Source: Terriglobus saanensis SP1PR4
GTDB lineage: Bacteria; Acidobacteriota; Terriglobia; Terriglobales; Acidobacteriaceae
Assembly (NCBI RefSeq): GCF_000179915.2
Contig: NC_014963.1
Span: 4,898,001-4,962,000 of the forward strand
Reading direction: 5' to 3'
DNA length: 64,000 bases
This document shows positions 1 through 64,000 of this stretch, one piece after another (the first letter of the stretch is position 1; every line of letters starts with the position of its first letter). The notes beneath the pieces are model-generated. The model did not search any database. It saw only the letters and a program-made list of their open reading frames with translations, and was not told the DNA's origin. The position numbers were made by a program, and so were the translations under genes.

Positions 1-538
1 CGCCGTCGTCACCGTCGGTTCCATTCACGGCGGCACCAAGGCCAACATTATCCCGAACGAGGTCAAGCTCGAACTCACCACGCGCGCCTTCTCCGACCAC
101 GCCCGCGAGGTCATCCACACCGGCATCCGCAACGCCGCACGCGGAGTCGCCATCGCCGCAGGCCTGCCGGAAGACCTCTATCCCATCGTCACCATCCTGC
201 CCAATGAGGCGACCTCCGTAAACTTCAACAACGAGGCCCAGGCCGCGCGAGTGAAAGCAGCGATGACCACGGCCCTCGGCGCGGCCAACGTCACAGACTT
301 CCGCCCTATGATGGGAAGCGAAGACTTCGGCCTCCTCGGTCTGGCCGCCACACCCCACATCCCGACGACCTTCTTCTGGCTGGGCGCAATGTACCCGGAC
401 CGCTTCGCCGCCGCGCAGGCCAAAGGACAACTCCTCCCCGGCATCCACACCAGCCGCTTCGAGCCCGACCCCGAGCCGACGCTCCACACGGGAGCCATCG
501 CCCTCACCGCCGCAACGCTCGAACTCCTGAAACCCTGA
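1..538 (+). CDS. M20-family amidohydrolase/peptidase, C-terminal part
   Basis: The frame is open from the left edge (reading from base 2), so the start lies outside the window. The visible 178 residues begin with a GGTKANIIPNE segment. This is typical of the dimerisation domain and its return to the catalytic domain in M20D amidohydrolases (aminoacylase/hippurate hydrolase type). A later MMGSEDFG motif carries the conserved Glu-Asp of the second metal-binding region. The family removes acyl groups from amino acids or cleaves short peptides using a two-metal centre. Substrate cannot be told from this part. The alternative ATG at 251 is internal to the domain and is not the start. Confidence 0.85.
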   Translation, partial: AVVTVGSIHGGTKANIIPNEVKLELTTRAFSDHAREVIHTGIRNAARGVAIAAGLPEDLYPIVTILPNEATSVNFNNEAQAARVKAAMTTALGAANVTDFRPMMGSEDFGLLGLAATPHIPTTFFWLGAMYPDRFAAAQAKGQLLPGIHTSRFEPDPEPTLHTGAIALTAATLELLKP

Positions 539-966
539 TCGGGTCTAGCCATACGATCGGTTTCGTGGGTTAACCCAATCCAGAGAACGGATGGAAGGAA
601 CGAACAGGTTCACATGAGGCAAGTCAGCATGAGGGGCCTTGCTTGATGCGGGTCAGGCCAAGCGGAGAACCCTACAAATCCCGTCTCGGCGGCCCGATAT
701 GGGACAACAAGCAGACAGCGTTTATTTTATCTAATAAAAAATGGTGTTGAGGATATGTCCATTGCTATATGCTCCATCGCATGGGCCACGACACATAGGC
801 CATTTGTCGTAGTAGCTGGGCTAATTATCTTTCTGGGTTCTCTCTAGTTTTGTGTTGCGAAGTTGATGTTATGAAGTCGTATTCGCAGGAATTCCTGCGA
901 TACGCCTTTTGGAACCCAACAGACGCCTGTATCTCATCGCGTCAGCACACGATTTAGGAGAACTCC
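539..966. other. Intergenic stretch, 428 bases
   Basis: No convincing gene is seen. The composition is AT-richer than its flanks, with an A-rich patch near 730-745, and it ends in a strong hairpin (878-904). It probably holds the terminator of the amidohydrolase and the promoter of the secreted protein at 967, but no clear -35/-10 pair could be picked. Confidence 0.6.
878..904. repeat. Long palindrome / hairpin upstream of the secreted protein gene
   Basis: Bases 883-900 form a perfect 18-bp palindrome centred on GAATTC. CGTA (878-881) and TACG (901-904) extend it with a single bulged T at 882. It is followed by CCTTTT, so it could act as a weak terminator or as a regulatory site for the gene at 967. 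The choice between these is not settled by sequence. Confidence 0.6.
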
Positions 967-2094
967 ATGAGCTTCACTCTGCCAATACGTGTTCCATCTC
1001 TATCGACACCCCTTCGCACACAATCAGAAGCAATTCCTTTCGGAAGTGTCATACCGAAGAGATGCAGAGACTTTGGTGGTCTGCTTCTTGCAATCCTGTT
1101 TGTCTTTTTAGGCATTTGCCCGAAGAGCGTTTCAGCTCAGGGCTATCCGGGGTTTCCTGCAGCCACGCTAAGTAATTCGGCGACTCCGCTTCGCGGCATC
1201 ACAATGGTGCCTTTCCATTCGGATTTTTATGGGAATATCCTGTATTCCTTCTACGCCAATACGGATGGAAGACTCGCTTATGCTTATTCAGCCGATGGCT
1301 CGAATTTCCTGGCACAGGATATCCCGGGAAATGGCTCCGGCGGCTTTTTCAACATTGCTCAGGACGCAGCAATAGGCGACTTCACGGCAGCGGTTGGATC
1401 TGTTGTATTCAACGCCAACACGATCTTCCTCGGTTATGTTGAGGCTGGCACTTACCAGCTCGTCATCGTGGAAGCGGATTTCATCCCCGGGGTCAATTGG
1501 GGACTTAGCTTTCACGAAGTCTATCGGGATAGAAACGCCGGAGGCGCAACAACCGCACCAGGAATGGTTATTGCTCCGAATGGAAACGTCGTGGCGATGT
1601 ATGGAACCTCCGGTCGCTCTTCCGTCCTGAATGAAGGCTGGACGACCTACCGCGATGTCACTACCGGAATATGGTCGTCAAAAGACGCAAATCTAAACTG
1701 CCCAACACAGCCCGGTTTGGCAAACTTCAGGAATTCGATCTACATGGTGCAAAGGCAGAACGGCGGTGGTGGGCGAGGTATATGGGAAAACATACTAGAC
1801 AATACTGGCTTCTACATCAACGGCACGGGTCACCAGATTATCGGTTCCACCTATTGGGGACTCTCTATGCTCGTTTGGCAAGGTGAACTCATATTTGCTG
1901 CACAAGAAAATAATGGTGAGCATGCATTAGACATTTATGCCTCCCTCGACGGTGTGAACTGGGTTACCAATCGTTACTTCGGCATCGATATTGGTGCCAC
2001 TCCCGGTATTGCTCTCTACAATGGTGGTCTAACCGCAGCATTCAAAGCGAACGACGCACGGTATGTGACGTACGCAACCCATTCAACCCCCTAG
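967..2094 (+). CDS. Secreted protein, possible sialidase-like beta-propeller
   Basis: This 375-residue protein has a hydrophobic segment at about residues 38-58 ending in an SVSAQ cleavage-like site. A polar leader of about 37 residues precedes it, which is long for a signal peptide. The body contains repeated short blocks of the type 'YSxDGxNF' and 'ASLDGVNW', aromatic and Gly-rich. These resemble the blades of BNR/sialidase-type propellers. No catalytic Arg triad or Asp-box set could be assigned with certainty, so enzymatic activity is not claimed. A preceding GGAG at 957-960 sits about 6 bases before the ATG and supports the start. A hairpin follows the stop. Confidence 0.6.
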   Translation: MSFTLPIRVPSLSTPLRTQSEAIPFGSVIPKRCRDFGGLLLAILFVFLGICPKSVSAQGYPGFPAATLSNSATPLRGITMVPFHSDFYGNILYSFYANTDGRLAYAYSADGSNFLAQDIPGNGSGGFFNIAQDAAIGDFTAAVGSVVFNANTIFLGYVEAGTYQLVIVEADFIPGVNWGLSFHEVYRDRNAGGATTAPGMVIAPNGNVVAMYGTSGRSSVLNEGWTTYRDVTTGIWSSKDANLNCPTQPGLANFRNSIYMVQRQNGGGGRGIWENILDNTGFYINGTGHQIIGSTYWGLSMLVWQGELIFAAQENNGEHALDIYASLDGVNWVTNRYFGIDIGATPGIALYNGGLTAAFKANDARYVTYATHSTP

Positions 2095-2102
2095 ACTGCA
2101 AA

Positions 2103-2128
2103 GTGCCTGCGGGTAAACCCGCAGGCAC
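2103..2128 (+). terminator. Hairpin after the secreted-protein gene
   Basis: A perfect 11-bp stem (GTGCCTGCGGG / CCCGCAGGCAC) with a 4-base TAAA loop begins 9 bases after the stop codon. No T-run follows, so it may stop transcription poorly or protect the mRNA end instead. Confidence 0.6.
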
Positions 2129-2275
2129 GCTATGCGAATATACTTGCCCAACCAAGAGCCTATCCATCTTTATCATTCACTTCTCGGGATCGGCGCAGTC
2201 CTATATAGATACAGTGGGACGACTGCTACTTCCAGGATGAGCACAGCTCCTCCGATACGATGAATCTGTCAGCAG

Positions 2276-3085
2276 ATGGGAATCATGACGAGACTTACTG
2301 GTTATCCAATGCGGTGGCTTGTTACGGTCTGCTTTGCGGTTGGCGCCTGCACAGCGCAATCACAAAGCAGCGCGAGTCCGTCCTTCGACGTAGCTTCCGT
2401 GCGGCCGAACAACTCCTCGAAGGATGGCCGTTCGCATATCTACAGCTCTTCGAACAGTGGAAACTTCCGCGCGATCAATGTACCCATCAAAGCCCTTCTG
2501 CTCCAGGCCTACGCTCTGCCCGAGACGCAGGTCCTCGGCGTGCCGAGCAATGTCGGCTCCGGCATGTTCGACATCGAAGCGAAAGTGACTCCCGAGTTTG
2601 ACGAACAACTGAAGCTGCTCAACGAAGAGGAGCGCAAAACCCAGAAGAGACAGATGCTTCAGGCATTGCTGGCCGATCGATTCTATCTCGTCTGCCACAA
2701 AGAGACGAGGCAACTCCCGATCTACGCCCTCGTGACCGCTCAGGGCGGCGTGAAGTTAGCCCCATCTAAAAGCAATGGCCTGCTCATCAACTCGTCGTAT
2801 GGAAAACTCTCCGCACAGGGATTAACTTCAGAAGGCCTTGCACGCGAGTTGGCGAAGATTGTAGGGCGGCCCGTCGTGGATGAAATCAAGGCCACCGGGC
2901 GCTTCGATATCACCCTGCTCTGGACCCCGGACGAGGGACCGAGATCGAACGCAGTCCCATCCGCTGATCCGCCCCCGTCGATCTACACCGCCGTGCAGGA
3001 ACAACTAGGCGTGAAGCTGGAACCTCGCAAAGGACCAGTGGAAGTGTTAGTCGTCGACCGTCTGGATCTGCCCACGGAGAACTAA
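2276..3085 (+). CDS. TIGR03435-family secreted protein
   Basis: The mature N-terminus reads FDVASVRPN just after a signal peptide ending in ACTAQS, and the C-terminus ends in VDRLDLPTEN. Both are hallmarks of TIGR03435, a family expanded in soil Acidobacteria and of unknown function. A mid-protein block (FYLVCHKETRQLPIYALV) and the 'GRFDITLLWTPDE' segment also match that family pattern. Its 269 residues are a usual length. ATG codons at 2276 and 2285 are both possible starts; neither has a strong ribosome site, and the second gives the more typical signal peptide. The gene stands alone between a hairpin and a convergent nuclease gene. Confidence 0.85.
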   Translation: MGIMTRLTGYPMRWLVTVCFAVGACTAQSQSSASPSFDVASVRPNNSSKDGRSHIYSSSNSGNFRAINVPIKALLLQAYALPETQVLGVPSNVGSGMFDIEAKVTPEFDEQLKLLNEEERKTQKRQMLQALLADRFYLVCHKETRQLPIYALVTAQGGVKLAPSKSNGLLINSSYGKLSAQGLTSEGLARELAKIVGRPVVDEIKATGRFDITLLWTPDEGPRSNAVPSADPPPSIYTAVQEQLGVKLEPRKGPVEVLVVDRLDLPTEN

Positions 3086-3172
3086 CGGCTCGCGATAATT
3101 CGTTGCAAAGCTCCTTATTGAGATGGGGCTTGCTAGAGGGTCGCACCAATTGCAGTGCGACGTTCTGCAGTT

Positions 3173-3745
3173 CTATTTTTCGCTTCCAAACTTCTTAAGC
3201 AATGAAGCCAGGACGGCGCGCTGCTCCTCCTGGCCAGCTCGACGAATTTGAGACAGTAACCAGATAGTACTCGGCTTCTCTCCTGTGATGTTCTTGGCTC
3301 CTTGATTACAGCTTGAGCATAGTGCTCTTAGATTTGATAGCTCGTCTTTGCCACCTAAATTTTTGTCTACGATGTGCCCAATATGGAGACGAACTTTTCG
3401 GTTAGTGGCAGGATCGATCTCTCCGGGACAGAGACCACACATTTGGCAGGTAAAGCCGTTTCGATCAAGAACCTCTGCGCGCAGCTTTGCAGAAATATCG
3501 CGTTTGAATATAACTTTTTTCTCTGGAGGCTCTTCCTTAAGAATGTACTGACCGGGTTTTAGCTCTACCGTGTCGTGATGCGTGAGTATCTGCCAGCCCT
3601 CATCTTCTCTGAGTTCGCGTAAGCGTCTCGCCCATTCACTGACACTCGTACCGATAGAGTCTCTAATTTCAATCGAAGTAACGACTTGTCCGATATGCGC
3701 CCGCAAAAACTGCCTGATTCGCTCTTTTGAGCCCGGTTTACGCAC
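3173..3745 (-). CDS. HNH endonuclease, likely restriction partner of the adjacent methyltransferase
   Basis: The 190-residue protein starts with a winged-helix-like region (about residues 6-70). A C-terminal HNH/McrA-type domain follows, with paired Cys (CQMCGLC and CSSCN), the HIGHIVD segment that supplies the first His, and the NLRALC stretch that supplies the Asn. Four Cys probably bind a structural zinc. Its start codon lies 8 bases inside the end of the cytosine methyltransferase gene, so the two are translationally linked. That arrangement, plus HTH-HNH architecture, fits a type II restriction enzyme. A homing-type or repair nuclease is the alternative. Recognition sequence is unknown. 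Confidence 0.75.
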   Translation of the reverse strand: MRKPGSKERIRQFLRAHIGQVVTSIEIRDSIGTSVSEWARRLRELREDEGWQILTHHDTVELKPGQYILKEEPPEKKVIFKRDISAKLRAEVLDRNGFTCQMCGLCPGEIDPATNRKVRLHIGHIVDKNLGGKDELSNLRALCSSCNQGAKNITGEKPSTIWLLSQIRRAGQEEQRAVLASLLKKFGSEK

Positions 3746-4499
3746 GCTTACCCTCCATTACCCCTTGCATATGTTGAAGCAGCTGCTGGCCGATCAACTC
3801 CGTGTAGGCGGGAGGAATTGCTTCGTTTATTTCATTCTTGGTCATCCAATCAATACCCATTGCCTCGCGCGCTGCGCCGAGAGTGCAGTTTCCTCCACCG
3901 GTTACCTGCACAAAATCCACCCATTCATCTGTCTTGCCGAAATGGGACTTGCGTCGATCGAAAGTATGAACTCTAGGGTGCTTTTTGTGAGGCGGAGCGA
4001 CAATTTCAAAATTAGCCTCAAAGAGACGGTGTCGGAGAACCCTAAGCTTGGGAAACATCGTTCCGCATAGAATCACAGCATTTATTAATGGAGCTCCATC
4101 GACATTTTCAATCACGTAAGGTAGCCCAGTATTGATGAGCATTTCACGGACAGGTTCGACCAATCTGGGCCATTCATGGGCGTTGCCATTTCTCTTAGCA
4201 AGATCGGAATATGACTGACACGGAGGGGAAGCATGAATAGCATCGAACGATGTTAAGAAGTTGAAATCCAGCTGGAACACGTTTGCTTGGATGAAGGGAA
4301 GAGGATAACGCGGTTGCGGATTGATATCGACGCCCACAACGTCGAATCCTGCACGGCTGTAACCCACGCCCGCTCCACCTGCACAGCAAAAAAGATCGAG
4401 CAAGCGCGGTTTTCCCAAAATTGGTCTTCGGGCGAAAACGATCTCCTGATCCGGATATGGTTTGAACAGCCGGAGAGTACCCATTTTGCCCTTGCTCAT
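3738..4499 (-). CDS. Compact C5-cytosine DNA methyltransferase
   Basis: This 253-residue enzyme shows the m5C methyltransferase motifs in order: motif I (LLDLFCCAGG, 33-42) for S-adenosylmethionine, motif IV with catalytic Cys94 in SPPCQS, motif VI ENV (131-133), an RHRLFE motif VIII, and a motif-X-like IPPAYTELIG near the end. It is much shorter than the usual 330-420 residues; the target-recognition region is reduced, as in phage-borne or compact enzymes. It is followed by the overlapping HNH gene and together they look like a two-gene restriction-modification unit. No control (C) protein is seen. Base composition is less GC-rich than neighbours, consistent with acquisition. Confidence 0.85.
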   Translation of the reverse strand: MSKGKMGTLRLFKPYPDQEIVFARRPILGKPRLLDLFCCAGGAGVGYSRAGFDVVGVDINPQPRYPLPFIQANVFQLDFNFLTSFDAIHASPPCQSYSDLAKRNGNAHEWPRLVEPVREMLINTGLPYVIENVDGAPLINAVILCGTMFPKLRVLRHRLFEANFEIVAPPHKKHPRVHTFDRRKSHFGKTDEWVDFVQVTGGGNCTLGAAREAMGIDWMTKNEINEAIPPAYTELIGQQLLQHMQGVMEGKRA

Positions 4500-4616
4500 G
4501 ACCTAATAGTAGATGACTTGCACGTGGGAAATAGCATGGGAAGGTAGTGGGGAACCATCTTGGAAATTCCCTTATAGAAGTTCTTGGCAATCTCGTTAGG
4601 GCGGCGCTGCCGAAGA

Positions 4617-5135
4617 TCAGCGCGACACCCGCTTCCACTCCACCTCTCCGGTCACATTCCCACCCGTCGTAGGCGTCGGCACCAGATACCTGAACTCATC
4701 CCCCATCAGAACAAAACTCCGCGTCTGCTTCGTCCCCTCCCAATTCGGAAAGAAGGCATGCTCGATGGAGAACGTCACCGTATGCTCCGCTTCGTTCACC
4801 GAGTACATCCCGAAGTGGCTATTGCTACCCTGGACCGCCGCTTCATTCTCCTGCGGCGTCCCCTTGCTCTTATCCTTCGCGGCAAACTTCGGTCGATCGG
4901 CCCGCAGGATCTGCAGCGCGTAATGCCCGCTCGCATCGAAGGTGAGAATCCCCTGCGGATTCTCCCCATAGAGGTGCACGCGGCTCGCATCCGGAAGAAC
5001 ATTGTCCACGAAGACAAGCCGCCACGTTCCAACCAGCCGGGAAGCAAGCGTCTCCTGCGCTTTCGTCGTAGAACCACCGCACGCCAAAACTATCAGGCTG
5101 CACACCAAAATCCGAACCACGCTCAAAGTCTTCAT
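4617..5135 (-). CDS. Lipocalin-like domain protein, secreted or lipoprotein
   Basis: This 172-residue protein begins with a signal peptide whose hydrophobic core ends in VLAC-GGS, an acceptable lipobox with Cys19. The body follows the pattern of the Lipocalin_5-type domain: 'LVGTWRLVFVDN' at the start, 'GILTFDASGHYALQILR' in the middle, 'YSVNEAEHTVTFSIEHAFFPNWEG' and a closing 'GEVEWKRV'. The family makes a small beta-barrel; ligand is unknown. It is divergent from the LysR gene across 74 bases, so that regulator may control it. Confidence 0.75.
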   Translation of the reverse strand: MKTLSVVRILVCSLIVLACGGSTTKAQETLASRLVGTWRLVFVDNVLPDASRVHLYGENPQGILTFDASGHYALQILRADRPKFAAKDKSKGTPQENEAAVQGSNSHFGMYSVNEAEHTVTFSIEHAFFPNWEGTKQTRSFVLMGDEFRYLVPTPTTGGNVTGEVEWKRVSR

Positions 5136-5146
5136 AGCTGGAATCT

Positions 5147-5194
5147 ATGGGTGAGATAGAGTGAACACAAGTTCATAATTCTCTTGAAACCCAT
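5147..5194. promoter_or_regulatory. Candidate LysR operator between the divergent lipocalin and LysR genes
   Basis: The 74-base gap holds two nested dyads: ATGGGT (5147-5152) with ACCCAT (5189-5194), and TTCA-N9-TGAA (5172-5188). LysR regulators usually bind such T-N11-A-like interrupted dyads next to their own promoter. Assignment is inference. Confidence 0.35.
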
Positions 5195-5209
5195 GAGATT
5201 TCCTCACCG

Positions 5210-6151
5210 ATGACCCTAGACCTCGACACGCTGCAGACACTCGTCATCACCCATGATCTGCGCGGCTACCGGCAGGCGGCAGACCGGCTCGGCCGCACGC
5301 CTTCGGCGATCAGTCTGCAGATGAAGCGCCTGCAGGACGACGTCGGCGCGCCGCTCTTCCGCAAAAACGGCCGCGGAACTTCCCTCACTGAGGCGGGCGA
5401 GATCGTCCTCCGCTACGCACGCAAAATGCTCGCCCTCAACGACGAACTCCTGCACACCGTCCGTGGCGCGCATCTCGCCGGGAGCGTAAGGCTAGGCTTC
5501 TCGCAGGACTTCGCCGAAACCGTCCTTCCGCAGGTACTCTCTCAGTTCTCCGCGCTCTACCCGCTGGTGCAGATGGAGGTACGCATCGAAGGAAACGCCG
5601 CTCTGGTGCAGGCGATCGAGACAGGGGAGATCGACATCGCGCTCGCCGTGGGGCAAGCCGACCGCCCCACCGCAGAGGTACTGGGAGAGCTCGACCTCGT
5701 CTGGATCGCGGGAGACCGCTTCGCCGCCCGACCCGGCCAACCGCTTCCACTCGTCCTGCTCGGCCCGCTCTGCGCCTTCAGGAAGGAAGCCATACGCAGG
5801 CTCGAAGACGCGAGCATCCCCTGGCGCATCGCCGCCGTAAGCCCCAGCCTCGCGGGTCTGTGGGCTTCAGCCATCGGTGGGCTGGGCATCACCGCCCGCA
5901 CCGCACTCGGCCTGCCCGCAGGCTTGACTTGGGATAAGTCCCTCTTTGACCTGCCCGCCCTCGACAGCTTCCCCGCCACGCTGCACGTTCGGCCGGGGGA
6001 GAGGTCGGAAGTCGTGGAGGTTCTCCGCGACCTTATCCGACAATCTGTGGCCGCCGCACTTCCACGGCACAAACGAAAACACGTTGGTGCAAAGAGAGCC
6101 TCATCCGCCTCTTCCCCAGAGATCACTTCACCGTATAGCCTCATCCCATGA
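5210..6151 (+). CDS. LysR-family transcriptional regulator
   Basis: Of 313 residues, the first 65 or so form the LysR winged helix, with RQAADRLGRTPSAISLQMKRL as recognition region (Gln-Ala-Ala-Asp, then Ser-Ala-Ile-Ser). A periplasmic-binding-protein-like effector domain follows, starting around 'GSVRLGFSQDFAETVLP'. The C-terminal tail after about residue 290 is Ser/Lys-rich and unlike the family. The stop codon overlaps the start of the GH35 gene (ATGA), so the regulator and the galactosidase are one transcript. Likely targets are this operon and the divergent lipocalin gene; the inducer is unknown, perhaps a galactoside. Confidence 0.85.
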   Translation: MTLDLDTLQTLVITHDLRGYRQAADRLGRTPSAISLQMKRLQDDVGAPLFRKNGRGTSLTEAGEIVLRYARKMLALNDELLHTVRGAHLAGSVRLGFSQDFAETVLPQVLSQFSALYPLVQMEVRIEGNAALVQAIETGEIDIALAVGQADRPTAEVLGELDLVWIAGDRFAARPGQPLPLVLLGPLCAFRKEAIRRLEDASIPWRIAAVSPSLAGLWASAIGGLGITARTALGLPAGLTWDKSLFDLPALDSFPATLHVRPGERSEVVEVLRDLIRQSVAAALPRHKRKHVGAKRASSASSPEITSPYSLIP

Positions 6152-8070
6152 ACCTCCGCGCCATTGCCACGCTCGCTCTTGCTTTTACGCTGCCCGCCGT
6201 CGCTCAACAGGTGCCCCACAGCTTCGCCGCCGTAGGCGACCACTTCGAGCTCGACGGCAAACCCTTCCGCATCCTCACCGGCGAGATGCACTACGCGCGC
6301 ATCCCCCGCGCCCGCTGGGACGACGCCATGCAGAAGGCGAAGGCGCTCGGCCTGAATGCCATCACCACCTACGTCTTCTGGAACGTGCATGAGCCGCGCC
6401 CCGGCGTCTACGACTTCACCGGACAGAACGACCTCGGCGAATACCTCGCCGCCGCCCAGCGCGCGGGCCTCAAAGTCATCCTCCGCCCCGGCCCCTACGC
6501 CTGCGCCGAGTGGGAGTTCGGCGGCTACCCCGCGTGGCTCATCAAAGATCCCACCGTCGTCGTGCGCTCCTCCGATCCTAAGTTCATGAAGCCCGTCGCC
6601 AAGTGGTTTCACCGCCTGGGCCAGGAGGTGCAGCCCTACCTCGCCGCCAATGGCGGGCCCATCATCGCCGTGCAGGTCGAAAACGAATACGGCTCCTTCG
6701 GCAACGACCATGCCTACATGGAGCAGATGAAGGACCTCGTCATCTCCAGCGGCATCGGCGGCAAAAATCCGAAGAAGGCCGTCGATGAAGATGGCAAGAA
6801 TGTGCCCCAGGACACCGGCACCATGCTCTACACCGCCGACGGTGGCGTACAGCTTCCCAACGGCACACTGCCCGAACTTCCCGCCGTCGTGAACTTCGGT
6901 GGAGGCCAGGCGAAATCCGAGCTGGCAAGATATGAGGCCTTCCGTCCCAACGGTCCGCGCATGGTCGGCGAATACTGGGCTGGCTGGTTCGATCACTGGG
7001 GCAACAACCATCAGAAGACCAACGCCGCCGAGCAGGTCGCCGAGTACGAATACATGTTGAAGCGTGGCTACTCCGTCAGCCTCTACATGCTCTACGGCGG
7101 CACCAGCTTCGGCTGGATGGCCGGGGCCAACAGCGGCGACAAAGCTCCGTATGAGCCCGACGTCACCAGCTACGACTACGACGCGCCCATCGACGAGCGC
7201 GGCAATCCGACGCCGAAGTACTTCGCCCTGCGCGAGGTCATCCAACGCGTCACGGGCATCACACCCCCACCCGTGCCGGAGACGGCCGCCACCGTAGCCT
7301 ATCCCATCGCGCCCATCCTGCAGACGGCCTCGCTCTGGGACAATCTCTCCAAACCGCATACCTCCGTCACGACGCTGACGATGGAAGACATCGACCAGGC
7401 CTACGGCTACATCCTCTATACGACGCAGCTCTCAGCAGGGCAGCAGGGTGAGCTCAAGCTCGACGAACTCCACGACTACGCCCAGGTCTATCTCGACCAC
7501 AAACTCGTCGGGACACTCGACCGTCGCCATCAGCAAAGCAGTCTTACTCTGCCCGCTGCCGCCGGCGTGCGCGAACTTGAGATCCTTGTAGAAAACTCCA
7601 GCCGCATTAACTACTCCCTCGCTCTCCGCGGCGAACGCAAAGGCATCACACACCGCGCCCTGCTCAACGGAACCGAGCTGAGCAACTGGAAGATCTATCC
7701 GCTCCCGCTCGATCACCCCGAAGCGATCCTCTTCAAAAACGCGCCGTGCAGCGGCCCGTGCTTCTTCCGCACTTCGATCAGCGCCCCCGCAGCCATGACC
7801 CTGCCTGCGGACACCTTCCTCGAAACGACCGCGATCCACAAGGGCTTTGCCTGGGTCAACGCTGTGGCCCTCGGCCGCGCCTGGAACATCGGTCCGCAAG
7901 CCGCGCTCTTCGTTCCCGGAAGCTGGCTGCACAGCGGCGAAAACCAGCTCATCGTCTTTGACTTGACCGCCGAAGGCGCCCCTGCCCTCTCCACAAGAAA
8001 AGACACCCTCTACATCCCCGGCGCGGACGAAGCCAAACACCCCGCCGCCAGCACCATCAACCACCCCTAG
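6148..8070 (+). CDS. GH35 beta-galactosidase, secreted
   Basis: The 640-residue protein has a signal peptide (cleavage near AVAQ-Q, residues 19-21) and a full GH35 catalytic barrel. The family signature GGPIIAVQVENEYG spans 169-182, with Glu180 as the expected acid/base; Glu275 in VGEYW is the expected nucleophile. Conserved HEPRPGVYDF and RPGPYACAEWEFGG segments line the active site. The C-terminal part (about 390-625) looks like the beta-sandwich domains that follow the barrel. It releases terminal beta-galactose from plant or microbial glycans in the periplasm or outside. Start and upstream LysR stop overlap by 4 bases. Confidence 0.92.
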   Translation: MNLRAIATLALAFTLPAVAQQVPHSFAAVGDHFELDGKPFRILTGEMHYARIPRARWDDAMQKAKALGLNAITTYVFWNVHEPRPGVYDFTGQNDLGEYLAAAQRAGLKVILRPGPYACAEWEFGGYPAWLIKDPTVVVRSSDPKFMKPVAKWFHRLGQEVQPYLAANGGPIIAVQVENEYGSFGNDHAYMEQMKDLVISSGIGGKNPKKAVDEDGKNVPQDTGTMLYTADGGVQLPNGTLPELPAVVNFGGGQAKSELARYEAFRPNGPRMVGEYWAGWFDHWGNNHQKTNAAEQVAEYEYMLKRGYSVSLYMLYGGTSFGWMAGANSGDKAPYEPDVTSYDYDAPIDERGNPTPKYFALREVIQRVTGITPPPVPETAATVAYPIAPILQTASLWDNLSKPHTSVTTLTMEDIDQAYGYILYTTQLSAGQQGELKLDELHDYAQVYLDHKLVGTLDRRHQQSSLTLPAAAGVRELEILVENSSRINYSLALRGERKGITHRALLNGTELSNWKIYPLPLDHPEAILFKNAPCSGPCFFRTSISAPAAMTLPADTFLETTAIHKGFAWVNAVALGRAWNIGPQAALFVPGSWLHSGENQLIVFDLTAEGAPALSTRKDTLYIPGADEAKHPAASTINHP

Positions 8071-8080
8071 CAACACTCCC

Positions 8081-8145
8081 GTGCCCCATCTTCGCGCGTC
8101 TTTTGCGCGAAGGGTGGGGTCGCGCAGAGCGCACAAACCAGATCT
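8081..8145 (+). repeat. Composite repeat, module A copy 1
   Basis: The module starts GTGCCCCAT and contains a TTCGCGC...GCGCGAA hairpin. It then has GGGTGGGGTCGCGC, AGAGCGCACAAACC and AGATCT. Five other copies exist at 15969, 19758, 27860, 37329 and (reverse) 60905. It lies just after the GH35 stop. Confidence 0.85.
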
Positions 8146-8235
8146 GTCTGGGAAGAACAACAGATCTCTCCACTACGCGACGGTAAAGCCGTCGCTCCGG
8201 TCGAGATGACGGAGAACTCACCCACACCACACACC

Positions 8236-8354
8236 GTCATTTCGACCGAGCGCGGAGCGGAAGCGGAGAAATCTGCTTTTGTTATGCGCCAAAGGCGCAT
8301 CCGATCGCGCTCCGCGCGATAACAACAGATCTCTCCGTTTCACTACGGGATGAC
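8236..8354 (+). repeat. Composite repeat, module C copy 1 running into module D
   Basis: The module begins GTCATTTCGACCGAGCG and continues with GAGAAATCTGC. Two short hairpins follow (ATGCGCC/GGCGCAT and CGATCGCGC/GCGCGAT), and it closes with AACAGATCTCTCC and a CTACGGGATGACA module-D end. A second near-identical copy is at 26421. A partial inverted fragment precedes it at about 8171-8215. Confidence 0.8.
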
Positions 8355-8364
8355 AACATAGAAC

Positions 8365-8415
8365 CCGGGTGCCCCATGTCCTGCTTCTGGGACATGGGTT
8401 ATGCGCAAAGCGCAT
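8365..8415 (+). repeat. Composite repeat, module B copy 1
   Basis: The module reads GGGTGCCCCATGTCC, loop, GGGACATGGG, then TATGCGCAAAGCGCAT: two consecutive hairpins. Other copies are at 19841, 27946 (diverged) and reverse at 60840. It ends about 36 bases before rsfS, so the element lies in the rsfS leader or promoter region. Confidence 0.8.
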
Positions 8416-8451
8416 TTGCTCTATCCTTGAGAGTGACACTGAAGGAGCAAC

Positions 8452-9057
8452 ATGCCCACACTTGAAACCGATCAGCTCCTTGCCGCGGCCGTAGATGCCT
8501 GCGACAGCAAAAAAGCTGAAGACATCCGTATCCTCGCCCTCGACGTCTCGGAGAGCGCTCTCACCGACTACTTCCTCATCTGCAACGGCACCAACGACCG
8601 CCAGAACGTCGCCATCTCGGACGAGATCGAGTACCGCCTGAAACATGACTTCGGCGTCTACCCTAACTCCGTCGAAGGCCGCCGCCAGGGCGAGTGGGTC
8701 CTGATGGACTACGTCGACTTCGTCGTCCACATCTTCCTGCCCGAAACCCGCGCTCACTACGGCCTGGAACGCCTGAAGAAGTCCGCGACCCAACTCACAC
8801 TCGCCCAGCTTCAAACCGAGATCAAGGCCCGCATGGCCAACCTCGCCAAGTCGCGCGTGAAGACCCCGGCAAAGAAGGCTGCTCCCGCAAAAGCAGCACC
8901 GGCGAAGAAAGCTGCTCCGGCCAAGTCACCCGTCAAGAAAGCAGCCGCGAAGAAAGTCGCCGTCAAAGCAGTGGCAAAGAAAACATCGGTAAAGACAGTG
9001 ACAAAGAAAGCTCCAGCCAAGAAAGCCCCTGCGAAAAAGACTGCCGCAAAGAAATAG
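8452..9057 (+). CDS. rsfS: Ribosomal silencing factor RsfS with a lysine/alanine-rich C-terminal tail
   Basis: Residues 5-118 match RsfS (Iojap/DUF143): 'DIRILALDVSE', 'TDYFLICNGTNDRQ', 'EGRRQGEWVLMDYVDFVVHIF' and a YGLERL end. The protein binds uL14 (L14) of the large subunit and blocks subunit joining in slow growth. Ordinary RsfS is about 105-130 residues. Here about 68 extra residues (134-201) consist of AKKAAPAK-type repeats, roughly one third Lys, resembling histone H1 or bacterial AlgP/Hc1-like tails. Such a tail should bind RNA or DNA. GGAG at 8443-8446 supports the ATG at 8452. A bidirectional terminator follows. Confidence 0.9.
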   Translation: MPTLETDQLLAAAVDACDSKKAEDIRILALDVSESALTDYFLICNGTNDRQNVAISDEIEYRLKHDFGVYPNSVEGRRQGEWVLMDYVDFVVHIFLPETRAHYGLERLKKSATQLTLAQLQTEIKARMANLAKSRVKTPAKKAAPAKAAPAKKAAPAKSPVKKAAAKKVAVKAVAKKTSVKTVTKKAPAKKAPAKKTAAKK

Positions 9058-9075
9058 TTTTCAGGAGGCAAAGAA

Positions 9076-9103
9076 AAAAGGCTGCTCCTCGGAGCAGCCT
9101 TTT
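9076..9103. terminator. Bidirectional rho-independent terminator between rsfS and the TonB receptor
   Basis: A 13-bp stem (AAAAGGCTGCTCC / GGAGCAGCCTTTT) has a 2-base TC between its arms. There is a T-run on the plus side and an A-run (9074-9079), read as T on the minus strand. It serves the two convergent genes. Confidence 0.85.
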
Positions 9104-9121
9104 GATTGCGGCAAACAATGG

Positions 9122-12100
9122 TTAGAAGATGAACTTCGCCCAGAGACGGAAGTTCTGGCTCGTATTCTCTCGTGCATTTTGCTTGTTGAGGTAGTTGGAG
9201 GTTCCGACATCAATCAGATTCGTGTCCAGGATACTTACGTTGTTATGATTGCCGACGTTCTGACCCTCGGCGCGCAGGACGAACTGTGCGTGTTCGAAGT
9301 GACGGAATGACGCCGGAATGTCCTTCTCCGCAGCAAGGTTCCAGAAAATCTGGCCTGGATTTTCGAAGCTGTTCCGCCCCACCTCCCGGGTAATAAACTG
9401 CGAACCATTCGGAATGAGGAAGCGGGCCTGGTCTGCGGTAATGGGAGTCACGGCGCCCGTAGCGTTGTTTGCCGCAAGGTCGTAGTAAACCCCAGGGACT
9501 GCTGTCGGGTCGTCAACGTAGGCTCCATCGATACCAACGGAGGTGATGGGTGCTCTCGAATTTCCAACGATCGGCCGATCGTTGGAGGCATTCAGATCCC
9601 CACTTGTGTCAATACCCACGATCTGGAAGGAGCTATACGGACCAGACGCGAGTTGCGTCGTACCCGACACGATGAAGTGCCGCGTGAACGCCTCAAGAAG
9701 CAGGTCCGCACCGCGGTTGGCAGAATGAAAACCACTCGGAGCAAAGATGTATTCGAATGATGCAATATGACGGCGATCAAACGTGGAGTTGCTGTATTCC
9801 TGCGCCTGGCGCTGCAAGTTAGCGCCATAGGGCGTATTTGGATTGGAGAAAGTAGAGAAGATCTCCGAAGCATCGTCCAGGTTCTTCGAGAACGAGTACG
9901 AGGCGCGGAACGAGATGCCGTGCGTGAACGCGCGCGAAACTTCGACTTGTGCGCTGTTGTAGTTTGAGTCGCCGCCGTTATTCCGAACGGTAACGGCACC
10001 GCGTGCGGGATTGAGGCGAACACCGTTCGAAAACGGATTGAGCTGTTGGGTAACAAACAGCTTCTTGCCGTTGGCCCCAACATAGTTGACCGTGAGCTTG
10101 ATGGCGGCCGGAAGTTGACGCTCAAAACCAAGATTGTACTGATAGGTCATCGGATTGACCATATTGTTCGAGGTGCTCAGCACGGAAGACTGAGCCGTGA
10201 GAGCAGGCGTCAAGGTCGTCAGAAGGGTTGTGGCATTCGGCCCGAAACCGTTGGAGGTAGCTCCCGTGATGAGACCAGTGGGCGCAACGGGTGAAGACTG
10301 CGCGGAATTGACGATGATGTTGGTGAAGTCCACGTCGTAGAAGATGCCCAAACCAGCGTGGATCACCGTCTTGCCGTCGCTGAAAAACCCGAAGTGAGGA
10401 TTGTAGGCAAATCCAACGCGAGGCGCGAAGTTGTTTTTATCCGCCTTCACTGGAACCACGGTGTTAATGGCCTGGTAGGGATTTTTCACATCCACAGAGG
10501 GGAAGGTCAGGGAGTTCTCTGGATTCGTGTCGTAGTCATAGCGGACACCGACGTTGAGCGTGAACTCCGGCGTGAGCTTGATGTCGTCCTGGATGAAGCC
10601 AGCAATCTTCCAGAGGTGGGGATCGACGCGGGTAGGTCCAAAGGTGCGGGTGATGGTTCCGCCCGATCCAAGCTGGTTGCTGATGAAGTTATCGAACGAC
10701 GATGCACCAGCGCCCCCCGTGGCGTAGGTGATCTGACCCAAAGCATTCTGAGCGATTAGATCGGTCTCATGATCACGCGCAACGTCCGTGCCCATGCGGA
10801 TGGACTGCCGACCTTTGGTCCAGGCAACGGTATCTTGAAATTGATAGAGCTGCTGGATGCGGCCTTGAGGGATATTCTGGGAAACTCCCAACGTATTGAA
10901 TCCAGACCCTGCGATCGTGACATTGAAGATTTGAGCGGCAGGATTTGCAAGAGTTTCCGGAGTTCCGAAGAACTGCGAGCTTAGGCGTACCTCCGATGCC
11001 CTGAACTCATTCAGGAGGTTCGGGGTGAAAACATGAGTCCAAGTTCCTTGCGCCAGTTCCGCAGGTCCACCCTCCTGGGCATCAAATCCTGGGATGCCAG
11101 AAACATTGAGACCAAGATCAGGAGTGAAGGTGGAGCGATCGTGCAAATAACGATATGAGAATGTGTCGTTGGAACGCGGAATGAAATCGACTCGGAACTC
11201 CCACTGCGTGTCCGGCTCCTCCTGCGAGACTGGGGCGCGCTGGAAGAAGGCAAGGGGAATCGCGCAGGCCGTGCCACCGCAGTTCGCAGCACTGACGGCC
11301 AGGGTCTTGCTGCTGTCAGCAGCTTGAGCAAACGTCGTCAGATAGCTTCCGCCGTTTAAGAGACTCTTGAACAGCGCCACCTGCGACGCGGCCGTTGTCG
11401 AGCTTGCAGCGATCGTCGCTAACTGGTTGTAACCCGCCTGTGTCGGCAGAAGGATTTGGTCGGAGGGTGACTTTCCATAGAATCGTGTGAACTGGGTACC
11501 GCCGAAGGCGAAAAGCTTGTCTTTCCAAATCGGACCACCGGCTGTGAAGCCAAACTGATGCTCATCGAACCGCGCCTTGGGGTTAGGGGTTCCAGCCGGA
11601 ATGGGCTTCTGCTGGCGCGTGACGCCGTCGAGAGATTCAAGACCCGAACCGCTATAAAGCTCGAACAGGCTTCCGTGAAACTGATTCGTTCCGCTCTTTG
11701 TAATCAGGTTGACCACGGCGCCGCCCGAGCGTCCGTACTCGGCAGAAGCCGAGTTCAGAAGGGTCGTGACCGTCTGGTACATGTCCGGGATCTGAGGATT
11801 GAAAGATTGGCCGCCGATACCCACATCATTGATGTCCTGGCCGTCTAGCATAAAGTTATTGCTACGCGGACGGGCTCCATTCACCTGAATTTGTTCGTAG
11901 TTTCCAGCGGTACCATTCAGGTTGAGGTTGGGGTTGATCAGAACTACACCAGGCAACGTTGCGACCAACTCGAATGGGTTAAGGGAGAAGATCGGAACCT
12001 TGGATAGTTCCTGGGTGCCAACCGTTCCGGAAAGCTGTCCATTTTCTGTATTGATGGCGTTCGTCTCCGCCTCGACAGTCACGGTGTCATTCACCGAACC

Positions 12101-12424
12101 CACAGCGAGCTTCGGGTCGTAGGTCGTCACGACGGATGGAAGTACGCGAAGGTCATTGACCTCGGATGCAGTGAAGCCGGGCATCTCAACACGGATCTTG
12201 TAACGTCCTGGATTGATGGCGTCGACGCGATAGGCACCCTCGCCCGTCGTTGTCACCGTGCGCTCTTCGCCGGTGTCCTGGCTGACGATCTTGACACTCG
12301 CGTTGGGAACCGCCGCGCCTGAGTTGTCCCGCACCACGCCAGCAACAATGCCCTTACTGGTCTGACCGGAAACGTACGGTACAGCGGCGATCATCAACAG
12401 GAGAACAGACAGAATTTTTTTCAT
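9122..12424 (-). CDS. Oar-like TonB-dependent receptor with carboxypeptidase-regulatory domain
   Basis: The 1,100-residue outer-membrane protein has a signal peptide (MKKILSVLLLM...VSGQ). An N-terminal CarboxypepD_reg-like beta-sandwich follows at about 24-110, with 'GVVRDNSGAAVPNASV' and 'YKIRVEMPGF'. A plug domain has 'FMLDGQDINDVGIGG' and 'AEYGRSGGAVVNLITKSGTNQFHG', and a long beta-barrel ends in a terminal Phe (WAKFIF). This is the architecture greatly expanded in Acidobacteria. No SusD partner or inner-membrane transporter lies beside it, so the substrate, probably a peptide or oligosaccharide, stays unknown. The ATG at 12424 is preceded on its own strand by a GAAAGGATTGAGATC stretch with AAGGA as the ribosome site. 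Confidence 0.92.
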   Translation of the reverse strand: MKKILSVLLLMIAAVPYVSGQTSKGIVAGVVRDNSGAAVPNASVKIVSQDTGEERTVTTTGEGAYRVDAINPGRYKIRVEMPGFTASEVNDLRVLPSVVTTYDPKLAVGSVNDTVTVEAETNAINTENGQLSGTVGTQELSKVPIFSLNPFELVATLPGVVLINPNLNLNGTAGNYEQIQVNGARPRSNNFMLDGQDINDVGIGGQSFNPQIPDMYQTVTTLLNSASAEYGRSGGAVVNLITKSGTNQFHGSLFELYSGSGLESLDGVTRQQKPIPAGTPNPKARFDEHQFGFTAGGPIWKDKLFAFGGTQFTRFYGKSPSDQILLPTQAGYNQLATIAASSTTAASQVALFKSLLNGGSYLTTFAQAADSSKTLAVSAANCGGTACAIPLAFFQRAPVSQEEPDTQWEFRVDFIPRSNDTFSYRYLHDRSTFTPDLGLNVSGIPGFDAQEGGPAELAQGTWTHVFTPNLLNEFRASEVRLSSQFFGTPETLANPAAQIFNVTIAGSGFNTLGVSQNIPQGRIQQLYQFQDTVAWTKGRQSIRMGTDVARDHETDLIAQNALGQITYATGGAGASSFDNFISNQLGSGGTITRTFGPTRVDPHLWKIAGFIQDDIKLTPEFTLNVGVRYDYDTNPENSLTFPSVDVKNPYQAINTVVPVKADKNNFAPRVGFAYNPHFGFFSDGKTVIHAGLGIFYDVDFTNIIVNSAQSSPVAPTGLITGATSNGFGPNATTLLTTLTPALTAQSSVLSTSNNMVNPMTYQYNLGFERQLPAAIKLTVNYVGANGKKLFVTQQLNPFSNGVRLNPARGAVTVRNNGGDSNYNSAQVEVSRAFTHGISFRASYSFSKNLDDASEIFSTFSNPNTPYGANLQRQAQEYSNSTFDRRHIASFEYIFAPSGFHSANRGADLLLEAFTRHFIVSGTTQLASGPYSSFQIVGIDTSGDLNASNDRPIVGNSRAPITSVGIDGAYVDDPTAVPGVYYDLAANNATGAVTPITADQARFLIPNGSQFITREVGRNSFENPGQIFWNLAAEKDIPASFRHFEHAQFVLRAEGQNVGNHNNVSILDTNLIDVGTSNYLNKQNARENTSQNFRLWAKFIF

Positions 12425-12704
12425 TTGGATCTCAATCCTTTCAGGAGGACATTCGTCCGTTTAGAACAGGTTCAAGCGAACCCGGAGGAGGTGGCCCACG
12501 GACTGGAGTGTCGTAGCAGTATTTGCGTAGTTCACACTAATGCACTTCACATACCAACCCCGGCTTTCACATAAAAGCCCTATAAATAGGACTTTAGGCC
12601 CAGATGCCCCCTTGGGCTGGCGCAGAATCTACGATGATCCACATATGGATACCAAAATCTGTATATTTTGCCACAGATCTCCTCGCACCCGTACTCTCAT
12701 TCCT

Positions 12705-13142
12705 GTGCGCATCACCCTCGCCACAATCCGCGACTCCGCTCCGCGCAACTCCCCTCTCGCCGCACTCACCCGCGACTACATAGAGAGGACCAACCCGTTT
12801 ATCCCCGCCGAGTGGACACCCCTCAAGACTGTCCCCGACCTCCTTGCCCTCCGCGCCAGGCCCGCCTCGGTTCTCCTTCTGCTCGACAGCACCGGGCGTC
12901 AGTATGGTTCGGTGGAGTTCGCCAACCTGCTTGGGTCGCTCCGCGATGGCGGCAAGCGATCCGCCCTCCTTGCCATCGGACCGGCGGATGGCTGGTCGCC
13001 TGCCGACGTTAAGAGCGCCGACCACCTCATCTCCCTTGGCCCCATGACCCTGCCCCACCAGCTCGCCGCCGTGGTCCTGGCCGAGCAGATCTATCGCGCG
13101 GCCACCATTTTGGCTCGCCACCCCTATCACCTGGGCCACTAG
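12705..13142 (+). CDS. rlmH: 23S rRNA pseudouridine-1915 N3-methyltransferase RlmH
   Basis: The C-terminal half matches RlmH closely: 'LLDSTGRQYGSVEFANLL', 'LLAIGPADGWS' (the trefoil-knot Gly-rich loop, normally IGGADG), 'LSLGPMTLPHQLAAVVLAEQIYRA' and the terminal HPYHLGH. It methylates pseudouridine 1915 in helix 69 of mature ribosomes. The open frame extends upstream to 12540, but that gives 55 unrelated residues. A GTG at 12705 gives a 145-residue protein starting VRITLATIRD, which fits the beta-1 strand of the family. I favour that start although no strong ribosome site is visible. A 4-base gap separates it from cobO. Confidence 0.85.
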   Translation: MRITLATIRDSAPRNSPLAALTRDYIERTNPFIPAEWTPLKTVPDLLALRARPASVLLLLDSTGRQYGSVEFANLLGSLRDGGKRSALLAIGPADGWSPADVKSADHLISLGPMTLPHQLAAVVLAEQIYRAATILARHPYHLGH

Positions 13143-13146
13143 AATC

Positions 13147-13698
13147 ATGGGCATGGACCAGACAGAGACCCAGCGCCGCGGACTTATCCTGATCAACACC
13201 GGTCCAGGCAAGGGCAAGACCACCGCCGCGCTCGGCACAGCCCTGCGTGCCGCGGGCAATGGCATGCGCGTCCTCGTTCTGCAGTTCCTGAAAGGCTCCT
13301 GGCACTACGGGGAACTCGACAGCATCGCCCGCCTTGCCCCGGACATGGAAATCCGCCAGCTAGGCCGCGGCTTCGTCAAGGTCGGTGGAGCGGAGGCCGA
13401 TCCCGAAGACCTCGCCCTCGTCGCCGACGCCTGGCGCGTCTCCGCCGAAGCCATCGCCTCCGGCGAGTACGACCTCATCGTTCTCGATGAGATCAACTAC
13501 GCCATCAGCTACGGCATGCTCGACCCAGAGGTTGTGGCCAAAGTCCTGCAGGACCGTCCCGAGATGCTCCACGTCATCCTTACCGGTCGCAGCGCCCATC
13601 CCACTCTGGTCGCCCTGGCGGACACCGTCACCGAGATGCGCGAGGTCAAACACGCCTATCAAAAAGGCATCCTCGCGCAAAAGGGTATCGAGTTCTAG
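13147..13698 (+). CDS. cobO: Cob(I)alamin adenosyltransferase, CobO/BtuR type
   Basis: This 183-residue protein has a Walker A loop GPGKGKTT at 19-26 and 'VLVLQFLKG' after it. The Walker-B-like 'DLIVLDEINYAISYGMLD' and 'HVILTGR' follow, all in the CobO/CobA family order. It transfers the adenosyl group of ATP to cobalt for corrinoid salvage or synthesis. No other cobalamin gene is nearby, so salvage is the likely role. It sits 4 bases after rlmH and is followed by a strong terminator, so the two form a small operon. Confidence 0.92.
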   Translation: MGMDQTETQRRGLILINTGPGKGKTTAALGTALRAAGNGMRVLVLQFLKGSWHYGELDSIARLAPDMEIRQLGRGFVKVGGAEADPEDLALVADAWRVSAEAIASGEYDLIVLDEINYAISYGMLDPEVVAKVLQDRPEMLHVILTGRSAHPTLVALADTVTEMREVKHAYQKGILAQKGIEF

Positions 13699-13840
13699 TA
13701 CGTAAAAACTGTCCACATGCGAACGGTGAGTGGTCGCGAGTGACCAAACGCTCGAATCGGCTTGCCGCAACCCCGTGAAAACAATAGCCGCAGATTGGCT
13801 GCGCGAATGCATCCTCTCACTGCACAGGCTGCTCTCCTGT

Positions 13841-13880
13841 GGCGGCACGCGTTAGGACTCCTGCGTGCCGCCTTTTTTTT
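13841..13880 (+). terminator. Rho-independent terminator after cobO
   Basis: A 10-bp GC-rich stem GGCGGCACGC / GCGTGCCGCC (13841-13850, 13863-13872), a 12-base loop and eight Ts (13873-13880). It also lies just downstream of the convergent M3 peptidase gene. Confidence 0.9.
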
Positions 13881-13893
13881 GCAAACCACTACC

Positions 13894-15936
13894 TCACTTA
13901 ACCGGAGCAGCGAACTCCTCGTTGATCCACTTCCGCACCGCGTCATAGCTCTGCGGTCGGCCGAGGAAGTTCTTCACCAGCGTATTGGCGCTCACGCTCC
14001 CACCCGGTTCCAGTACGGTCTTGCGATAGCGCATCGCTGCCGGTCCATCCAGCAGGTTCTTCTCGTCGAACTGCGCGAAGAAATCCAGCGCGATCACCTT
14101 GCTCTGCATGTAGGTGTAGTAGTTCGAGCTGTAGCCCATCAGGTGCGTGAAGGTCGCGTACATCCGGTTCTCCGGAGCCTCCGTGAACGCGGCGTACTTC
14201 ACGTAACCCTCGTGCAGCAGGGCATCCAGGTCCACCGTCTGCGGCGCGCGGTCGTGCATCGTCAGCGAAAAGTTCGCCAGCATCAACTGCCGCTCGATCG
14301 AGATGCCCCGTGCAAAGGCATCCGCCTTCACCATCTTGTCGAAGAGCTCCTTCGGCATCGACGCGCCCGTCTTCGCATCCTTGGCGAAGGTATCGATCAC
14401 GGCGCGATTGGCGAAGAACTCCTCCAGCATCTGCGAAGGCGCTTCGACAAAGTCCCACTCCACCGAGAACGGCCCAATGCCCACCCACTCCTGGTGACCG
14501 CCAAGAACGCCATGCATCATGTGGCCGAACTCGTGGAAGAAGGTGACGACGTCCGCATACTGCATCAGCCCGGGATCGCCCGCCTCTCCACCTGCAAAAT
14601 TGCCATTCAGCCGCGCCTCGGGAAGCGCCACATCGCGCTTGCCCGTCACCACCGTGCTGGCGTTGAACCACTTGTTCTTGCCCGCGCGGGGATGCATGTC
14701 CAGATAGATCCGCCCCAGCTTCTTTCCTCCGGGAGCGACACCGTCCGTCACGTCAAAGACCGTCACCGAAGGGTCCCACACCTCCGCATCCTTCGCCGGA
14801 ACAAAGCTGACGTGGAAGATCCGCGAAGCGGCATGGAGAACACCCTCCTGCACCTGCGCAAAAGGGAAGTAGCTGCGCACCGACTGCGAATCGAAGCCGT
14901 ACGTCGCGCGCTTGTACTGCTCCGTCCAGTAGCTGGAGCTGTACTCCGGAATCTCGGTGATCGAGCTGTCCTTCGACTGTGCAAAGGCGATCAGCTCCGC
15001 CTTCTCCTTCGCTGCCGCCGGGCGAGCCGCCTTGTCCAGCTCATCGATCAGCACACGGACGTTCGCGGGCGTGCCGACCATCTTGTCCGCCGTCGCCAGT
15101 TCCGCCCACGTGGCAAATCCCAGCAGGTGCGCCAGCTCCGAGCGCACACCCAGAACCTCCAGCAACAGGTCCTTATTCACCGGATACGCCCGCGTGTTGT
15201 ACGCCGCAAACAGGCGCTGCCGCAGGGCGGTCGACTTCGCATAGGTCATCACCGGGCGATAGTCCGGCTCATCGGTCGTGATGGTAATCACGCCCTCCGC
15301 GTTCGCAGGATGCCGATGCATGTAATCCGCAGGCAGACCTTCCAGTTCGGCGACATCCTTCACCTCGATGTGCGCTACGCTCTCGGCGATGTTGCGCTGG
15401 TAGCGCAGCGCCAGCCCGGTCAGCTTGTCCTGCAGGTCGCGCACCTTGTTGCGCGTCGCCTCGTCCTTGTCCACGCCCGCCAAACGATACTCCCGCAGCG
15501 TCTTCTCCATATAGAACTTCGTCGGCGCATCGGCCTTCGAAACGTCCACGGCCCGCAGGGCCTCATACACCGCGCGATTGAGCGAAAGCTCATCCCCGGC
15601 CTTGCCCACGCGCTGAATCTCTATCTGGGCCACATCGCGCAACTCCTTCTTTGGCGATGCATTATTCAGCAGACTCGGCCCACTGCTCGCTGTATCCAGA
15701 GCACGTGTCGCCTCATCAAACGGAGCCAGCGTGTTCTCCACCGTGCGCGGCCCCTTCACCGCAAGCAACTGCGCCTCCAGCCTGGCCGCCTCGTCCAGAT
15801 GCCCCTGCACCCACGCATGCACCGCCGCCGCATCGGGATTCCCGACCCAGACCCGCAAAGGATCGCTCGTACCCTGTGCCACACCCGCTGCACTCGTCGC
15901 CAACACTGCTCCCGCCACAATCTCCGCCATCCGCAT
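13894..15936 (-). CDS. M3-family zinc metallopeptidase (oligopeptidase A / thimet type), exported
   Basis: The zinc motif HEFGH lies at residues 468-472 (counted from the start chosen here). The downstream 'EAPSQMLEEFF' helix supplies the third ligand Glu, and 'GYSSNYYTYMQSKVIALDFFAQF' near the end carries the Tyr/His substrate-binding region of M3 peptidases. The mostly helical 680-residue protein cleaves short peptides. The open frame extends to 16023, but its first 29 codons are formed by repeat module A read backwards. The ATG at 15936 has AGGAG upstream (minus strand) and opens a signal-peptide-like MRMAEIVAGAVLATSAAGVAQG (22 positions, core AGAVLATSAAG), so it is preferred. Confidence 0.9.
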   Translation of the reverse strand: MRMAEIVAGAVLATSAAGVAQGTSDPLRVWVGNPDAAAVHAWVQGHLDEAARLEAQLLAVKGPRTVENTLAPFDEATRALDTASSGPSLLNNASPKKELRDVAQIEIQRVGKAGDELSLNRAVYEALRAVDVSKADAPTKFYMEKTLREYRLAGVDKDEATRNKVRDLQDKLTGLALRYQRNIAESVAHIEVKDVAELEGLPADYMHRHPANAEGVITITTDEPDYRPVMTYAKSTALRQRLFAAYNTRAYPVNKDLLLEVLGVRSELAHLLGFATWAELATADKMVGTPANVRVLIDELDKAARPAAAKEKAELIAFAQSKDSSITEIPEYSSSYWTEQYKRATYGFDSQSVRSYFPFAQVQEGVLHAASRIFHVSFVPAKDAEVWDPSVTVFDVTDGVAPGGKKLGRIYLDMHPRAGKNKWFNASTVVTGKRDVALPEARLNGNFAGGEAGDPGLMQYADVVTFFHEFGHMMHGVLGGHQEWVGIGPFSVEWDFVEAPSQMLEEFFANRAVIDTFAKDAKTGASMPKELFDKMVKADAFARGISIERQLMLANFSLTMHDRAPQTVDLDALLHEGYVKYAAFTEAPENRMYATFTHLMGYSSNYYTYMQSKVIALDFFAQFDEKNLLDGPAAMRYRKTVLEPGGSVSANTLVKNFLGRPQSYDAVRKWINEEFAAPVK

Positions 15937-15968
15937 CTCCGACTCCTGTTCGCGGAGAATACCACTCC

Positions 15969-16033
15969 GTGCCCCATTCTTTCGCGCTCTTGGCGAAAGG
16001 GTGGGGTCGCGCAGAGCGCACAAACCTGATCCT
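15969..16033 (+). repeat. Composite repeat, module A copy 2
   Basis: GTGCCCCATTCTTTCGCGC, hairpin, GGGTGGGGTCGCGCAGAGC and GCACAAACCTGATCC follow the module A order. It lies upstream of the M3 peptidase start and supplies a false N-terminal extension to that frame. Confidence 0.85.
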
Positions 16034-16055
16034 GAAGGAAGCCCTCTCTTCTTTT

Positions 16056-16118
16056 GTCATCCCGCAGGGATCTGCTTCTCTCAAAAGCAGATCCCTGCAC
16101 TTCGTTACGGGATGACAA
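16056..16118 (+). repeat. Composite repeat, module D (GTCATCCC ... GGGATGAC) copy 1
   Basis: GTCATCCCGCAGGGATCTGC, then an AGCAGATCCCTGC inverted match, CTTCGTTACGGGATGAC. The ends are inverted repeats (GTCATCCC / GGGATGAC) enclosing a second dyad, so the whole 63 bases can fold into one long hairpin. Related tails are seen at 8320-8355, 19918-19952 and about 28040. Confidence 0.8.
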
Positions 16119-16158
16119 ACGGAGCGGGAATAAAACAGAACACCAGCGTGTCCCACTC

Positions 16159-16191
16159 ATGAGTCAAAAGCGATTTCCTGGAACGACTCAT
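16159..16191. promoter_or_regulatory. Inverted repeat in the P450 operon leader
   Basis: ATGAGTC (16159-16165) and GACTCAT (16185-16191) form a 7-bp dyad with a 19-base spacer, 13 bases before the first P450 start. The left arm is also part of a 10-bp palindrome ACTCATGAGT. It could be an operator or an RNA hairpin that masks the ribosome site. Confidence 0.35.
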
Positions 16192-16204
16192 GCAGAGGAG
16201 AAAC

Positions 16205-17407
16205 ATGAACCAGTCCCCAGTAGCTATGCCGAGTCCGATCGACCCAACATTTCAGGACAATCCTCATGCGATCTACGATCCCCTGCGGGCTACGGAACCG
16301 ATCTTTCACGACACGAAGTTGAACCGCGTCGTGTTGACCAGGGCCAAGGACGTCGGTGAAGTTCTAAATGACCGGGAGACGTTGGCCGATCCCAGGAAGT
16401 CGCTTCCCGATGCCTACGCCCGTCGTGTCTTTCGCGTCGATGAAAACTTCAGGCCGAACATGTTGCGCATGGACGATCCCGACCACAAGCGTGTTCGCTC
16501 CGCTGTCGTAAAGGTCTTCAACCAGGTCTCCGTGGACGCGATGAAGGGCCGCATTGAGCAGTTAGCGAACGCCATCCTGAATCCGCTCACAGACCGCTCG
16601 TCCTTCGATTTGATCGAAGAGTTCGCAAGACCCTTTCCCGTCACCGTCATCGCCGAACTCCTGGGCGTAGGCAATGACTCGCTTGCGGATTTCATGCAAT
16701 GGTCGGTCGCTCTGTCGCAGGTCTTTAATCCCATGGCTACACCGCAGGAGTTGGTAGACCTGGCCTGGGGACAACAGCACCTCAAGGATTATTTCAGGCG
16801 AGTCGTGGACGAGCGCCGGGCCCGGCGCGGCACCGACTTTATCAGTTCGCTGATCACGGCGGAGGAAAAAGGACAACTCACAGAGTGGGAGGTCTTGAGC
16901 ACCTGCGAGCTTCTTCTCTTTGCGGGCAACGTGACGACGACCGACCTAATCGGGAACGGTCTCCTTGCACTCCTGCAGCACCCCGAGCAGATGGAAAAGT
17001 TACGTGCCAATTCCGCGCTCCTGCCCGGGGCCGTCGAGGAGATGCTGCGCTACGATTCGCCCATCACGGTCACCAGTCGCGTGAGCGCGGAGACGACCCG
17101 TATCGACGGCTGCCCCTTCCACGCAGGCCAGACGATCTCGTCCATGCTGGATGCGGCCAATCACGATCCCGCCCTGCATGAGAACCCGCATGCCTTCGAC
17201 ATCGAGCGCGAGAATAAGCGTCACTATTCCTTTGGCGGCGGCGCTCATTTTTGCGTCGGCGCTCCTCTGGCGCGAGCCGAAGCGGAGATCGCGTTCTCTC
17301 TGCTCCTGAAACGGTTCCCGAAGCTTGCACTGGATCCGAGTCGCCCGCCGGTGCGGAAGATCGCAGCGACCTTCCGCGGTTTCAGTTCGCTCTGGGTCAC
17401 GGTCTGA
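16205..17407 (+). CDS. Cytochrome P450, first of a tandem pair
   Basis: The 400-residue soluble bacterial P450 has an I-helix LLLFAGNVTTTDLIG for oxygen activation and an EEMLRYDSP segment. That segment lacks a clear ExxR Arg three positions after Glu except as E-M-L-R. It also has the heme loop FGGGAHFCVG with Cys350 as ligand. No membrane anchor is present. ATG at 16205 has GAGGAG six bases upstream and is preferred to the one at 16190. The protein is about 70% identical by eye to the next gene, 21 bases downstream. No ferredoxin or reductase gene is adjacent, so electrons must come from elsewhere. Substrate is unknown. Confidence 0.92.
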   Translation: MNQSPVAMPSPIDPTFQDNPHAIYDPLRATEPIFHDTKLNRVVLTRAKDVGEVLNDRETLADPRKSLPDAYARRVFRVDENFRPNMLRMDDPDHKRVRSAVVKVFNQVSVDAMKGRIEQLANAILNPLTDRSSFDLIEEFARPFPVTVIAELLGVGNDSLADFMQWSVALSQVFNPMATPQELVDLAWGQQHLKDYFRRVVDERRARRGTDFISSLITAEEKGQLTEWEVLSTCELLLFAGNVTTTDLIGNGLLALLQHPEQMEKLRANSALLPGAVEEMLRYDSPITVTSRVSAETTRIDGCPFHAGQTISSMLDAANHDPALHENPHAFDIERENKRHYSFGGGAHFCVGAPLARAEAEIAFSLLLKRFPKLALDPSRPPVRKIAATFRGFSSLWVTV

Positions 17408-17428
17408 GCCAAGGCGAAAGAGGAGAAA

Positions 17429-18634
17429 ATGAACGAACAAACCGAAGTACCCGTAATCAATCCGATCGACCCGAAGTTTAACGAGAATCCTCATGCGACG
17501 TATGACCCTCTGCGGTCCACCGATCCGGTCTACCGAGACACGGTATTGAATCGAATCCTGGTGACCAGGGCCAAAGAAGTCGGTGAGATTTTACAGGACA
17601 GGCAGATACCATGCGACCCCAGGAAAACTCTTCCGGACGCTTACGCGCGTCGCACCTTCTGGGTGGATGAAAACTACAAGCCCAGCTTGTTGCGCATGGA
17701 CGATCCAGATCACAAACGCGTCCGCTCCGCAGTCGCAAAGGTCTTCAATCAGACCGTCGTCGACGCGATGCGAGGCCGCATCGAAGAGATCACAACCGTC
17801 ATTCTGGATACGCTCGTGGGACGCACTTCCTTCGAGCTGATCGAAGAGTTCGCAAGACCTTTGCCCATCACCGTGATTGCCGAGTTCCTGGGAGTAGATG
17901 ACGTCTATCTCGCGGAGTTCATGCAATGGTCGATTGCCATGCTGCAGAGCTTTAATCCTGCCCCCACACCCCAGCAAAAGGCCGACATGATGCGGGGAAG
18001 AGATTGGGGCATTGACTATTTCAAAAAGGTTGTAGACGCGCGCCGCACCACGCGAGGCAATGACTTTATTAGCTCTCTCATCACAGCGGAGGAACAGGGC
18101 CAACTCACGGAATGGGAGATCCTGAGTACCTGTGACCTTCTTCTGCTTGCGGGCAATGTGACGACGACCGATCTGATAGGGAACGGCGTGGTGGCCCTGC
18201 TCCAGCATCCGGAACAGTTGCAAAAGTTACGTGCGAACCCTGCGCTGTTACCCCACGCCATCGAGGAGATACTCCGGTACGATTCGCCCATCACGAGCGT
18301 TAACCGTGTGACTACAGACACGATCCGCATCGATGGCTGTCCTTTCCATGCGGGACAAAGCATTTCTTTGATGCTGGATGCGGCCAATCATGATCCCGCC
18401 TTGCACGAGGACCCTCATACATTCGACATAGAGCGCACAAATCAGCGCCACTACTCCTTTGGCGGCGGAGCCCATTTTTGCCTGGGAGCTCCCTTGGCGC
18501 GGGCAGAGGCAGAGATCGCATTCAAATTACTGCTGGAGCGCTTCCCGAAGCTTGCACTCGATCCCGCCCGCCCCCCAAAGCGCAAGCTCGCTCCAAGTTT
18601 CCATGGCTTTGAGTCACTCTGGGTCACTGTCTAG
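17429..18634 (+). CDS. Cytochrome P450, second of a tandem pair
   Basis: The 401-residue paralogue of the preceding P450 has the same landmarks: LLLLAGNVTTTDLIG I-helix, EEILRYDSP (ExxR) and FGGGAHFCLG with Cys351 as heme ligand. GAGGAG lies 4-9 bases before the ATG. Differences cluster in the regions that line the substrate pocket (for example 90-110 and 165-200), so the pair may act on different or successive substrates. The two genes are evidently a recent duplication in one operon. Confidence 0.92.
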   Translation: MNEQTEVPVINPIDPKFNENPHATYDPLRSTDPVYRDTVLNRILVTRAKEVGEILQDRQIPCDPRKTLPDAYARRTFWVDENYKPSLLRMDDPDHKRVRSAVAKVFNQTVVDAMRGRIEEITTVILDTLVGRTSFELIEEFARPLPITVIAEFLGVDDVYLAEFMQWSIAMLQSFNPAPTPQQKADMMRGRDWGIDYFKKVVDARRTTRGNDFISSLITAEEQGQLTEWEILSTCDLLLLAGNVTTTDLIGNGVVALLQHPEQLQKLRANPALLPHAIEEILRYDSPITSVNRVTTDTIRIDGCPFHAGQSISLMLDAANHDPALHEDPHTFDIERTNQRHYSFGGGAHFCLGAPLARAEAEIAFKLLLERFPKLALDPARPPKRKLAPSFHGFESLWVTV

Positions 18635-18747
18635 AGAGAAGACCAATCTTTTCAGCGAGAAACGCCTTTGTCCCAAGGACCGTTGAATTCCAAAATGAGA
18701 TTCAGCGGCCAAGGAGTTACAGTTTCTTTTGCGTTTTTCTTCTAACT

Positions 18748-18779
18748 TTGACAATCTCACTGACTCAATCCGCTATAAC
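18748..18779 (+). promoter_or_regulatory. Weak candidate promoter for the GH128-like gene
   Basis: TTGACA (18748-18753) and TATAAC (18774-18779) match sigma-70 hexamers well, but the 20-base spacer is too long for a strong promoter. The T-rich stretch just upstream (18721-18745) might act as an UP element. Confidence 0.3.
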
Positions 18780-18814
18780 TGCACCGTCGTTCCATGCTCG
18801 TGAGGATAGGTGCT

Positions 18815-19723
18815 ATGAGAAAATCTCCGTTCATTTTAAGAGCCTGCGGTATCTTTCTCTTCGCTTTCTCGACAAGCCTGGCCCTTCATGGCTCTGGCCC
18901 TTCCGCTACGCCGGACAGCACTGCTTCAACGACCAAGAGCGTGAAGCGTGGCATCGCGTATAACCTGGCCGATCCGGCCGACCTCGCGGCACTCTCTCCG
19001 GGAGTGAGCTGGTGGTACGACTGGAGTTCTACACCCAGCGCCTCTGTTCCAGCGGATTACGCCACGCGCTATGGGATGGATTTCTTTCCGATGTTATGGA
19101 ACGGAAACTTCAACAAAATGGCGATCGAAAACTTCCTCAAAGCAAATCCGAACATAAAGTACCTGATGGTCCTCAATGAGCCGAACCTGACAGATCAAGC
19201 CAACATGACCCCGCAAGCGGCTGCGACCTTGTGGCCGCAGTATGAGGCAATCGCAGCGGACACCGGCGTCCAGATCGTGGGACCTCAAATGAACTGGGGA
19301 ACGATGCCGGGCTTCTCCGACCCCGTCGTTTGGCTCGATGCTTTTTATGCGGCTTACGAGGCAGCCAACGGAGGTCGTGCACCCCGCATCGATTTCCTCG
19401 GATTCCATTGGTACGACTACGGCCTGGGAGGCCAGTTGGATCGCCTCACCAAATACGGGAAGCCCTTCTGGGTGACCGAGATGGCCAACTGGCACAGTCA
19501 AAACGATGGTGCGCAGATCAATACCCTGGCGAAACAGGAAACCCAGATGACCGAGATGGTCGCAACCTGCGAACAACGCAGCGATGTCTTTCGCTACGCC
19601 TGGTTCACAGGACGTATCAGTCCCGACCCACACTTCACCAGCCTGCTCGGCGCATCGGGACAACTGACCCCACTCGGAACGCTCTATCTTTCACTGCCTG
19701 TTTCGGCACCGCCAGCCCAGTAA
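18815..19723 (+). CDS. Secreted glycoside hydrolase, GH128-like (Glyco_hydro_cc) fold
   Basis: After a signal peptide (hydrophobic 'ILRACGIFLFAFSTSLAL'), the protein shows the pattern of the Asl1/GH128 barrel. It has 'KRGIAYNL' and 'SWWYDWSS', and 'YLMVLNEPNL', where the Glu in NEP is the expected acid/base. 'FLGFHWYDYG' and 'PFWVTEMAN' follow, the second Glu being the expected nucleophile. GH128 enzymes are mostly endo-beta-1,3-glucanases acting on fungal or algal walls. ATG 18815 is favoured over 18794 because AGG lies 8 bases upstream and the signal peptide then begins with MRKS. Length from there is 302 residues. Confidence 0.85.
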   Translation: MRKSPFILRACGIFLFAFSTSLALHGSGPSATPDSTASTTKSVKRGIAYNLADPADLAALSPGVSWWYDWSSTPSASVPADYATRYGMDFFPMLWNGNFNKMAIENFLKANPNIKYLMVLNEPNLTDQANMTPQAAATLWPQYEAIAADTGVQIVGPQMNWGTMPGFSDPVVWLDAFYAAYEAANGGRAPRIDFLGFHWYDYGLGGQLDRLTKYGKPFWVTEMANWHSQNDGAQINTLAKQETQMTEMVATCEQRSDVFRYAWFTGRISPDPHFTSLLGASGQLTPLGTLYLSLPVSAPPAQ

Positions 19724-19757
19724 GTACAAGCCTAATAGCGACACCACACCGCACTTT

Positions 19758-19822
19758 GTGCCCCATTCTTTCGCGGCTTCTTGCGAAAGGGTGGGGTCGC
19801 GCGGAGCGCACAAACCAGATCC
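19758..19822 (+). repeat. Composite repeat, module A copy 3
   Basis: GTGCCCCATTCTTTCGCGG, hairpin with TTGCGAAAGGG, GTGGGGTCGCGCGGAGC, GCACAAACCAGATCC: nearly identical to copies 2 and 4. Confidence 0.85.
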
Positions 19823-19840
19823 TTCCCAAAACCAAAACAC

Positions 19841-19889
19841 GGGTGCCCCATGTCCCGCTTTTGGGACATGGGTTATGCGCAAAGCGCAT
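19841..19889 (+). repeat. Composite repeat, module B copy 2
   Basis: GGGTGCCCCATGTCCCGC, loop, GGGACATGGG, TTATGCGCAAAGCGCAT. It is followed at 19890-19916 by CGTTCGCTCGAAGAGC, a short arm also seen after module B copy 3. Confidence 0.85.
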
Positions 19890-19917
19890 CGTTCGCTCGA
19901 AGAGCAATCCAGACGAA

Positions 19918-19952
19918 CAGCAGATCCCTTCACTGCGCTACGGGATGACAAA
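19918..19952 (+). repeat. Composite repeat, partial module D
   Basis: AGCAGATCCCTTCACTGCGC TACGGGATGACAAAC (split here by a space) matches the right half of the module D copy at 16056. Confidence 0.7.
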
Positions 19953-20140
19953 CAAAACAATCCCGTGCCGCGCAAAGCGCACAAACCAGATCCCTCAAGA
20001 AAACCCTAAACCGGAAACCCAAAACATCGCCCGCTTTGCGACGTGTGGGATGCGCAAAGCTGACCCGACACCCGGTATCGCTATCATGAGGCAGAGTCTT
20101 CGCCGCGCGGATTCTCTGCCATCAGGGGAACCCAAACACA

Positions 20141-21331
20141 ATGCGCAAATCAATCCTCGCTCTTACAACCTCGGCCTTCGGAATCGGGACCTCCGAGTTC
20201 ATCATCATGGGGCTGCTGCCGGACCTTGCGCGCAGCTTCTCCGTCAGCATTCCCAAAGCCGGTCTGCTGGTCTCTGCCTATGCCATCAGCGTCACCATCG
20301 GTTCGCCTCTCGTCGCACTGGCACTTTCCCGGGTAGAGCGCAAGCGCTCCCTCGTCCTTCTGATGGGGATCTTCGTGCTCGGCAACCTGGCCTGCGCACT
20401 CGCGCCTACCTTTGGATTTCTACTCGCCGCACGCATCCTGACCGCGCTCTGCCACGGAGCCTTCTTCGGAACGGGAAGTATCGTGGCCTCCAATCTGGTT
20501 CCGAAAGAGAAGCGCTCGCAGGCCATCGCCATGATGTTCACCGGTCTTACGCTGGCAAACGTTCTTGGCGTTCCCGCCGGAACCGCCCTGGGCCATGCCT
20601 TCGGTTGGCGTTACTCGTTTGTCGCTCTGCTGCCGGTTGGGATCCTCGCCATTTTGGGACTGATCTTCTTTGTCCCGGAACAGGCCTCGGAACCCGTCCG
20701 CCTGCGGCACGAGTTGACCACGGTCCTGAAGCCGAAGGTGCAGGTCGTGCTGGCCCTCAGCACGCTCTCTTCGGTCTCCCTCTTCACGGTTTTCACCTAT
20801 ATCGCGCCCATGCTGGGCACGGTCACCCATCTCGCGCCAAACGCCATCACGTGGGTGCTCGTGCTCTTCGGCGCGGGCATCACGATCGGGAATATTGTCG
20901 GAGGCAAGCTGAGCGACTGGCGGCAGATGACCACCATCCTCGGCGGCATGGCGCTGGTCATGGCCGTTCTGTTGGTGATGCCCTTCGTCGAGCCGCACGC
21001 CCTTCCCATCGCCCTGACGGTCTTCGTCTGGGGACTCGTTCACTTTGCCGCCGCCGTGCCTCTGCAAGCCCGCATCGTGGAGAAGGCAAGGGCCGCGCCG
21101 AACCTTGCCTCCACGCTGAATCAGGGCGCCTTCAACTTCGGGAACGCCCTGGGCGCAAGCCTCGGAGGCCTTGTGCTCACGGCGGGATACAGCTATCGCT
21201 CGCTGCCCTTCGTTGCCGCCGGAGTGATCGTGCTCGTGCTGCTCCTAGCCCTGGCCGCGCGCCATCTGGACAAGACCCAGCTCAGCGAGCCGGACCTTGT
21301 CTTCGACAGAAGCTCCTTCCATATGCACTAA
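20141..21331 (+). CDS. MFS transporter, DHA1 family (AraJ/Cml-like)
   Basis: The 396-residue inner-membrane protein has 12 predicted helices. The first carries 'GTSEFIIMGLLPDLA', the signature of the arabinose-efflux/chloramphenicol-export group of DHA1 carriers. An 'RVERKR' loop sits after helix 2, and a central loop ('EQASEPVRLRHELTT') separates the two halves. It exports sugars or drugs by proton antiport in characterised relatives; the substrate here is unknown. The C-terminus ends in SSFHMH, overlapping a 15-bp tandem repeat that runs into the gap before the MerC-like gene. Confidence 0.88.
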   Translation: MRKSILALTTSAFGIGTSEFIIMGLLPDLARSFSVSIPKAGLLVSAYAISVTIGSPLVALALSRVERKRSLVLLMGIFVLGNLACALAPTFGFLLAARILTALCHGAFFGTGSIVASNLVPKEKRSQAIAMMFTGLTLANVLGVPAGTALGHAFGWRYSFVALLPVGILAILGLIFFVPEQASEPVRLRHELTTVLKPKVQVVLALSTLSSVSLFTVFTYIAPMLGTVTHLAPNAITWVLVLFGAGITIGNIVGGKLSDWRQMTTILGGMALVMAVLLVMPFVEPHALPIALTVFVWGLVHFAAAVPLQARIVEKARAAPNLASTLNQGAFNFGNALGASLGGLVLTAGYSYRSLPFVAAGVIVLVLLLALAARHLDKTQLSEPDLVFDRSSFHMH

Positions 21332-21361
21332 CGAGAAATGCACTAATGAGAATGATTTCGC
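21323..21361. promoter_or_regulatory. Tandem 15-bp repeat and weak Fur/Zur-like box before the MerC-like gene
   Basis: ATGCACTAACGAGAA (21323-21337) is followed directly by ATGCACTAATGAGAA (21338-21352), one mismatch. The second unit runs into TGAGAATGATTTCGC (21347-21361), which matches the left half of a Fur-type 7-1-7 box but only 9 of 14 positions overall. A metal-responsive operator would fit the MerC neighbour. The match is not strong. Confidence 0.3.
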
Positions 21362-21375
21362 TTTAGAATGGAGGG

Positions 21376-21804
21376 ATGTTGTCTTCTTCTCAAGCCATCG
21401 GCTCTCTTCGTAAACAGCCCTTTTGGGCTGACCGGCTGGGCACGTGGACCTCGGCACTCTGCCTCGTGCACTGCGCGCTGGCTCCGGTGCTGCTCTCCGG
21501 TTCTGCAGTCGCGGCGCACTGCCTTCCGTCGGAAGAACACACCCATCGCTCACTCGCCGTTCTGGTTGCCGCTCTGGGAGCCATCGCCCTGCTCTACGGC
21601 TTTCGCAGGCATCGCCGCTGGCAGGTGCTCGGCCTGATGGCGGGCGGTCTGGGCTGCATCGCCTTCGCTGCCTTTTGTGGAGAGACGCTTCCATCCCATG
21701 CAGCGGAGGTTCTCGTAACCATGCTCGGCAGCCTCCTTATGGTGGCAGCCCATCGGCGAAATCACACCTTCTGCCGCTCCTGCATATGCACTAGTAACCA
21801 CTAA
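21376..21804 (+). CDS. MerC-like small membrane protein
   Basis: The 142-residue protein has about four hydrophobic segments. 'DRLGTWTSALCLVHCALAPVLL' (22-43) matches the MerC start with its Cys-x3-Cys-like pair in the first helix; MerC proteins carry Hg(II) inward. The tail is unusual and Cys/His-rich (HRRNHTFCRSCIC), which suggests metal binding. No merA, merR or merP is present, so mercury resistance is not supported by context; chromosomal MerC-like proteins in this phylum may move another metal. A GGAGG lies very close to the ATG at 21376, which leaves the start slightly uncertain. Confidence 0.75.
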   Translation: MLSSSQAIGSLRKQPFWADRLGTWTSALCLVHCALAPVLLSGSAVAAHCLPSEEHTHRSLAVLVAALGAIALLYGFRRHRRWQVLGLMAGGLGCIAFAAFCGETLPSHAAEVLVTMLGSLLMVAAHRRNHTFCRSCICTSNH

Positions 21805-21853
21805 GACAAAGACCGCATGCCAGCACCGCGCGCGCCATGTATCTTCAATTGCA

Positions 21854-24796
21854 ATGAAGACGCTAGCTCTGGCCCTTACTCTTGTTGCTTCCGCGGCAGC
21901 CGCGCAAAGCACCAGCTACTACCCCACGCGCCTCAACGACGCGGAAGCCGTCTACGTCCCCGCGCCCGCGAGTGCCAGCGTCGACAGCACCGCCGCTCTG
22001 CAAACCGCCATCGATACCGTGCAGCAGACGCCACGTCACCAGGGCATCGTCTTCGTCCCCTCAGGGACCTATCGCATCACGCACACCGTCTATGTCTGGC
22101 CCGGCGTGCGCGTCATCGGCTATGGAGCCACGCGCCCCACCTTCCTTCTTCCGGCAAACACCCCCGGCTATCAGAAGGGCATGGGATACATGCTCTTCTT
22201 CACCGGCGGACGCAAAGGCGACGGCCGCGATCGCCAGGGCTTGGACACGCCCTTTCCCGGCACAGTGCCCCCCGCGCCGGGCATCATCGACGGCAACCCC
22301 GGCACCTTCTACTCCGCCATCAGCAACGTCGACCTCGAAATCGGCAGCGGCAACCCCTCTGCCGTCGGTATCCGCTTCCACATCGCGCAGCACTGCTATA
22401 TGGCCCACATGGACTTCCGCATCGGCTCCGGCCTCGCGGGCATTCACGACGTAGGCAACGAGGCCGAAGACCTCCACTTCCACGGCGGCACCTACGGCAT
22501 CATGACGCGCAAGCCCTCGCCGGGCTGGCAGTTCACACTGATCGACAGCAGCTTCGACCATCAACGCGAAGCCGCCATCAAGGAACACGAGGCAGGTCTC
22601 ACCCTCATCCACGACACCTTCACAAGTGTTCCCACCGCCGTTTCCATCGATCCCGGCTACTCCGATGAACTCTGGATCCGTGGCTCGCGTCTCGTGGACC
22701 TCTCCGGTCCGGCTATCGTCATCTCCAACGAGAACAACCCGCGCACCGAGATCAACCTGGAAGAGGTCATCGCCACCAACGTCCCCAAGCTCGCCTTTCT
22801 GCGCGAATCCAAACGCGAGATTCCCGGCCAGCCCTACGGAAGTTATCTCATCAGCTCCTTCACCTCGGGCCTCATCATGGCCGACGGCAAAGACCCCGGC
22901 GAGATCAAGAGCACCATCCACGCCGAAGGCCTCGCCCTCGCACCCAAACCTCTCGTGCCCGCTCTCACCGCGCTTCCATCGCCTTCGACCTGGGTCAACA
23001 TTCGCGACCTCGGCGCAAAGGGCGACGGCCATACCGACGACACCGCCGTCTTCCAGAAGGCCATTGCCGAACACAAAACCATCTACGTTCCCATGGGCTA
23101 CTACCTCGTGAGCGATACGCTGGAACTCAAACCCGACACCGTCCTCGTCGCTCTGCATCCGTCGCGCACGCAGATCTTCCTTGCCGACGGAACGCCTGCC
23201 TTCAACGGTCCCGGCGCGCCTAAGGCCCTCATCCACGCGCCCGCGGGCGGAGCGAACATCGTCTCCGGCATCGGCCTTTCCACCAACGGGCAGAACAACC
23301 GCGCGGTCGCCGCGCTGTGGGAGTCCGGCGTGAACTCGCTCATGTCCGACACGCGTTTCCTCGGCGGCCACGGCACACAGAACCCCGACGGCTCACCCAA
23401 CCAGATCTACAACCAGGACCACTCCGCCGACCCCAACCCCGCGCGCAAGTGGGACACACAATCGCCCAGCCTGTGGATCACCAACAACGGCGGCGGCACC
23501 TTCTCCAACATCTGGACGCCGAGCACCTTCACTTCGGCAGGTCTGCTCGTCTCCAACACCACCACACCGGGACACATCTACGAGCTCTCCTCCGAACATC
23601 ACGTCCGCAACGAGGTGAAGTTCGACCACGCCGCCAACTGGAGCATCTACGCCCTGCAGACCGAAGAAGAGCGCGGCGAAGGCGGCGCGACCCTGCCCAT
23701 CGAGATCAGCAACTCGCACGACCTCACCTTCGCCAACTTCCACTCCTACCGCGTCGTCTCCAGCTTCCAACCCTCGGAGACGGCCGTGCGCGTGACCAAC
23801 TCGAAGAACATCCGCTTCCGCAACATGCACATCTACTCGGACTCGAAGGTCTCCTTCAACAACGCGCTTCTGGACGAAAGCCACCGCATCACCATCCGCC
23901 AGCGCGAGATCGCCTCTCTCACACTGACGGGCGATGAGTCCGACGCGACCAAACCAGCCGCTCCGCCAGCCTTCATCGCAGGCGCGGTCGAAAAGCTGGC
24001 CACAGGCTTCTTCAACATCTCCGGCCCCGCCGTCGATCCCCACGGAACGCTCTACTTCACCGACCCGCACACGCAGCACATCTACCGCTACAACGCGACA
24101 ACGAAGAAGGCGGAGACCCTCCGCGACGCAAGCGCACCCATAGACCCCGCCAACCTTGCCTTCGATCACGCGGGCAACCTGCTCATCACCTCGTACACCG
24201 GCACCGGAACCGTCTACGCGCTTAAGGTCAGCGATCCCAAGGCCGAGCTCCAAACGCTCAAGCCCGTCCCATCCAAACCAGAACCGGGCAAGACCGCCAT
24301 CCTTCCCGTAGACTTTTGGCGCTTTGAGAACGACTTCAAGCAAGGCGTGCCGGTCAAAAAGGCGTGGCACTTCGTCTCACCCGACGGCACCACCTTCCTT
24401 CCCGCGGGCGACGACTTCATTAAAGGCTCGCTCTACTACGGCATCAAGATGGAAGACATCCTTCGCGGCTTCTCGCTCACCAAAGTGAAGACGGGCGACG
24501 TCCTCTATATCTCCGACGAGTCCGAACACAAGACCTACTCCACCGTGATCGCTCCCGACGGCACGCTCACCGATCTCGACCTCTTCGCAGACCGGGGTGG
24601 AGAAGGCGTTACCTCGGACGCACATGGCAACGTCTACATCGCTGAGGGCCAGATCTATCTCTACAACCCCGAAGGTGATGAAGTCGGCATGCTGGAGGTC
24701 CCCGAACGCCCCATCGCGCTCGCCATCGGCGGCACCGACAACAAGACCCTCTACATCCTCGCGCGCACCTCGCTCTATAGCGTTCGCCTGAAATAG
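21854..24796 (+). CDS. Large secreted protein: two pectate-lyase-3 folds plus a C-terminal beta-propeller
   Basis: The 980-residue protein has a signal peptide (cut near AAAAQ, 18-19). Region one (about 40-330) begins with a pectate-lyase_3-like start ('DSTAALQTAIDTVQQ', 'GIVFVPSGTYRI') and region two (about 376-680) repeats it ('NIRDLGAKGDGHTDDTAVFQKAIAEHKTIYVP'). Both are right-handed beta-helices of the GH55/tail-spike type. From about 700 on, 'GPAVDPHGTLYFTDPHTQHIYRY' and 'GGEGVTSDAHGNVYIAEGQIYLYNPEGD' are SMP-30/gluconolactonase-like propeller blades. Polysaccharide cleavage followed by lactone or sugar-acid handling is a reasonable guess, not shown. The gene follows MerC by 49 bases, but an operon is doubtful. 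Confidence 0.85.
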   Translation: MKTLALALTLVASAAAAQSTSYYPTRLNDAEAVYVPAPASASVDSTAALQTAIDTVQQTPRHQGIVFVPSGTYRITHTVYVWPGVRVIGYGATRPTFLLPANTPGYQKGMGYMLFFTGGRKGDGRDRQGLDTPFPGTVPPAPGIIDGNPGTFYSAISNVDLEIGSGNPSAVGIRFHIAQHCYMAHMDFRIGSGLAGIHDVGNEAEDLHFHGGTYGIMTRKPSPGWQFTLIDSSFDHQREAAIKEHEAGLTLIHDTFTSVPTAVSIDPGYSDELWIRGSRLVDLSGPAIVISNENNPRTEINLEEVIATNVPKLAFLRESKREIPGQPYGSYLISSFTSGLIMADGKDPGEIKSTIHAEGLALAPKPLVPALTALPSPSTWVNIRDLGAKGDGHTDDTAVFQKAIAEHKTIYVPMGYYLVSDTLELKPDTVLVALHPSRTQIFLADGTPAFNGPGAPKALIHAPAGGANIVSGIGLSTNGQNNRAVAALWESGVNSLMSDTRFLGGHGTQNPDGSPNQIYNQDHSADPNPARKWDTQSPSLWITNNGGGTFSNIWTPSTFTSAGLLVSNTTTPGHIYELSSEHHVRNEVKFDHAANWSIYALQTEEERGEGGATLPIEISNSHDLTFANFHSYRVVSSFQPSETAVRVTNSKNIRFRNMHIYSDSKVSFNNALLDESHRITIRQREIASLTLTGDESDATKPAAPPAFIAGAVEKLATGFFNISGPAVDPHGTLYFTDPHTQHIYRYNATTKKAETLRDASAPIDPANLAFDHAGNLLITSYTGTGTVYALKVSDPKAELQTLKPVPSKPEPGKTAILPVDFWRFENDFKQGVPVKKAWHFVSPDGTTFLPAGDDFIKGSLYYGIKMEDILRGFSLTKVKTGDVLYISDESEHKTYSTVIAPDGTLTDLDLFADRGGEGVTSDAHGNVYIAEGQIYLYNPEGDEVGMLEVPERPIALAIGGTDNKTLYILARTSLYSVRLK

Positions 24797-24809
24797 ACGA
24801 ACGAGTCGA

Positions 24810-25430
24810 TCAGCCCTTCACCCTGACGATCGGTTCGAGGAACCGCACCATCACCTGGTTCATCGACTCGATCGCGCGCGTGCGCTCCGCCGTCTTGCGT
24901 CCCGCGACCTGCGGCAGAAATCCCTTCAGGATCGTGAGGCAGACCTCCGCGCTCCAGAGCGCATCGGCCTTCGCCAGCGCAGGGCGTCGCATCGTCAGGA
25001 ACTCCGCAAGCTGACCCACGAACGTCTCCGAGAGACGATGCTTCTCTCCCATCGCTCCTTCGGAGAGAAGCGCCTCCGTCAGCAGCGTGCGAAACGCCGG
25101 ATGCTTCTGGTGGAAGACCACCACGATCTCCATGATCGCCGCAACGGCCTCCGCGAGAGGTCTCTTCACCAGCAGCGTGAGGTCGGCAGCCTTCTCCTCC
25201 TCTGCCAACGCGACGGAGTAACGTGTCGCCAACTCATCCGCAATCGCCTCTTTATTGGGGAAAAACTGGTAGAGCGTCGCAGGCGATACTCCGGCCTCGG
25301 CTGCAATCGCGTTCGTCGTAACCGCGTGATATCCCAGCTTCGCAAACAGCCTGGCAGCGGCGAGCAGCAGCCCCTCCACCCGCAGCTCTCCCCGGGAACT
25401 CCTCTTCCGTTCTGGCACGAAAACCGGCAT
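24810..25430 (-). CDS. TetR-family repressor of the divergent NmrA-like gene
   Basis: This 206-residue protein has the TetR HTH at about 15-62: 'GLLLAAARLFAKLGYHAVTTNAIAAEAGVSPATLYQFFPNKEAIADEL', with Tyr-Gln-Phe-Phe in the usual recognition position. The C-terminal helical ligand domain shows a TetR_C-like 'FHQKHPAFRTLLTEALLSE'. It is divergent from an NAD(P)-binding oxidoreductase gene; two matching palindromes between them are very likely its operators. It probably represses both genes and is released by a small, perhaps quinone-like, ligand. Confidence 0.9.
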   Translation of the reverse strand: MPVFVPERKRSSRGELRVEGLLLAAARLFAKLGYHAVTTNAIAAEAGVSPATLYQFFPNKEAIADELATRYSVALAEEEKAADLTLLVKRPLAEAVAAIMEIVVVFHQKHPAFRTLLTEALLSEGAMGEKHRLSETFVGQLAEFLTMRRPALAKADALWSAEVCLTILKGFLPQVAGRKTAERTRAIESMNQVMVRFLEPIVRVKG

Positions 25431-25451
25431 ACAGAAATTTTCTCACAATCC

Positions 25452-25494
25452 AAGTAAATACTTGCATCGTAAGGGAGAATACAAGTATCTACTT
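25452..25494. promoter_or_regulatory. Two TetR operators, AAGTA-N2-TACTT
   Basis: Perfect dyads AAGTA-AA-TACTT (25452-25463) and AAGTA-TC-TACTT (25483-25494) lie in the 81-base gap between the divergent TetR and NmrA-like genes. Their centres are 31 bases apart, about three helical turns, so two dimers would bind the same face. The second is 17 bases before the NmrA-like start. Confidence 0.8.
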
Positions 25495-25511
25495 ATACAG
25501 GAGAAAATCTT

Positions 25512-26408
25512 ATGTACGCCATCATGGGAATTACAGGAAGGGTCGGCGGCGCCGTCGCCGATCATCTGCTCGCACACGGCCAGAAGGTCCGCGCCATCGT
25601 CCGCAACCCCGACAAAGCAGCACCATGGAAGACGCGCGGAGCGGAGATCGCCATAGCCGATTACGACGATGCCACCGCTCTCACCGCGGCCTTCACCGGA
25701 GTCAAAGGCGTCTTCATCATGGTGCCCCCGAATTTCGCACCTTCGCCGGGCCTGCCGGAGCTGCGCAAAACGCTCGCCGCCTTGCATGAAGCTCTCGCAA
25801 AGGCTCTGCCGAAGAAGGCCGTGTACCTCTCTTCCATCGGTGCGGAGCAGAAGAGTGGCCTCGGCCTCATCACCGCATCGCACCTGCTCGAAGAGACCCT
25901 GGGCGATCTCCCCATCGCGCACGCCTTTCTGCGCGCGGGCTGGTTCATGGAAAACTCCGCGGGCGACGTCGCCTCGGCCAGCGAGGGCAAAATTTATTTC
26001 CATCTGCAACCCCTCGATCGCAAAATCCCTATCGTCGCTACGCAGGATATCGGTCGCGTCGGAGCGGATACGCTGCTGCAAGACTGGACGGGGACACGGC
26101 GCATCGAAGTGACCGGCCCGAAAAACTATTCGCCGCTCGACATCGCAGCAGCCTTTGCCTCAGCGCTCCAACATCCCGTCGAAGCCATCGCCGTCCCGCG
26201 CGATCAGTGGACAGCCTCCTTCCTTGCGCAAGGCATGCCCGAAGGACGCACAGAGCCACGCGCCGAGATGGTCGACGGCTTCAACTCCGGCTGGATCCAC
26301 TTCGGCAACCCGGGCACGGAAAAGTTCACCGGAACAACAACGCTCACCACCATGATCTCAAAGCTTGTTACAGACACACCACCACCGGCATTTCGACCGA
26401 ACGCGTAG
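25512..26408 (+). CDS. NmrA-like NAD(P)-binding oxidoreductase
   Basis: The 298-residue Rossmann protein has the NmrA/atypical SDR start 'MYAIMGITGRVGGAVADHLL', with the Gly-x-x-Gly-x-x-Gly loop at 6-12. 'VRAIVRNPDKAAPWKTRGAEIAIADYDD' follows, where the Arg after the second strand favours NADPH. 'VYLSSIGAEQKSGLG' stands where the SDR Ser is found. There is no YxxxK pair, as usual for NmrA-like proteins such as QorB. AGGAGA lies 7 bases before the ATG. It is regulated by the adjacent TetR through the operators described above; quinone or aldehyde reduction is the probable role. Confidence 0.85.
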   Translation: MYAIMGITGRVGGAVADHLLAHGQKVRAIVRNPDKAAPWKTRGAEIAIADYDDATALTAAFTGVKGVFIMVPPNFAPSPGLPELRKTLAALHEALAKALPKKAVYLSSIGAEQKSGLGLITASHLLEETLGDLPIAHAFLRAGWFMENSAGDVASASEGKIYFHLQPLDRKIPIVATQDIGRVGADTLLQDWTGTRRIEVTGPKNYSPLDIAAAFASALQHPVEAIAVPRDQWTASFLAQGMPEGRTEPRAEMVDGFNSGWIHFGNPGTEKFTGTTTLTTMISKLVTDTPPPAFRPNA

Positions 26409-26420
26409 CGAGAGCGAGAC

Positions 26421-26555
26421 GTCATTTCGACCGAACGCGCAGCGGGAGCGGAGAAATCTGCTTTGTTATGCGCCGAAGGCGTATCCGATCGCGCTCCGCG
26501 CGATAACAACAGATCTCTCCGCTACGCGACGATAAAGCCGTAGCTCCGGTCGAGA
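26421..26555 (+). repeat. Composite repeat, module C copy 2
   Basis: GTCATTTCGACCGAACGCG, GAGAAATCTGC, TTATGCGCCGAAGGCGTA, CGATCGCGCTCCGCGCGAT, AACAGATCTCTCCGCTACG follow copy 1 closely. A half-copy (CATTTCGACCGAACGCG) starts at about 26390, inside the end of the NmrA-like gene, and the copy ends next to the convergent hydrolase stop. Confidence 0.8.
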
Positions 26556-26563
26556 GTACGGAA

Positions 26564-27385
26564 TTAGCTCTTAATGAACGCCAACAGATCCGGATTGATC
26601 ACATCCGGATGCGTGGTGCACATACCGTGAGGAAATCCCGGATAGACCTTCAGCGTTCCCTTCGGCAGGATCTTGGCGGACAGCAGTCCCGCCGCGCCGA
26701 TGGGCACAATCTGATCGTCATCCCCATGCAGTACCAGCACAGGAATATCGATCTTCTTCAGGTCTTCCGTGAAGTCCGTTTCGGAGAAAGCCTTGATGCA
26801 ATCGTAGTGACTCTTCGCCGAACCCAGCATCCCCTGTAGCCACCAGTGCGAGACGATGCCATCGGAGATCGTCGTGCCTGGACGGTTGTAGCCGTAGAAG
26901 GGAAGCGGGATGTCTTTATACTGCTGCGCACGATTCGCTGCAAGGCCTGAACGAAATCCGTCGAAGACCTCGATCGGCAGGCCGCCCGGATTCTTCTCCG
27001 TCTTCAACATCAGCGGAGGTACAGCACTGATTAACACAGCCTTCGCCACGCGCTTCGTTCCATGACGGCCAAGGTAGCGAGTCACCTCGCCGCCACCGGT
27101 CGAATGACCGATCATCACGACATCCTTCAGGTCCAACGCGTCGAAGAGCTCGGCGACATCGTCGGCGTAGGTATCCATGTCATTGCCTGTCCACGTCTCA
27201 CCGGAACGGCCATGTCCGCGGCGATCGTGCGCGATCACGCGGTATCCGTTTTCCAAAAGAAACAGCATCTGGTTCTCCCAGTCGTCCGCCGTCAGCGGCC
27301 AACCGTGCGAAAACACTACGGGCTGTCCTTTACCCCAGTCCTTGTAGTAAATCTCAATCCCGTCTCGAGTCGTAATGGTTGCCAT
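26564..27385 (-). CDS. Alpha/beta hydrolase, non-heme haloperoxidase-like
   Basis: The 273-residue protein reads [18 protein letters not shown], then '[14 protein letters not shown]' (oxyanion region), 'DRRGHGRS' and the nucleophile elbow GHSTGG with Ser95. '[11 protein letters not shown]' gives the catalytic Asp and 'GFPHGM' the His. This matches cofactor-free chloroperoxidases/arylesterases. The open frame continues upstream to 27502, but the ATG at 27385 has AAGGA about 6 bases before it and starts at the usual family position. Natural activity is more likely ester or lactone hydrolysis than halogenation. Confidence 0.9.
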
Positions 27386-27624
27386 TGCAGTCCTTCTCCT
27401 TCTCGGCTCTTTGGCCTGTAGGGTTACGTGTGCGTGTGGCGGGCAGTATGCAGAGTTTGCATCCTCGCCCAGTGAGGGATGCCCTCGGCATCTCCTAGAC
27501 ATTAACGCATACGGTCAGAAGGCATGACCCCCTTTCGAGGGGTTCACGGCAAGCTGCCTCGAAAGCCTGCACACATCCCCTCCGCCCCTGCGGTCATCCA
27601 TCTACATACAAGAAAGAAGGCACC

Positions 27625-27834
27625 ATGTCCGACGACCTGCTCGCAGTACCCGAAGAACAGCCCACGAAAAAGGGTCCGCACGACCCCAACGAGATCAATC
27701 CCAAGCTCTCCTCCGACATCCACTACTGGGCGGAAGAGTTCCACGTCACCGGCCAACAGCTTCACGAAGCCATCCGCGTGCATGGAACCCACGTCGCCAA
27801 AATCCGCGAAGCCCTCAAACACCACAAGCACTAA
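27625..27834 (+). CDS. DUF3606 small protein
   Basis: The 69-residue acidic/basic protein contains 'INPKLSSDIHYWAEEFHVTGQQLHEAIRVHGTHVAKIREALK', which fits DUF3606. This is a small helical domain of unknown role common in soil and root bacteria. AAGAAGG lies about 6 bases before the ATG. The C-terminus is His/Lys-rich (KHHKH). No operon partner: repeat modules follow immediately. Confidence 0.85.
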   Translation: MSDDLLAVPEEQPTKKGPHDPNEINPKLSSDIHYWAEEFHVTGQQLHEAIRVHGTHVAKIREALKHHKH

Positions 27835-27859
27835 AGCTTCCCGGGGTGACAAAGAACCC

Positions 27860-27925
27860 GTGCCCCATTCTTTTGCGGCTTCATCGCAAAAGGGTGGGGT
27901 CGCGCAGAGCGCACAAACCAGATCT
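27860..27925 (+). repeat. Composite repeat, module A copy 4
   Basis: GTGCCCCATTCTTTTGCGG, ATCGCAAAAGGG, GTGGGGTCGCGCAGAGC, GCACAAACCAGATCT. Compensating changes keep the TTTTGCG/CGCAAAA stem, which argues that the hairpin is maintained. Confidence 0.85.
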
Positions 27926-27945
27926 CCAAGGAAAGCCCAAAATAC

Positions 27946-28000
27946 GGGTGCCCCATACATCGCGCTCTTTGCGATGTGTGGGCATATGCGTGAAGCGCAT
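27946..28000 (+). repeat. Composite repeat, module B copy 3 (diverged)
   Basis: GGGTGCCCCATACATCGCGC, loop, GCGATGTGTGGG, ATATGCGTGAAGCGCAT. The stem sequence differs from copies 1 and 2 (ACATCGC/GCGATGT in place of GTCCC/GGGAC), but pairing is preserved. Confidence 0.75.
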
Positions 28001-28224
28001 CTTTCGCTCGAAGAGCGACCCGGGACGAATGCATGAAACAGTCGATCCCACTTCGCTACGGGATCTGCTTTTCGTTTTTATCGAGATCCTAGTTGAGCGA
28101 AAAAAGAAGCCCACACAGCTTCCCGGCGCTGCCTTGCGCCAATCCGTTGCCGGGCGACAACGCAGAAAAACCATCTGCATCCAAACCTGGCGAGGTACAG
28201 TAGCAAAAACCTAAGACAAGCAAG
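28001..28224. other. Unassigned stretch before a terminator
   Basis: This stretch holds module-B and module-D remnants (TTCGCTCGAAGAGC, CTTCGCTACGGGATC) and then about 140 unique bases leading to the terminator at 28225. No coding frame is convincing. Because a strong plus-strand terminator follows with no gene before it, a small RNA is possible; no promoter was identified. Confidence 0.4.
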
Positions 28225-28255
28225 AAGGCCAGAGCTGTCAGCTCTGGCCTTTTTT
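28225..28255 (+). terminator. Rho-independent terminator
   Basis: An 11-bp stem AAGGCCAGAGC / GCTCTGGCCTT, 5-base loop TGTCA, then TTTT. It is oriented for plus-strand transcripts and lies downstream of the convergent vsr gene. Confidence 0.85.
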
Positions 28256-28295
28256 GCGGTCATCTGGGTCGCTCATAGCGACAGACCATATCGGA

Positions 28296-28742
28296 TTACT
28301 TTGAAGGTAAGCGCATCACTATCTGTCGAACGCAGCGATGGAGATCGTCTCTCAGTTGATGCTCCCAAAATCTCAATAGGCGAATACGTTCAATTTTTAG
28401 CAATTTCGAAACCTTTTTGTGGCGATTCCGATTTCTTTCAATTTTTGTAGCCCAAAACTCTTGATGCGTTTTGGGAATATGGCCACACTTTCCGCAACCA
28501 TGCCAAAAGCAACCATCCACAAATACAGCCAATCTTGCAGATTCAAAATAGAAATCGGGTTTACCGGGCAGATCGGAGCGGTTCGCGGTCCAGCCGCGAA
28601 CTCCTGATCGCACGAGGGCCATTTTTAGCCGAAGTTCAGTGGTTCGATTTCCGCTTCCACGTACTGCCCCCATCGCCCGAGATCGCTGTTCGGAAACGAC
28701 AAACTTTCCACCGGGCAGCTTCAGTTTGAGTATGCGTTCCAT
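28296..28742 (-). CDS. vsr: Very short patch repair endonuclease Vsr
   Basis: The 148-residue protein contains the Vsr pattern: 'RSRAMGAVRGSGNRTTELRLKMAL', 'LPGKPDFYF' (catalytic Asp), 'LAVFVDGCFWHGCGKCGH' (zinc and catalytic His/Cys region), and 'HQEFWATKIERNRNR'. Vsr nicks beside T:G mismatches that arise from deamination of 5-methylcytosine. It is divergent from the m5C methyltransferase with only 18 bases between start codons, so the two genes must share overlapping promoters. Together with the endonuclease gene this makes a complete restriction-modification-repair cassette. Confidence 0.93.
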   Translation of the reverse strand: MERILKLKLPGGKFVVSEQRSRAMGAVRGSGNRTTELRLKMALVRSGVRGWTANRSDLPGKPDFYFESARLAVFVDGCFWHGCGKCGHIPKTHQEFWATKIERNRNRHKKVSKLLKIERIRLLRFWEHQLRDDLHRCVRQIVMRLPSK

Positions 28743-28760
28743 GGCCCTCGGGTTAGTCTA

Positions 28761-29990
28761 ATGATTATGTTGCAACAGCCAAAGTTTGTCTCCTTTTTCG
28801 CAGGTGCGCGCGGGCTCGATTTGGGCCTGGAACAGGCTGGCTGGAAGTGTATTGCCGCAAATGAATATGACAGGGCCGCGAGTGACACAATCCGGCTCAA
28901 TGAGCCCGACTTGCCTCTGTACTCTGAAGACGTTCGGAACGTAACGGGAAAACGTCTTATGAAAGACCTGGGTGTGCGCCCACGCGAACTATACGCCGTC
29001 GTTGGAGGACCTCCGTGTCAGGCGTTCTCAACAGCCGGAAGACGTTTGGGACTTAATGACGAGCGTGGAAATGTCTTTTTTCATTTTTTAGACTTGATCG
29101 CCGAGCTTCAGCCGAAATATGCAATTTTCGAGAATGTGCGCGGCTTGCTCTCTGCGCCATTGCAACATCGACCTCACAATGAGCGGGGGGAAGGGGCCCT
29201 CAGCCTACAAGAAGATGAATTGCCAGGCGGCGCGCTGAAGGTGATTCTCGCGCGCCTAAAAAGTATTGGTTTTGAGGTCACGTTTAATCTCTACAACACT
29301 GCGAATTTTGGCGTGCCGCAAAGCAGAGAAAGACTAATCTTTATTGCCAGCCGCGATGGAAAGCGGGTTCCCCACCTTACTCCTACTCATGATGCCAAAG
29401 GTGCGAGTGGTCTCTTGCCTTGGGTGACTTTTCGAGAAGCTGTGGCCCCCTTGAAATCCATCGATCACCACTTCGTCAATTTTCCTGCTAAGAGGCTGGA
29501 ATACTACAAGCTATTGGCAGCCGGTGAAAACTGGAGAAGTCTTCCTCCAGAGTTACAGGCAGCAGCCATGGGAGATAGCTACCATTCCGGGGGCGGAAAA
29601 ACTGGCTTCTATAGAAGACTTTCCTGGGACAAGCCTTCGCCTACTTTGGTAACACGGCCAAACATGAAGGCAACAGACCTATGCCACCCAACGGAATTGA
29701 GACCTTTGTCGGTTGAGGAGTATGCGGCCATCCAGACTTTCCCTCCCTCTTATCGCTTCGCAGGCCGTCTCGATGACCAGTATCGACAGATTGGGAATGC
29801 TGTGCCGTGCCATTTTGCACAACAAATAGCGCATCACATTCGGGCCTTTGAGGAAGGGAAATTTGCGGAGAATAGGACACTATCTCCTCTTAGCAGATAC
29901 TCCAATACCGACGAAGCCTCATGGATAGGCGCGGAAAAAAATCAACGCGTTCCCAATCTTTTTGAAAACGAAGAGAGACTAACCGCTTGA
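28761..29990 (+). CDS. C5-cytosine DNA methyltransferase (type II modification)
   Basis: This 409-residue enzyme has motif I SFFAGARGLDLGLEQAG (11-27), motif IV VGGPPCQAFS with catalytic Cys86, motif VI ENVRG (124-128), and motif VIII QSRERLIFI. A target-recognition region follows, then motif IX ('SPTLVTRPNM') and motif X (IGNAVP). All are in canonical order. It modifies the recognition sequence of the partner PmeII-like endonuclease. The stop TGA overlaps the TTG start of that gene. ATG 28761 or 28767 may be used; no clear ribosome site. Codon use is less GC-rich than flanking housekeeping genes. Confidence 0.93.
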   Translation: MIMLQQPKFVSFFAGARGLDLGLEQAGWKCIAANEYDRAASDTIRLNEPDLPLYSEDVRNVTGKRLMKDLGVRPRELYAVVGGPPCQAFSTAGRRLGLNDERGNVFFHFLDLIAELQPKYAIFENVRGLLSAPLQHRPHNERGEGALSLQEDELPGGALKVILARLKSIGFEVTFNLYNTANFGVPQSRERLIFIASRDGKRVPHLTPTHDAKGASGLLPWVTFREAVAPLKSIDHHFVNFPAKRLEYYKLLAAGENWRSLPPELQAAAMGDSYHSGGGKTGFYRRLSWDKPSPTLVTRPNMKATDLCHPTELRPLSVEEYAAIQTFPPSYRFAGRLDDQYRQIGNAVPCHFAQQIAHHIRAFEEGKFAENRTLSPLSRYSNTDEASWIGAEKNQRVPNLFENEERLTA

Positions 29991-30721
29991 ACCTTTCATT
30001 TCGAGAACAGGTAGAGCGTTTTGTCGAGTCGGAGATCAGCGACTTTCACGCCCGACGCGTAGCCAACATCGAGGCGCTCAAGCTCTTGAAAGTCTTGAAA
30101 GCTAAAAATCCATACCTCTTCAAAGCTAAGAATGTCGAATCGGCCTCGGACTTGGTCAAAGCAATTCTTGATGCACGGCTTTCCTCTGGCGAAGAGGGCA
30201 TGTTCGGGAATTTCATGGAATCGCTGGCCGTTTTCGTTGCTGAGCAAAAATGTGGAGGCGTTAAGTCCGGCATTGAAGGGGTGGACATAGAATTACAGCG
30301 CGATGGAAGACGCTATCTCATCGCAGTTAAATCAGGGAGAGCGTGGGGAAATGCAACACAGCACAAAAAGCTGCGCGAGAACTTCAAAACGGCTGTTAAG
30401 GTAATCCGCCAAAATAAGTTCGTGGGTGAGATCCAACCCACATTGGGTATATGTTACGGGAGTTTCAAAACAGTCAACAAGGGCGACCTCCTCGAAATCG
30501 GCGGTCAAAGTTTTTGGGAATTAATTTCGGCTGAACCCAATCTTTACATGGACGTTGTCGAGCCCATAGGATTTCGAGCAAAAGAATTTAACGAAGAATT
30601 TCAAAAGAAGCGAGATCATGCACTCAACCGGATGACTCTTGAGTTCATGGAAAACTTTTGTACGGCAGAGGGAGCTATCAATTGGCCGAAGGTCGTTTCG
30701 TTCGTCTCGAAGACACAATAG
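29987..30721 (+). CDS. Type II restriction endonuclease, PmeII-like
   Basis: The 244-residue protein follows the PmeII family layout. An N-terminal 'FVESEISDFHARR' and 'LKAKNPYLFKAKNVESASDLVKAILDARLSSGEEGMFGNFMESLA' come first. The nuclease core follows, with Glu78, Asp100 in EGVDIEL and Lys115 in IAVKSG, a PD-(D/E)xK arrangement. It begins with TTG inside the TTGA overlap with the methyltransferase stop, a coupling that would keep nuclease level tied to methylase translation. No upstream ribosome site is clear. The recognition site cannot be deduced here, but the Vsr partner implies methylation at a cytosine prone to deamination. Confidence 0.8.
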   Translation: MNLSFREQVERFVESEISDFHARRVANIEALKLLKVLKAKNPYLFKAKNVESASDLVKAILDARLSSGEEGMFGNFMESLAVFVAEQKCGGVKSGIEGVDIELQRDGRRYLIAVKSGRAWGNATQHKKLRENFKTAVKVIRQNKFVGEIQPTLGICYGSFKTVNKGDLLEIGGQSFWELISAEPNLYMDVVEPIGFRAKEFNEEFQKKRDHALNRMTLEFMENFCTAEGAINWPKVVSFVSKTQ

Positions 30722-30766
30722 CTGCTCGGACCTCCCTCTCACTGAAACCAGTCATGTACAGATAAC

Positions 30767-32875
30767 CTACTTCAGCTTCCGCCCAAAAAACTCCGCCGCC
30801 AGCCTGTAACTCGTTACCCAATTCCTATGCACAAGAAAGTCATGAATCTCATCCGGAAACACCTTCTCCTCCACATCCACATGCCTTTGACGTAGAGCGT
30901 CGGCCAGACGCACCGTCTGCGCGAAGACGACGTTGCGATCGTCGTCGCCCTGGATCAACAGCACCGGCGAGCGCCATGTATCCAACGACGACATCGGCGA
31001 AGAAAGCCACGCGAGCCGCTTGCGCGCCTCCCAGTCCACGCCCGGGTCGCCCGAGGGCCGCCAGAATCCCATCTCGTAGACCCAGTCGTGCACGCCATGC
31101 AGATCCACACCCGCGGCATAAAGGTCGCTGCCGCGCGCCAGCGCCAACGCCGTGAGATAGCCGCCATAGCTTCCGCCCCACGCGCCGATCCGCCGCGCAT
31201 CCACATCGCTGCGTCCATGTAGATAGAGAGCCGCACCGATCACGTCGTTGTACTCGCTGCCGCCCTCAAAGCCATAGTGCAGTGCCTGCCTGAACTCCAT
31301 GCCGTACCCGATCCCGGAGCGGTAGTTCACGCTCAGTACCACGTACCCCAGCGAGCAGAGATACTCGTTCTCCGCGTACGTGTTCGCGTAGTACTCCATC
31401 GAGTGCCAACCGAGAAACATCTGCCGCCGCGAACCGCCGTGGAAGAAGACGATCGCGGGATCGCGGCCGTCTTTTCTGAGCGCGTGGTTCTTCGGCAGAA
31501 AGATCTGTCCGTGGATCTCCATGCCATCGGCGGCAGGGAAGATCACCTGCTGCGGCGCAATCATCTGCGCGGAAGGGAAGTCCTTCGGAATGAGGTCCGG
31601 CGCAATCTCTTTCAGAACTCCGCCCTTCGCTACCACCGCAGGATGAATCGGCCATCTGGCATCGCTCGCCAGCACCACGACGCTGCCCTCGCTCGTCGCG
31701 ACAGGAAAGACCTCGATCCCTTCGCCTTTCGTCAGCGCCGTGGGTAGAGAAGCTCCTGAGGCAGGCACGCTCCACACGTGCCGCCGGTCCGCATCCTTGG
31801 CATCCGCGCCGTATTGGTTTGAAGAAAACACGACCGCCTTGCCGCCGAGCATCGGAGCCACCTGCTCCACCTCGAACGCCCCCGGCGTCAGCAGCTTCGC
31901 AGCTCCACCGCCGGAAGGAATGGAGTACAGATGCGTCCATCCATCCTTCTCCCAGGGAAAGACCAGATAGCCATCCGCGCTCCACGTCAGAACATCATGC
32001 CCGACGATCTCGCGATACAGGCTCCCGCGCCCCTCGTCCGCGCGCCACAATAACTTGCCTTCGCCCGTCTTCGCATCCGCCACGCGAATCTCCCACGGAG
32101 GACCGCTGCGCACCGCGCGCTCGGAGGCGTCGTCAAAGCCCGTCGGGTTACGCACGAAAGCGATCTTCGTCCCATCAGGCGACCAAACCGGCTCACCATC
32201 CTGCTCGGTTCCGGGATCGACCCATGTCAGAGTCTTCTCGCCGAAACGATACTCGCCAATAAAAGCATGGTCGCCGCGCTCCGTCACAAAGACAACCGCA
32301 CTCGCGTCCGGAGCCCAGCGCAGGTTCCGCATCGTGCCGCGCCCCTCAAACAACTGCGTCGGCTTCGGCTCTCCCTGCAAGGAAGCCACCCAGACCTGGC
32401 CTTTCGCCACATAGGCGACCCGGTCGCCCTTCGGCGAAATCGCGCCACTCTTTCCTGCCGCAATCAACTTTGGTTCGCCGCCGCCAGCCGAAACCATCCA
32501 CACCTGCTGCTTCACCCCGTCCACCAGCGCAGCCGGGTTCGGCACCGGATGCGCTTCGCCCTGGACGGAGCCACCACGCGTGTAGACCACCCACTCGCCA
32601 TCGGGAGTAACGCTGACATCCCCAAGCTCCTGGCCGTCGTCTTCGGCGTACGCCGTGACCATCCGTGCCTTCCAGGCGTCTCCGGCGGGTTCCGCCACCC
32701 AGAGGTTCCGCCGTCCCTCGGCGTTTGTCACCCAGGCCACGCGTCCTTTTACCGGGGCGGCCACTAAGTCATTGGTAAACGGGGCCTTCATCACCTGTTC
32801 CAGCGAAAACCCCTGAGCCCCCGCAGCCAAAGTTGCCAAGCCCATAGCCAATACGAACAGCACCAGCTTCCGCAT
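30767..32875 (-). CDS. S9-family prolyl oligopeptidase / acylaminoacyl peptidase, exported
   Basis: The 702-residue protein has a signal peptide (AAGAQ cut, 17-21). An N-terminal seven-bladed propeller with WSPDG/ISPKGD/TPDGE repeats spans about 25-430. The C-terminal alpha/beta hydrolase has GGSYGG with Ser569, 'IQGDDDRNV' with the Asp, and 'DEIHDF' with the His. The propeller gates access, so short peptides are the likely substrates in the periplasm. The gene is alone between a convergent endonuclease and the divergent accD. Confidence 0.92.
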   Translation of the reverse strand: MRKLVLFVLAMGLATLAAGAQGFSLEQVMKAPFTNDLVAAPVKGRVAWVTNAEGRRNLWVAEPAGDAWKARMVTAYAEDDGQELGDVSVTPDGEWVVYTRGGSVQGEAHPVPNPAALVDGVKQQVWMVSAGGGEPKLIAAGKSGAISPKGDRVAYVAKGQVWVASLQGEPKPTQLFEGRGTMRNLRWAPDASAVVFVTERGDHAFIGEYRFGEKTLTWVDPGTEQDGEPVWSPDGTKIAFVRNPTGFDDASERAVRSGPPWEIRVADAKTGEGKLLWRADEGRGSLYREIVGHDVLTWSADGYLVFPWEKDGWTHLYSIPSGGGAAKLLTPGAFEVEQVAPMLGGKAVVFSSNQYGADAKDADRRHVWSVPASGASLPTALTKGEGIEVFPVATSEGSVVVLASDARWPIHPAVVAKGGVLKEIAPDLIPKDFPSAQMIAPQQVIFPAADGMEIHGQIFLPKNHALRKDGRDPAIVFFHGGSRRQMFLGWHSMEYYANTYAENEYLCSLGYVVLSVNYRSGIGYGMEFRQALHYGFEGGSEYNDVIGAALYLHGRSDVDARRIGAWGGSYGGYLTALALARGSDLYAAGVDLHGVHDWVYEMGFWRPSGDPGVDWEARKRLAWLSSPMSSLDTWRSPVLLIQGDDDRNVVFAQTVRLADALRQRHVDVEEKVFPDEIHDFLVHRNWVTSYRLAAEFFGRKLK

Positions 32876-32990
32876 CCCGCCCCCAAATTTTGAACTGAAT
32901 GCAAGAATCCTAACCCGCCGATGCCCAAAGCGGAGCTGCCAACGACTGAAGCTGCGGATTCGCTCGCAAAAAGGTCTAAACTATCTCTCG

Positions 32991-33830
32991 ATGAGCTGGT
33001 TTAAACGCGAAGACAACGAGATCGTCAACGACACCCAGAAGACGGTCCGCACCGAAGGCCTCTGGATCAAGTGCCCCGACTGTGGCAAGCCCATCTGGAA
33101 GGCCGACCTCGAAGCCAACCTGAACGTCTGCCCGCACTGCGGCTACCACTTCCGCATCGACGCGCGCTCTCGGATCGAAAACCTCCTCGAACCCGGCTAT
33201 AAGCTGGTCGATCTCGAACTCAAGTCCACCGATCCGTTGCACTTCACCGATCTGAAGCGCTACCGCGACCGCCTGGCCCAGGCCCAGAAGAAGACCGGAC
33301 TCAACGACGCCATTCTGAATGCCACCGGGCATATCGGTCACCATCCAGTCGTTCTCTCGGCGATGGAATATGCCTTTATCGGCGGCAGCATGGGTGCCGT
33401 CGTGGGAGAGACCATCGCCCGCGCCGTGGACCGCTCGCTGGCCACGCGCAACCCTCTCATCATTATCTCGGCCTCCGGCGGCGCACGCATGATGGAAGGC
33501 ATCGCCTCCCTGATGCAGCTCGCGAAGATCTCCTCTGGTCTCGCGCGCCTCGACGACGCAAAGATTCCTTACATCTCCATCATGACGGACCCCACCACCG
33601 GTGGCGTCACCGCCAGCTTTGCCATGCTCGGCGACCTGAACATTGCGGAACCCGGTGCGCTCATTGGCTTTGCCGGTCCCCGCGTCATCGAACAGACCAT
33701 ACGCCAGAAGCTCCCCCCCGGCTTCCAGCGTTCGGAGTTCCTCCTCCAGCATGGTTTCCTGGACGCCATCGTCCCACGGAAAGACATGAAGGGTTGGCTC
33801 CTGCGTACGCTCGACTTCATGCAGCCCTAG
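32991..33830 (+). CDS. accD: Acetyl-CoA carboxylase carboxyltransferase subunit beta
   Basis: The 279-residue protein starts with a zinc ribbon: Cys28, Cys31, Cys47 and Cys50 (CPDCGKP ... CPHCGYH). A crotonase-like carboxyltransferase half follows, with 'ISASGGARMMEGIASLMQL', 'TDPTTGGVTASFAMLGDLNIAEPGALIGFAGPRVIEQT' and 'LLQHGFLDAIV'. With AccA it moves the carboxyl group from biotin to acetyl-CoA, the first committed step of fatty-acid synthesis. In many bacteria accD is followed by folC; here 6.4 kb of accessory genes separate them. Confidence 0.95.
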   Translation: MSWFKREDNEIVNDTQKTVRTEGLWIKCPDCGKPIWKADLEANLNVCPHCGYHFRIDARSRIENLLEPGYKLVDLELKSTDPLHFTDLKRYRDRLAQAQKKTGLNDAILNATGHIGHHPVVLSAMEYAFIGGSMGAVVGETIARAVDRSLATRNPLIIISASGGARMMEGIASLMQLAKISSGLARLDDAKIPYISIMTDPTTGGVTASFAMLGDLNIAEPGALIGFAGPRVIEQTIRQKLPPGFQRSEFLLQHGFLDAIVPRKDMKGWLLRTLDFMQP

Positions 33831-34053
33831 TTCAACCATAACGGCATCAAATGCTCGCAGAAGCAGATTTCTATGCCTGCAAGCGGGTATAGTGTGGGCA
33901 GACTTCGATCCTGCTTGCCTCCGCTAGGCGCGCGGCGTAGTTCACGGAGTAGCGAAGTCCTCTTCGCCATCCGTCGCCATGGCTTGAACCTCTGCCGCCA
34001 CCGACTATGCACGCAAGCGTACATTTGCCGAACAGGCACAAGGTGCCGACCCG

Positions 34054-34791
34054 ATGGAAACAACCTCGAAAGCGGAATTCAATCCGGCCCGTTTCAAGAA
34101 CACCATTCTGCGTCACCTGTCGTCCGACATCATCGAACATCTTCACCTGACGGCGGTCGCGCTGCCGATCGGTCGTCCGCTGGAAGAGATCGGCAACACC
34201 ATCAAACATCTCTATTTTGTGGAGGAAGGCGTAGGTTCGATGACGACCGCCTTCAAAGATGGCTCAGAAGCGGAGGTCTCCATGTTCGGCTATGAGTCCG
34301 TCATTGGCGTCTCCGCTCTGATGGGCACAAAACGCAGCCTCAACCGTATCTATATGCAAATTGAAGGACGCGGCTTCTCCTGCCCCACGGACTTTGCCAG
34401 GAAAGAATTCAGCCTGGGCGGAGAGTTCCAGCGCCTTTGCCTCCGCTACGTACAGGTACAGCTCACCCAGCTGGCGCAGTCGGCGGGCTGCGGCGTAAAA
34501 CATACCGTGGACCAGCGACTGGCGCGCTGGCTATTGATTACCTCTGACCGCGCCCGGAGCGACAACCTCAAATTTTCCCAGGAGTTTCTGGGTTCCATGC
34601 TGGGGAGCAAACGGACTTCCGTCTCGCTGGCAGCTCACAAATTCAAGCTCGCCGGTCTGGTCGACTATCGCCATGGCATGATTCAACTGCTGGACAAACC
34701 CCGCCTGCAGCAGAGGGCTTGCGAATGCTATGCCGTCGTCAAAGACCATCTCGACAACTACACCGAGTTCGACACAGGTTTCGTGGTGTAG
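34054..34791 (+). CDS. Crp/Fnr-family transcriptional regulator
   Basis: The 245-residue protein has an N-terminal cyclic-nucleotide-binding-like barrel (about 30-130, 'IKHLYFVEEGVGSMTTAFKDGSEAEVSMFG'). A long dimer helix and a C-terminal winged helix (about 165-225, 'SQEFLGSMLGSKRTSVSLAAHKF') follow. The phosphate-binding cassette lacks the Arg-Ser pair of true cAMP binders, and no N-terminal Fe-S Cys set exists, so the signal is unknown. Such proteins are frequent in Terriglobia. About 220 bases of non-coding sequence precede it. Confidence 0.88.
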   Translation: METTSKAEFNPARFKNTILRHLSSDIIEHLHLTAVALPIGRPLEEIGNTIKHLYFVEEGVGSMTTAFKDGSEAEVSMFGYESVIGVSALMGTKRSLNRIYMQIEGRGFSCPTDFARKEFSLGGEFQRLCLRYVQVQLTQLAQSAGCGVKHTVDQRLARWLLITSDRARSDNLKFSQEFLGSMLGSKRTSVSLAAHKFKLAGLVDYRHGMIQLLDKPRLQQRACECYAVVKDHLDNYTEFDTGFVV

Positions 34792-34815
34792 CTTTTCAGC
34801 GCGTCAAGGGAAGTT

Positions 34816-35148
34816 CTAACGTACGGAGAATGACAGGCTGACGGGAATGCCGTCTCCGGCCTTCGCCCACACCAGAGAATCCCCTACATCCACAATCTTG
34901 CCATCGCGCACGACCATCACATCCACCGCCTCGCGCGTACAGGCATGCGCCACTGCGTGACCGTTGGCATCCACCGTCGCTGTTTGTAAATCGCTGCCGT
35001 AGCTCTGGCAGGTGACTTCTACTGGCCCGGAATAATGATGGGGAACTTCGACACGAAGTGTCTGCCGATGCTCCCTGCAGCACAGCATCACGGGAACAAA
35101 GCATACCGCAGTGAGTATGGCTAAGTCCGATGCTCTTAAAGGTCTCAT
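34816..35148 (-). CDS. Small exported protein of unknown function
   Basis: The 110-residue protein begins with a hydrophobic segment (LAILTAVCFVPVMLCC, about 9-24) that could be a signal peptide or lipobox region. About 85 residues predicted as beta-rich follow ('YSGPVEVTCQSYG', 'DVMVVRDGKIVDVGDSLVW'). I do not recognise the family. It is convergent with the Crp-like gene (24 bases between stops) and divergent from the TPR gene. Confidence 0.6.
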   Translation of the reverse strand: MRPLRASDLAILTAVCFVPVMLCCREHRQTLRVEVPHHYSGPVEVTCQSYGSDLQTATVDANGHAVAHACTREAVDVMVVRDGKIVDVGDSLVWAKAGDGIPVSLSFSVR

Positions 35149-35317
35149 TCCTTCACTCTCTCTTGTAAGCGAAGGAGAGTCAAGCCTTCCTCCGTGTATT
35201 CGCTATGTCTTTCCCCGCCAGGGCCTTACGAGAGACGGAATATTCTGTGCGACCGCGTGTCTTAACCTCTAGTCCTATACACCGAAGTCTTATTTCTGAT
35301 CACCATCGCGTCGACGC

Positions 35318-37135
35318 ATGCCTTGTGATGCTCCAGCCCGGGTATGGCAATTTCCACTCAACCATATTTTGAAAGGTCTTCCCTTGACCCCTATTTCCTG
35401 TAGCTCCTCTGCTGTCTCTGTCGTGCGTAACTCCGACGCTCCTCACTCATACGCTCCCGGCTTTAGCGCACGTAGAAAGACCCTGAAGAACCTCTTCGGC
35501 ACACTCGCCCTTTTCACCTCGCTGATCTCTGCCCCCTCGCTTGTGGCACAGCACCATCACCACGGCGCAGAGGGCGGAGATGCTAATGCCGCCATCGAGA
35601 AGTTTGGCGCGGTCAAGATGCCGATCTCCTGCGCCGCCTCCGTACAGGCGCCCTTTGAACGCGGCATCGCTCTGCTCCACTCGTTCTGGTATGAAGAAGC
35701 TGTCAAGCAGTTCAAGGCGGTTGCTGTCGCCGATCCTCACTGCGCCATGGCCCAGTGGGCGCTGGCGATGACCGAGCCGCGTCCCTTCTGGGATGGCCTG
35801 CCGGACGAACGTCGCAAGGCCGGTATCGCCGAAATCGACAAGGCCACCAGCCTGAAGCCGAAGACCGACCGCGAGCAACGCTACATCGCTGCCCTCAGCG
35901 GCTATCTCCACGCCTCCCCCTCCGACGGCAAAGCCGCTCTGCAGTCCTATGACGACAAAATGGCCGCGCTCCACACCGCCTATCCCGAAGATGTTGAAGC
36001 GACCGCTTTCTACGGCCTCGCTCTGGCAACCAGCGTCATCGACACGCAGGACATTGTCGGGGATGGCCGAAGAGCGCTCTCCGTGCTTGAACCGGGGTTC
36101 CAGGCGCACCCGGATCATCCAGGATTCGCGCACTACATCATTCATACCTGCGACAATCCGCAACTTGCCCGCGAAGCCCTTCCTGCGGCGGAGCGGTATG
36201 CCGCGATTGCGCCCTCTTCGGCACACGCTCTGCACATGCCCGGACATATCTTTGCGCGCCTGGGTATGTGGCCGGAAGACGTGACCTCCAACGTGGCCTC
36301 CGTTCACGCCTCGGAGTATGCGGAGAAGAACCATTTGGGCGGTGTGACGCACGAAGCCCATGCCTATGAGTTCCTTCTCTATGCCTACCTGCAGCAGGCC
36401 GACGATGCAGAGGCAAAGCGCATCCTGGACATGACGGAACCCATGGCCGCGCACCTGCGCGCTCCCGAATTTGCGACCGACGGTATGGCTCCCTACATCA
36501 CTTATTTCCAGGTAGAGTTTCCTTCCATCTACTACCTGGAGATACACGACTGGCAGGCTGTCCTCGCGATTCCGGAACCTGCCAACTCCATCACCTCCAC
36601 CAAGTACTACCGGTACTGGGCGCAGGCGATTGCGGCAGGTCATCTGCGCGACGCCGACGCCGCGGATAAGGCAGCCGCGGCCGCTCAGCAGTTCTCTGAA
36701 GCCGCGCAGAAAGAGGGAAGTCCGATCGGTGCGGAGATGGTTGCAACCTTGGGCACCGTCAAAGCATGGCAGAGCTTCGCGCATAAAAATGACGATCAGG
36801 CATTGCAGCAGATCAGCGCCGCAGCCGATATTCAGGACCGTGTCGGCCAGGCAGAGGTAGACATCCCCGCACGTGAAATGTACGGCGACATGCTGATGCT
36901 GGAGGATCGCCCCGGCGAAGCATTGGTGCAATATCGGACCGCCCTTCAGCTCAGCCCGAACCGCCTCAACGCTCTGGCGAATGCTGGCCGCGCCGCCGAA
37001 GCTTCAGGCCGACCCGATGAAGCCGCGACGTATTACACGCAGCTCTTGAAAATCACTGCGGGCGGCACGAAGACCCAGAGGCCCGAAGTCGCACACGCTC
37101 ACGAGTTCATCAACCGGCAGGAAGCCCTTCTTTAG
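35318..37135 (+). CDS. Exported TPR-repeat protein
   Basis: From the first ATG the protein is 605 residues, but the signal peptide core ('RRKTLKNLFGTLALFTSLISAPSLVAQ', about 51-77) lies far in. A GTG at 35423 may be the true start. The mature protein begins with a His cluster (QHHHHG). TPR-like helix pairs follow: 'FWYEEAVKQFKAVAVADPHCAMAQWALAM' and 'PGEALVQYRTALQLSPNRLNALANAGRAAEASGRPDEAATYY' at the C-terminus. A central 'HPGFAHYIIHTCDNP' and 'HALHMPGHIFARLGMW' repeat-like region is shared by many acidobacterial TPR proteins. The function is likely a scaffold in the periplasm; ligand unknown. Confidence 0.82.
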   Translation: MPCDAPARVWQFPLNHILKGLPLTPISCSSSAVSVVRNSDAPHSYAPGFSARRKTLKNLFGTLALFTSLISAPSLVAQHHHHGAEGGDANAAIEKFGAVKMPISCAASVQAPFERGIALLHSFWYEEAVKQFKAVAVADPHCAMAQWALAMTEPRPFWDGLPDERRKAGIAEIDKATSLKPKTDREQRYIAALSGYLHASPSDGKAALQSYDDKMAALHTAYPEDVEATAFYGLALATSVIDTQDIVGDGRRALSVLEPGFQAHPDHPGFAHYIIHTCDNPQLAREALPAAERYAAIAPSSAHALHMPGHIFARLGMWPEDVTSNVASVHASEYAEKNHLGGVTHEAHAYEFLLYAYLQQADDAEAKRILDMTEPMAAHLRAPEFATDGMAPYITYFQVEFPSIYYLEIHDWQAVLAIPEPANSITSTKYYRYWAQAIAAGHLRDADAADKAAAAAQQFSEAAQKEGSPIGAEMVATLGTVKAWQSFAHKNDDQALQQISAAADIQDRVGQAEVDIPAREMYGDMLMLEDRPGEALVQYRTALQLSPNRLNALANAGRAAEASGRPDEAATYYTQLLKITAGGTKTQRPEVAHAHEFINRQEALL

Positions 37136-37159
37136 GTTTCCTTTGAGGAGACGACCCAC

Positions 37160-37326
37160 ATGTCACCAACGAATCGTTGGTGCGAATCGAAACGTTGCTG
37201 CGTGAAAACTTACATGGCGTCTTCGGAGAACACGATGCACAGAAACGTCGCAACAACATCGCTCGACTCTGGGCGAAAGACAAAATAGAAGTCCTTTACA
37301 CGTTCCTCGACCCACCAACGAAGTAA
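37160..37326 (+). pseudogene. Truncated, frameshifted SnoaL/NTF2-like gene remnant
   Basis: A ribosome site GAGGAG (37145-37150) is followed 9 bases on by ATG (37160), but the frame must shift within the first few codons. Only then does it read ESLVRIETLLRENLHGVFG ... HDAQKRRNNIARLWAKDK ... VLYTFLDPP, which looks like the first helix and strand of SnoaL-like proteins. The frame ends at TAA 37326, just 3 bases before repeat module A copy 5; the remaining two thirds of a SnoaL domain are missing. The repeat, or the event that brought it, appears to have cut the gene. Confidence 0.55.
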
Positions 37327-37328
37327 CC

Positions 37329-37392
37329 GTGCCCCATTCTTTCGCAGCCTTATCGCGAAAGGGTGGGGTCGCGCGGAGCGCACAAACAGATT
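37329..37392 (+). repeat. Composite repeat, module A copy 5
   Basis: GTGCCCCATTCTTTCGCAGC, TATCGCGAAAGGG, GTGGGGTCGCGCGGAGC, GCACAAACAGATTT. Read as protein it gives the first residues (MGSRGAHKQ) of the over-extended condensation-like frame. Confidence 0.85.
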
Positions 37393-37491
37393 TTTCAGGA
37401 AGCGCGAAGAACTAACCAGGGGAATAAAGAAGCTACAGGTGTGTTTCCACTTACAACACTTCCTCGATTGGAAGTTGGAAGGGGAAGTCCA

Positions 37492-38793
37492 TTGCTGAAG
37501 GTAGCCGATCCTGTACTGTCCGCATCACCCGTTGCATCCACACCACAGATGCCTTCGATGGGCTCCTTCCAGGAGTTTTATTGGCTCCTGGAACAACTCT
37601 GTTCGTTTTCTTTCGTCCTTCTGGCTGAAGTGGAAGGAGAAACAACGGTGGAGGATTGGCAGCGAGCAGCGGACCTCGTGCAAGCCCGGTATCCATTGCT
37701 TTCTGTCTCGATCCGGAAAGAGAACGGGAAGAGACCCTACTTCGTTCCAAACCCTGAACCCATTCGTGTGCGCGTAGTCCCCATGTCCTCCATCTCTTCC
37801 CTCACCGACGAAATGGAACAGGAGCAACGAAATCCCTTTGGCGACGGGAGCGGAGTCCTCACGCGCATCAAGTTAATTCACAGCAGAGAACGATCCGCAG
37901 TCTTACTTACGACGCATCACTCCCTGGGCGATGGAAGATCGAATCTTCTTGTCATGCAGGATCTTCTTGCGGCCGCGGCAGGGGAGCCGATTGGCCCGCG
38001 CTTGCCTCCCGGACCAACTGGAGACCAGGTTCTCGGGTTCAAAGAGGTTCCATATAAACGGAAACTTCCCGCCGGTACAAAGTTCAGCATAGTCCCCGAT
38101 CTCTTCGCACGGTCGGGCAGGGTTCGTATCCGTCGTCTCCAACTCGACCGGGAAGAGACCTCGACGCTCGTGCAGCGCGCCAAGGCCGAAGGGACGACCG
38201 TACAGGGAGCTCTCGTGGCGGCCTTCGTGATGGCTGGCCGGCACTACTCCAAAGCCTGGAGAACTTCTTCTGTACGTTGTTTGAACACGATGGATCTGCG
38301 TTCGATGATGCATCTTCCCATGACCAGTGGCGTTCTCCTGGCAGGGCATCATGCTGTCTACGAAGCGTCGCAGAGTCTGCCCTTCTGGGAGTTTGCACGT
38401 TGGATCAAGAACGACCTTCGCAAAGCGCGAACACCGGAAGGTGCACTGGCGTCGCTGGGAAGTATCCGGAATATCCTCAGTGAGGAACGTACCCCGGAAC
38501 AGTTTCAGACCATCCTGAACGCAGGACCATCGATAAATCTGATCGTCAACAACAACGGCATCTATAACTCGAGAACGGATTTTGAAGGATTGAAGCTGCG
38601 GTCCCTCTCCTACGCAGGGCCCGTCATCGCGGAAGGCCCGCAGAACATCTCCGCCATTACGGTCGACGGGATACTGGATCTCACGCATGTGAGCATGAAT
38701 CCTTTTCCGGATTTTCTGGAAGAGGCGCGAGACCTGCTGGTTACGTTCTCTCACGAAGCCAGAGAACCAGCCGGAGCAGGCCTTCGCGGGTAA
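37492..38793 (+). CDS. Condensation/PapA-like acyltransferase
   Basis: The protein carries the HHxxxDG-type catalytic motif as THHSLGDGRS at about residues 141-150. 'GSFQEFYWLLEQLCSFSFVLLAEVEG' (start of the chloramphenicol-acetyltransferase-like fold) and a late 'TVDGILDLTHVSMNPFPDFLEEARDLL' in place of the DFGWG region are also seen. This fits free-standing condensation-like acyltransferases (PapA5/WES superfamily) that esterify alcohols or amines with acyl-CoA/acyl-carrier substrates. The open frame starts at 37363 inside repeat module A. The TTG at 37492 has AAGGGG 7 bases upstream and is preferred (433 residues); GTG 37441 or ATG 37549 are alternatives. Confidence 0.72.
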   Translation: MLKVADPVLSASPVASTPQMPSMGSFQEFYWLLEQLCSFSFVLLAEVEGETTVEDWQRAADLVQARYPLLSVSIRKENGKRPYFVPNPEPIRVRVVPMSSISSLTDEMEQEQRNPFGDGSGVLTRIKLIHSRERSAVLLTTHHSLGDGRSNLLVMQDLLAAAAGEPIGPRLPPGPTGDQVLGFKEVPYKRKLPAGTKFSIVPDLFARSGRVRIRRLQLDREETSTLVQRAKAEGTTVQGALVAAFVMAGRHYSKAWRTSSVRCLNTMDLRSMMHLPMTSGVLLAGHHAVYEASQSLPFWEFARWIKNDLRKARTPEGALASLGSIRNILSEERTPEQFQTILNAGPSINLIVNNNGIYNSRTDFEGLKLRSLSYAGPVIAEGPQNISAITVDGILDLTHVSMNPFPDFLEEARDLLVTFSHEAREPAGAGLRG

Positions 38794-39033
38794 CTAGCGT
38801 GCCCCGAGTCTGAAGCCCAAGGCCTCGACAACGCGTCGGGTCGTTGGGCGAAGAGCGTCGGCTCCACGTTCGATCAGGCGATCGACGCCTCGGGCCGCGC
38901 GCACGATCTGATCGGCACAATGGTCTACACAGACGGAGAATCGAACATCCAAAGGGAGGTGAGTGGGTACTTTTGCTGGAACCGCAATCGTCGCAGGCGT
39001 TAGGCTGGAGCTTGGAACCAGGAACAGGCCACG

Positions 39034-39903
39034 ATGCAAGCCAACAGCTCCCCATCCCGAACCGCTCTCAGTGTGGCCCTGCGCCGCGCCGCGCACCAAA
39101 GAGTGGACGCGCCGCTCGTATTCGAAGATCTGCTCGCCCAGCGCATCGTAGGTGCCGAAGCGGAGCGTTTGGGTCTGTCGCAAAACGCTCCCAGACGCAA
39201 CAGCTCGCGCACGCTGCGCGCCTTTCTTGTGGCCCGCTCCCGCTATGCTGAGGACCTGTTGGCTGCTGGGGTTCGAGAGGGCGTGACCCAATACGTCCTT
39301 CTGGGCGCTGGGCTCGATACCTTCAGCTACAGGAATCCGCACAGCAGCCTCCGCTGCTTCGAGGTCGATCATCCGGCCACGCAACAATGGAAGCTTGGCC
39401 TTCTTACCGAGGCCGGCATTCCCATTCCACTCTCTACCACCCATGTTCCCGTCGATTTCGAACATCAGGACCTCACTTCACAACTCGTTCAAAAGGGCTT
39501 CGATCCTCACCAGCGAACCTTCTTCGCCTGGCTCGGTGTGGTCCCTTACCTCACGCTCGCCGCGTTTGAATCAACGCTCGACGTGATTGCTTCGCATCCG
39601 TCCGGGTCAGGCTTTGTGATGGACTACAGCCTGCCGCGTGCTTCGCTGCCTTATGAGGAACAGCTCGCTCACGACTCGCTCGCCGCGCGTGTGGCTGCGG
39701 CAGGCGAACCCTTCCAATTGTTTTTCGACCCGAAGAATCTCAGCGAGAGACTCCGGCTCAGATCTTTTTCCCGCATCGAAGATCTCGATGCGCACAACAT
39801 CAATCAGCGCTACTTCAAACATCGCGAAGACGGTCTGGCAGTCCTCGGCACAGCAGGTCATCTCCTCTCCGCCTGGAAGACGGAAGAAGAGCAAAGGGTT
39901 TAA
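39034..39903 (+). CDS. Class I SAM-dependent O-methyltransferase, LCMT/Ppm1-like
   Basis: The 289-residue protein shows the leucine-carboxyl-methyltransferase-like pattern: 'RTALSVALRRAAHQ', 'RNSSRTLRAFLVARSRYAED', SAM-binding motif 'YVLLGAGLDTFSYR', then 'FEVDHPATQQWK' with the acidic ribose ligand. 'FFAWLGVVPYLTLAAFESTL' and 'GSGFVMDYSLP' follow. Bacterial members methylate carboxyl or hydroxyl groups of small molecules, often polyketides. It lies 240 bases after the acyltransferase on the same strand, so the two may tailor the same metabolite. Its stop overlaps the stop of a tiny gene on the other strand. Confidence 0.82.
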   Translation: MQANSSPSRTALSVALRRAAHQRVDAPLVFEDLLAQRIVGAEAERLGLSQNAPRRNSSRTLRAFLVARSRYAEDLLAAGVREGVTQYVLLGAGLDTFSYRNPHSSLRCFEVDHPATQQWKLGLLTEAGIPIPLSTTHVPVDFEHQDLTSQLVQKGFDPHQRTFFAWLGVVPYLTLAAFESTLDVIASHPSGSGFVMDYSLPRASLPYEEQLAHDSLAARVAAAGEPFQLFFDPKNLSERLRLRSFSRIEDLDAHNINQRYFKHREDGLAVLGTAGHLLSAWKTEEEQRV

Positions 39904-39995
39904 TTCTTTTCTTCGGATGAACCGGAACGGGTCGCGATCAGGCAGGGGACAATCACCATGGCAAGAAATGCAAGTCCAACGAAGACATCATGCAT
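39900..39995 (-). CDS. 31-residue single-helix membrane protein
   Basis: This minus-strand frame starts with ATG at 39995, 8 bases after a perfect AGGAG (40004-40008, read on the minus strand). It encodes a protein of 31 residues: MHDVFVGLAF, a hydrophobic stretch through about residue 21, then a polar tail RSGSSEEKN. One membrane helix with the polar tail after it is predicted. The strong ribosome site and the clean hydrophobic/polar layout argue that it is real despite its size. Its last two stop bases overlap the methyltransferase stop. I cannot name a family. Confidence 0.55.
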   Translation of the reverse strand: MHDVFVGLAFLAMVIVPCLIATRSGSSEEKN

Positions 39996-40223
39996 GGCAA
40001 AATCTCCTGGGGTCGGCCCGAAGTGCTCAGAGGGGTTCAATCAGCTTTTTTAGAATCTGCCTCTGCGCCAGATTGGGACATTCCACTTCTCTCCTTTCTG
40101 CTAACACCTTTGGGGCATGCCCACTCACTCTGCCTTCCTCCGTCCCTTTGGAGAGGGTGATTTTGAGCCGATTTCTCTCCCTTAGAGGCTTTCTTTCATC
40201 GTCCCGACCCCTAAAATTGAGCT
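39996..40223. other. Intergenic stretch before folC
   Basis: About 230 bases with no coding signal; a C/T-rich tract at 40085-40150 precedes folC. Nothing else specific was recognised. Confidence 0.5.
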
Positions 40224-41591
40224 ATGAACTACGCCACCGCCATCGAGCATCTGTATGCGTTGGGACACGAACTGGCCCCCAAGCCCAAGGGATCCAACGC
40301 CCCTCGAAGAAAATTCGATCTCGCGCACATGCGCGCTCTGGCCGAAGAGTTAGGGAACCCTCAACGTTCCTTTACGTCCATCCTGATTGCCGGGACCAAT
40401 GGCAAAGGGTCGACCTCGGCCACGCTGGCAAGCATTCTGAAGAGCGCGGGCCACAGCGTCGGGCTCTATACTTCGCCGCATCTCGTCCGTGTCAACGAAC
40501 GCATCAAGACCTCGCACGACGGCGCGGCTCTCCGAGACATCGATGACGACACCTTCGCCCGCCTCTACGTGCGCGTAGACGACGCAGCGGCGAAGCTCGT
40601 CCAGGAGAACAAGCTTCCGCATGCCCCCAGCTTCTTTGAAGTCGTAACCGCCATTGCCTTTCTGGCCTTCGCCGAAGCAGGCGTCAAGATGGCGGTTCTC
40701 GAAGTCGGTCTCGGCGGACAGCTCGATGCCACCAACATCGTCGATCCCATCCTCAGCGTCATCACCGATATCTCGCTCGACCATACCGAGTGGCTGGGCG
40801 ACACCATCACGCTCATCGCCGGGGAGAAGGCGGGCATTCTGCGCGAAAACGGCATCATGATCACGCTGCCGCAGCACGCCGACGCCAACCGCGCCCTGGG
40901 CGAAGTCGCCGTCGCCAAGAACGTCACCGGCATCAACGCAGCCGAGTACCTTCCTCTGCGCTCGAACGAAGCCCCGCGCAAAGACGCGGCAAACCATTAC
41001 AGCGTCCGTGTTCGCAACGAAGACCTCGCGGTGGACTCTCCCCTGGCGGGCAGCCATCAGCAGAGAAACATCGCCCTCGCCATCGCCACAGCGGTCGCGC
41101 TGGACGCGAAGGGAATCACCATCTCAAACGCCGCGATTGCCGAAGGAATCCGCACCACCGCATGGCCGGGACGCCTGCAGCGTCTCACCCTGCAGGGCCG
41201 CGACGTGCTGATGGATGTCGCGCACAATCCCGCAGGCGCCTGGGCGCTCCGCTCCTATCTCTCCAACACCTTCCAAGGCCCGCAGACACTCGTCTTCAGC
41301 TCGCTCGCAGACAAGGCCGTCGCGGAGATGGCGCAGATTTTGTTTCCGCTCTTCGAGGAAGAGGGAGGTAGAATTCTGCTCGCACCCATGAACAACCCCC
41401 GCGCCGCCACCGCAGAACAGCTCTCCTCCATCGCGACAGAGCTCGACACGAAAGCCGAAGTCTTTGCCGATGTCGCCTCCGCCATGACCGCCGCACTGTC
41501 GTACGGGCCGGGAACCATCGTCGTGGCAGGCTCTGTCTTTCTGGTCGGCGAAGTGCAGGCGCTGATCGACCGCGGAGAGTGGACGGCATGA
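40224..41591 (+). CDS. folC: Folylpolyglutamate synthase / dihydrofolate synthase
   Basis: The 455-residue Mur-ligase-fold protein has ATP loop GTNGKGS (57-63), 'GLYTSPHLVRVNERI' (pterin/folate region), 'FFEVVTAIAFLAFA', 'LEVGLGGQLDATNIVDP', 'ITDISLDHTEWLGDTI' and 'DVAHNPAGAWALRSYL' in the C-terminal domain. It adds glutamate to dihydropteroate and folates. The stop overlaps the plsC-like start (ATGA), so both are co-translated. Confidence 0.95.
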   Translation: MNYATAIEHLYALGHELAPKPKGSNAPRRKFDLAHMRALAEELGNPQRSFTSILIAGTNGKGSTSATLASILKSAGHSVGLYTSPHLVRVNERIKTSHDGAALRDIDDDTFARLYVRVDDAAAKLVQENKLPHAPSFFEVVTAIAFLAFAEAGVKMAVLEVGLGGQLDATNIVDPILSVITDISLDHTEWLGDTITLIAGEKAGILRENGIMITLPQHADANRALGEVAVAKNVTGINAAEYLPLRSNEAPRKDAANHYSVRVRNEDLAVDSPLAGSHQQRNIALAIATAVALDAKGITISNAAIAEGIRTTAWPGRLQRLTLQGRDVLMDVAHNPAGAWALRSYLSNTFQGPQTLVFSSLADKAVAEMAQILFPLFEEEGGRILLAPMNNPRAATAEQLSSIATELDTKAEVFADVASAMTAALSYGPGTIVVAGSVFLVGEVQALIDRGEWTA

Positions 41592-42394
41592 GCAGCAGTA
41601 CACCCTCCCCTGGTCGTAAATTCTTCCTCAAATGGCTGACGTATTTGTTCCTTGCTCCCCTGATGGCGCTGTGGACAGCCTTCTGCGGAACCCTCGCGCT
41701 TCTGGTCTCTCTGTGGGATAAACCCGGTAGGCAGCAGCACGCCGTCGCACAGATGTGGGCCAAGGGCATGCTCGCACTCGCACTTTCGCCGATGGAGGTC
41801 ATCCACCCGGAGCGCCTGCAGCGGTCCGGCGGCGCGGTCTACGCCAGCAATCACCTGAGCTATATGGATACGCCCGCGCTCTTCGGAACGCTGCCCTTCC
41901 AGTTCCGTATCCTGGCCAATCACTATCTCTTCAAATACCCCTTCGCCGGCGGATATCTCGAACGCTCCGGACAGGTGCCGATCGACCAGACCAGCATGCG
42001 GTCACAGGTAGCTGGCCTGATGCGTGGCGTCCGCTCGCTGCGCGAAGGCATGCCGCTGCTCCTCTTTCCCGACGGTTCGCGCGCCTCAGACGGACACGTC
42101 CACCAGTTCATGAGCGGCGCAGCCTTCATGGCCCTGAAGGCCCAGGTGCCGATCATCCCCATGGCGCTGATCGGAACCTACGAGCTGCTGCCGATGCATA
42201 CCTACGAGTTGAATCCTCGTCCATTGAAACTCGTCATCGGCGAAGCCATCGATACGACAGGACACACCACGAAGGAGACGGAAGAGTTTACGCAACGCCT
42301 CTTCAACTCCATCAGCGACATGTACTACGAGTACTCGCCGCTGGACCGGCCAGACCTCACGCCGGAGTCCGAAGCGAAAGACTTTGCTATTTAG
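41588..42394 (+). CDS. plsC: 1-acyl-sn-glycerol-3-phosphate acyltransferase
   Basis: The 268-residue protein has one or two N-terminal membrane segments (12-42). The acyltransferase motif I is NHLSYMD (His89, Asp94), and 'LFPDGSRASDG' is motif III with 'VPIIPMALIGTYELLP' as motif IV. It acylates lysophosphatidate on the way to phospholipids. ATG 41588 overlaps the folC stop; a longer frame from GTG 41579 adds only three residues. Grouping with accD and folC is common in lipid/folate clusters. Confidence 0.88.
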   Translation: MSSSTPSPGRKFFLKWLTYLFLAPLMALWTAFCGTLALLVSLWDKPGRQQHAVAQMWAKGMLALALSPMEVIHPERLQRSGGAVYASNHLSYMDTPALFGTLPFQFRILANHYLFKYPFAGGYLERSGQVPIDQTSMRSQVAGLMRGVRSLREGMPLLLFPDGSRASDGHVHQFMSGAAFMALKAQVPIIPMALIGTYELLPMHTYELNPRPLKLVIGEAIDTTGHTTKETEEFTQRLFNSISDMYYEYSPLDRPDLTPESEAKDFAI

Positions 42395-42510
42395 AACGAA
42401 AGATCTTCTGCGATAGAGTGCTCGTTGCGTTGTCTTTTTGCTGGGATGCAAGGAAAGAAACGAAGCTGTCACGGATAACTCTGCTTCGCCACTCTGAACG
42501 ATTCGAAATC

Positions 42511-42582
42511 GATCACTGATCGTAAGCCGACTTCACAGTACCGGTATGAACCGGTCTCCATTGCTCAGACCGGTACTGTGAA
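42511..42582. repeat. Regional repeat E, copy 1, with long hairpin
   Basis: The core AAGCCGACTT is at 42524-42533, preceded by TCACTGATCG. It overlaps a perfect 14-bp inverted repeat TTCACAGTACCGGT (42532-42545) / ACCGGTACTGTGAA (42569-42582). The hairpin lies between plsC and the convergent SDR gene and may also stop transcription. Confidence 0.7.
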
Positions 42583-42604
42583 GTGGCGGGTCAGGGAGGT
42601 ATAG

Positions 42605-43438
42605 CTAGTTTTGTGGACGCCCCTGTGCTGAGTTCGAGAGTTCAGACCACTTCTCCCAGAGAGCGATACGTGCCTCGTAGACACTGCGGATACGGGGTAG
42701 ACCACTGCTGCCGATGAAGAGGCGTAGAGGCGGAGCTTCCGCATCGACTATTGTGAGGGCCGCATCAGATGTGGCACGAGGGTCTCCCTTCTCCATGTTC
42801 GTGATCATCGAGGCTACCTGCTGACGCAGTGGGTTATAGGCCTCCAGTTCCGCTGAAGTCTTCGCGGAAGTGGCATTTCCAAAGTCGGTGGCATAGGCAC
42901 CGGGCTCAAGAAGCGTGACCTGGATGCCAAACGCCTTCACTTCCTGCGCAAGCGACTCATGCAGCGACTCGAATGCCCACTTGGAGGAGCAGTAGAGGCC
43001 AAGCAGGGGAATCGCCGTCAAGCCAAGCATGCTGGAAACACCAACAATGTGGCCGCTGCCCTGTGCGCGGAGAAAAGGAAGCGCGGCCTGGATGACACGC
43101 AATGTCCCAAAGACGTTTGTCTCAAAAAGAGTGCGTACGTCTCCCTCGCTAACCTCCTCGATCATGCCCACAAGCGAGTACCCGGCATTGTTCAGGACAA
43201 CGTCGAGGCGACCGAAGTGGCCGTACGCAGCGGCCACCGCCTTCTTGACTTGTTCTGTATCCGTGACATCGAGAGCGAGCGGGAGAACACGATCTCCGAA
43301 GCGCTCGGACAGATCCTCTACGTCGGTGAGTTTGCGGGCGGTGGCGGCGACGAGGTCCCCGCGTTCAAGTGCGGCTTCTGCCCAGATGCGTCCAAAACCG
43401 CGGGAAGCACCCGTGATGAACCAAACTTTCTTTGCCAT
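42605..43438 (-). CDS. SDR-family oxidoreductase
   Basis: The 277-residue classical SDR has TGASRGFG (9-16), NNAG in 'LDVVLNNAGYS', catalytic Ser in 'VGVSSMLG' and YCSSK as the Tyr-x3-Lys pair, followed by 'LLEPGAYATDF'. The FGxIWAEAALERGD start resembles the oxidoreductases of the 'retinol dehydrogenase-like' group. It is divergent from a TetR gene with two direct repeats between, so it is likely the regulated target. Confidence 0.9.
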   Translation of the reverse strand: MAKKVWFITGASRGFGRIWAEAALERGDLVAATARKLTDVEDLSERFGDRVLPLALDVTDTEQVKKAVAAAYGHFGRLDVVLNNAGYSLVGMIEEVSEGDVRTLFETNVFGTLRVIQAALPFLRAQGSGHIVGVSSMLGLTAIPLLGLYCSSKWAFESLHESLAQEVKAFGIQVTLLEPGAYATDFGNATSAKTSAELEAYNPLRQQVASMITNMEKGDPRATSDAALTIVDAEAPPLRLFIGSSGLPRIRSVYEARIALWEKWSELSNSAQGRPQN

Positions 43439-43464
43439 ATTCAGATCTCCTTGAAACCTATGTA

Positions 43465-43555
43465 AACAGTGTTAAGATTGAAGACGTGGTTGTGCCTGAC
43501 TGCATGCCGGAACTCCCGCATAGAGAGGGCCGCGCAATCTGAACAGTGTAAAGAT
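43465..43555. promoter_or_regulatory. Two 14-bp direct repeats between the SDR and TetR genes
   Basis: AACAGTGTTAAGAT (43465-43478) and AACAGTGTAAAGAT (43542-43555) differ at one base and lie at either side of the 119-base gap, one next to each start codon. The first is part of an imperfect dyad TAAACAGTGTTA. They are the best candidates for binding by the TetR protein, controlling both genes. Confidence 0.6.
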
Positions 43556-43557
43556 AG

Positions 43558-44172
43558 ATGTGCCTCATGGCAAAACGATCCACATATCATCACGGAGATT
43601 TGCGGACGGCCCTGATCAGGGCTGCGGACGAGATCATCGCTGAAGGTGGGATTGAAGCCTTTACCCTCCGCGCTGCGGCGAAGCGTGCGGGAGTTTCACC
43701 CGCTGCCCCCACGCATCACTTTGGCGGCGTCAAGGGTCTGCTCACGGAGGTGGATCTGCTTGCGTTCGAGCGAGCGGGTAGCTATCTCGACGAAGTCCCC
43801 GAGACAAAGGACGCGGCTGAAAACGTGCGGGCGCTAGCGCTTGCATTTGTGCGCTTCGCGGTTGAGAATCCGGGACACTTCCGCCTGATGTTCCGTGGAG
43901 ATCTGGTAGATCGCGATGACCCCCGCTATCCAGCGGTCAGTCAGCGGCCGGCCCTAAGGCTGGGCAAGGCCGTGGCCGCGTACCATGGCCGGTTCCACAT
44001 AGATATGAAGCGCTTCGAGGATGCAGCGGAAATCCTCGGTGGCTTCGCGACGATGCACGGTCTCGCTCAACTGGTGCTGGAAGGCAAGGCTTTAGTTTTT
44101 TTCAGGAAAACGAACGTCAAGGAGTTCATAGAGATTGACCTGCCACGAATCCTGAAAGAGATCTATCCGTGA
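43558..44172 (+). CDS. TetR-family regulator
   Basis: The 204-residue protein has the HTH at about 10-58: 'YHHGDLRTALIRAADEIIAEGGIEAFTLRAAAKRAGVSPAAPTHHFGGVKGLLTEV', where the recognition helix carries Pro-Ala-Ala-Pro-Thr-His-His-Phe. A TetR_C_33/WHG-like effector domain follows with 'ALAFVRFAVENPGHFRLMFRGDL'. The ATG at 43567 may be used in place of 43558, because YHHGDL normally comes a few residues in. It likely represses the divergent SDR gene. Confidence 0.88.
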   Translation: MCLMAKRSTYHHGDLRTALIRAADEIIAEGGIEAFTLRAAAKRAGVSPAAPTHHFGGVKGLLTEVDLLAFERAGSYLDEVPETKDAAENVRALALAFVRFAVENPGHFRLMFRGDLVDRDDPRYPAVSQRPALRLGKAVAAYHGRFHIDMKRFEDAAEILGGFATMHGLAQLVLEGKALVFFRKTNVKEFIEIDLPRILKEIYP

Positions 44173-44210
44173 AACCAGTTGCTCTTTCGAACGATAGGTA
44201 ACGAGAAACG

Positions 44211-44250
44211 CCGTTGTCCTCAGTTGAAGATCACTATCGAGAAGATGACC
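44211..44250 (+). repeat. Regional repeat E, partial copy
   Basis: ACGAGAAACGCCGTTGTCCTC followed by ATCACTATCGAGAAG resembles the left half of the full copies at 47747 (reverse) and 53411; the AAGCCGACTT core is degraded. Confidence 0.4.
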
Positions 44251-44392
44251 AACGAACTTCTCTTTCTGAAACAAAGAAATTGAGTTGCGCTTGTAGGGTC
44301 CTCTCCGGCGGATTGTAAAATTCCGCTCTGGCAGCACGTCGTGATAAGTTCGCTCCCGAAACCGGCCTGCATCGCACATCCAGGAAGGAGTC

Positions 44393-44743
44393 ATGATCTT
44401 TGGGACACACCTCGTCATCTCTAGTAAAGACGCTGAAGCGGACCGCGCATTCCTTCGCGACGTGCTGGGCTTCGCATCCGTCGATGCAGGGCACGGTTGG
44501 CTGATCTTTGCTTTACCTCCGGCAGAAGCAGCGGTTCACCCCTCGGAAGAGAACGGAAACCACGAGCTCTTCTTCATGTGCGATGACCTGAAGGCCGAGA
44601 TAGCCACCCTCGCGGAACGCGGCATCCATTGCTCCGAGGTGCATGAGGCACGATGGGGATCCATGACAAGGATTTCGCTTCCCGGTGGAGGGAACGTCGG
44701 CCTCTATCAGCCGAAACACCCTACAGCTCTGGGTTTGAAGTGA
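44393..44743 (+). CDS. VOC-superfamily (glyoxalase-like) protein
   Basis: The 116-residue single-domain protein has 'HLVISSKDAEADRAFLRDVLGFASVDAGHGWLIFALP', then 'NHELFFMCDDLKAEIATLAERGI' and 'RWGSMTRISLPGGGNVGLYQPKHP'. These are the two beta-alpha-beta-beta-beta modules of the VOC fold. His6 and Glu58/Tyr109 could be metal ligands. Members include dioxygenases, lyases and resistance proteins, so no reaction is claimed. AGGAAGGAG sits directly before the ATG. Confidence 0.85.
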   Translation: MIFGTHLVISSKDAEADRAFLRDVLGFASVDAGHGWLIFALPPAEAAVHPSEENGNHELFFMCDDLKAEIATLAERGIHCSEVHEARWGSMTRISLPGGGNVGLYQPKHPTALGLK

Positions 44744-44804
44744 AGCGCTGTGTAAGTGGGTACAGCAGAAGGCTGTTACGACACTCTGCTTCGCCGCCGT
44801 GAAC

Positions 44805-45701
44805 CTACGGATGCGATGAGAATCCAGACGGCAAAGCTGCCTCAAGATGGATCCGTTCTCCGGTGATGGGGTGGTGGAATTTCAGAAATTGGGCGTGCAG
44901 GAAATATCCTCCATCGCCCGGAAGGCCGGGGAGATCTTCAAGAGGCTGGCCGGTTGGGCCGTACAGAGGATCGCCTACCAGGGGATGACCGATGGAGGCC
45001 AGATGGATCCTGATCTGATGAGGGCGGCCCGAACCCAGGCTTACCTCAAAGGTTGTGGCGTCTGTCGTGCGTGAGATCACCTTCGCCAGGGACTTGGACG
45101 GTTTGCCATCTGGGTTCGCGGCCCACACGGAACCGATGCGCGGGTGCGGTACAAGGCCGATGGGTGTGAGAATTTCGTAGGCGTCGCGATCTGCAATGCC
45201 TTGAGCCAGCGCCCGGTAGATTTTTTCGATCCTGGAGGTGTTCCAGTCTGCGGTGAGGTTCGAAGCCGCCTGCGGCGTCTTGGCGAAGAGGACGATGCCG
45301 GTAGTGGCCCGGCCCAACCGGTGGACAGGGTTTGCGTCGGGGCTTTGCTTTTGCACCAGGCGCAGGAGGGTGTTTTCCATGAAGCCGCCGCCGGGGAGGG
45401 TGGGCAGACCGCCAGGTTTGTTGACGGCCAACAGATGTGGGTCATCCAACAGGACTTCGAAGTGCTGAGGAGCGTCTGGTTCGATCCAGGGTGGACGGTT
45501 CCAGACAAGCATTTGGCCTGAGGTCAGCGCTTCGCTTCCAGTAGCGATGACGCCGTTGACGGTGACTTCGCCGTTGTTCAGATTTTGTTGCCATGCTTGT
45601 GGACTTGAGTGTGGGTAAAGGCTTGCCAGGTGCGAAAGCAAGGTCTGCCCATGATCTTTGCCGCCGATGATCGTGGTATAGGCATAGCCCCGGTTGAGCA
45701 T
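44805..45701 (-). CDS. RluA-family pseudouridine synthase with Gly in place of the motif-II Asp
   Basis: The 298-residue protein has an S4-like N-terminal region ('NNGEVTVNGVIATGSEALTSGQMLVWNRPPW', about 42-75) and an RluA domain: 'LLAVNKPGGLPTLPGG', motif II as HRLGRATTG (His127-Gly135), 'KIYRALAQG' and 'GRPHQIRIHLASIGHPLVGDPLYG'. In the family motif II normally reads HRLDxxTSG and the Asp is the nucleophile that attacks uridine. Here codon 45312-45314 encodes Gly130. Either the protein has lost activity and only binds RNA, or a clade uses another residue. All other motifs look intact, so recent decay is unlikely. Confidence 0.8.
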   Translation of the reverse strand: MLNRGYAYTTIIGGKDHGQTLLSHLASLYPHSSPQAWQQNLNNGEVTVNGVIATGSEALTSGQMLVWNRPPWIEPDAPQHFEVLLDDPHLLAVNKPGGLPTLPGGGFMENTLLRLVQKQSPDANPVHRLGRATTGIVLFAKTPQAASNLTADWNTSRIEKIYRALAQGIADRDAYEILTPIGLVPHPRIGSVWAANPDGKPSKSLAKVISRTTDATTFEVSLGSGRPHQIRIHLASIGHPLVGDPLYGPTGQPLEDLPGLPGDGGYFLHAQFLKFHHPITGERIHLEAALPSGFSSHP

Positions 45702-45796
45702 GTGGTTTGAGTGTAAGCCAAGTCATCTGCATTTCTCGTCATACAAAAGGCGCTCCAAAGCCGCGACGCACCGCCAACGGGAAGCCAACATATTGG

Positions 45797-45842
45797 TATC
45801 GATCCAGGATCGATAAGTATATTGGCGATTTATTACTTATCG
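45797..45842. repeat. Nested palindromes upstream of the membrane protein gene
   Basis: A 19-base odd palindrome TATCGATCCAGGATCGATA (45797-45815) overlaps a second dyad CGATAAGTA (45811-45819) / TACTTATCG (45834-45842). Together they make alternative, mutually exclusive hairpins. The open frame that runs through here (from 45707) is therefore probably not translated. Confidence 0.7.
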
Positions 45843-45850
45843 AAGAATCA

Positions 45851-45890
45851 CAACTGACGATAAGTGCGTTTATCAGGAGTGATCCGCCGA
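45851..45890 (+). repeat. Regional repeat E, copy 3
   Basis: CTGACGATAAGTGCGTTTATC then AGGAGTGATCC. It shares the layout CTGAC-N-(core)-TC-AGGAGTGA with the copy at 53411, with the core changed but the dyad GATAA/TTATC retained. Confidence 0.55.
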
Positions 45891-45955
45891 TGTTGCCGAT
45901 AACGCGACTTTGCGGGGGCTTGCCGAGCGGTAGTGAATTGGGGACACTGACAGAT

Positions 45956-46702
45956 ATGGGGATAATGGTTGTATTGATGGCTTACGCTGTCGCACTAACC
46001 GTAGCTGCGTCCGTTGGAGCGGTACTGTTGGGGACGTTGGTTTACGTTCTGACGCGAAAATCGGGACGTCGCAGAAAACGAGCAGTTGTGGCATCAGCTC
46101 TCTTCCCCTTCATGTGTGTGCTTTTCGCCGGTGCATGGTTTGTCGTATACGCCAGCATTAACTCTCTCGTTTTCGACCGGGATCCAGGCTTAGGGGATGG
46201 TTGGCAAACGCCTCTGCCGAACGGCTACGCCTTGATGATGATCGACACCACGGATCAAGGTACGGTCTACAACCCGAAAACTCAGGGGAAAGATGGTTCG
46301 ATAAGTTTGAGAGATGATGCTGTGTTCGGAGTGCGCCAGTTGCAGGTTTCACAATCACTCATCTTTGGGGCACGCGACGTTGGCTATTTTGGCCGTATCG
46401 GACAGGAGTCAAAGTTTGTAGACAGCTACTTTGAGCTCCAGACAAAGCAAAACAAGGTCATCGAGTTCAAGTCTCTCGAAGATCTTCGCAATCGCGCATC
46501 CTCGGAAGGCGTCACACTGAATCTTCGGCCTTTTGAAGCAGTCTTCGGAGACTACAGGACGACATGGTTTGATTACATATCTGGGCTGATACTGATTGTC
46601 GTGCCTCTCATCGGGTTCGGTCTGCTTGTTCGATGGGTTTGGACCATTAGAAGGGTAAGAGAAGATTCACCTCACTTAGCAACGCTTGAAGAGACACCCT
46701 AG
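45956..46702 (+). CDS. Membrane protein of unknown function
   Basis: The 248-residue protein starts MGIMVVLMAYAVALTV and has two N-terminal helices (about 1-28 and 40-65). A soluble domain of about 120 residues follows ('GWQTPLPNGYALMMIDTTDQGTVYNP' ... 'LRNRASSEGVTLNLRPF'). A third helix ('YISGLILIVVPLIGFGLLV') and a short charged tail close it. I do not recognise the family. The frame is open from 45707, but that upstream part lies in palindromes, so ATG 45956 (or 45965) is chosen; a GGGGA sits about 12 bases upstream. Confidence 0.65.
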   Translation: MGIMVVLMAYAVALTVAASVGAVLLGTLVYVLTRKSGRRRKRAVVASALFPFMCVLFAGAWFVVYASINSLVFDRDPGLGDGWQTPLPNGYALMMIDTTDQGTVYNPKTQGKDGSISLRDDAVFGVRQLQVSQSLIFGARDVGYFGRIGQESKFVDSYFELQTKQNKVIEFKSLEDLRNRASSEGVTLNLRPFEAVFGDYRTTWFDYISGLILIVVPLIGFGLLVRWVWTIRRVREDSPHLATLEETP

Positions 46703-46770
46703 AGCCTTGCCCTTGGTTGACGTGCGCGTATTTGTGAAGAAAGCCAGGCATTCCCCTGCACAGAATACTT

Positions 46771-46838
46771 TCTCGCAGAAAACGGTGTTTTCGGAAACCA
46801 CGGATTAGTAACGGGAAGTCGGCTTACAGTCATCGATC
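46771..46838 (-). repeat. Regional repeat E, copy 4 (reverse)
   Basis: The minus-strand core AAGCCGACTT is at 46816-46825, preceded by GGATCGATGACTGT and followed by CCCGTTACTAATCC. The left flank holds CTCGCAGAAAACGGTGTTTTC, also seen near 51990-52010. Confidence 0.65.
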
Positions 46839-46859
46839 CGTAAGGGACGCGAGGTGCGT

Positions 46860-47663
46860 TTATGAGGGCCTCTGATCACTCGGGCCGCCCTTATCCGTTG
46901 TGCCTGCGTTTCCTGAGACGGCGCGGATGAAGCTCACCCCATAATGCGTCAGCGCATATTCAGTCTTCAAGACTGTCTCGCTGCCCCTCATCGGCATGGG
47001 AGTTTCGCCCAATAGATAGTGGTCTTTTGCCTCGGCCTTCTCTGTGCGCGAGATGATGCCGAGCCTGATAAGGTCCTGAATTACGAGTTCGATGTGGTTG
47101 AGCTTGGCGTATGTAGCTCTATCATCGTCTCCCATCTTGTCCTTATGTAGCCAGTATTCGGCGTGCCCGAAATTGATGCGGAACTTTGGATCGTAGACAT
47201 CTACTAGCTTCCAATGTTCGACCGGCCACATAGCAAATGGAAGGCCGGTATTGATGTCGAGTGGCTGCGAAAAGAACGCCCAGAGTCGGTCAAGATAATG
47301 TGCTTCATCGGCACTCATTTCTGAAAGCGTCTGCGCAAACGATGGCAAATATCCTTCGCTCTGGTCGATCGCGCTGTCCATGAGGTTCGCCCACCGGTCT
47401 TGCAAAGTGGGGTCTGACTGCACAGACGCGCCTTGCAGAAGCGGGATAATAACCTTAAAGTCTTCGTGGGTAGTCGGGCGCTTCCCACTGCGGCGCTCCC
47501 TGAATTTGTCGGCCACATTGCGCATGTTTTCGCCGATGGTCGCGTCATAAAGGTCTTTGAGGCTTTCTCCAATGGCTTTAGTCGTGGGGGAAAGGATGTT
47601 CTTGACCTGGTCATTATTTAGGAAGCCGAGTGCATCTTTGATTGTGTCGGGATCGAGGTGCAT
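46860..47663 (-). CDS. Abi-alpha (DUF4393) protein, candidate antiphage factor
   Basis: The 267-residue protein begins 'LNNDQVKNILSPTTKAIGESLKDLYDATIGENMRNVADKFRER', then 'DFKVIIPLLQGASVQSDPTLQDRWANLMDSA' and 'YLPSFAQTLSEMSADEAHYLDRL'. This matches the DUF4393/Abi-alpha family, assigned to abortive infection from phage-resistance plasmids. The rest is a variable, winged-helix-like C-terminal part. The gene is alone, flanked on both sides by regional repeat E copies, and its codons are less GC-rich than the core genes. Toxicity and phage role are inference from the family. Confidence 0.8.
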   Translation of the reverse strand: MHLDPDTIKDALGFLNNDQVKNILSPTTKAIGESLKDLYDATIGENMRNVADKFRERRSGKRPTTHEDFKVIIPLLQGASVQSDPTLQDRWANLMDSAIDQSEGYLPSFAQTLSEMSADEAHYLDRLWAFFSQPLDINTGLPFAMWPVEHWKLVDVYDPKFRINFGHAEYWLHKDKMGDDDRATYAKLNHIELVIQDLIRLGIISRTEKAEAKDHYLLGETPMPMRGSETVLKTEYALTHYGVSFIRAVSGNAGTTDKGGPSDQRPS

Positions 47664-48002
47664 GTGGTCTTCTCCTGCTAATGATTACCCTATCCTGAGC
47701 GTCAAGAGCAGAGCGTGACGATCGCCAATTGACTCATTGCCCAACATTAGTACCGGGAAGTCGGCTTCTCATCAGTAATCATGATGACGAGAACGGCGTT
47801 TCACGGGAACTCAATGTTGAAGTAACGTCTGATTCCATTTGGTTATCGGACCGATAGGAACTTAACACGCATCAAGACACGGTCTTACGGATCGAATCCT
47901 CAGTACGCGATTCCATGGTGCAGTGATATTCGTTGACGCAATCACGCGTCTTTGGAATGAACTCGTCATGAATCCGGGCGCAAACCAAGAGGAGCATTCC
48001 GC
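47664..48002. other. Intergenic stretch with a repeat E copy
   Basis: The 339 bases hold repeat E copy 5 and then about 190 bases leading to the SDR gene, with AGAGGAG at 47990-47996 as ribosome site. TTGACG (47934-47939) could be a -35 element but no good -10 follows. Confidence 0.5.
47747..47807 (-). repeat. Regional repeat E, copy 5 (reverse, full length)
   Basis: Read on the minus strand: CCCGTGAAACGCCGTTCTCG, TCATCATGATTACTGATGAG, AAGCCGACTTCCC. It aligns over about 55 bases with the copy at 53411 with one gap and about three quarters identity by eye. Confidence 0.75.
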
Positions 48003-48770
48003 ATGTCGAAGCCTTTAGAAAACAAACTCGCACTTGTAACCGGATCATCCCGCGGCATTGGGGCAGCCATCGCAGTTCGTCTCGCTGCTGAGGGTGCTTA
48101 TGTCCTTGTCAACTACTCTGCAAGTCCTGAACGCGCGAAAAAAGTTGTGGACGAGATTACGAAAGCTGGTGGCCATGCAGAGGCCGTCGGTGCCGATCTT
48201 GGAAGTCTAGATGGCCCGAAGACGCTGATTGCTTCCATCGATACATCCTTCGGAGGCAAGTTTGGCGGCCACCTGGATATCCTTGTTAACAATGCCGGTA
48301 CTGCGGAGTTCGGGCCCTTTCTCGAAACCTCAGATCAGTCTTATGACAAGCTCTTCAACGTTAACGTTCGCGCACTCATCGAACTCTCCAAGGATGCAGC
48401 GAAGCGCATGACGAAATCTGGATGGGGCCGGATCATCAACATCGGCTCGGCGTTTGGCGAAGCTGCGCCGATGCCAGGTGTGACGCTGTACATCGCCACG
48501 AAGTTTGCGGTTCACGGATTTACGCGTGGCCTGTCCCGTGAACTGGGTGCAACGGGTGTGACGGTCAACGGAGTTCAGCCGGGGCCGACCAACACCGAGC
48601 TTAGCCCGGATGACAACGGTCCCGCCGCCCAGGCGATGAAAAAGCTCACCAGTGTTGGCCGTTTCGGCAAGGCCGAAGAGATAGCCGCTGCTGTAGCTTT
48701 TCTGGCGAGTCCCGAATCATCTTTCATCAACGGTGAGAACCTCACGGTCGATGGCGGTTGGAACGCGTAG
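48003..48770 (+). CDS. SDR-family oxidoreductase (FabG-like)
   Basis: The 255-residue classical SDR has TGSSRGIG (14-21), NNAGTAEFGPF, catalytic Ser in 'NIGSAFGE', YIATK as Tyr-x3-Lys and 'VNGVQPGPTNTELSPD'. The C-terminal 'SFINGENLTVDGGWNA' is typical of the family. AGAGGAG lies 7 bases before the ATG. A monooxygenase gene of the ABM type follows after a hairpin. The partner and the LysR gene on the other strand suggest a small detoxification cluster. Confidence 0.9.
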   Translation: MSKPLENKLALVTGSSRGIGAAIAVRLAAEGAYVLVNYSASPERAKKVVDEITKAGGHAEAVGADLGSLDGPKTLIASIDTSFGGKFGGHLDILVNNAGTAEFGPFLETSDQSYDKLFNVNVRALIELSKDAAKRMTKSGWGRIINIGSAFGEAAPMPGVTLYIATKFAVHGFTRGLSRELGATGVTVNGVQPGPTNTELSPDDNGPAAQAMKKLTSVGRFGKAEEIAAAVAFLASPESSFINGENLTVDGGWNA

Positions 48771-48776
48771 CGTGAC

Positions 48777-48803
48777 GTGCGGCACGTTGAGCACGTGCCG
48801 CAC
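48777..48803 (+). terminator. Hairpin between the SDR and ABM genes
   Basis: A perfect 11-bp stem GTGCGGCACGT / ACGTGCCGCAC with a 5-base loop starts 7 bases after the SDR stop, followed by CTTACTT. It may partly end transcription or set the ratio between the two genes. Confidence 0.6.
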
Positions 48804-48896
48804 CTTACTTCGCCGAATCACCGGCGAGGCCATCAAGCCTCAGGTGGTCTTCACCCGGCTTCACAACCTCAACAGCAAATAGAAAGAGAGAGACCT

Positions 48897-49190
48897 ATGG
48901 ATCGCTTTGGAATTTTGGCAGTACTTGAAGCAAAACCAGGCAAGGAAAAGGAAGTTGCAGAGTTCTTGAAATCCGCCCGGTCACTTGTTCTGCAAGAAGT
49001 TGGCACATCGGCCTGGTTCGCATTCCAGACAGGGCCAACAAGCTTCGGTATCTTCGATACCTTCGCCGATGAGGATGGACGCAACGCCCACCTTACGGGC
49101 GAGGTTGCCAAGGCACTCTTCGCAAAAGCGGAGGAACTCTTCGCTAGTAAACCGCAGGTCAGCATGGCCGATCTCCTCGCAACGAAATAG
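48897..49190 (+). CDS. Antibiotic-biosynthesis-monooxygenase (ABM) domain protein
   Basis: The 97-residue single-domain protein is a ferredoxin-like fold of the ABM/YgiN family: 'FGILAVLEAKPGKEKEVAEFLKSARSLVLQEVGTSAWFAFQTGPTSFGIFDTFADEDGRNAHLTGEVAKALFA'. Members act on quinones or aromatic compounds without cofactor, as dimers. The open frame begins at 48777, but ATG 48897 has GAGAGAG 6 bases upstream and matches the family start. It probably shares a transcript with the SDR. Confidence 0.85.
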   Translation: MDRFGILAVLEAKPGKEKEVAEFLKSARSLVLQEVGTSAWFAFQTGPTSFGIFDTFADEDGRNAHLTGEVAKALFAKAEELFASKPQVSMADLLATK

Positions 49191-49373
49191 CGTACGTCCG
49201 TTAGATTTTGGGATCCTCTCAGATTCTTTGCTCCAGAGTTCGAATGTCGCGCTACGCGTCCGGCTTTTGCTCGACGGGAAGCTTCCCTGGGTCACCAATC
49301 TTCGACCGCAAGGATTTCACGTTGCAGCCGCGGTCACCGGCAAAGGCGGGCGCGGCAGCCTTCGGGCCGCACA

Positions 49374-50315
49374 TTACTTCGCCGGAGCAAAGGCAGCCTG
49401 TAACAGGCGACGCGCCTGGTTTCCGATTTCTTTGCGTTCCTGCTCGATGAGATGGATGAATGGCTTGACCACAGTCACCTGCGAGTTCTTAGGCCATGCC
49501 AGGATCAGCTCTGCCCGGTAGTCGTCGGGTTGCAGCCGCAGGAAGCGGATGCCCTCGGGACGCAGATTCAGAGCGCACATGGGAACGATCGCAATACCTT
49601 GTCCGCCAGCGACCAGCGTGAAGATTGTTTGCAGCGCGTCAGACTCGTAGGCCACCTTCGGTGAGAACCCATGCGTCTGGCCCATGCCGAGTATGGCGTC
49701 ATGGACGGTCGGGGCTCCGTCGCGGTGGAGAAGAATAAACGGCTCCTCCGAGAGGCTCTCGAACTTTATCTTCTTCGCCGTGAAGGCATGACCAGAGGGA
49801 ACTGCCACCAGAAGCGGCTCACGGAAGATGGTCTTCACCTCGAGCTCGCGTGCCAACTTTTTCGCGAAAGGTGGCCGCGTGATTCCGATATCAATCTCCC
49901 CTTGCGAAAAGGCCGCTTCCTGCTGGGTTGGATTCATCTCTTTGAGGAGCAGTCTGACGCCAGGAAGAAGTTCTTTGTACTTCCGCACAATGCCGGGGAG
50001 GAAACCAGCGGTCGCCACGCTGCAGAAGCCAAGGGTTAGAGTTCCGGTTTCTCCTCGATCGGCACGCTGGGCCGCCTCGGCGGCATAGTCGGACTGTTTC
50101 AGAGTGCGCAGGGTCTCCTGATAGAAGACCTGTCCCTGAGGCGTCATGCGTACGGTCCTGCCGGAACGCGCAAAAAGATTGATGCCGAGTTCCTGCTCCA
50201 ACTGAGTGACCGTCTTGCTGATCGCGGGCTGGGAGATATGCAGGAACCGGGATGCCTCACGGAACCCTTTCTGTTCCGCCACCGCAACAAAGTAACGCAG
50301 ATGCCTTAATTCCAT
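49374..50315 (-). CDS. LysR-family regulator (CatM/BenM-like)
   Basis: The protein from ATG 50315 is 313 residues: MELRHLRYFVAVAEQKGFREASRFLHISQPAISKTVTQLEQELG is the LysR HTH. 'TLTLGFCSVATAGFLPGIVRKYKELLPGVRL' opens the effector domain and 'GGQGIAIVPMCA' is the usual C-terminal loop. CatM/BenM relatives respond to aromatic-acid metabolites. AGGAG lies 7 bases before this ATG on the minus strand; the longer frame to 50366 is not needed. It is convergent with the SDR-ABM pair, which it may control from a distance. Confidence 0.88.
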   Translation of the reverse strand: MELRHLRYFVAVAEQKGFREASRFLHISQPAISKTVTQLEQELGINLFARSGRTVRMTPQGQVFYQETLRTLKQSDYAAEAAQRADRGETGTLTLGFCSVATAGFLPGIVRKYKELLPGVRLLLKEMNPTQQEAAFSQGEIDIGITRPPFAKKLARELEVKTIFREPLLVAVPSGHAFTAKKIKFESLSEEPFILLHRDGAPTVHDAILGMGQTHGFSPKVAYESDALQTIFTLVAGGQGIAIVPMCALNLRPEGIRFLRLQPDDYRAELILAWPKNSQVTVVKPFIHLIEQERKEIGNQARRLLQAAFAPAK

Positions 50316-50602
50316 TGATAACTCCTGGATATCATTTAGATGATTCTCACTCATCCATGGAATCATTTCTTATACAAAGGCACTCCAGGAGTGGTCGTTA
50401 TGGAGATCGCTAACAGCTATGTCATGCCGATAGCCCATTGATGTAGGAGCTTTTCAGTCGAGCTATCCGCCGGGAACGACATCTCAATGCCGGGCCAGGC
50501 TTCGATGAAGTTGCCCGCATATGCGACTTTCGAGGCACAAGTACGGAAGCGTGTTTGCGCTCGACTGATACGATCGACACGATCGCGAGCGAAAGGAATC
50601 TC

Positions 50603-50929
50603 TTGGTCCCGAATAAGTCTGCACGCCCTGCATACGCGACGGCTATCTGCTTCTACGAGATCGTGGTCGTTCTACTCGCTCTTCTCGGAAGGTCCTTCGA
50701 CCACTGGCTTCGGACGACACATCCGTCGCGCTACCACGCAGCACCGCTCGCGCAGATCGTAGCCTCGACGGTCAGCTATGCATTGGCTCCCTTCGCCGCC
50801 ATCCTGCTCTGGCAAATGCGACCGTTAGCGGCTCCTCTGCTCGCGGTTCGCGCGGCCATTTCTCTTCTCAGTTATCTCGGCATTTTGATTCGTCAACCAT
50901 TCAGCCATGCTGCTCTCGTCCGAGAATGA
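50603..50929 (+). CDS. Small membrane protein, three predicted helices
   Basis: The 108-residue protein starts with TTG (50603), 4-5 bases after AAAGGA. It has hydrophobic segments at about 14-34 (ICFYEIVVVLLALLG), 50-70 and 75-98 ('LLAVRAAISLLSYLGIL'). The frame is open from 50555, also a TTG. The family is not recognised. Its stop overlaps the ATG of a 47-residue hydrophobic protein (ATGA), so the two are coupled and may form one complex, or be halves of a once single gene. Confidence 0.5.
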   Translation: MVPNKSARPAYATAICFYEIVVVLLALLGRSFDHWLRTTHPSRYHAAPLAQIVASTVSYALAPFAAILLWQMRPLAAPLLAVRAAISLLSYLGILIRQPFSHAALVRE

Positions 50930-51069
50930 TCCCGTTGGCGACGATACACGGGGCGGTATACGCCATCGGTTTAGGAGTTGTCGCGCTCAACATCTGGATC
51001 GCCTGGTACGCCTACAAAATAACCACGCGGCGCTGGACGACAAGAGCCCCAGTAAGACTTGCGCCGTGA
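50926..51069 (+). CDS. 47-residue membrane protein coupled to the preceding gene
   Basis: Starting in the ATGA overlap at 50926, the frame encodes MIPLATIHGAVYAIGLGVV, continuing through a hydrophobic stretch ('NIWIAWYAYK') and a basic tail (TTRRWTTRAPVR) to TGA at 51067. One membrane helix is predicted, with the basic end in the cytoplasm. It is too short for usual gene calls; the exact overlap and membrane pattern are the support. A repeat E copy begins at its stop codon. Confidence 0.45.
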   Translation: MIPLATIHGAVYAIGLGVVALNIWIAWYAYKITTRRWTTRAPVRLAP

Positions 51070-51098
51070 AAACGCTCTCCTCGTCATTCAGAAGCTAC
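51064..51098 (+). repeat. Regional repeat E, partial copy, start of a duplicated block
   Basis: CCGTGAAAACGCTCTCCTCG then TCATTCAGAAGCTACACAC matches 54469-54500 (CGATAAACGCTCTTCTCGTC, ATTTAGAAGCTACACAC). It continues into the shared block described for the epimerase pseudogene. Confidence 0.65.
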
Positions 51099-51211
51099 AC
51101 ACGGCAACCGCAGACTCCATGCCCATTAAGTGATGCCTTAAATTCGGATCACGCAGAATCAGAAAAACACAAAATCCAGTAAGTGCCGAATCCGGCCCCG
51201 TAACAAACTCA

Positions 51212-51372
51212 TTACAAAATCCCTTCACGACTAGCCTGATACACCGTCTGCACCTTCGGCGAGAAGCCAAAGCTCCGCAGCTTCGATCCATCGATGCGAC
51301 TCATCCACGGGATCAATCAACGGCTCGGCGGACGCTTCAATCGGCGACCCAACAAGACTGGCCATCTCGTAG
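51212..51372 (-). pseudogene. Broken copy of the 3' end of the epimerase gene at 54660
   Basis: On the minus strand this segment encodes the last 53 residues of the intact epimerase (YEMASLVGSPIEASAEPLID ..., ending in ASREGIL and the same stop TAA). One extra C in GATCCC (intact: GATCC) shifts the frame after about 22 codons. Homology ends sharply near 51372 at the codons for YEM. The upstream flank (51064-51135) also matches the flank of the intact gene, so a block was copied and then decayed. Confidence 0.8.
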
Positions 51373-51503
51373 AACGCCTTGTCCGTTCAATCCGTATTAC
51401 GGCTTCTCCGCTGAACTTAGGTTGAGGGAAATTAGATCGGATCCGCGTGGCTCACTCGGCGAAAGCGTGCCCATATCCGGGAAATGTCTGTAGATGGCTT
51501 CGA

Positions 51504-51965
51504 TCACCGCATCTGCCTGCCTCTGGTTAACACCCGGAAGGATGCAATGACTACACGGCCAAGAAACCACACCACTCCATTCGACATAGAGACCCTCCGG
51601 ATAATTGGACCCTCGCCTCCCTCGCTCGCCTTGCGGTACTCGAACCTTTCTACCGTCGCTCGGGAGATTGTTGACGAGCTATAACCGCCGGGTGCATGAC
51701 CTTTACTTATCAAGTCGAGATTTCCTACCTGCAATCGCACGTCGGTGCCTCGCAGCGAGGAGATCGCCTCGCTGACTACAGCGAACGTAATGAACAGGCA
51801 AATGACGACTTGGGAAACTCGCGAAGTCGCGCCCCGGAAGAAGAGATAACCTGCACCGGATCCCAAGAGAGCGCTAAGAACAACACGGCTATAAGTTCGC
51901 CCAGACTCGCTCACGCGAACAATCACTTCGTTCGCGAAATCCTCAACATTGAAGGTTGCAGGCAT
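51504..51965 (-). CDS. Membrane protein of unknown function
   Basis: The 153-residue protein has two adjacent helices at about 25-70 ('RVVLSALLGSGAGYLFFRGA' and 'VVICLFITFAVVSEAI') and a C-terminal soluble part predicted as beta-strands ('VRLQVGNLDLISKG ... VERFEYRKAS'), like a PH-type membrane-associated domain. The family is not recognised. No ribosome site is obvious. It stands alone in the repeat E region. Confidence 0.55.
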   Translation of the reverse strand: MPATFNVEDFANEVIVRVSESGRTYSRVVLSALLGSGAGYLFFRGATSRVSQVVICLFITFAVVSEAISSLRGTDVRLQVGNLDLISKGHAPGGYSSSTISRATVERFEYRKASEGGEGPIIRRVSMSNGVVWFLGRVVIASFRVLTRGRQMR

Positions 51966-52028
51966 CGTGAGATCGGTCTAGAGCCAATTCCTGCGAAACG
52001 GTGTTTTTGAAATCCGTGAGAATAGGTT

Positions 52029-52090
52029 CTGATAAGCGTGCATCTCTTTAGGAACGATCACTCACGATAAGCCGATTTATCGTTACCAAT
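52029..52090 (+). repeat. Regional repeat E, copy 7
   Basis: CTGATAAGCGTG ... CGATCACTCACGATAAGCCG ATTTATCGTTACC (split). The core AAGCCGATTT (52069-52078) lies in the dyad CGATAA/TTATCG. Confidence 0.7.
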
Positions 52091-52127
52091 TTAGATCGGT
52101 CGTTAGCTAGTCTCCAACCTTAGGTCC

Positions 52128-53255
52128 TTAGACAGCATTCACGACACGTCTGAGCAAAGCCTCGCCCGGGTTTTTGAGCGCGGACACAACATTCTCTGAA
52201 ACCTTCGCTATCAATTTTTCTCCCCAAAAGGGGTCGCGCATGTCGTAATAGATAACCCGTATGTGTTGAAGATCAAAAGGAACGTCTTCCTGGTTTGAAG
52301 AGATCAGTACAACTGGCTTGGACAAAGCATGTGCAAGTCCAAGCTCGTAGAAAACGTTTGGGTTTCGTCCAGTCAACTCCGCCACAAGCACTTTAGCTGC
52401 GCCAATCCCAGACCAAATTTGGTCCATGACCTTCCCGGTGGCAAATATCTCATCATCAGCCCTCACTGCACGCAAACCCGCTTTTGTTATTGCTGGTTCA
52501 TAGATCGATTTGTAGTAACCTCCGAGAGGTTCAGCGAACGGCATCATTACGAAGCAGCTATCGCCATGTTCAATTTTCACCCCTTTGCTTATCCGCCGAA
52601 GAGTCTCGTCTGACTGCGGACTTGTCTCGCCTTCACGGGCGATATCAAGGATGCGCCTCTTGTCACCAACATCCTCGACTAGCTGCGCTTCGCTGAGATC
52701 CTCGAGTAGTACGCTTTTGAATTCGTCCACCTTGTCGTCTGGAATCTTGAACGTATCAACAAGAGCGTTCCGAAAAAACTGGTCATCTGGAATGTTTTCG
52801 CCGCGATAGTGTTTGTAGACGTCAGATACTGTGGGTGCGTTGAGAAAAGCGCTCCTGATTCCTTCAAGCTCATCACCGGATCCCTGCGGACGCAATATCT
52901 TCTTAGCGAGTTCAGTGACTTCAACATTGCCATCGGCGGGTCGTGAGAGAAGACCATACTTGATCGAAGAGCTAATCTCCACTCTTGAGGGACCATGGAA
53001 GGCGATGCCCGCAAACTTGACGGCTTCCCTATCCGTGCAAGCGCGTCCTGCGTTTTGTTCTAGTATCGCCCTCGGAATGCGGAGCGCTTTCTTGACAGAG
53101 TGCCGCGGAAACGAAGGGACAGGGCCGCCCTTTGTCTTTACGCGCCCCGTTTTCTTAGCAAGATTGGCTTTCTTCGTACGCTTCTTAGCGGCCTTCGTTG
53201 CGTTCTTTTTTGCGGACGGTTTAGGACTTCCGGCTGTTTCAGTTTCGTCTGCCAT
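52128..53255 (-). CDS. Lys-rich + winged-helix-like + deoxyribosyltransferase/TIR-like protein, candidate conflict effector
   Basis: The protein from ATG 53255 is 375 residues in three parts. About 1-45 is a Lys/Ala-rich, histone-like tail (AKKNATKAAKKRTKKANLAKK). About 50-170 is a helical DUF5343-like region ('HSVKKALRIPRAILEQNAGR', 'IPDDQFFRNALVDTFKI'). About 225-375 is a Rossmann-like domain: 'DSCFVMMPFAEPLGGYYKSIYEPAITKAGL', 'RADDEIFATGKVMDQIWSGI', 'LVAELTGRNPNVFYELGLAHALSKPVVLIS'. That last pattern belongs to the nucleoside-deoxyribosyltransferase-like/TIR-related group. Comparative-genomics work (Burroughs, Aravind) places this group in nucleotide-centred conflict systems. The Glu in FYELG would be catalytic. 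The TTG at 53279 is a weaker start. Role in defence is inference. Confidence 0.7.
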   Translation of the reverse strand: MADETETAGSPKPSAKKNATKAAKKRTKKANLAKKTGRVKTKGGPVPSFPRHSVKKALRIPRAILEQNAGRACTDREAVKFAGIAFHGPSRVEISSSIKYGLLSRPADGNVEVTELAKKILRPQGSGDELEGIRSAFLNAPTVSDVYKHYRGENIPDDQFFRNALVDTFKIPDDKVDEFKSVLLEDLSEAQLVEDVGDKRRILDIAREGETSPQSDETLRRISKGVKIEHGDSCFVMMPFAEPLGGYYKSIYEPAITKAGLRAVRADDEIFATGKVMDQIWSGIGAAKVLVAELTGRNPNVFYELGLAHALSKPVVLISSNQEDVPFDLQHIRVIYYDMRDPFWGEKLIAKVSENVVSALKNPGEALLRRVVNAV

Positions 53256-53410
53256 TACCTGAAAATCTCCAATCGCCAATGGCTTTGTGACACACAGAAT
53301 CCGAAATCGAGTCTGAATGACAAAACGAGCTTAGCAGCTAGTGGCAAATGTACGCGACTGATGGCACGTAAAGATTGTTGCAGCTCTGCGAAGCGGTCGG
53401 ATTAAGCAGT

Positions 53411-53480
53411 GACTCCCGATAAACGCCCTTATTGTCAGCCATAATTACTGACAACAGGCCGACTTGTCAGGAGTGAGTCA
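53411..53480 (+). repeat. Regional repeat E, copy 8 (full length)
   Basis: CCCGATAAACGCCCTTATTG, then TTGTCAG (53432-53438) / CTGACAA (53448-53454) as a hairpin, then AGGCCGACTTGTCAGGAGTG. CATCGATCCGTA at 53478 follows, also seen near 46828. Confidence 0.75.
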
Positions 53481-53503
53481 TCGATCCGTAGTGCAGTTGA
53501 GGT

Positions 53504-54436
53504 CTACCAATCGATTGTGCACTTTGTCGCTTCTACAGGGACGGTGGGATAACCCATCTGCTCGAGCAGTAGCTGCACGCTGACTTTTGAGAAAGCCGGA
53601 TGATTGCCTGGCCCAATCCAGACCTTCGCAATCGGCAGTAGGTTAGAACGCCGTTTCACCCACGCAGGCGTATCCAAAGCGAGATACCGGGCCATCATCT
53701 TTGGCTTTTGTGCGAAACGAACATTAGGGAATTCGCTTACCTTCAACTCGTGAACGAGACGAAACTCATTCTCAGACTGCCACTTTTTGTCTTTTGCTAG
53801 CGGCGCAAGTTTATAGACCCATTCGTCCCAGGCGGCGAAGAAAAACTTGCCCCATTCCGCTGGATTGTCCCGTCTGTCTCCGATGAGCCCCTCGCGGTAG
53901 AAGTCTAGCGTTGCAGTAGCAATCTTCTTTGCGGCTGCTAGCTGCTTTGCCGGATCGTAGGTGACCCGATAAATCTGGCTTGTGGCCTCTCGCCAGAGTC
54001 CTCGAATATAGAACCCAATTGCGTAGCCGTTTGGCTTAGCGTAGCGGTCCCATTGTGTCAGTTCATCTTCATCGCCACTGAAACACGTGACAAAGAACTT
54101 GCTAGTGCCATGGGTCGGCGAGTCTGGTTCTTCCTTTACATAATCCAAGACTCTATTTAGGAATTCGACTGCATCCTGATCGCGATGTAGTTCTTGAATC
54201 AGTTCGGCGACGGCCTTCTTATAGAGGTCTGTCGCGTACTTTGTTTCGGTTGTGTCGTTGAGACAAGAAACCTGTGAAGCGAAGAGTGTTGAACTTTGAA
54301 GAATACCTAGCAAACCGGCTCCGTTGGTGTAATGCCAGATGATGTCATCGCCGCTGAATTCGAAGACACCCATCTCCTTTGCCACATCGCTCACAAAACG
54401 GCGGTATTTCTCATTCTCTTCTAAGGTGATATCCAT
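53504..54436 (-). CDS. DUF2971 protein
   Basis: The 310-residue protein shows the DUF2971 pattern: 'IIWHYTNGAGLLGILQSSTLFASQVSCLNDTTE' (22 residues into the family start), 'FVTCFSGDEDELTQWDRYAKPNGYAIGF', 'WGKFFFAAWDEWVYKLAPLAKDKKWQSENEFRLVHE'. The H-Y-T, S-x-x-D-E/W and final E-x-E-F-R elements resemble the H-Y-E type active site of ADP-ribosyltransferase-like proteins, which several authors suspect for this family. Activity is not shown. It is upstream of, and on the same strand as, the deoxyribosyltransferase-like gene, with repeat E copy 8 between them. Confidence 0.8.
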   Translation of the reverse strand: MDITLEENEKYRRFVSDVAKEMGVFEFSGDDIIWHYTNGAGLLGILQSSTLFASQVSCLNDTTETKYATDLYKKAVAELIQELHRDQDAVEFLNRVLDYVKEEPDSPTHGTSKFFVTCFSGDEDELTQWDRYAKPNGYAIGFYIRGLWREATSQIYRVTYDPAKQLAAAKKIATATLDFYREGLIGDRRDNPAEWGKFFFAAWDEWVYKLAPLAKDKKWQSENEFRLVHELKVSEFPNVRFAQKPKMMARYLALDTPAWVKRRSNLLPIAKVWIGPGNHPAFSKVSVQLLLEQMGYPTVPVEATKCTIDW

Positions 54437-54468
54437 GCCGCCAGTCTAATCTCGACGGGCATATTGGT

Positions 54469-54500
54469 CACGATAAACGCTCTTCTCGTCATTTAGAAGC
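54469..54500 (+). repeat. Regional repeat E, partial copy 9
   Basis: CACGATAAACGCTCTTCTCG, TCATTTAGAAGC. It is the left half only and starts the block that is duplicated at 51064. Confidence 0.65.
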
Positions 54501-54550
54501 TACACACAGCGAGTGCCGCGACTCCATGCCATAAAGGAGTGAGCGAGAAA

Positions 54551-54574
54551 ATGTCCTCGCAACCGCGAGGACAT
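54551..54574. terminator. Hairpin downstream of the epimerase gene
   Basis: A perfect 10-bp stem ATGTCCTCGC / GCGAGGACAT with AACC loop, followed on the plus side by CTCTTATG. It lies between the epimerase stop (minus strand) and the DUF2971 promoter region. Confidence 0.55.
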
Positions 54575-54659
54575 CTCTTATGTTCACACTCAAGGTCAAA
54601 GCCTGACTCAGAAGGACACACCATGCACGGCGTGCGAGGCCGAGTCCGCAACAACCTCG

Positions 54660-55475
54660 TTACAGAATCCCTTCCCGACTAGCCTGATAAACCGTCGGCA
54701 CCTTCGGCGAGAAGCCAAAACTCCGAAGCTTCGATCCATCCATGCGCCCCATCCACGGATCGACCAACGGCTCCGCCGACGCCTCAATAGGCGAACCGAC
54801 AAGACGGGCCATCTCGTAAAGGGAAGCGGGCGCATCATCGCAGATATTCACGACCTGCCCGTCCATCGCACCGGTCAATGCCAGTTCCACGGCACCCGCA
54901 ACATCCCGCTGGTGAATCAGGCTGAAGGTCTTCGCCGGATGCCACTTGAACCGCGCGACAATCGGCGGGACCGAAGCCAGATGTCCGTCCCCATCGCCAT
55001 AGACAAAGCCGAGACGAAGGATGCTCCAGTTCAGACCGCTCTCGCGCAGCTCCTTCTCCGCGGCAATCTTGCTTGCGGGATACGCGAGCGTGGGGTGTGT
55101 CTCATCCTCTTCGAGACCCGGATGGGTTGCGTTCGCGTCGTAGACCAGACCGGTGCTTGCCATAATGAAGCGAGCCTGCGGAGCGTGCGCCTTCACTGCG
55201 GCGATCAGTTTCTTCGTGCCATCGAGATTCGCCCGCCAGATCTCGTCGTCATTCTGAGTCCGGAAGACCGCCGCAAGATGAACGATCGCCGAAACGCCCT
55301 CCACGGCCTGCTGCAACGTAGCCGCATCCAGCAGATCGCCTTCCACGCGCGTAGCTCCAGCGGGAACTTCCTTGCCCGGCCGCACCAGCGCGCGGCAATC
55401 CACACCGGCATCCACGAACTGCCGCAGAAGGCGCGAGCCCACCAATCCCGTTCCACCCGTAATTAAAATAGTCAT
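54660..55475 (-). CDS. NAD(P)-dependent epimerase/dehydratase-like (extended SDR)
   Basis: The 271-residue protein has GGTGLVGSRLL (7-17) for cofactor binding, 'VEGDLLDAATLQQAVEGVSAIVHLAA', 'ASTGLVYDA', and Y-x3-K in 'LAYPASKIAAEKEL' with 'ILRLGFVYGDGDGH'. The C-terminal half is short, as in the flavonol-reductase/cinnamoyl-CoA-reductase-like group. ATG overlaps the stop of the marR gene by 4 bases. A decayed copy of the last 53 codons lies 3.4 kb away. Confidence 0.88.
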   Translation of the reverse strand: MTILITGGTGLVGSRLLRQFVDAGVDCRALVRPGKEVPAGATRVEGDLLDAATLQQAVEGVSAIVHLAAVFRTQNDDEIWRANLDGTKKLIAAVKAHAPQARFIMASTGLVYDANATHPGLEEDETHPTLAYPASKIAAEKELRESGLNWSILRLGFVYGDGDGHLASVPPIVARFKWHPAKTFSLIHQRDVAGAVELALTGAMDGQVVNICDDAPASLYEMARLVGSPIEASAEPLVDPWMGRMDGSKLRSFGFSPKVPTVYQASREGIL

Positions 55476-55936
55476 GATTTATTTCCTTCCGAAATGTGTG
55501 CGTTAAGGCGTTGCGTTGCGGTTTGCAGGACACGACGGGCGACCGCCAACTCCGCGGGGTTCATGCCATCGAATGCTGTTGCCAGAATGAGGGTGATCGG
55601 ATCGGGCAGCGTCTTCCAGAGCTTCTTGCCGGAAGCGGTGATGCGAAGCACACGTTGACGCTGATCAACAGCGTCGGGCGCTTGGTCGACCAGACCCTTG
55701 CGCACCAGGGTCGCCACAACCCCGCTCAGCGTGGCCCTCTCGATCTGGAGCATGCGCACCAGGTCGCGCTGCATCGTTGGCCCCTCGTTCGCCAGCTGAT
55801 ACAGCACATACCACTGCGTGGACCCGATGTCGTACGGACGGAGAATCGAGTCCATCACCGCGCGGGATGCGAAGTACAACCGCTTCGCCCACGCGCCTAC
55901 CGAGTCATGCTTCGGAATCTCTACCTCGCCAATCAT
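55472..55936 (-). CDS. MarR-family regulator
   Basis: The 154-residue protein has the MarR winged helix: 'ILRPYDIGSTQWYVLYQLANEGPTMQRDLVRMLQIERATLSGVVATLVRKGLVDQAPDAVDQRQRVLRITASGKKLW', with Asp-Gln-Arg in the wing. MarR proteins repress their own operon and are released by phenolic ligands. Here the epimerase gene is the coupled downstream target. Direct repeats in the divergent gap (55952-55978) are likely binding sites. No ribosome site is clear before the ATG. Confidence 0.9.
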   Translation of the reverse strand: MIGEVEIPKHDSVGAWAKRLYFASRAVMDSILRPYDIGSTQWYVLYQLANEGPTMQRDLVRMLQIERATLSGVVATLVRKGLVDQAPDAVDQRQRVLRITASGKKLWKTLPDPITLILATAFDGMNPAELAVARRVLQTATQRLNAHISEGNKS

Positions 55937-55951
55937 CCGATCTCCATTCGC

Positions 55952-55993
55952 TAGCTACCTTACAAATTGATAGCTACCGAACGATCTGTCAAG
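55952..55993. promoter_or_regulatory. Direct repeats and -35 element in front of marR
   Basis: TAGCTACC occurs at 55952-55959 and 55971-55978, 19 bases apart. On the minus strand a perfect TTGACA (55988-55993) precedes them at promoter distance, so protein bound to the repeats would block the marR promoter. A matching -10 hexamer is not convincing. TAGCTA also occurs at 56047 next to the divergent start. Confidence 0.5.
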
Positions 55994-56051
55994 TCTCCCA
56001 ACAATAAGTGGGATTCGCGACTGCTCAAAATACGCTCTAATACAGTTAGCT

Positions 56052-56786
56052 ATGAAGAAGCCGCGCATCGCCATTCCGGTCCCCACCAGCTTTGACCCCG
56101 CCTACAACGAACGCTCGTGGCCCGAGTATGCGCACGCCGTCGAAGAGGCAGGCGGCGAGGCCTTTCCCGTCCCTCTCGACCTGAACGACCAGGCCCTGGA
56201 GACGCTGGCGAAGGAGGCCGACGGCTTCCTTCTTCCCGGAAGTGGCGCGGACGTGGATCCCGCGCGCTATGGCCAGGAGAAGCAACCGGAATGTAATCAA
56301 CAGGATACAGCGCGCGAACGGGTGGATGGACGCATTCTGGAAGTTGCCGACGAACTGCGGAAACCCGTTCTGGGCATCTGTTTCGGCACACAGCTGATGA
56401 ATGTCTTTCGTGGCGGGACTCTGATTCAGCATCTCACTCCGATGCCGGTAAACCATCCTGCGGGCCGAGCGATTGCCGTCGCCCACGGAACGGCGGTTGC
56501 GAAAGACTCTCTTGTGGGCGAACTGCTGACGGACGAAGAGGCTCCCGAGCGCGACGGCTACCTTCGTCTGCCGGTCAACTCCAGCCATCATCAGGCAGTA
56601 GCCATTCCGGGCGACGGTCTGCGGGTTACAGCTCGCTCCACGGAAGACGGTGTGATCGAGGCCATCGAAGGCCCACCGGATGGGCCATTCCTTCTGGGAG
56701 TGCAGTGGCACCCCGAGCGGACGACGGCGATCAGCGCCGCTTCGCGGGCGATCTTTTCCCGGCTGGTCGCCGAGGCACAGAAGTAG
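56052..56786 (+). CDS. Class I glutamine amidotransferase, gamma-glutamyl-GABA hydrolase-like (PuuD type)
   Basis: The 244-residue protein has 'PRIAIPVPTSFDPAYNERSWPEYAHAVEEAGGEAFPVPL', 'GFLLPGSGADVDPARYG', the nucleophile elbow GICFGTQ with Cys110, and 'LLGVQWHPER' with the His-Glu pair near 220. The PuuD-like group cleaves gamma-glutamyl amides. No putrescine genes are adjacent, so the substrate is open. rsmG begins 1 base after its stop. Confidence 0.88.
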   Translation: MKKPRIAIPVPTSFDPAYNERSWPEYAHAVEEAGGEAFPVPLDLNDQALETLAKEADGFLLPGSGADVDPARYGQEKQPECNQQDTARERVDGRILEVADELRKPVLGICFGTQLMNVFRGGTLIQHLTPMPVNHPAGRAIAVAHGTAVAKDSLVGELLTDEEAPERDGYLRLPVNSSHHQAVAIPGDGLRVTARSTEDGVIEAIEGPPDGPFLLGVQWHPERTTAISAASRAIFSRLVAEAQK

Positions 56787-56787
56787 C

Positions 56788-57378
56788 GTGAAGGTCTCCT
56801 CCCTCCTGCAGCCTTATCTCAATGCTCCCTTGCCAGATGGCGTGGAAGAGAAGCTGGCGCAGTATCTGGAACTGATTCTGAAGTGGAATGCCCGCACCAA
56901 CCTGACAGCGGTGCGCGATGCCGAGGGGATCGTCCGACGTCACTTCGGGGAGAGCCTCTTTCTCGGCGGACTGCTTCCAGAGTTCTCGACTCTGCTTGAT
57001 TTCGGTTCGGGAGCAGGCTTTCCCGGAATCCCCGTCCAGCTCATCAGGCCCCTAAGCAAAGTGACTTTAGCGGAGTCCCAGGGTAAGAAGGCCAGCTTTC
57101 TCCGAGAGGCTGTGCGCTCTTTGGCGATTCCCAGTGACGTCTGGGCGGCAAGAGTGGAAACCATGCCGGAGTCGAAGACCTTCGATGTCGTTGCGATGCG
57201 GGCCGTGGACGGAATGGCGGCTGCAATCGCGGTGGCGGTAAGCAAAGTACGTCCTGGGGGGCAGCTTGCCCTAATGCTGGGACGGGAGAAGATGGATCTG
57301 CCCGAAGACTTCAACTGGGCCGATCCTGTCGCGGTTCCCGGAGACGGCGGTCTCATTCTCCTGGGTTCTCGAAACTAG
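56788..57378 (+). CDS. rsmG: 16S rRNA m7G527 methyltransferase RsmG
   Basis: The protein from GTG 56788 is 196 residues: 'LAQYLELILKWNARTNLTAVRDAEGIVRRHFGESL', SAM motif 'LLDFGSGAGFPGIPVQLIRP', 'LAESQGKKASFLREA', 'VVAMRAVDGM'. The order and length fit RsmG (GidB). The frame is open upstream to 56680 inside the amidotransferase, but GTG 56788 right after its stop matches the family start. It is followed by parS sites and parA-parB, the arrangement usual near the replication origin. Confidence 0.93.
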   Translation: MKVSSLLQPYLNAPLPDGVEEKLAQYLELILKWNARTNLTAVRDAEGIVRRHFGESLFLGGLLPEFSTLLDFGSGAGFPGIPVQLIRPLSKVTLAESQGKKASFLREAVRSLAIPSDVWAARVETMPESKTFDVVAMRAVDGMAAAIAVAVSKVRPGGQLALMLGREKMDLPEDFNWADPVAVPGDGGLILLGSRN

Positions 57379-57381
57379 GAA

Positions 57382-57587
57382 TGTTCCACGTGGAACATTT
57401 GCCAAGGTCTGAAGCTTAATTGTTCCACGTGGAACAATTAAGTAAGAGCGCTCGGCGTGGACAACGAATTCGATAAATGACCTCGTCCGAATTTCGGACT
57501 CGCCGGGCGGGGATGAGGTCCTTGGAATGTTCCACGTGGAACATCCGCCGGAGCCGAAATTGAATCCAAATTGTTCCACGTGGAACA
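57382..57587. promoter_or_regulatory. Cluster of four parS sites
   Basis: The 16-bp palindrome TGTTCCACGTGGAACA occurs at 57382-57397, 57421-57436, 57528-57543 and 57572-57587, all identical. It differs from the Bacillus parS consensus (TGTTTCACGTGAAACA) by one symmetric base pair. ParB loads on these as CTP clamps for chromosome segregation. Confidence 0.93.
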
Positions 57588-57696
57588 ATTTCGGCCCACC
57601 TCGGGGCTTTCCACAGCTAAATGGACTTGTACACAGAGGATCAACCGTAAGCGCATGGCGGCTCGTGCGGGACTCCCGTAGTCTGAGAAGAACTTC

Positions 57697-58539
57697 ATGA
57701 GCAAGATACTCGCAGTAGTCAATCAGAAAGGCGGCGTGGGAAAGACCACGACCGCGATCAATCTTGCGGCTGCGCTGGCGATGGAGGGGCTTCCGACCCT
57801 CGTCGTCGACTGCGATCCCCAGGCCAACACCACCGGCGGTCTCGGTCTGGGACGCGACGATGCCCGTATGTCGACCTACGACGTGCTCGTGGGCAACGCC
57901 ACCATCGCCGAAGCCACTGTTTCCACGGGGATTGAACTGCTCAAGGCGATTCCTTCGAGCAAAAACCTGATCGGCGCGAATTTCGAGCTGGTTAATGGTG
58001 AACGGAGAGAGTTCCGCTTGCGGGAGGCCTTGGCCGTCGTGAAGGAACAGTATCCCTTTATCGTGCTGGACTGCCCCCCGGCGCTAGATCTCCTCACGCT
58101 GAACAGTCTTGTTGCGGCGGACGGCCTGCTGGTTCCGATGCAGGCGGAGTACTTCGCGCTGGAGGGCATTAGCGAGTTGATGAGCACGCTGGATAAGGTC
58201 GTGAGCGCTTTCAATCCCACACTTGTGCTCGAAGGCGTCGTCCTCACGATGTATGACCCGCGCACCAGCCTTTCCCAGCAGGTTTCGGAGAATCTCAAGA
58301 AGTTCTTCGGAGATAAGCTCCTGCAGACGACGATTCCGCGGAACATCCGGCTCGCCGAAGCTCCCTCCCATGGGCTTTCTGTGATGGAATACGATCCGAA
58401 ATCCCGTGGAGCGGAAGCCTACCAGGAACTCGCGCGGGAGCTCCTGAAGCGCAATAAAGTAGTAAGTCCACGCGAGAAAGAGCGCAAAGCCTCTGCCGGG
58501 AGACCCAAAGAGATCCGTTTCTGGCCGTACAACAAGTAG
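57697..58539 (+). CDS. parA: Chromosome-partitioning ATPase ParA (Soj)
   Basis: The 280-residue protein has the deviant Walker A KGGVGKTT (11-18), 'LVVDCDPQANTTGGLG', 'YPFIVLDCPPALDLLTLNSLVAADGLLVPMQAEYFALEG' and 'LAEAPSHGLSVMEYDPKSRGAEAYQELARELL'. All are typical of chromosomal Soj. There is no N-terminal HTH, so it is the chromosomal and not the plasmid ParA type. It works with ParB on the six parS sites around the gene to move the origin region. Confidence 0.95.
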   Translation: MSKILAVVNQKGGVGKTTTAINLAAALAMEGLPTLVVDCDPQANTTGGLGLGRDDARMSTYDVLVGNATIAEATVSTGIELLKAIPSSKNLIGANFELVNGERREFRLREALAVVKEQYPFIVLDCPPALDLLTLNSLVAADGLLVPMQAEYFALEGISELMSTLDKVVSAFNPTLVLEGVVLTMYDPRTSLSQQVSENLKKFFGDKLLQTTIPRNIRLAEAPSHGLSVMEYDPKSRGAEAYQELARELLKRNKVVSPREKERKASAGRPKEIRFWPYNK

Positions 58540-58550
58540 AAATTCCAGAA

Positions 58551-58589
58551 TGTTCCACGTGGAACACTTAAATTGTTCCACGTGGAACA
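58551..58589. promoter_or_regulatory. Two parS sites between parA and parB
   Basis: TGTTCCACGTGGAACA at 58551-58566 and 58574-58589, identical to the four sites upstream of parA. Confidence 0.93.
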
Positions 58590-58619
58590 TTCTTCGAGCA
58601 CGAGATTAAGGATGAACCG

Positions 58620-59528
58620 ATGAGTGCAGCAGCCGTAGACAAACGCAGGGCACTGGGCAAGGGACTGGAGTCTCTTCTGCCTTCCAAGCCGACGCCGCCT
58701 CCCGCAGTCTTACCGACACTGCAAGCGGCGGAAGATACCGGGAAACCGAAGGAGCTACGCGTCGACCAGATCGTACCCAGCCGCTTTCAGACCCGCATGC
58801 GTTTCGATGAGGCGGAACTGAAGGAGCTGGCTCAATCGATTGCCGCTACGGGTGTGGTGCAGCCGGTCGTCGTCCGTCGCATGACGGATGGCAGATATGA
58901 GCTGATTGCCGGAGAGCGACGTTGGCGCGCCTCGAAGATGGCAGGCAAAGAGACGATTCCGGCGGTCGTTCGCCAGGCCAGCGATGAGCAGGCGATGGAG
59001 ATGACCATCGTCGAGAACCTGCAGCGCTCTGATCTCAACCCGATGGAACAGGCGCGGGCCTTTGATCGGCTGGGGCGCGAGTTCGCGCTGACACAGGAGC
59101 AGATAGCGGTGCGTACGGGAAAAGAACGCGCTTCGGTGGCGAACTTCCTGCGTTTGCTGCGACTTCCGCCCGAGGTGCAGGACAAGGTCGAGGCGGGTGA
59201 ACTTTCGTTTGGGCATGCAAAGACGCTTCTGGCCCTCGAAAACGAGGCCCAGATGGCTGCGGCGGCGAAGAAGGTGCTTGCTCTTTCCATGAGCGTTCGT
59301 CAGACAGAGACCTACATCAAAGGCCTGTTGGACCCGGAGCGCAAGCTGGGCAAGGTTGAACCCCCGCCCGAGGTGATCGATCCGAATGTGCGCGAAGCGC
59401 AGGTGGCGCTGCAAAGGGCGCTTGGCCTGAAGGTGCGCATTGAAGACAAGAATGGAAGGGGCCGGGTCGTCATTGAATACTCCCGGCTGACAGATTTCGA
59501 CACCCTTTTCGAGATGTTGACGAAGTAG
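58620..59528 (+). CDS. parB: Chromosome-partitioning protein ParB
   Basis: The 302-residue protein has an N-terminal ParA-interacting 'RRALGKGLESLLP'. The CTP-binding/ParB N domain has 'VDQIVPSRFQTRMRFDEAELKELAQSIAATGVVQPVVV', GERRWRA and 'ENLQRSDLNPMEQA'. A HTH ('LTQEQIAVRTGKERASVANFLRLL') recognises parS, and the C-terminal dimer region follows. It spreads on DNA as a CTP-gated clamp. parA, parS and parB are complete here. Confidence 0.95.
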   Translation: MSAAAVDKRRALGKGLESLLPSKPTPPPAVLPTLQAAEDTGKPKELRVDQIVPSRFQTRMRFDEAELKELAQSIAATGVVQPVVVRRMTDGRYELIAGERRWRASKMAGKETIPAVVRQASDEQAMEMTIVENLQRSDLNPMEQARAFDRLGREFALTQEQIAVRTGKERASVANFLRLLRLPPEVQDKVEAGELSFGHAKTLLALENEAQMAAAAKKVLALSMSVRQTETYIKGLLDPERKLGKVEPPPEVIDPNVREAQVALQRALGLKVRIEDKNGRGRVVIEYSRLTDFDTLFEMLTK

Positions 59529-59557
59529 GTTCACGTACTCCGGAGAGGAGCCCGGTT

Positions 59558-60283
59558 TTGATCGCTGCAACAGAGTTTGAATATCGCTATCGCTACATGC
59601 TGCATGGCCTGATCTATGCGATCGGCTTTTCCGCGCCGTGGGATGCGACGGCCTTCCAGGTGGGCAATCACACGTTCTGGCTGAAGGCCGCCGCCTGGTT
59701 TTCAGAACATCTCGGTATGGGATTTCTTTCCGCGACGAACCTGGTGCTTGGGCTGGCGATCCTGTTTGCCGTCGCGGGAGCTTTGCTGAGATGGTGGGCC
59801 GCGGCCTATCTGGGTGCGTCGACGACACAGCGCGGCAGCATGGTAGCAGGGCGCGTGGTGGCGGACGGACCGTATCGCTATGTGCGCAATCCGCTCTATC
59901 TTGGCACTGTTTTGAACACGATGGCCCTTGTGGTCCTGATGCGACCCGCAGGCGCGGGACTCACCATGGTTTTGATCACGGTCTTTCAACTGCGCCTGAT
60001 CGCCCGCGAAGAACCCTTCCTGACGCGCGAGATCGGTCCTGCCTATACGGAATACTGCCGCGCTGTGCCGAGGATTATTCCGCGGTTGCGGTCCAGCGTG
60101 CCTCACGGAGGCGTTCGGCCGACCTGGGGACAGGGATTGACGAGCGAGGTATATGTCGTAGGTACCGCTCTGTCGTTCGCAGCGTTGGGGTGGCGGTATG
60201 ACGCCAAGCTGGTGGTGCAGGGCATCCTGGTGAGTGTGGGGCTGGCGCTGGTGGTGCGGGCGTTCATTCCGAACCGGGGATAA
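59558..60283 (+). CDS. Isoprenylcysteine carboxyl methyltransferase-like membrane protein (ICMT/PEMT superfamily)
   Basis: The 241-residue protein has four to six helices and the C-terminal signature 'GPYRYVRNPLYLGTVLNTMAL' followed by 'REEPFLTREIGPAYTEYCRAVPRIIP', the SAM-binding part of the ICMT/PEMT family. Bacterial members methylate lipids or small molecules in the membrane. It starts with TTG (59558) after a strong GGAGAGGAG site. A MOSC gene follows after 4 bases, so parB may lead a longer transcript. Confidence 0.85.
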   Translation: MIAATEFEYRYRYMLHGLIYAIGFSAPWDATAFQVGNHTFWLKAAAWFSEHLGMGFLSATNLVLGLAILFAVAGALLRWWAAAYLGASTTQRGSMVAGRVVADGPYRYVRNPLYLGTVLNTMALVVLMRPAGAGLTMVLITVFQLRLIAREEPFLTREIGPAYTEYCRAVPRIIPRLRSSVPHGGVRPTWGQGLTSEVYVVGTALSFAALGWRYDAKLVVQGILVSVGLALVVRAFIPNRG

Positions 60284-60287
60284 AGGG

Positions 60288-60821
60288 ATGTTGGTCGAAG
60301 CGGTCAGCCTGAGTGCGCGGCACGGTTTCTGCAAGGAACCGCAGATCTTTGTGCGGCTCCTTGCAGGGGTGGGCGTGGAGGGCGACGCGCACGCGGGCAA
60401 AACGGTGCAGCATCTCCACGACAAGCGCAAGGACCCGACCCAGCTAAACCGGAAACAGGTGCATCTGCTGGAGGCCGAGTTTCTAGAAGAGCTGGCGGCC
60501 AAGGGCTTCCGCCTGCGACCGGGCGAGTTTGGGGAAAACATCCTGACGCGCGGGCTCGCGCTCGCGGAGCTGCCGGAGGGAACGGAGCTTTGCCTTGGAG
60601 AGCAGGCTGTTGTTCAACTGACCGGTCTTCGCAATCCTTGTGTGCAGATCGACCGCTTTCAGAGTGGGCTGCTGGCAGAGACGATTGAGCAGTTGAACTC
60701 CGGAGAGCGGCGTTTCAAGGCTGGGGTGATGGGTGTTGTGTTGCTGGGTGGGGATGTTGCTTCCGGCGACGCGATCCGTGTGAAACTGCCGCTGACTCCG
60801 AAGGCGATGGTTCGGATTTAG
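60288..60821 (+). CDS. MOSC-domain protein
   Basis: The 177-residue protein from ATG 60288 has 'GVGVEGDAHAGKT', 'LNRKQVHLLEAEFLEEL', 'LRPGEFGENILTRGLALAELPEGTELCLGEQAVVQLTGLRNPCVQIDRF' and 'GVMGVVLLGGDVASGD', the MOSC pattern with Cys within NPC. MOSC domains bind molybdenum cofactor or reductively handle N-hydroxylated compounds (YiiM type). No moco gene is near. The start has AAGGG directly before it and lies 4 bases after the preceding stop. Confidence 0.9.
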   Translation: MLVEAVSLSARHGFCKEPQIFVRLLAGVGVEGDAHAGKTVQHLHDKRKDPTQLNRKQVHLLEAEFLEELAAKGFRLRPGEFGENILTRGLALAELPEGTELCLGEQAVVQLTGLRNPCVQIDRFQSGLLAETIEQLNSGERRFKAGVMGVVLLGGDVASGDAIRVKLPLTPKAMVRI

Positions 60822-60839
60822 AGTTTCGACTTGTACTTG

Positions 60840-60879
60840 AACCCATGTCCCAGAAGCGGGACATGGGGCACCCGGGTTC
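60840..60879 (-). repeat. Composite repeat, module B copy 4 (reverse)
   Basis: Read on the minus strand: GAACCCGGGTGCCCCATGTC, CCGCTTCTGGGACATGGGTT. It matches copies 1 and 2. Confidence 0.85.
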
Positions 60880-60904
60880 TGGGATGACAAAGGGGCTTCC
60901 TGAG

Positions 60905-60968
60905 GGATTCGGTTTGTGCGCTCTGCGCGACCCCACCCTTTCGCAAAGAACGCGAAAGAATGGGGCAC
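60905..60968 (-). repeat. Composite repeat, module A copy 6 (reverse)
   Basis: Read on the minus strand: GTGCCCCATTCTTTCGCG, TTCTTTGCGAAAGGG, TGGGGTCGCGCAGAGC, GCACAAACCGAATC. The pair A-B is kept in the same relative order as elsewhere but inverted as a unit. Confidence 0.85.
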
Positions 60969-61001
60969 GAAGGTCGGAGCCGGGACTCGTAAAATACACA
61001 G

Positions 61002-61532
61002 ATGGATCGCAAATTTACCTGTTCAGTGTGTGGCGAGGTGCATGAATCGCTGCCTCTGAGCTATAACGCTAAGATTCCAGACGCTTTAGGTGCGATTCCC
61101 GAAATGGAACGCGCCAGCCGAGCACAGTGGAATGCGGACCAGTGCGTTCTCGATGGCACGCGGTTCTTCCTTCGAGGCAGAATCCTACTGCCGATTACGG
61201 ATGCGCCGCCGGAGCCGCTGGAGAAGGATGGGCCGAACTTCGTCTTCGGAGTCTGGGCTGAGCTGGACGAAGCGACCTTCCTGCGCGTTCACGAGAAGTG
61301 GTTCGATCCGCAGAGGGTCATGGAACCTTTTTACCCGGCGAGGATGCATACGTCGCTGTTTCTCTACCCGGAGACGCGAGGGCTGGAGCTGTTGCTCCAG
61401 ACCAGGGCCGTCGGGCGGCGACCGCATATCACCGTTCGCGATGCCGGGCATCCGCTTTACCGCGAGCAGAGGGACGGGATCACGATGGAACAGATCCAGG
61501 GGTTCGCGGAGCGCATGTTGCATCGCTCCTAA
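61002..61532 (+). CDS. DUF2199 protein
   Basis: The 176-residue protein begins 'FTCSVCGEVHESLPLSYNAKIPDAL' with a Cys-x2-Cys pair, and continues 'FFLRGRILLPITD', 'FVFGVWAELDEATFLRVHEKW' and 'HPLYREQRDGITMEQIQGFAERML', which is the DUF2199 pattern. Function is unknown; the CxxC may bind zinc. Reverse module A copy 6 ends 33 bases before the start. Confidence 0.85.
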   Translation: MDRKFTCSVCGEVHESLPLSYNAKIPDALGAIPEMERASRAQWNADQCVLDGTRFFLRGRILLPITDAPPEPLEKDGPNFVFGVWAELDEATFLRVHEKWFDPQRVMEPFYPARMHTSLFLYPETRGLELLLQTRAVGRRPHITVRDAGHPLYREQRDGITMEQIQGFAERMLHRS

Positions 61533-61622
61533 CCAGGGAAATATATACCTGACGAATCATCAGGAAGGGCGGATGATAGGTGGGAATCAGGTATTCCTAA
61601 ACCAGTGTCCGGGAGCGAATGG

Positions 61623-62435
61623 GTGGCGGTCTTTTATGTCTATGTTGATGAGAGTGGGAAACTGTCGGGCAAGACAGACTATACGTGTTTGTGTGGATTC
61701 GTTGGACACGGAATGGCTTGGGAGTCGATCAGCACCGGTTGGACGATGTGTCGAATGCGCTGGGGATGTCCGCCTATACATATGAGTCGAGTGATGAATC
61801 CGACTGCAAAAGATGATGCTTGGAATAAATACCGTAAGCAGTTTTCTAGTGAGGAAAAGTGGATAGATAATCGCGATGCAATGTTGGAGGATTTCGCGAG
61901 AATCATAGCGGCTCACGATGCTGTAGCAATTGGTACTGTAATCGACGCGAACTGCTATCGAAGAATCCAAGCTGGCCCAGATGCTTTCGATACTGCTGAT
62001 TCCAACGTTTTCGCCTTCCATAACATCATCATGCGCGGGCTTGAAAAGATTAGTACGGTCGATACAAACTCTACCCTCAGCGTGATCGTGGACGATGACC
62101 CTGAGTATGCATGGCAATACTACAAACTTCTTGATGGGCTAAGGCAGAATCCAGATAAGAGGTTTGCAAAGGTCCCCGAACGCGTTCACGCCATTTGTTT
62201 TGGTAATGATGTCTCATATCCTGGCCTTCAGGCGGCTGATATGCTTTCTTGGCTGGCGAGGGATTTCATGGTCAGAAAGAAAACCGACCCCAGTGCAGAG
62301 ATCTCAACTCTGCTTGCTTATTTGACACATGCTGGTATGCACCAGCCGAGCATTATGGATGAGAAGCAACTTTTACAACTAGCACAAAATGTAACTGAAG
62401 CGAAGAAAATGGCGGAACAGGATGAACTTGCATAA
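61623..62435 (+). CDS. DUF3800 protein
   Basis: The protein shows the DUF3800 opening 'VFYVYVDESGKLSG' (Asp-Glu-Ser-Gly of the RNase-H-like core). A middle 'TVDTNSTLSVIVDDDPEYAWQYYKLLDGL' and the late 'SYPGLQAADMLSWLARDFM', where the Asp supplies another acidic ligand, complete the pattern. DUF3800 is often in mobile or defence-linked regions; nuclease activity has been proposed. GTG 61623 has GGGAG 7 bases upstream and is preferred to GTG 61605 (270 residues). It overlaps a small helical protein gene at the 3' end. Codons are clearly less GC-rich than the neighbours. Confidence 0.82.
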   Translation: MAVFYVYVDESGKLSGKTDYTCLCGFVGHGMAWESISTGWTMCRMRWGCPPIHMSRVMNPTAKDDAWNKYRKQFSSEEKWIDNRDAMLEDFARIIAAHDAVAIGTVIDANCYRRIQAGPDAFDTADSNVFAFHNIIMRGLEKISTVDTNSTLSVIVDDDPEYAWQYYKLLDGLRQNPDKRFAKVPERVHAICFGNDVSYPGLQAADMLSWLARDFMVRKKTDPSAEISTLLAYLTHAGMHQPSIMDEKQLLQLAQNVTEAKKMAEQDELA

Positions 62436-62619
62436 AACGGAATCTGAGAACTTCGATGCAGCGATGGACACCTTGTTAAGAGCGAATCCGCAGCTTGTAA
62501 AGGCTGCGATGGAACAGGAGAAGCAAGAGCGCGAAGCGGAGCGTAAAGCTAAACGCGCTTCTTCGGATCCCGCTTCTTTCAACCACGGTAGGAGAACTAC
62601 CTTGATCTCTCAAGTATAG
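62422..62619 (+). CDS. Small helical protein coupled to DUF3800
   Basis: The 65-residue protein has 'AAMDTLLRANPQLVKAAMEQEKQEREAERKAKR', a charged coiled-coil-like helix, then a Ser/Arg-rich tail. Its start lies 14 bases inside the DUF3800 gene in another frame, so translation is linked. Small charged helical partners beside DUF3800 genes have the look of accessory or antitoxin-like proteins; this is inference. Confidence 0.6.
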   Translation: MNLHKTESENFDAAMDTLLRANPQLVKAAMEQEKQEREAERKAKRASSDPASFNHGRRTTLISQV

Positions 62620-62785
62620 TTGCCCTAACTAGAGTAGGAAGTCTTATCGGTGTTGATCTTCTTCTCTGCCAATAGGCATGCTTCTGCAGCACGGTGCCGG
62701 GTGCTCGTGCTGGTGGGTGAAATCGTTTGGCTGGGCCATCTCGGTGTGTTACCCGATTGCGATGATCCGAGCAGGGGAACACCTT
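62620..62785. other. Intergenic stretch between convergent genes
   Basis: 166 bases between the small DUF3800 partner and the permease stop. No hairpin with T-run and no gene was recognised. Confidence 0.5.
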
Positions 62786-64000
62786 TCACTCGTACCGCAA
62801 TGCTTCCAACGGATCAACCTTCGTCGCCCGCCGCACCGGCGCCCAGCACGCCAGAAGTCCCACTCCGACGCACAGCGCACCCACGGCGATCAAGGTTGCG
62901 GGATCGCCGGGTTGCACTTCAAACAGGAACGACTTCAGGACCCGCGACAAAACAATGGCCAGAACAACGCCAGCGATCACGCCACTCGCGATCAATCGAA
63001 ATCCTTCTCCGAAGATCAATTTCCGAATGTCAGTCTGCTGCGCTCCCATCGCACTTCGAATCGCCAGTTCCTTGCGTCTGGAGGCCACAGACAAGGAAAG
63101 CACACCGTAGATTCCCACCAGCGTCAGCAGGCTTCCCAGTGCTGAAAATCCCGTGAGCAGGTGCATGGCAAAGGTGCGTGAGGAGAGAGATTCGTCACGA
63201 ATCTGTTGCAGAGTCTTCACATTTTCAATCGCCGCCGTTGGATCTACGGAGCGTAGCTCTCGTTCCACCGCAGCCACCATCGTTCGCGGATCTCCCGCAG
63301 ACCGAATCACAAGATGTTTGGAAAACGCATTTGCTTGCCAAAGTGGCAGATAGACCTCCAGGGACGCCTCCTGTGTTAAATCATCGGTCCGTCCGTTCGC
63401 AATCTCGCCGACAATTTCGATGCCCGGCTTATCGCGCCCGTTGGGCCAGAACTTTCGTCCGATGACGTTGCCTTGCGGAAAGTAGCGTTCCGCAAATGCC
63501 TTATTTACGATCGCCACCGCAGGCGCCTTGTCGTCATCCGTCGAACGAAATTCCCGTCCTTCTATCAACGCCATGCTCATCAACTTGAAGTAGTCAGGCG
63601 TGACCGCGCGTAGCGGCAGAGCTGTCTTTTCGCTCTCTTTCATCGCCGCCGGCTGCCCCTCAATCTCCAAAGTTGCGGGCCAGTTGTTTCCCGTAAGCGG
63701 CACTCCCCAGGCAAACGCTGCGTACTGCACGCCTGGCAGAGCTGCAACGCGCTCCAGCGCTTGCCGGTGAAAGCTGCCCCAGGTCGAGGAGCTTTGCACC
63801 TCCGTCACGCTCATCGTTAAAATCCGGCTCGTGCTGTAACCCGACGGCACCGCGGCGATCTTCACCATCGTACGAATCAGCAGTCCCGCGCCCACCAGCA
63901 ATGCCAGCGTCAGCGCTGTCTGCAGTATCGTGACCCCTTGTAGAAGCCGCCTCTCTCCGGTTCCCGCTGTCCCTTTCGGGCCCGCGCTTTTCAGCACATC
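62786..64000 (-). CDS. MacB/FtsX-family ABC permease, C-terminal part
   Basis: The frame runs off the right edge, so only the last 405 residues or so are visible. They include a helix ('ILQTALTLALLVGAGLLIRTMVKI', about 25-48) and a periplasmic MacB-like domain ('LTMSVTEVQSSS ... VAIVNKAFAERYFPQGNVIGRKF'). Three C-terminal helices follow in the FtsX layout ('LLTGFSALGSLLTLVGIYGVLSLSVASRRKELAIRSAMGA ... VDPLEALRYE'). This is the acidobacterial permease type (ADOP) with two FtsX modules. These permeases act with a MacB-type ATPase in lipoprotein or peptide export; substrate unknown. Confidence 0.9.
   Translation of the reverse strand, partial: DVLKSAGPKGTAGTGERRLLQGVTILQTALTLALLVGAGLLIRTMVKIAAVPSGYSTSRILTMSVTEVQSSSTWGSFHRQALERVAALPGVQYAAFAWGVPLTGNNWPATLEIEGQPAAMKESEKTALPLRAVTPDYFKLMSMALIEGREFRSTDDDKAPAVAIVNKAFAERYFPQGNVIGRKFWPNGRDKPGIEIVGEIANGRTDDLTQEASLEVYLPLWQANAFSKHLVIRSAGDPRTMVAAVERELRSVDPTAAIENVKTLQQIRDESLSSRTFAMHLLTGFSALGSLLTLVGIYGVLSLSVASRRKELAIRSAMGAQQTDIRKLIFGEGFRLIASGVIAGVVLAIVLSRVLKSFLFEVQPGDPATLIAVGALCVGVGLLACWAPVRRATKVDPLEALRYE

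Follow-up and report, generated by a model that had tools for sequence, protein, structure and literature searches.

The window analysed here, a 64-kb stretch of DNA, carries short repeats of four kinds at seven sites: six copies of module A, four of B, two of C and several of D, all of them as claimed in a first-pass annotation. At the first site, module A copy 1 (8081–8155, + strand) starts about 10 nt past the stop codon of a GH35 gene (6148–8070) and consists of the head GTGCCCC, a 14-bp hairpin, a small GCGC hairpin and a tail (z −4.91). It is followed by an inverted, long-stem variant of D (8157–8211, −), a CGTCATTTCGACC...GAGAAATCTGC variant of D (8235–8277, +), copy 1 of module C with its two small GC-rich palindromes (8278–8324, +), another inverted D (8325–8354, −) and B copy 1 (8367–8415, +), which combines a GTCCY stem with an ATGCGC-AAA-GCGCAT hairpin (z −3.90). 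The second site holds A copy 2 (15969–16044, +), with a left junction of AATACCACTCC directly before GTGCCCC, and two inverted D modules that face each other (16057–16117). At the third, A copy 3 (19758–19830, +; fold test) precedes B copy 2 with a GTCCC stem (19841–19889, +; z −5.37), an inverted D (19920–19950, −) and a decayed A tail with remnants of B-like hairpins, read by eye (19969–20060, +).

The fourth site is free of A; two tandem D modules (26386–26461, +) lead into C copy 2 (26462–26508, +) and an inverted, long-stem D (26509–26560, −). Positions 8278–8347 and 26462–26531, which contain the C copies and take in D ends, are 91% identical; C copy 2, like the D modules, was assigned by repeat comparison. 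Further on lie A copy 4 (27860–27930, +; z −3.98), with a compensating stem change from C-G to T-A, and B copy 3 with an ACATCGC stem (27946–28000, +; z −5.11), then A copy 5 on its own (37329–37398, +; stem alignment and fold test) and, on the opposite strand, B copy 4 (60842–60873, −; z −4.75) and A copy 6 (60890–60968, −). In window coordinates, the A heads stand at 8081, 15969, 19758, 27860 and 37329 (all +) and at 60968 (−); the genome pattern search places the B hairpins at 8367, 19841, 27946 and 60842–60873 (−).

All six A copies and all four B copies fold as single-stranded DNA (z −2.2 to −4.9 and −3.9 to −5.4, respectively). Both are built from the head GTGCCCC, a hairpin with an interchangeable inner stem and, usually, a small GCGC hairpin. 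The view of A and B as separate modules is correct as to modularity; the two are, however, a single REP family whose members share head and foot but differ in their stems. Covariation in A was counted directly on 53 copies against shuffles, in place of a covariance model, and gave 34 cells in which both sides of the stem had changed with pairing kept (shuffles: mean 5.0, maximum 16). The compensating changes noted earlier are thus real. Selection on RNA or DNA structure had been proposed to account for them; the stem conservation stands, and is best explained by a RAYT protein recognising single-stranded DNA hairpins, which suffices, while a role as RNA is possible but unneeded. A weak hairpin in the tail of A, the third of the module (CCAGA..TCTGG in copy 1), folds, yet was discarded as unsupported in most copies by eye.

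In the whole genome (G000; 5,095,226 bp), the A core has 98 matches, the B pattern 61 and the D pattern 136, and the reversed-pattern control of each has none. Copy number and these empty controls rule out chance or artefact as the source of the repeats and agree with the prediction that copies are enriched elsewhere in the genome. Upstream of the A head, pyrimidines dominate: 88 of 91 copies have C or T directly before it, 80 at −2 and 82 at −3, and the preference weakens further out. The A copies show no strand bias by replication arm (43/98, p 0.27). Spread of A by plasmids was rejected, A copy 1 having no match in a plasmid collection, as was identity with a known RNA family, the window having no Rfam match at the gathering threshold.

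The A copies strongly prefer positions directly behind a gene's stop codon. None of 92 A copies lies inside a called gene, in line with the description of the repeats as dispersed, modular, non-coding, REP-like hairpins, and 53 of the 92 follow a stop codon on their own strand by at most 20 nt, a count that averaged 10.4 and never passed 21 in 2000 null runs; the median distance is 11 nt. Between tandem genes A is co-directional in 25/34 cases, and between convergent genes it is closer to the head-side gene in 45/50. Such placement could stem from function or tolerance instead of targeting. It favours, together with the compensating changes in the A stems, a reading in which the hairpins are chiefly RNA elements selected at mRNA 3′ ends (as terminator, exonuclease barrier or translation brake) and their spread is incidental; in E. 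coli, ribosome stalling is reportedly caused by REPs that lie no more than 15 nt from a stop codon (PMC12306157). This reading is nevertheless improbable. A scan for intrinsic-terminator-like sites (a hairpin, then a T run), which covered 7900–8600, found none. No Rfam family occurs in the window, the same head marks RAYT flanks across many genomes (see below), and the composites that follow the same genes differ between G000 and its nearest relative, G009.

Six of the seven sites, all save that at 37.3 kb, were looked up in G009. Intact A is missing there at all five A sites compared; one of these retains a half-deleted A relic and four have no A, including those of copies 2 and 3, while the sixth site is A-free in both genomes and shares one D of the tandem pair at 26386–26461. 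B copy 4 and A copy 6 are likewise missing 3′ of the same gene. From the aligned sequences, the difference at 8.08 kb looks like a partial loss in G009, not a gain in G000. Right-hand junctions align poorly at the other sites; among the six there is no perfect empty site, both junctions never aligning cleanly together.

The window holds no RAYT gene, as stated before, but the genome does: a search for REP-associated tyrosine transposases found two Y1_Tnp genes elsewhere, flanked by inverted A or B-type hairpins. One of them scores 92.7 bits against the NF047646 cut-off of 80, and a profile match to E. coli TnpAREP (4er8) has an E value of 4.8e-18. RAYT1, which stands between inverted A hairpins, is broken, being split over two frames. 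RAYT2 (161 aa, with EHVH and YLHRNP motifs) lies between inverted copies of an identical 35-nt B-type hairpin. H61, H63 and Y116 are invariant across 11 RAYT proteins of one alignment; Y1_Tnp is the only domain that RAYT2 matches in Pfam. The stem in its flanks occurs beside RAYT2 only (2 of the 61 B matches). With RAYT1 split and RAYT2 tied to a stem of its own, no intact RAYT of this genome exactly fits the abundant A and B stems, and present-day mobility is therefore uncertain.

The link between head and transposase extends to other genomes. For 62 RAYT proteins placed in a tree, flanks were scored for the GTGCCCC head or for CTTYAG-loop palindromes. All 24 GTGCCCC-only proteins fall in one clade of 25 (support 98/87), with the head in both flanks in 14 cases and in one flank in 10; all 25 CTTYAG-only proteins fall outside it. 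Two rows with both flank types and 11 with neither were left uncounted. In a second collection of 80 RAYT loci, at least three of which are on contigs as long as those of first-set loci, 74 carry the head in at least one flank in the expected orientation (159 expected-strand matches against 38 on the wrong strand). Some matches to the head motif alone are due to chance, as seen in the wrong-strand matches (in 29/80 loci) and in the 2/62 proteins with both flank types. A few relatives have GTGG or CTGC as head variants. One RAYT-flank stem is present in eight copies in G015, whose two examined RAYT loci (of three matches) have other flanks; beyond flanks it has just two copies in G002 and three in G008.

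If the repeats spread independently of RAYT, through gene conversion, a different transposase or composite copying, RAYT flanking would be a by-product of their insertion close to RAYT genes. The broken state of the A-flanked RAYT fits such a scenario, as do a nested composite present at five places and the near-absence of D from RAYT flanks (1/145 loci, both flanks 0/145). The inverted, paired, gene-hugging arrangement of the flanks, a head type that tracks RAYT phylogeny over 62 proteins and its recurrence at 74/80 loci make this scenario very unlikely.

With high probability, A and B belong as REPs to a RAYT system of Terriglobia type: hairpins that RAYT would spread as single-stranded DNA, with copies kept after stop codons. 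The system is a REP/RAYT one with a tag other than GTAG or CGTC, and we infer its mobility. The HUH, single-tyrosine RAYT, whose gene is flanked by an inverted pair of such hairpins, would recognise the single-stranded hairpin and its 5′ GTGCCCC head, and would spread the elements by cutting and rejoining single-stranded DNA. The sites of entry may be rich in pyrimidines, with YYY ahead of GTGCCCC. The head and foot facing RAYT would remain constant while the inner stem drifts via paired changes, giving subfamilies (A and several B stems). Copies would survive chiefly right after stop codons, possibly shielding the 3′ ends of mRNAs or lowering translation of the gene before them; so precise a position may affect the expression of many soil-bacterial genes.

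Like known REP/RAYT systems (REPtrons; GTAG REPs with TnpAREP), A and B are short extragenic hairpins in high copy, found in clusters and dimers and beside gene 3′ ends, with a RAYT gene between inverted copies and RAYT-specific subfamilies. They differ from GTAG REPs in a freely replaced stem, an often present second small GCGC hairpin 3′, and a head of GTGC(CCC), not GTAG or the canonical GT[AG]G. The foot tetranucleotide being GTGC instead of GT[AG]G, they are filed as a REP/RAYT variant. REP dimers and clusters are already described in PMC3733652, so that the modular build, at first considered distinct from REP/ERIC-like elements, is so only in part; the initial interpretation as a whole is partly supported. 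TIRtrons, acidobacterial TIRYT genes (RAYT-like) between inverted repeats (Di Nocera 2013, PMC3733652), are similar, and one TIRtron repeat of Koribacter versatilis (ORF1552) forms a dispersed family. TIRYTs are subclass 2.1 proteins with an HTH at the C terminus. The shared TIRtron motif GGGGWSAS is missing from A/B by eye in G000, where A reads GGGGTCGC (head complement GGGGCAC). TIRtron repeats, compared by published motif and description, may or may not be the same family as A/B. Subclass 2.2 offshoots (Quentin 2018, PMC6006769) likewise have a RAYT some 165 aa long that carries a motif of the Y-I-H-x-NP type, and their GTGG foot is similar to the GTGG head found in a few relatives; going by their description, the present family differs in an HUH motif of EHVH, not DHLH, and a mostly GTGC head. 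GGGTGCCCC is missing from the main text of PMC3733652 and GTGCCCC from that of PMC12306157, while GGGTGCCCCA occurs in the open-licence literature only in papers whose titles concern other subjects. The repeats look like a little-described REP/RAYT form of soil Acidobacteria in which the head is fixed, the stems can be swapped and positions just after stop codons are strongly preferred. The RAYT experiments described in PMC8266576 concern GTAG-type REPs; the clade found here offers dozens of natural pairs for comparing transposase, head and stem, by which the rules of hairpin choice of a HUH enzyme become testable.

Module D is a second palindrome, of CGTC-like kind, with no RAYT of its own seen. 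It resembles the orphan CGTC REPs of PMC3733652 in its CGTC/TGTC tag, AT-first stem, paired inverted copies and, among the RAYT loci examined, the lack of a dedicated transposase. It differs in its weak single-unit fold (none in the two stretches tested, z −0.43 and +0.24), its longer and variable interior, and its tail, which is CTG, not CCA, by eye in window copies (CTG was also imposed by the genome search pattern). The base before GTCAT is T in 54 and C in 9 of 65 copies, GTC being imposed by the pattern. An orphan CGTC-like repeat is placed here beside a transposase-linked one. It is conceivable, though rather doubtful, that a separate Terriglobia RAYT lineage recognises a constant head (GTGCCCC) and foot around an exchangeable stem while transposase-less D rides behind, inverted and at near-fixed spacing. 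If so, the first part would provide a series of transposases naturally matched to their hairpins, and the second would explain the movement of orphan CGTC REPs. Inverted D stands 23–38 nt behind A at 25 of the 98 A copies, possibly as a single mobile A-D unit; the spacing is regular but the linkers vary.

Modules A and B qualify as a REP/RAYT system by the features tested, apart from the tag; they are ranked as a variant because the tag is GTGC instead of the GTRG of canonical REPs. The first-pass annotation had described six copies of A, four of B, two of C and several of D between genes at 8.1–8.4, 16.0–16.1, 19.8–19.95, 26.4, 27.9–28.0, 37.3 and 60.8–60.97 kb, and all were found there. The family is also enriched beyond the window. 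In the T. saanensis genome, a single contig of 5,095,226 bp on which the window spans 4898001–4962000, the A core GGGTGGGGTCGCGC has 98 copies, the B pattern 61 and the D pattern 136, each against 0 for the backwards pattern, which excludes a chance origin.

Each A consists of YYY, GTGCCCCAT, a variable inner stem, the stem complement and GGGTGGGG, followed by a small GCGC-NNN-GCGC hairpin and the tail ACAAACC.GAT..T.AGGAA. B runs from GGGTGCCCCA through a variable stem and its complement to TGGG, often with a small hairpin thereafter (e.g. ATGCGC-NNN-GCGCAT). Head and foot are common to A and B, which belong to one family; the difference lies in the stem. As single-stranded DNA, A and B fold strongly in 10/10 cases tested (z −2.2 to −5.4); D stretches gave no strong fold in 2/2. 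By its tag, module D is REP-like, of the CGTC type, although its tail differs from that of CGTC REPs; its outer triplets, of four kinds, are exactly complementary in 53/65 copies. No RAYT dedicated to D was seen.

The stems co-vary. In 53 A copies, 356/371 stem cells pair, and 34 are altered on both sides, against a mean of 5.0 with 3′ bases shuffled; since the copies share ancestry, these counts are not independent events. A copy 4 of the window, for which compensating changes had been noted, is included. Among 31 distinct hairpins drawn from the 61 B copies, the uninterrupted stem averages 10.7 bp, against 7.5 after exchange of 3′ arms among hairpins (1000 shuffles, maximum 8.9).

Two Y1 transposase genes, the tyrosine transposases sought as partners of the repeats, are present in the genome. 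RAYT1 is broken over two frames and enclosed by inverted A hairpins. RAYT2 (161 aa; NF047646 score 92.7 bits, cut-off 80) has the same 35-nt hairpin, GGGTGCCCCATGTCCGG..., on either side in inverted orientation. The stem of these flanks is confined to RAYT2 itself within the set of 61 B copies, which leaves the abundant A and B stems without an exactly matching intact RAYT in this genome; they may be older populations. The RAYT clade matches E. coli TnpAREP (4er8; E 4.8e-18) better than other solved Y1 transposases.

Across the class, NF047646 has matches in 49/61 genomes. Flanks were compared at 65 loci: RAYT1, RAYT2, 23 from the NF047646 search (after removal of six that were truncated at contig ends and of a second copy of the RAYT2 locus) and 40 fetched by place. 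Labels were given for GTGCCCC on the expected strand or a CTTYAG-loop palindrome in either flank, up to about 480 nt from the match; 28 loci have the head (2 of them also CTTYAG), 26 CTTYAG only and 11 neither. In a tree of the 62 proteins with a length of 130 aa or more, all 24 head-only rows fall within one clade of 25 (support 98/87, bootstrap not fully settled) and all 25 CTTYAG-only rows outside it; flank type is explainable by one change of state. A second large flank class, of GGAAGGGCACGGCTTYAGCCGTGCC-like palindromes, accompanies another set of RAYTs (L035, L036, L043–L047, L053, L058, L060).

A second collection comprised the best 80 of 561 RAYT loci in genome contigs, all 80 named as Acidobacteriota or its genera or classes; the two sets overlap, since the contigs of at least 3 of the 80 are equal in length to contigs of first-set loci. 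Here the head gives 159 hits on the expected strand in 74/80 loci, against 38 on the wrong strand in 29/80; it stands in both flanks at 48/80, and a flanking inverted repeat scores at least 14 at 69/80. There may be relatives among the acidobacterial TIRtrons (PMC3733652).

In 37/37 same-family genomes, the pattern GGGTGCCCC N12-40 TGGG is more frequent than the reversed control (weakest 2 vs 1; highest count 265, in G008); among the 24 genomes outside the family, a clear excess occurs only in G038 (30 vs 1) and G055 (14 vs 1). The A stem occurs in 6/61 genomes, all of one genus (109 copies in T. saanensis, 4 to 13 in the others), and the stem adjoining the RAYTs of G002, G008 and G012 only there and in G015 (26 copies in total); in G002 and G008, few of these lie away from the flanks. 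Of the 61 genomes, 33 have the D pattern, several of them as a single copy.

The GTGCCC head is present at 91/98 A cores, preceded by a pyrimidine in 88/91 at −1, 80/91 at −2 and 82/91 at −3. Passages of PMC8266576 describe RAYTs of E. coli and others as cleaving single-stranded REP hairpins, where the 5′ tetranucleotide can steer the choice of cut. The GTG head would, by analogy, direct the cut to pyrimidine sites; the YYY 5′ of the head is consistent with this.

A copies lie close after same-strand stop codons, beyond random placement. With genes called by a simple codon-usage script rather than a standard gene finder, and the head place estimated at the 7/98 cores without it, 92/98 cores lie between two called genes and 0/92 inside one. 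A same-strand gene precedes 75/92, at a median of 11 nt past the stop; for 53/92 this distance is at most 20 nt, where random placement in the same gaps gives 10.4 (maximum 21). A is co-oriented with the genes in 25/34 cases in tandem gaps, the head is nearer in 45/50 in convergent gaps, and divergent gaps hold 8. Other REP families, too, are known to sit near gene 3′ ends (PMC3733652), and PMC12306157 reports effects of E. coli REPs near stop codons on translation or decay; by analogy, the position of A may have such effects. Within 120 nt of the A tail, D is inverted at 32/98 cores and same-strand at 4/98; the spacing to inverted D is 23–38 nt in 25/32, and the linker sequences vary between copies.

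Comparison of six sites with G009, the nearest relative found (70% complete, 480 contigs; 73–91% identity in longer aligned stretches), gives several states. Of the A at 8.08 kb, G009 keeps a half-deleted relic; the 15.97-kb site is without A there, which places the left end precisely between ..CACTCC and GTGCCCC. The 19.8-kb and 60.9-kb sites are without A+B, and gene order past the latter differs too. At 27.9 kb G009 has a B-type hairpin in place of A+B, and the 26.4-kb D is partly common to both.

A unit CCGGGG(T/C)CCCCG(A/G)CGAACGG..GTTCG(C/T)TGG(G/A)GTGG is nested inside A at five places (L008, L012, L298, L310, L317), always joined as ..GAAA followed by CCGGGG; this identical nesting suggests that composites are copied. 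A variant of the unit occurs in L022. Three IMG/VR contigs (L333, L334, L335) each carry one A hairpin head, perhaps as prophage ends or host DNA.

A and B crowd towards the origin (counts in successive fifths of the distance from it: A 45/21/15/11/6 and B 35/14/9/2/1), and D on the right arm gives 23/18/13/6/4 rows per 0.51 Mb by hand count; dnaA was placed at the contig start by eye from translation, and the counts carry no control for gene content. Other repeats in the window are tandem paralogous genes at 16205–17407 and 17429–18634 (about 75% identical in DNA), a stretch repeated at 51187–51371 and 54635–54818 (85–86% identical), and six TGTTCCACGTGGAACA palindromes at 57371–58592, between and beside genes 56788–59528, which resemble chromosomal parS sites.
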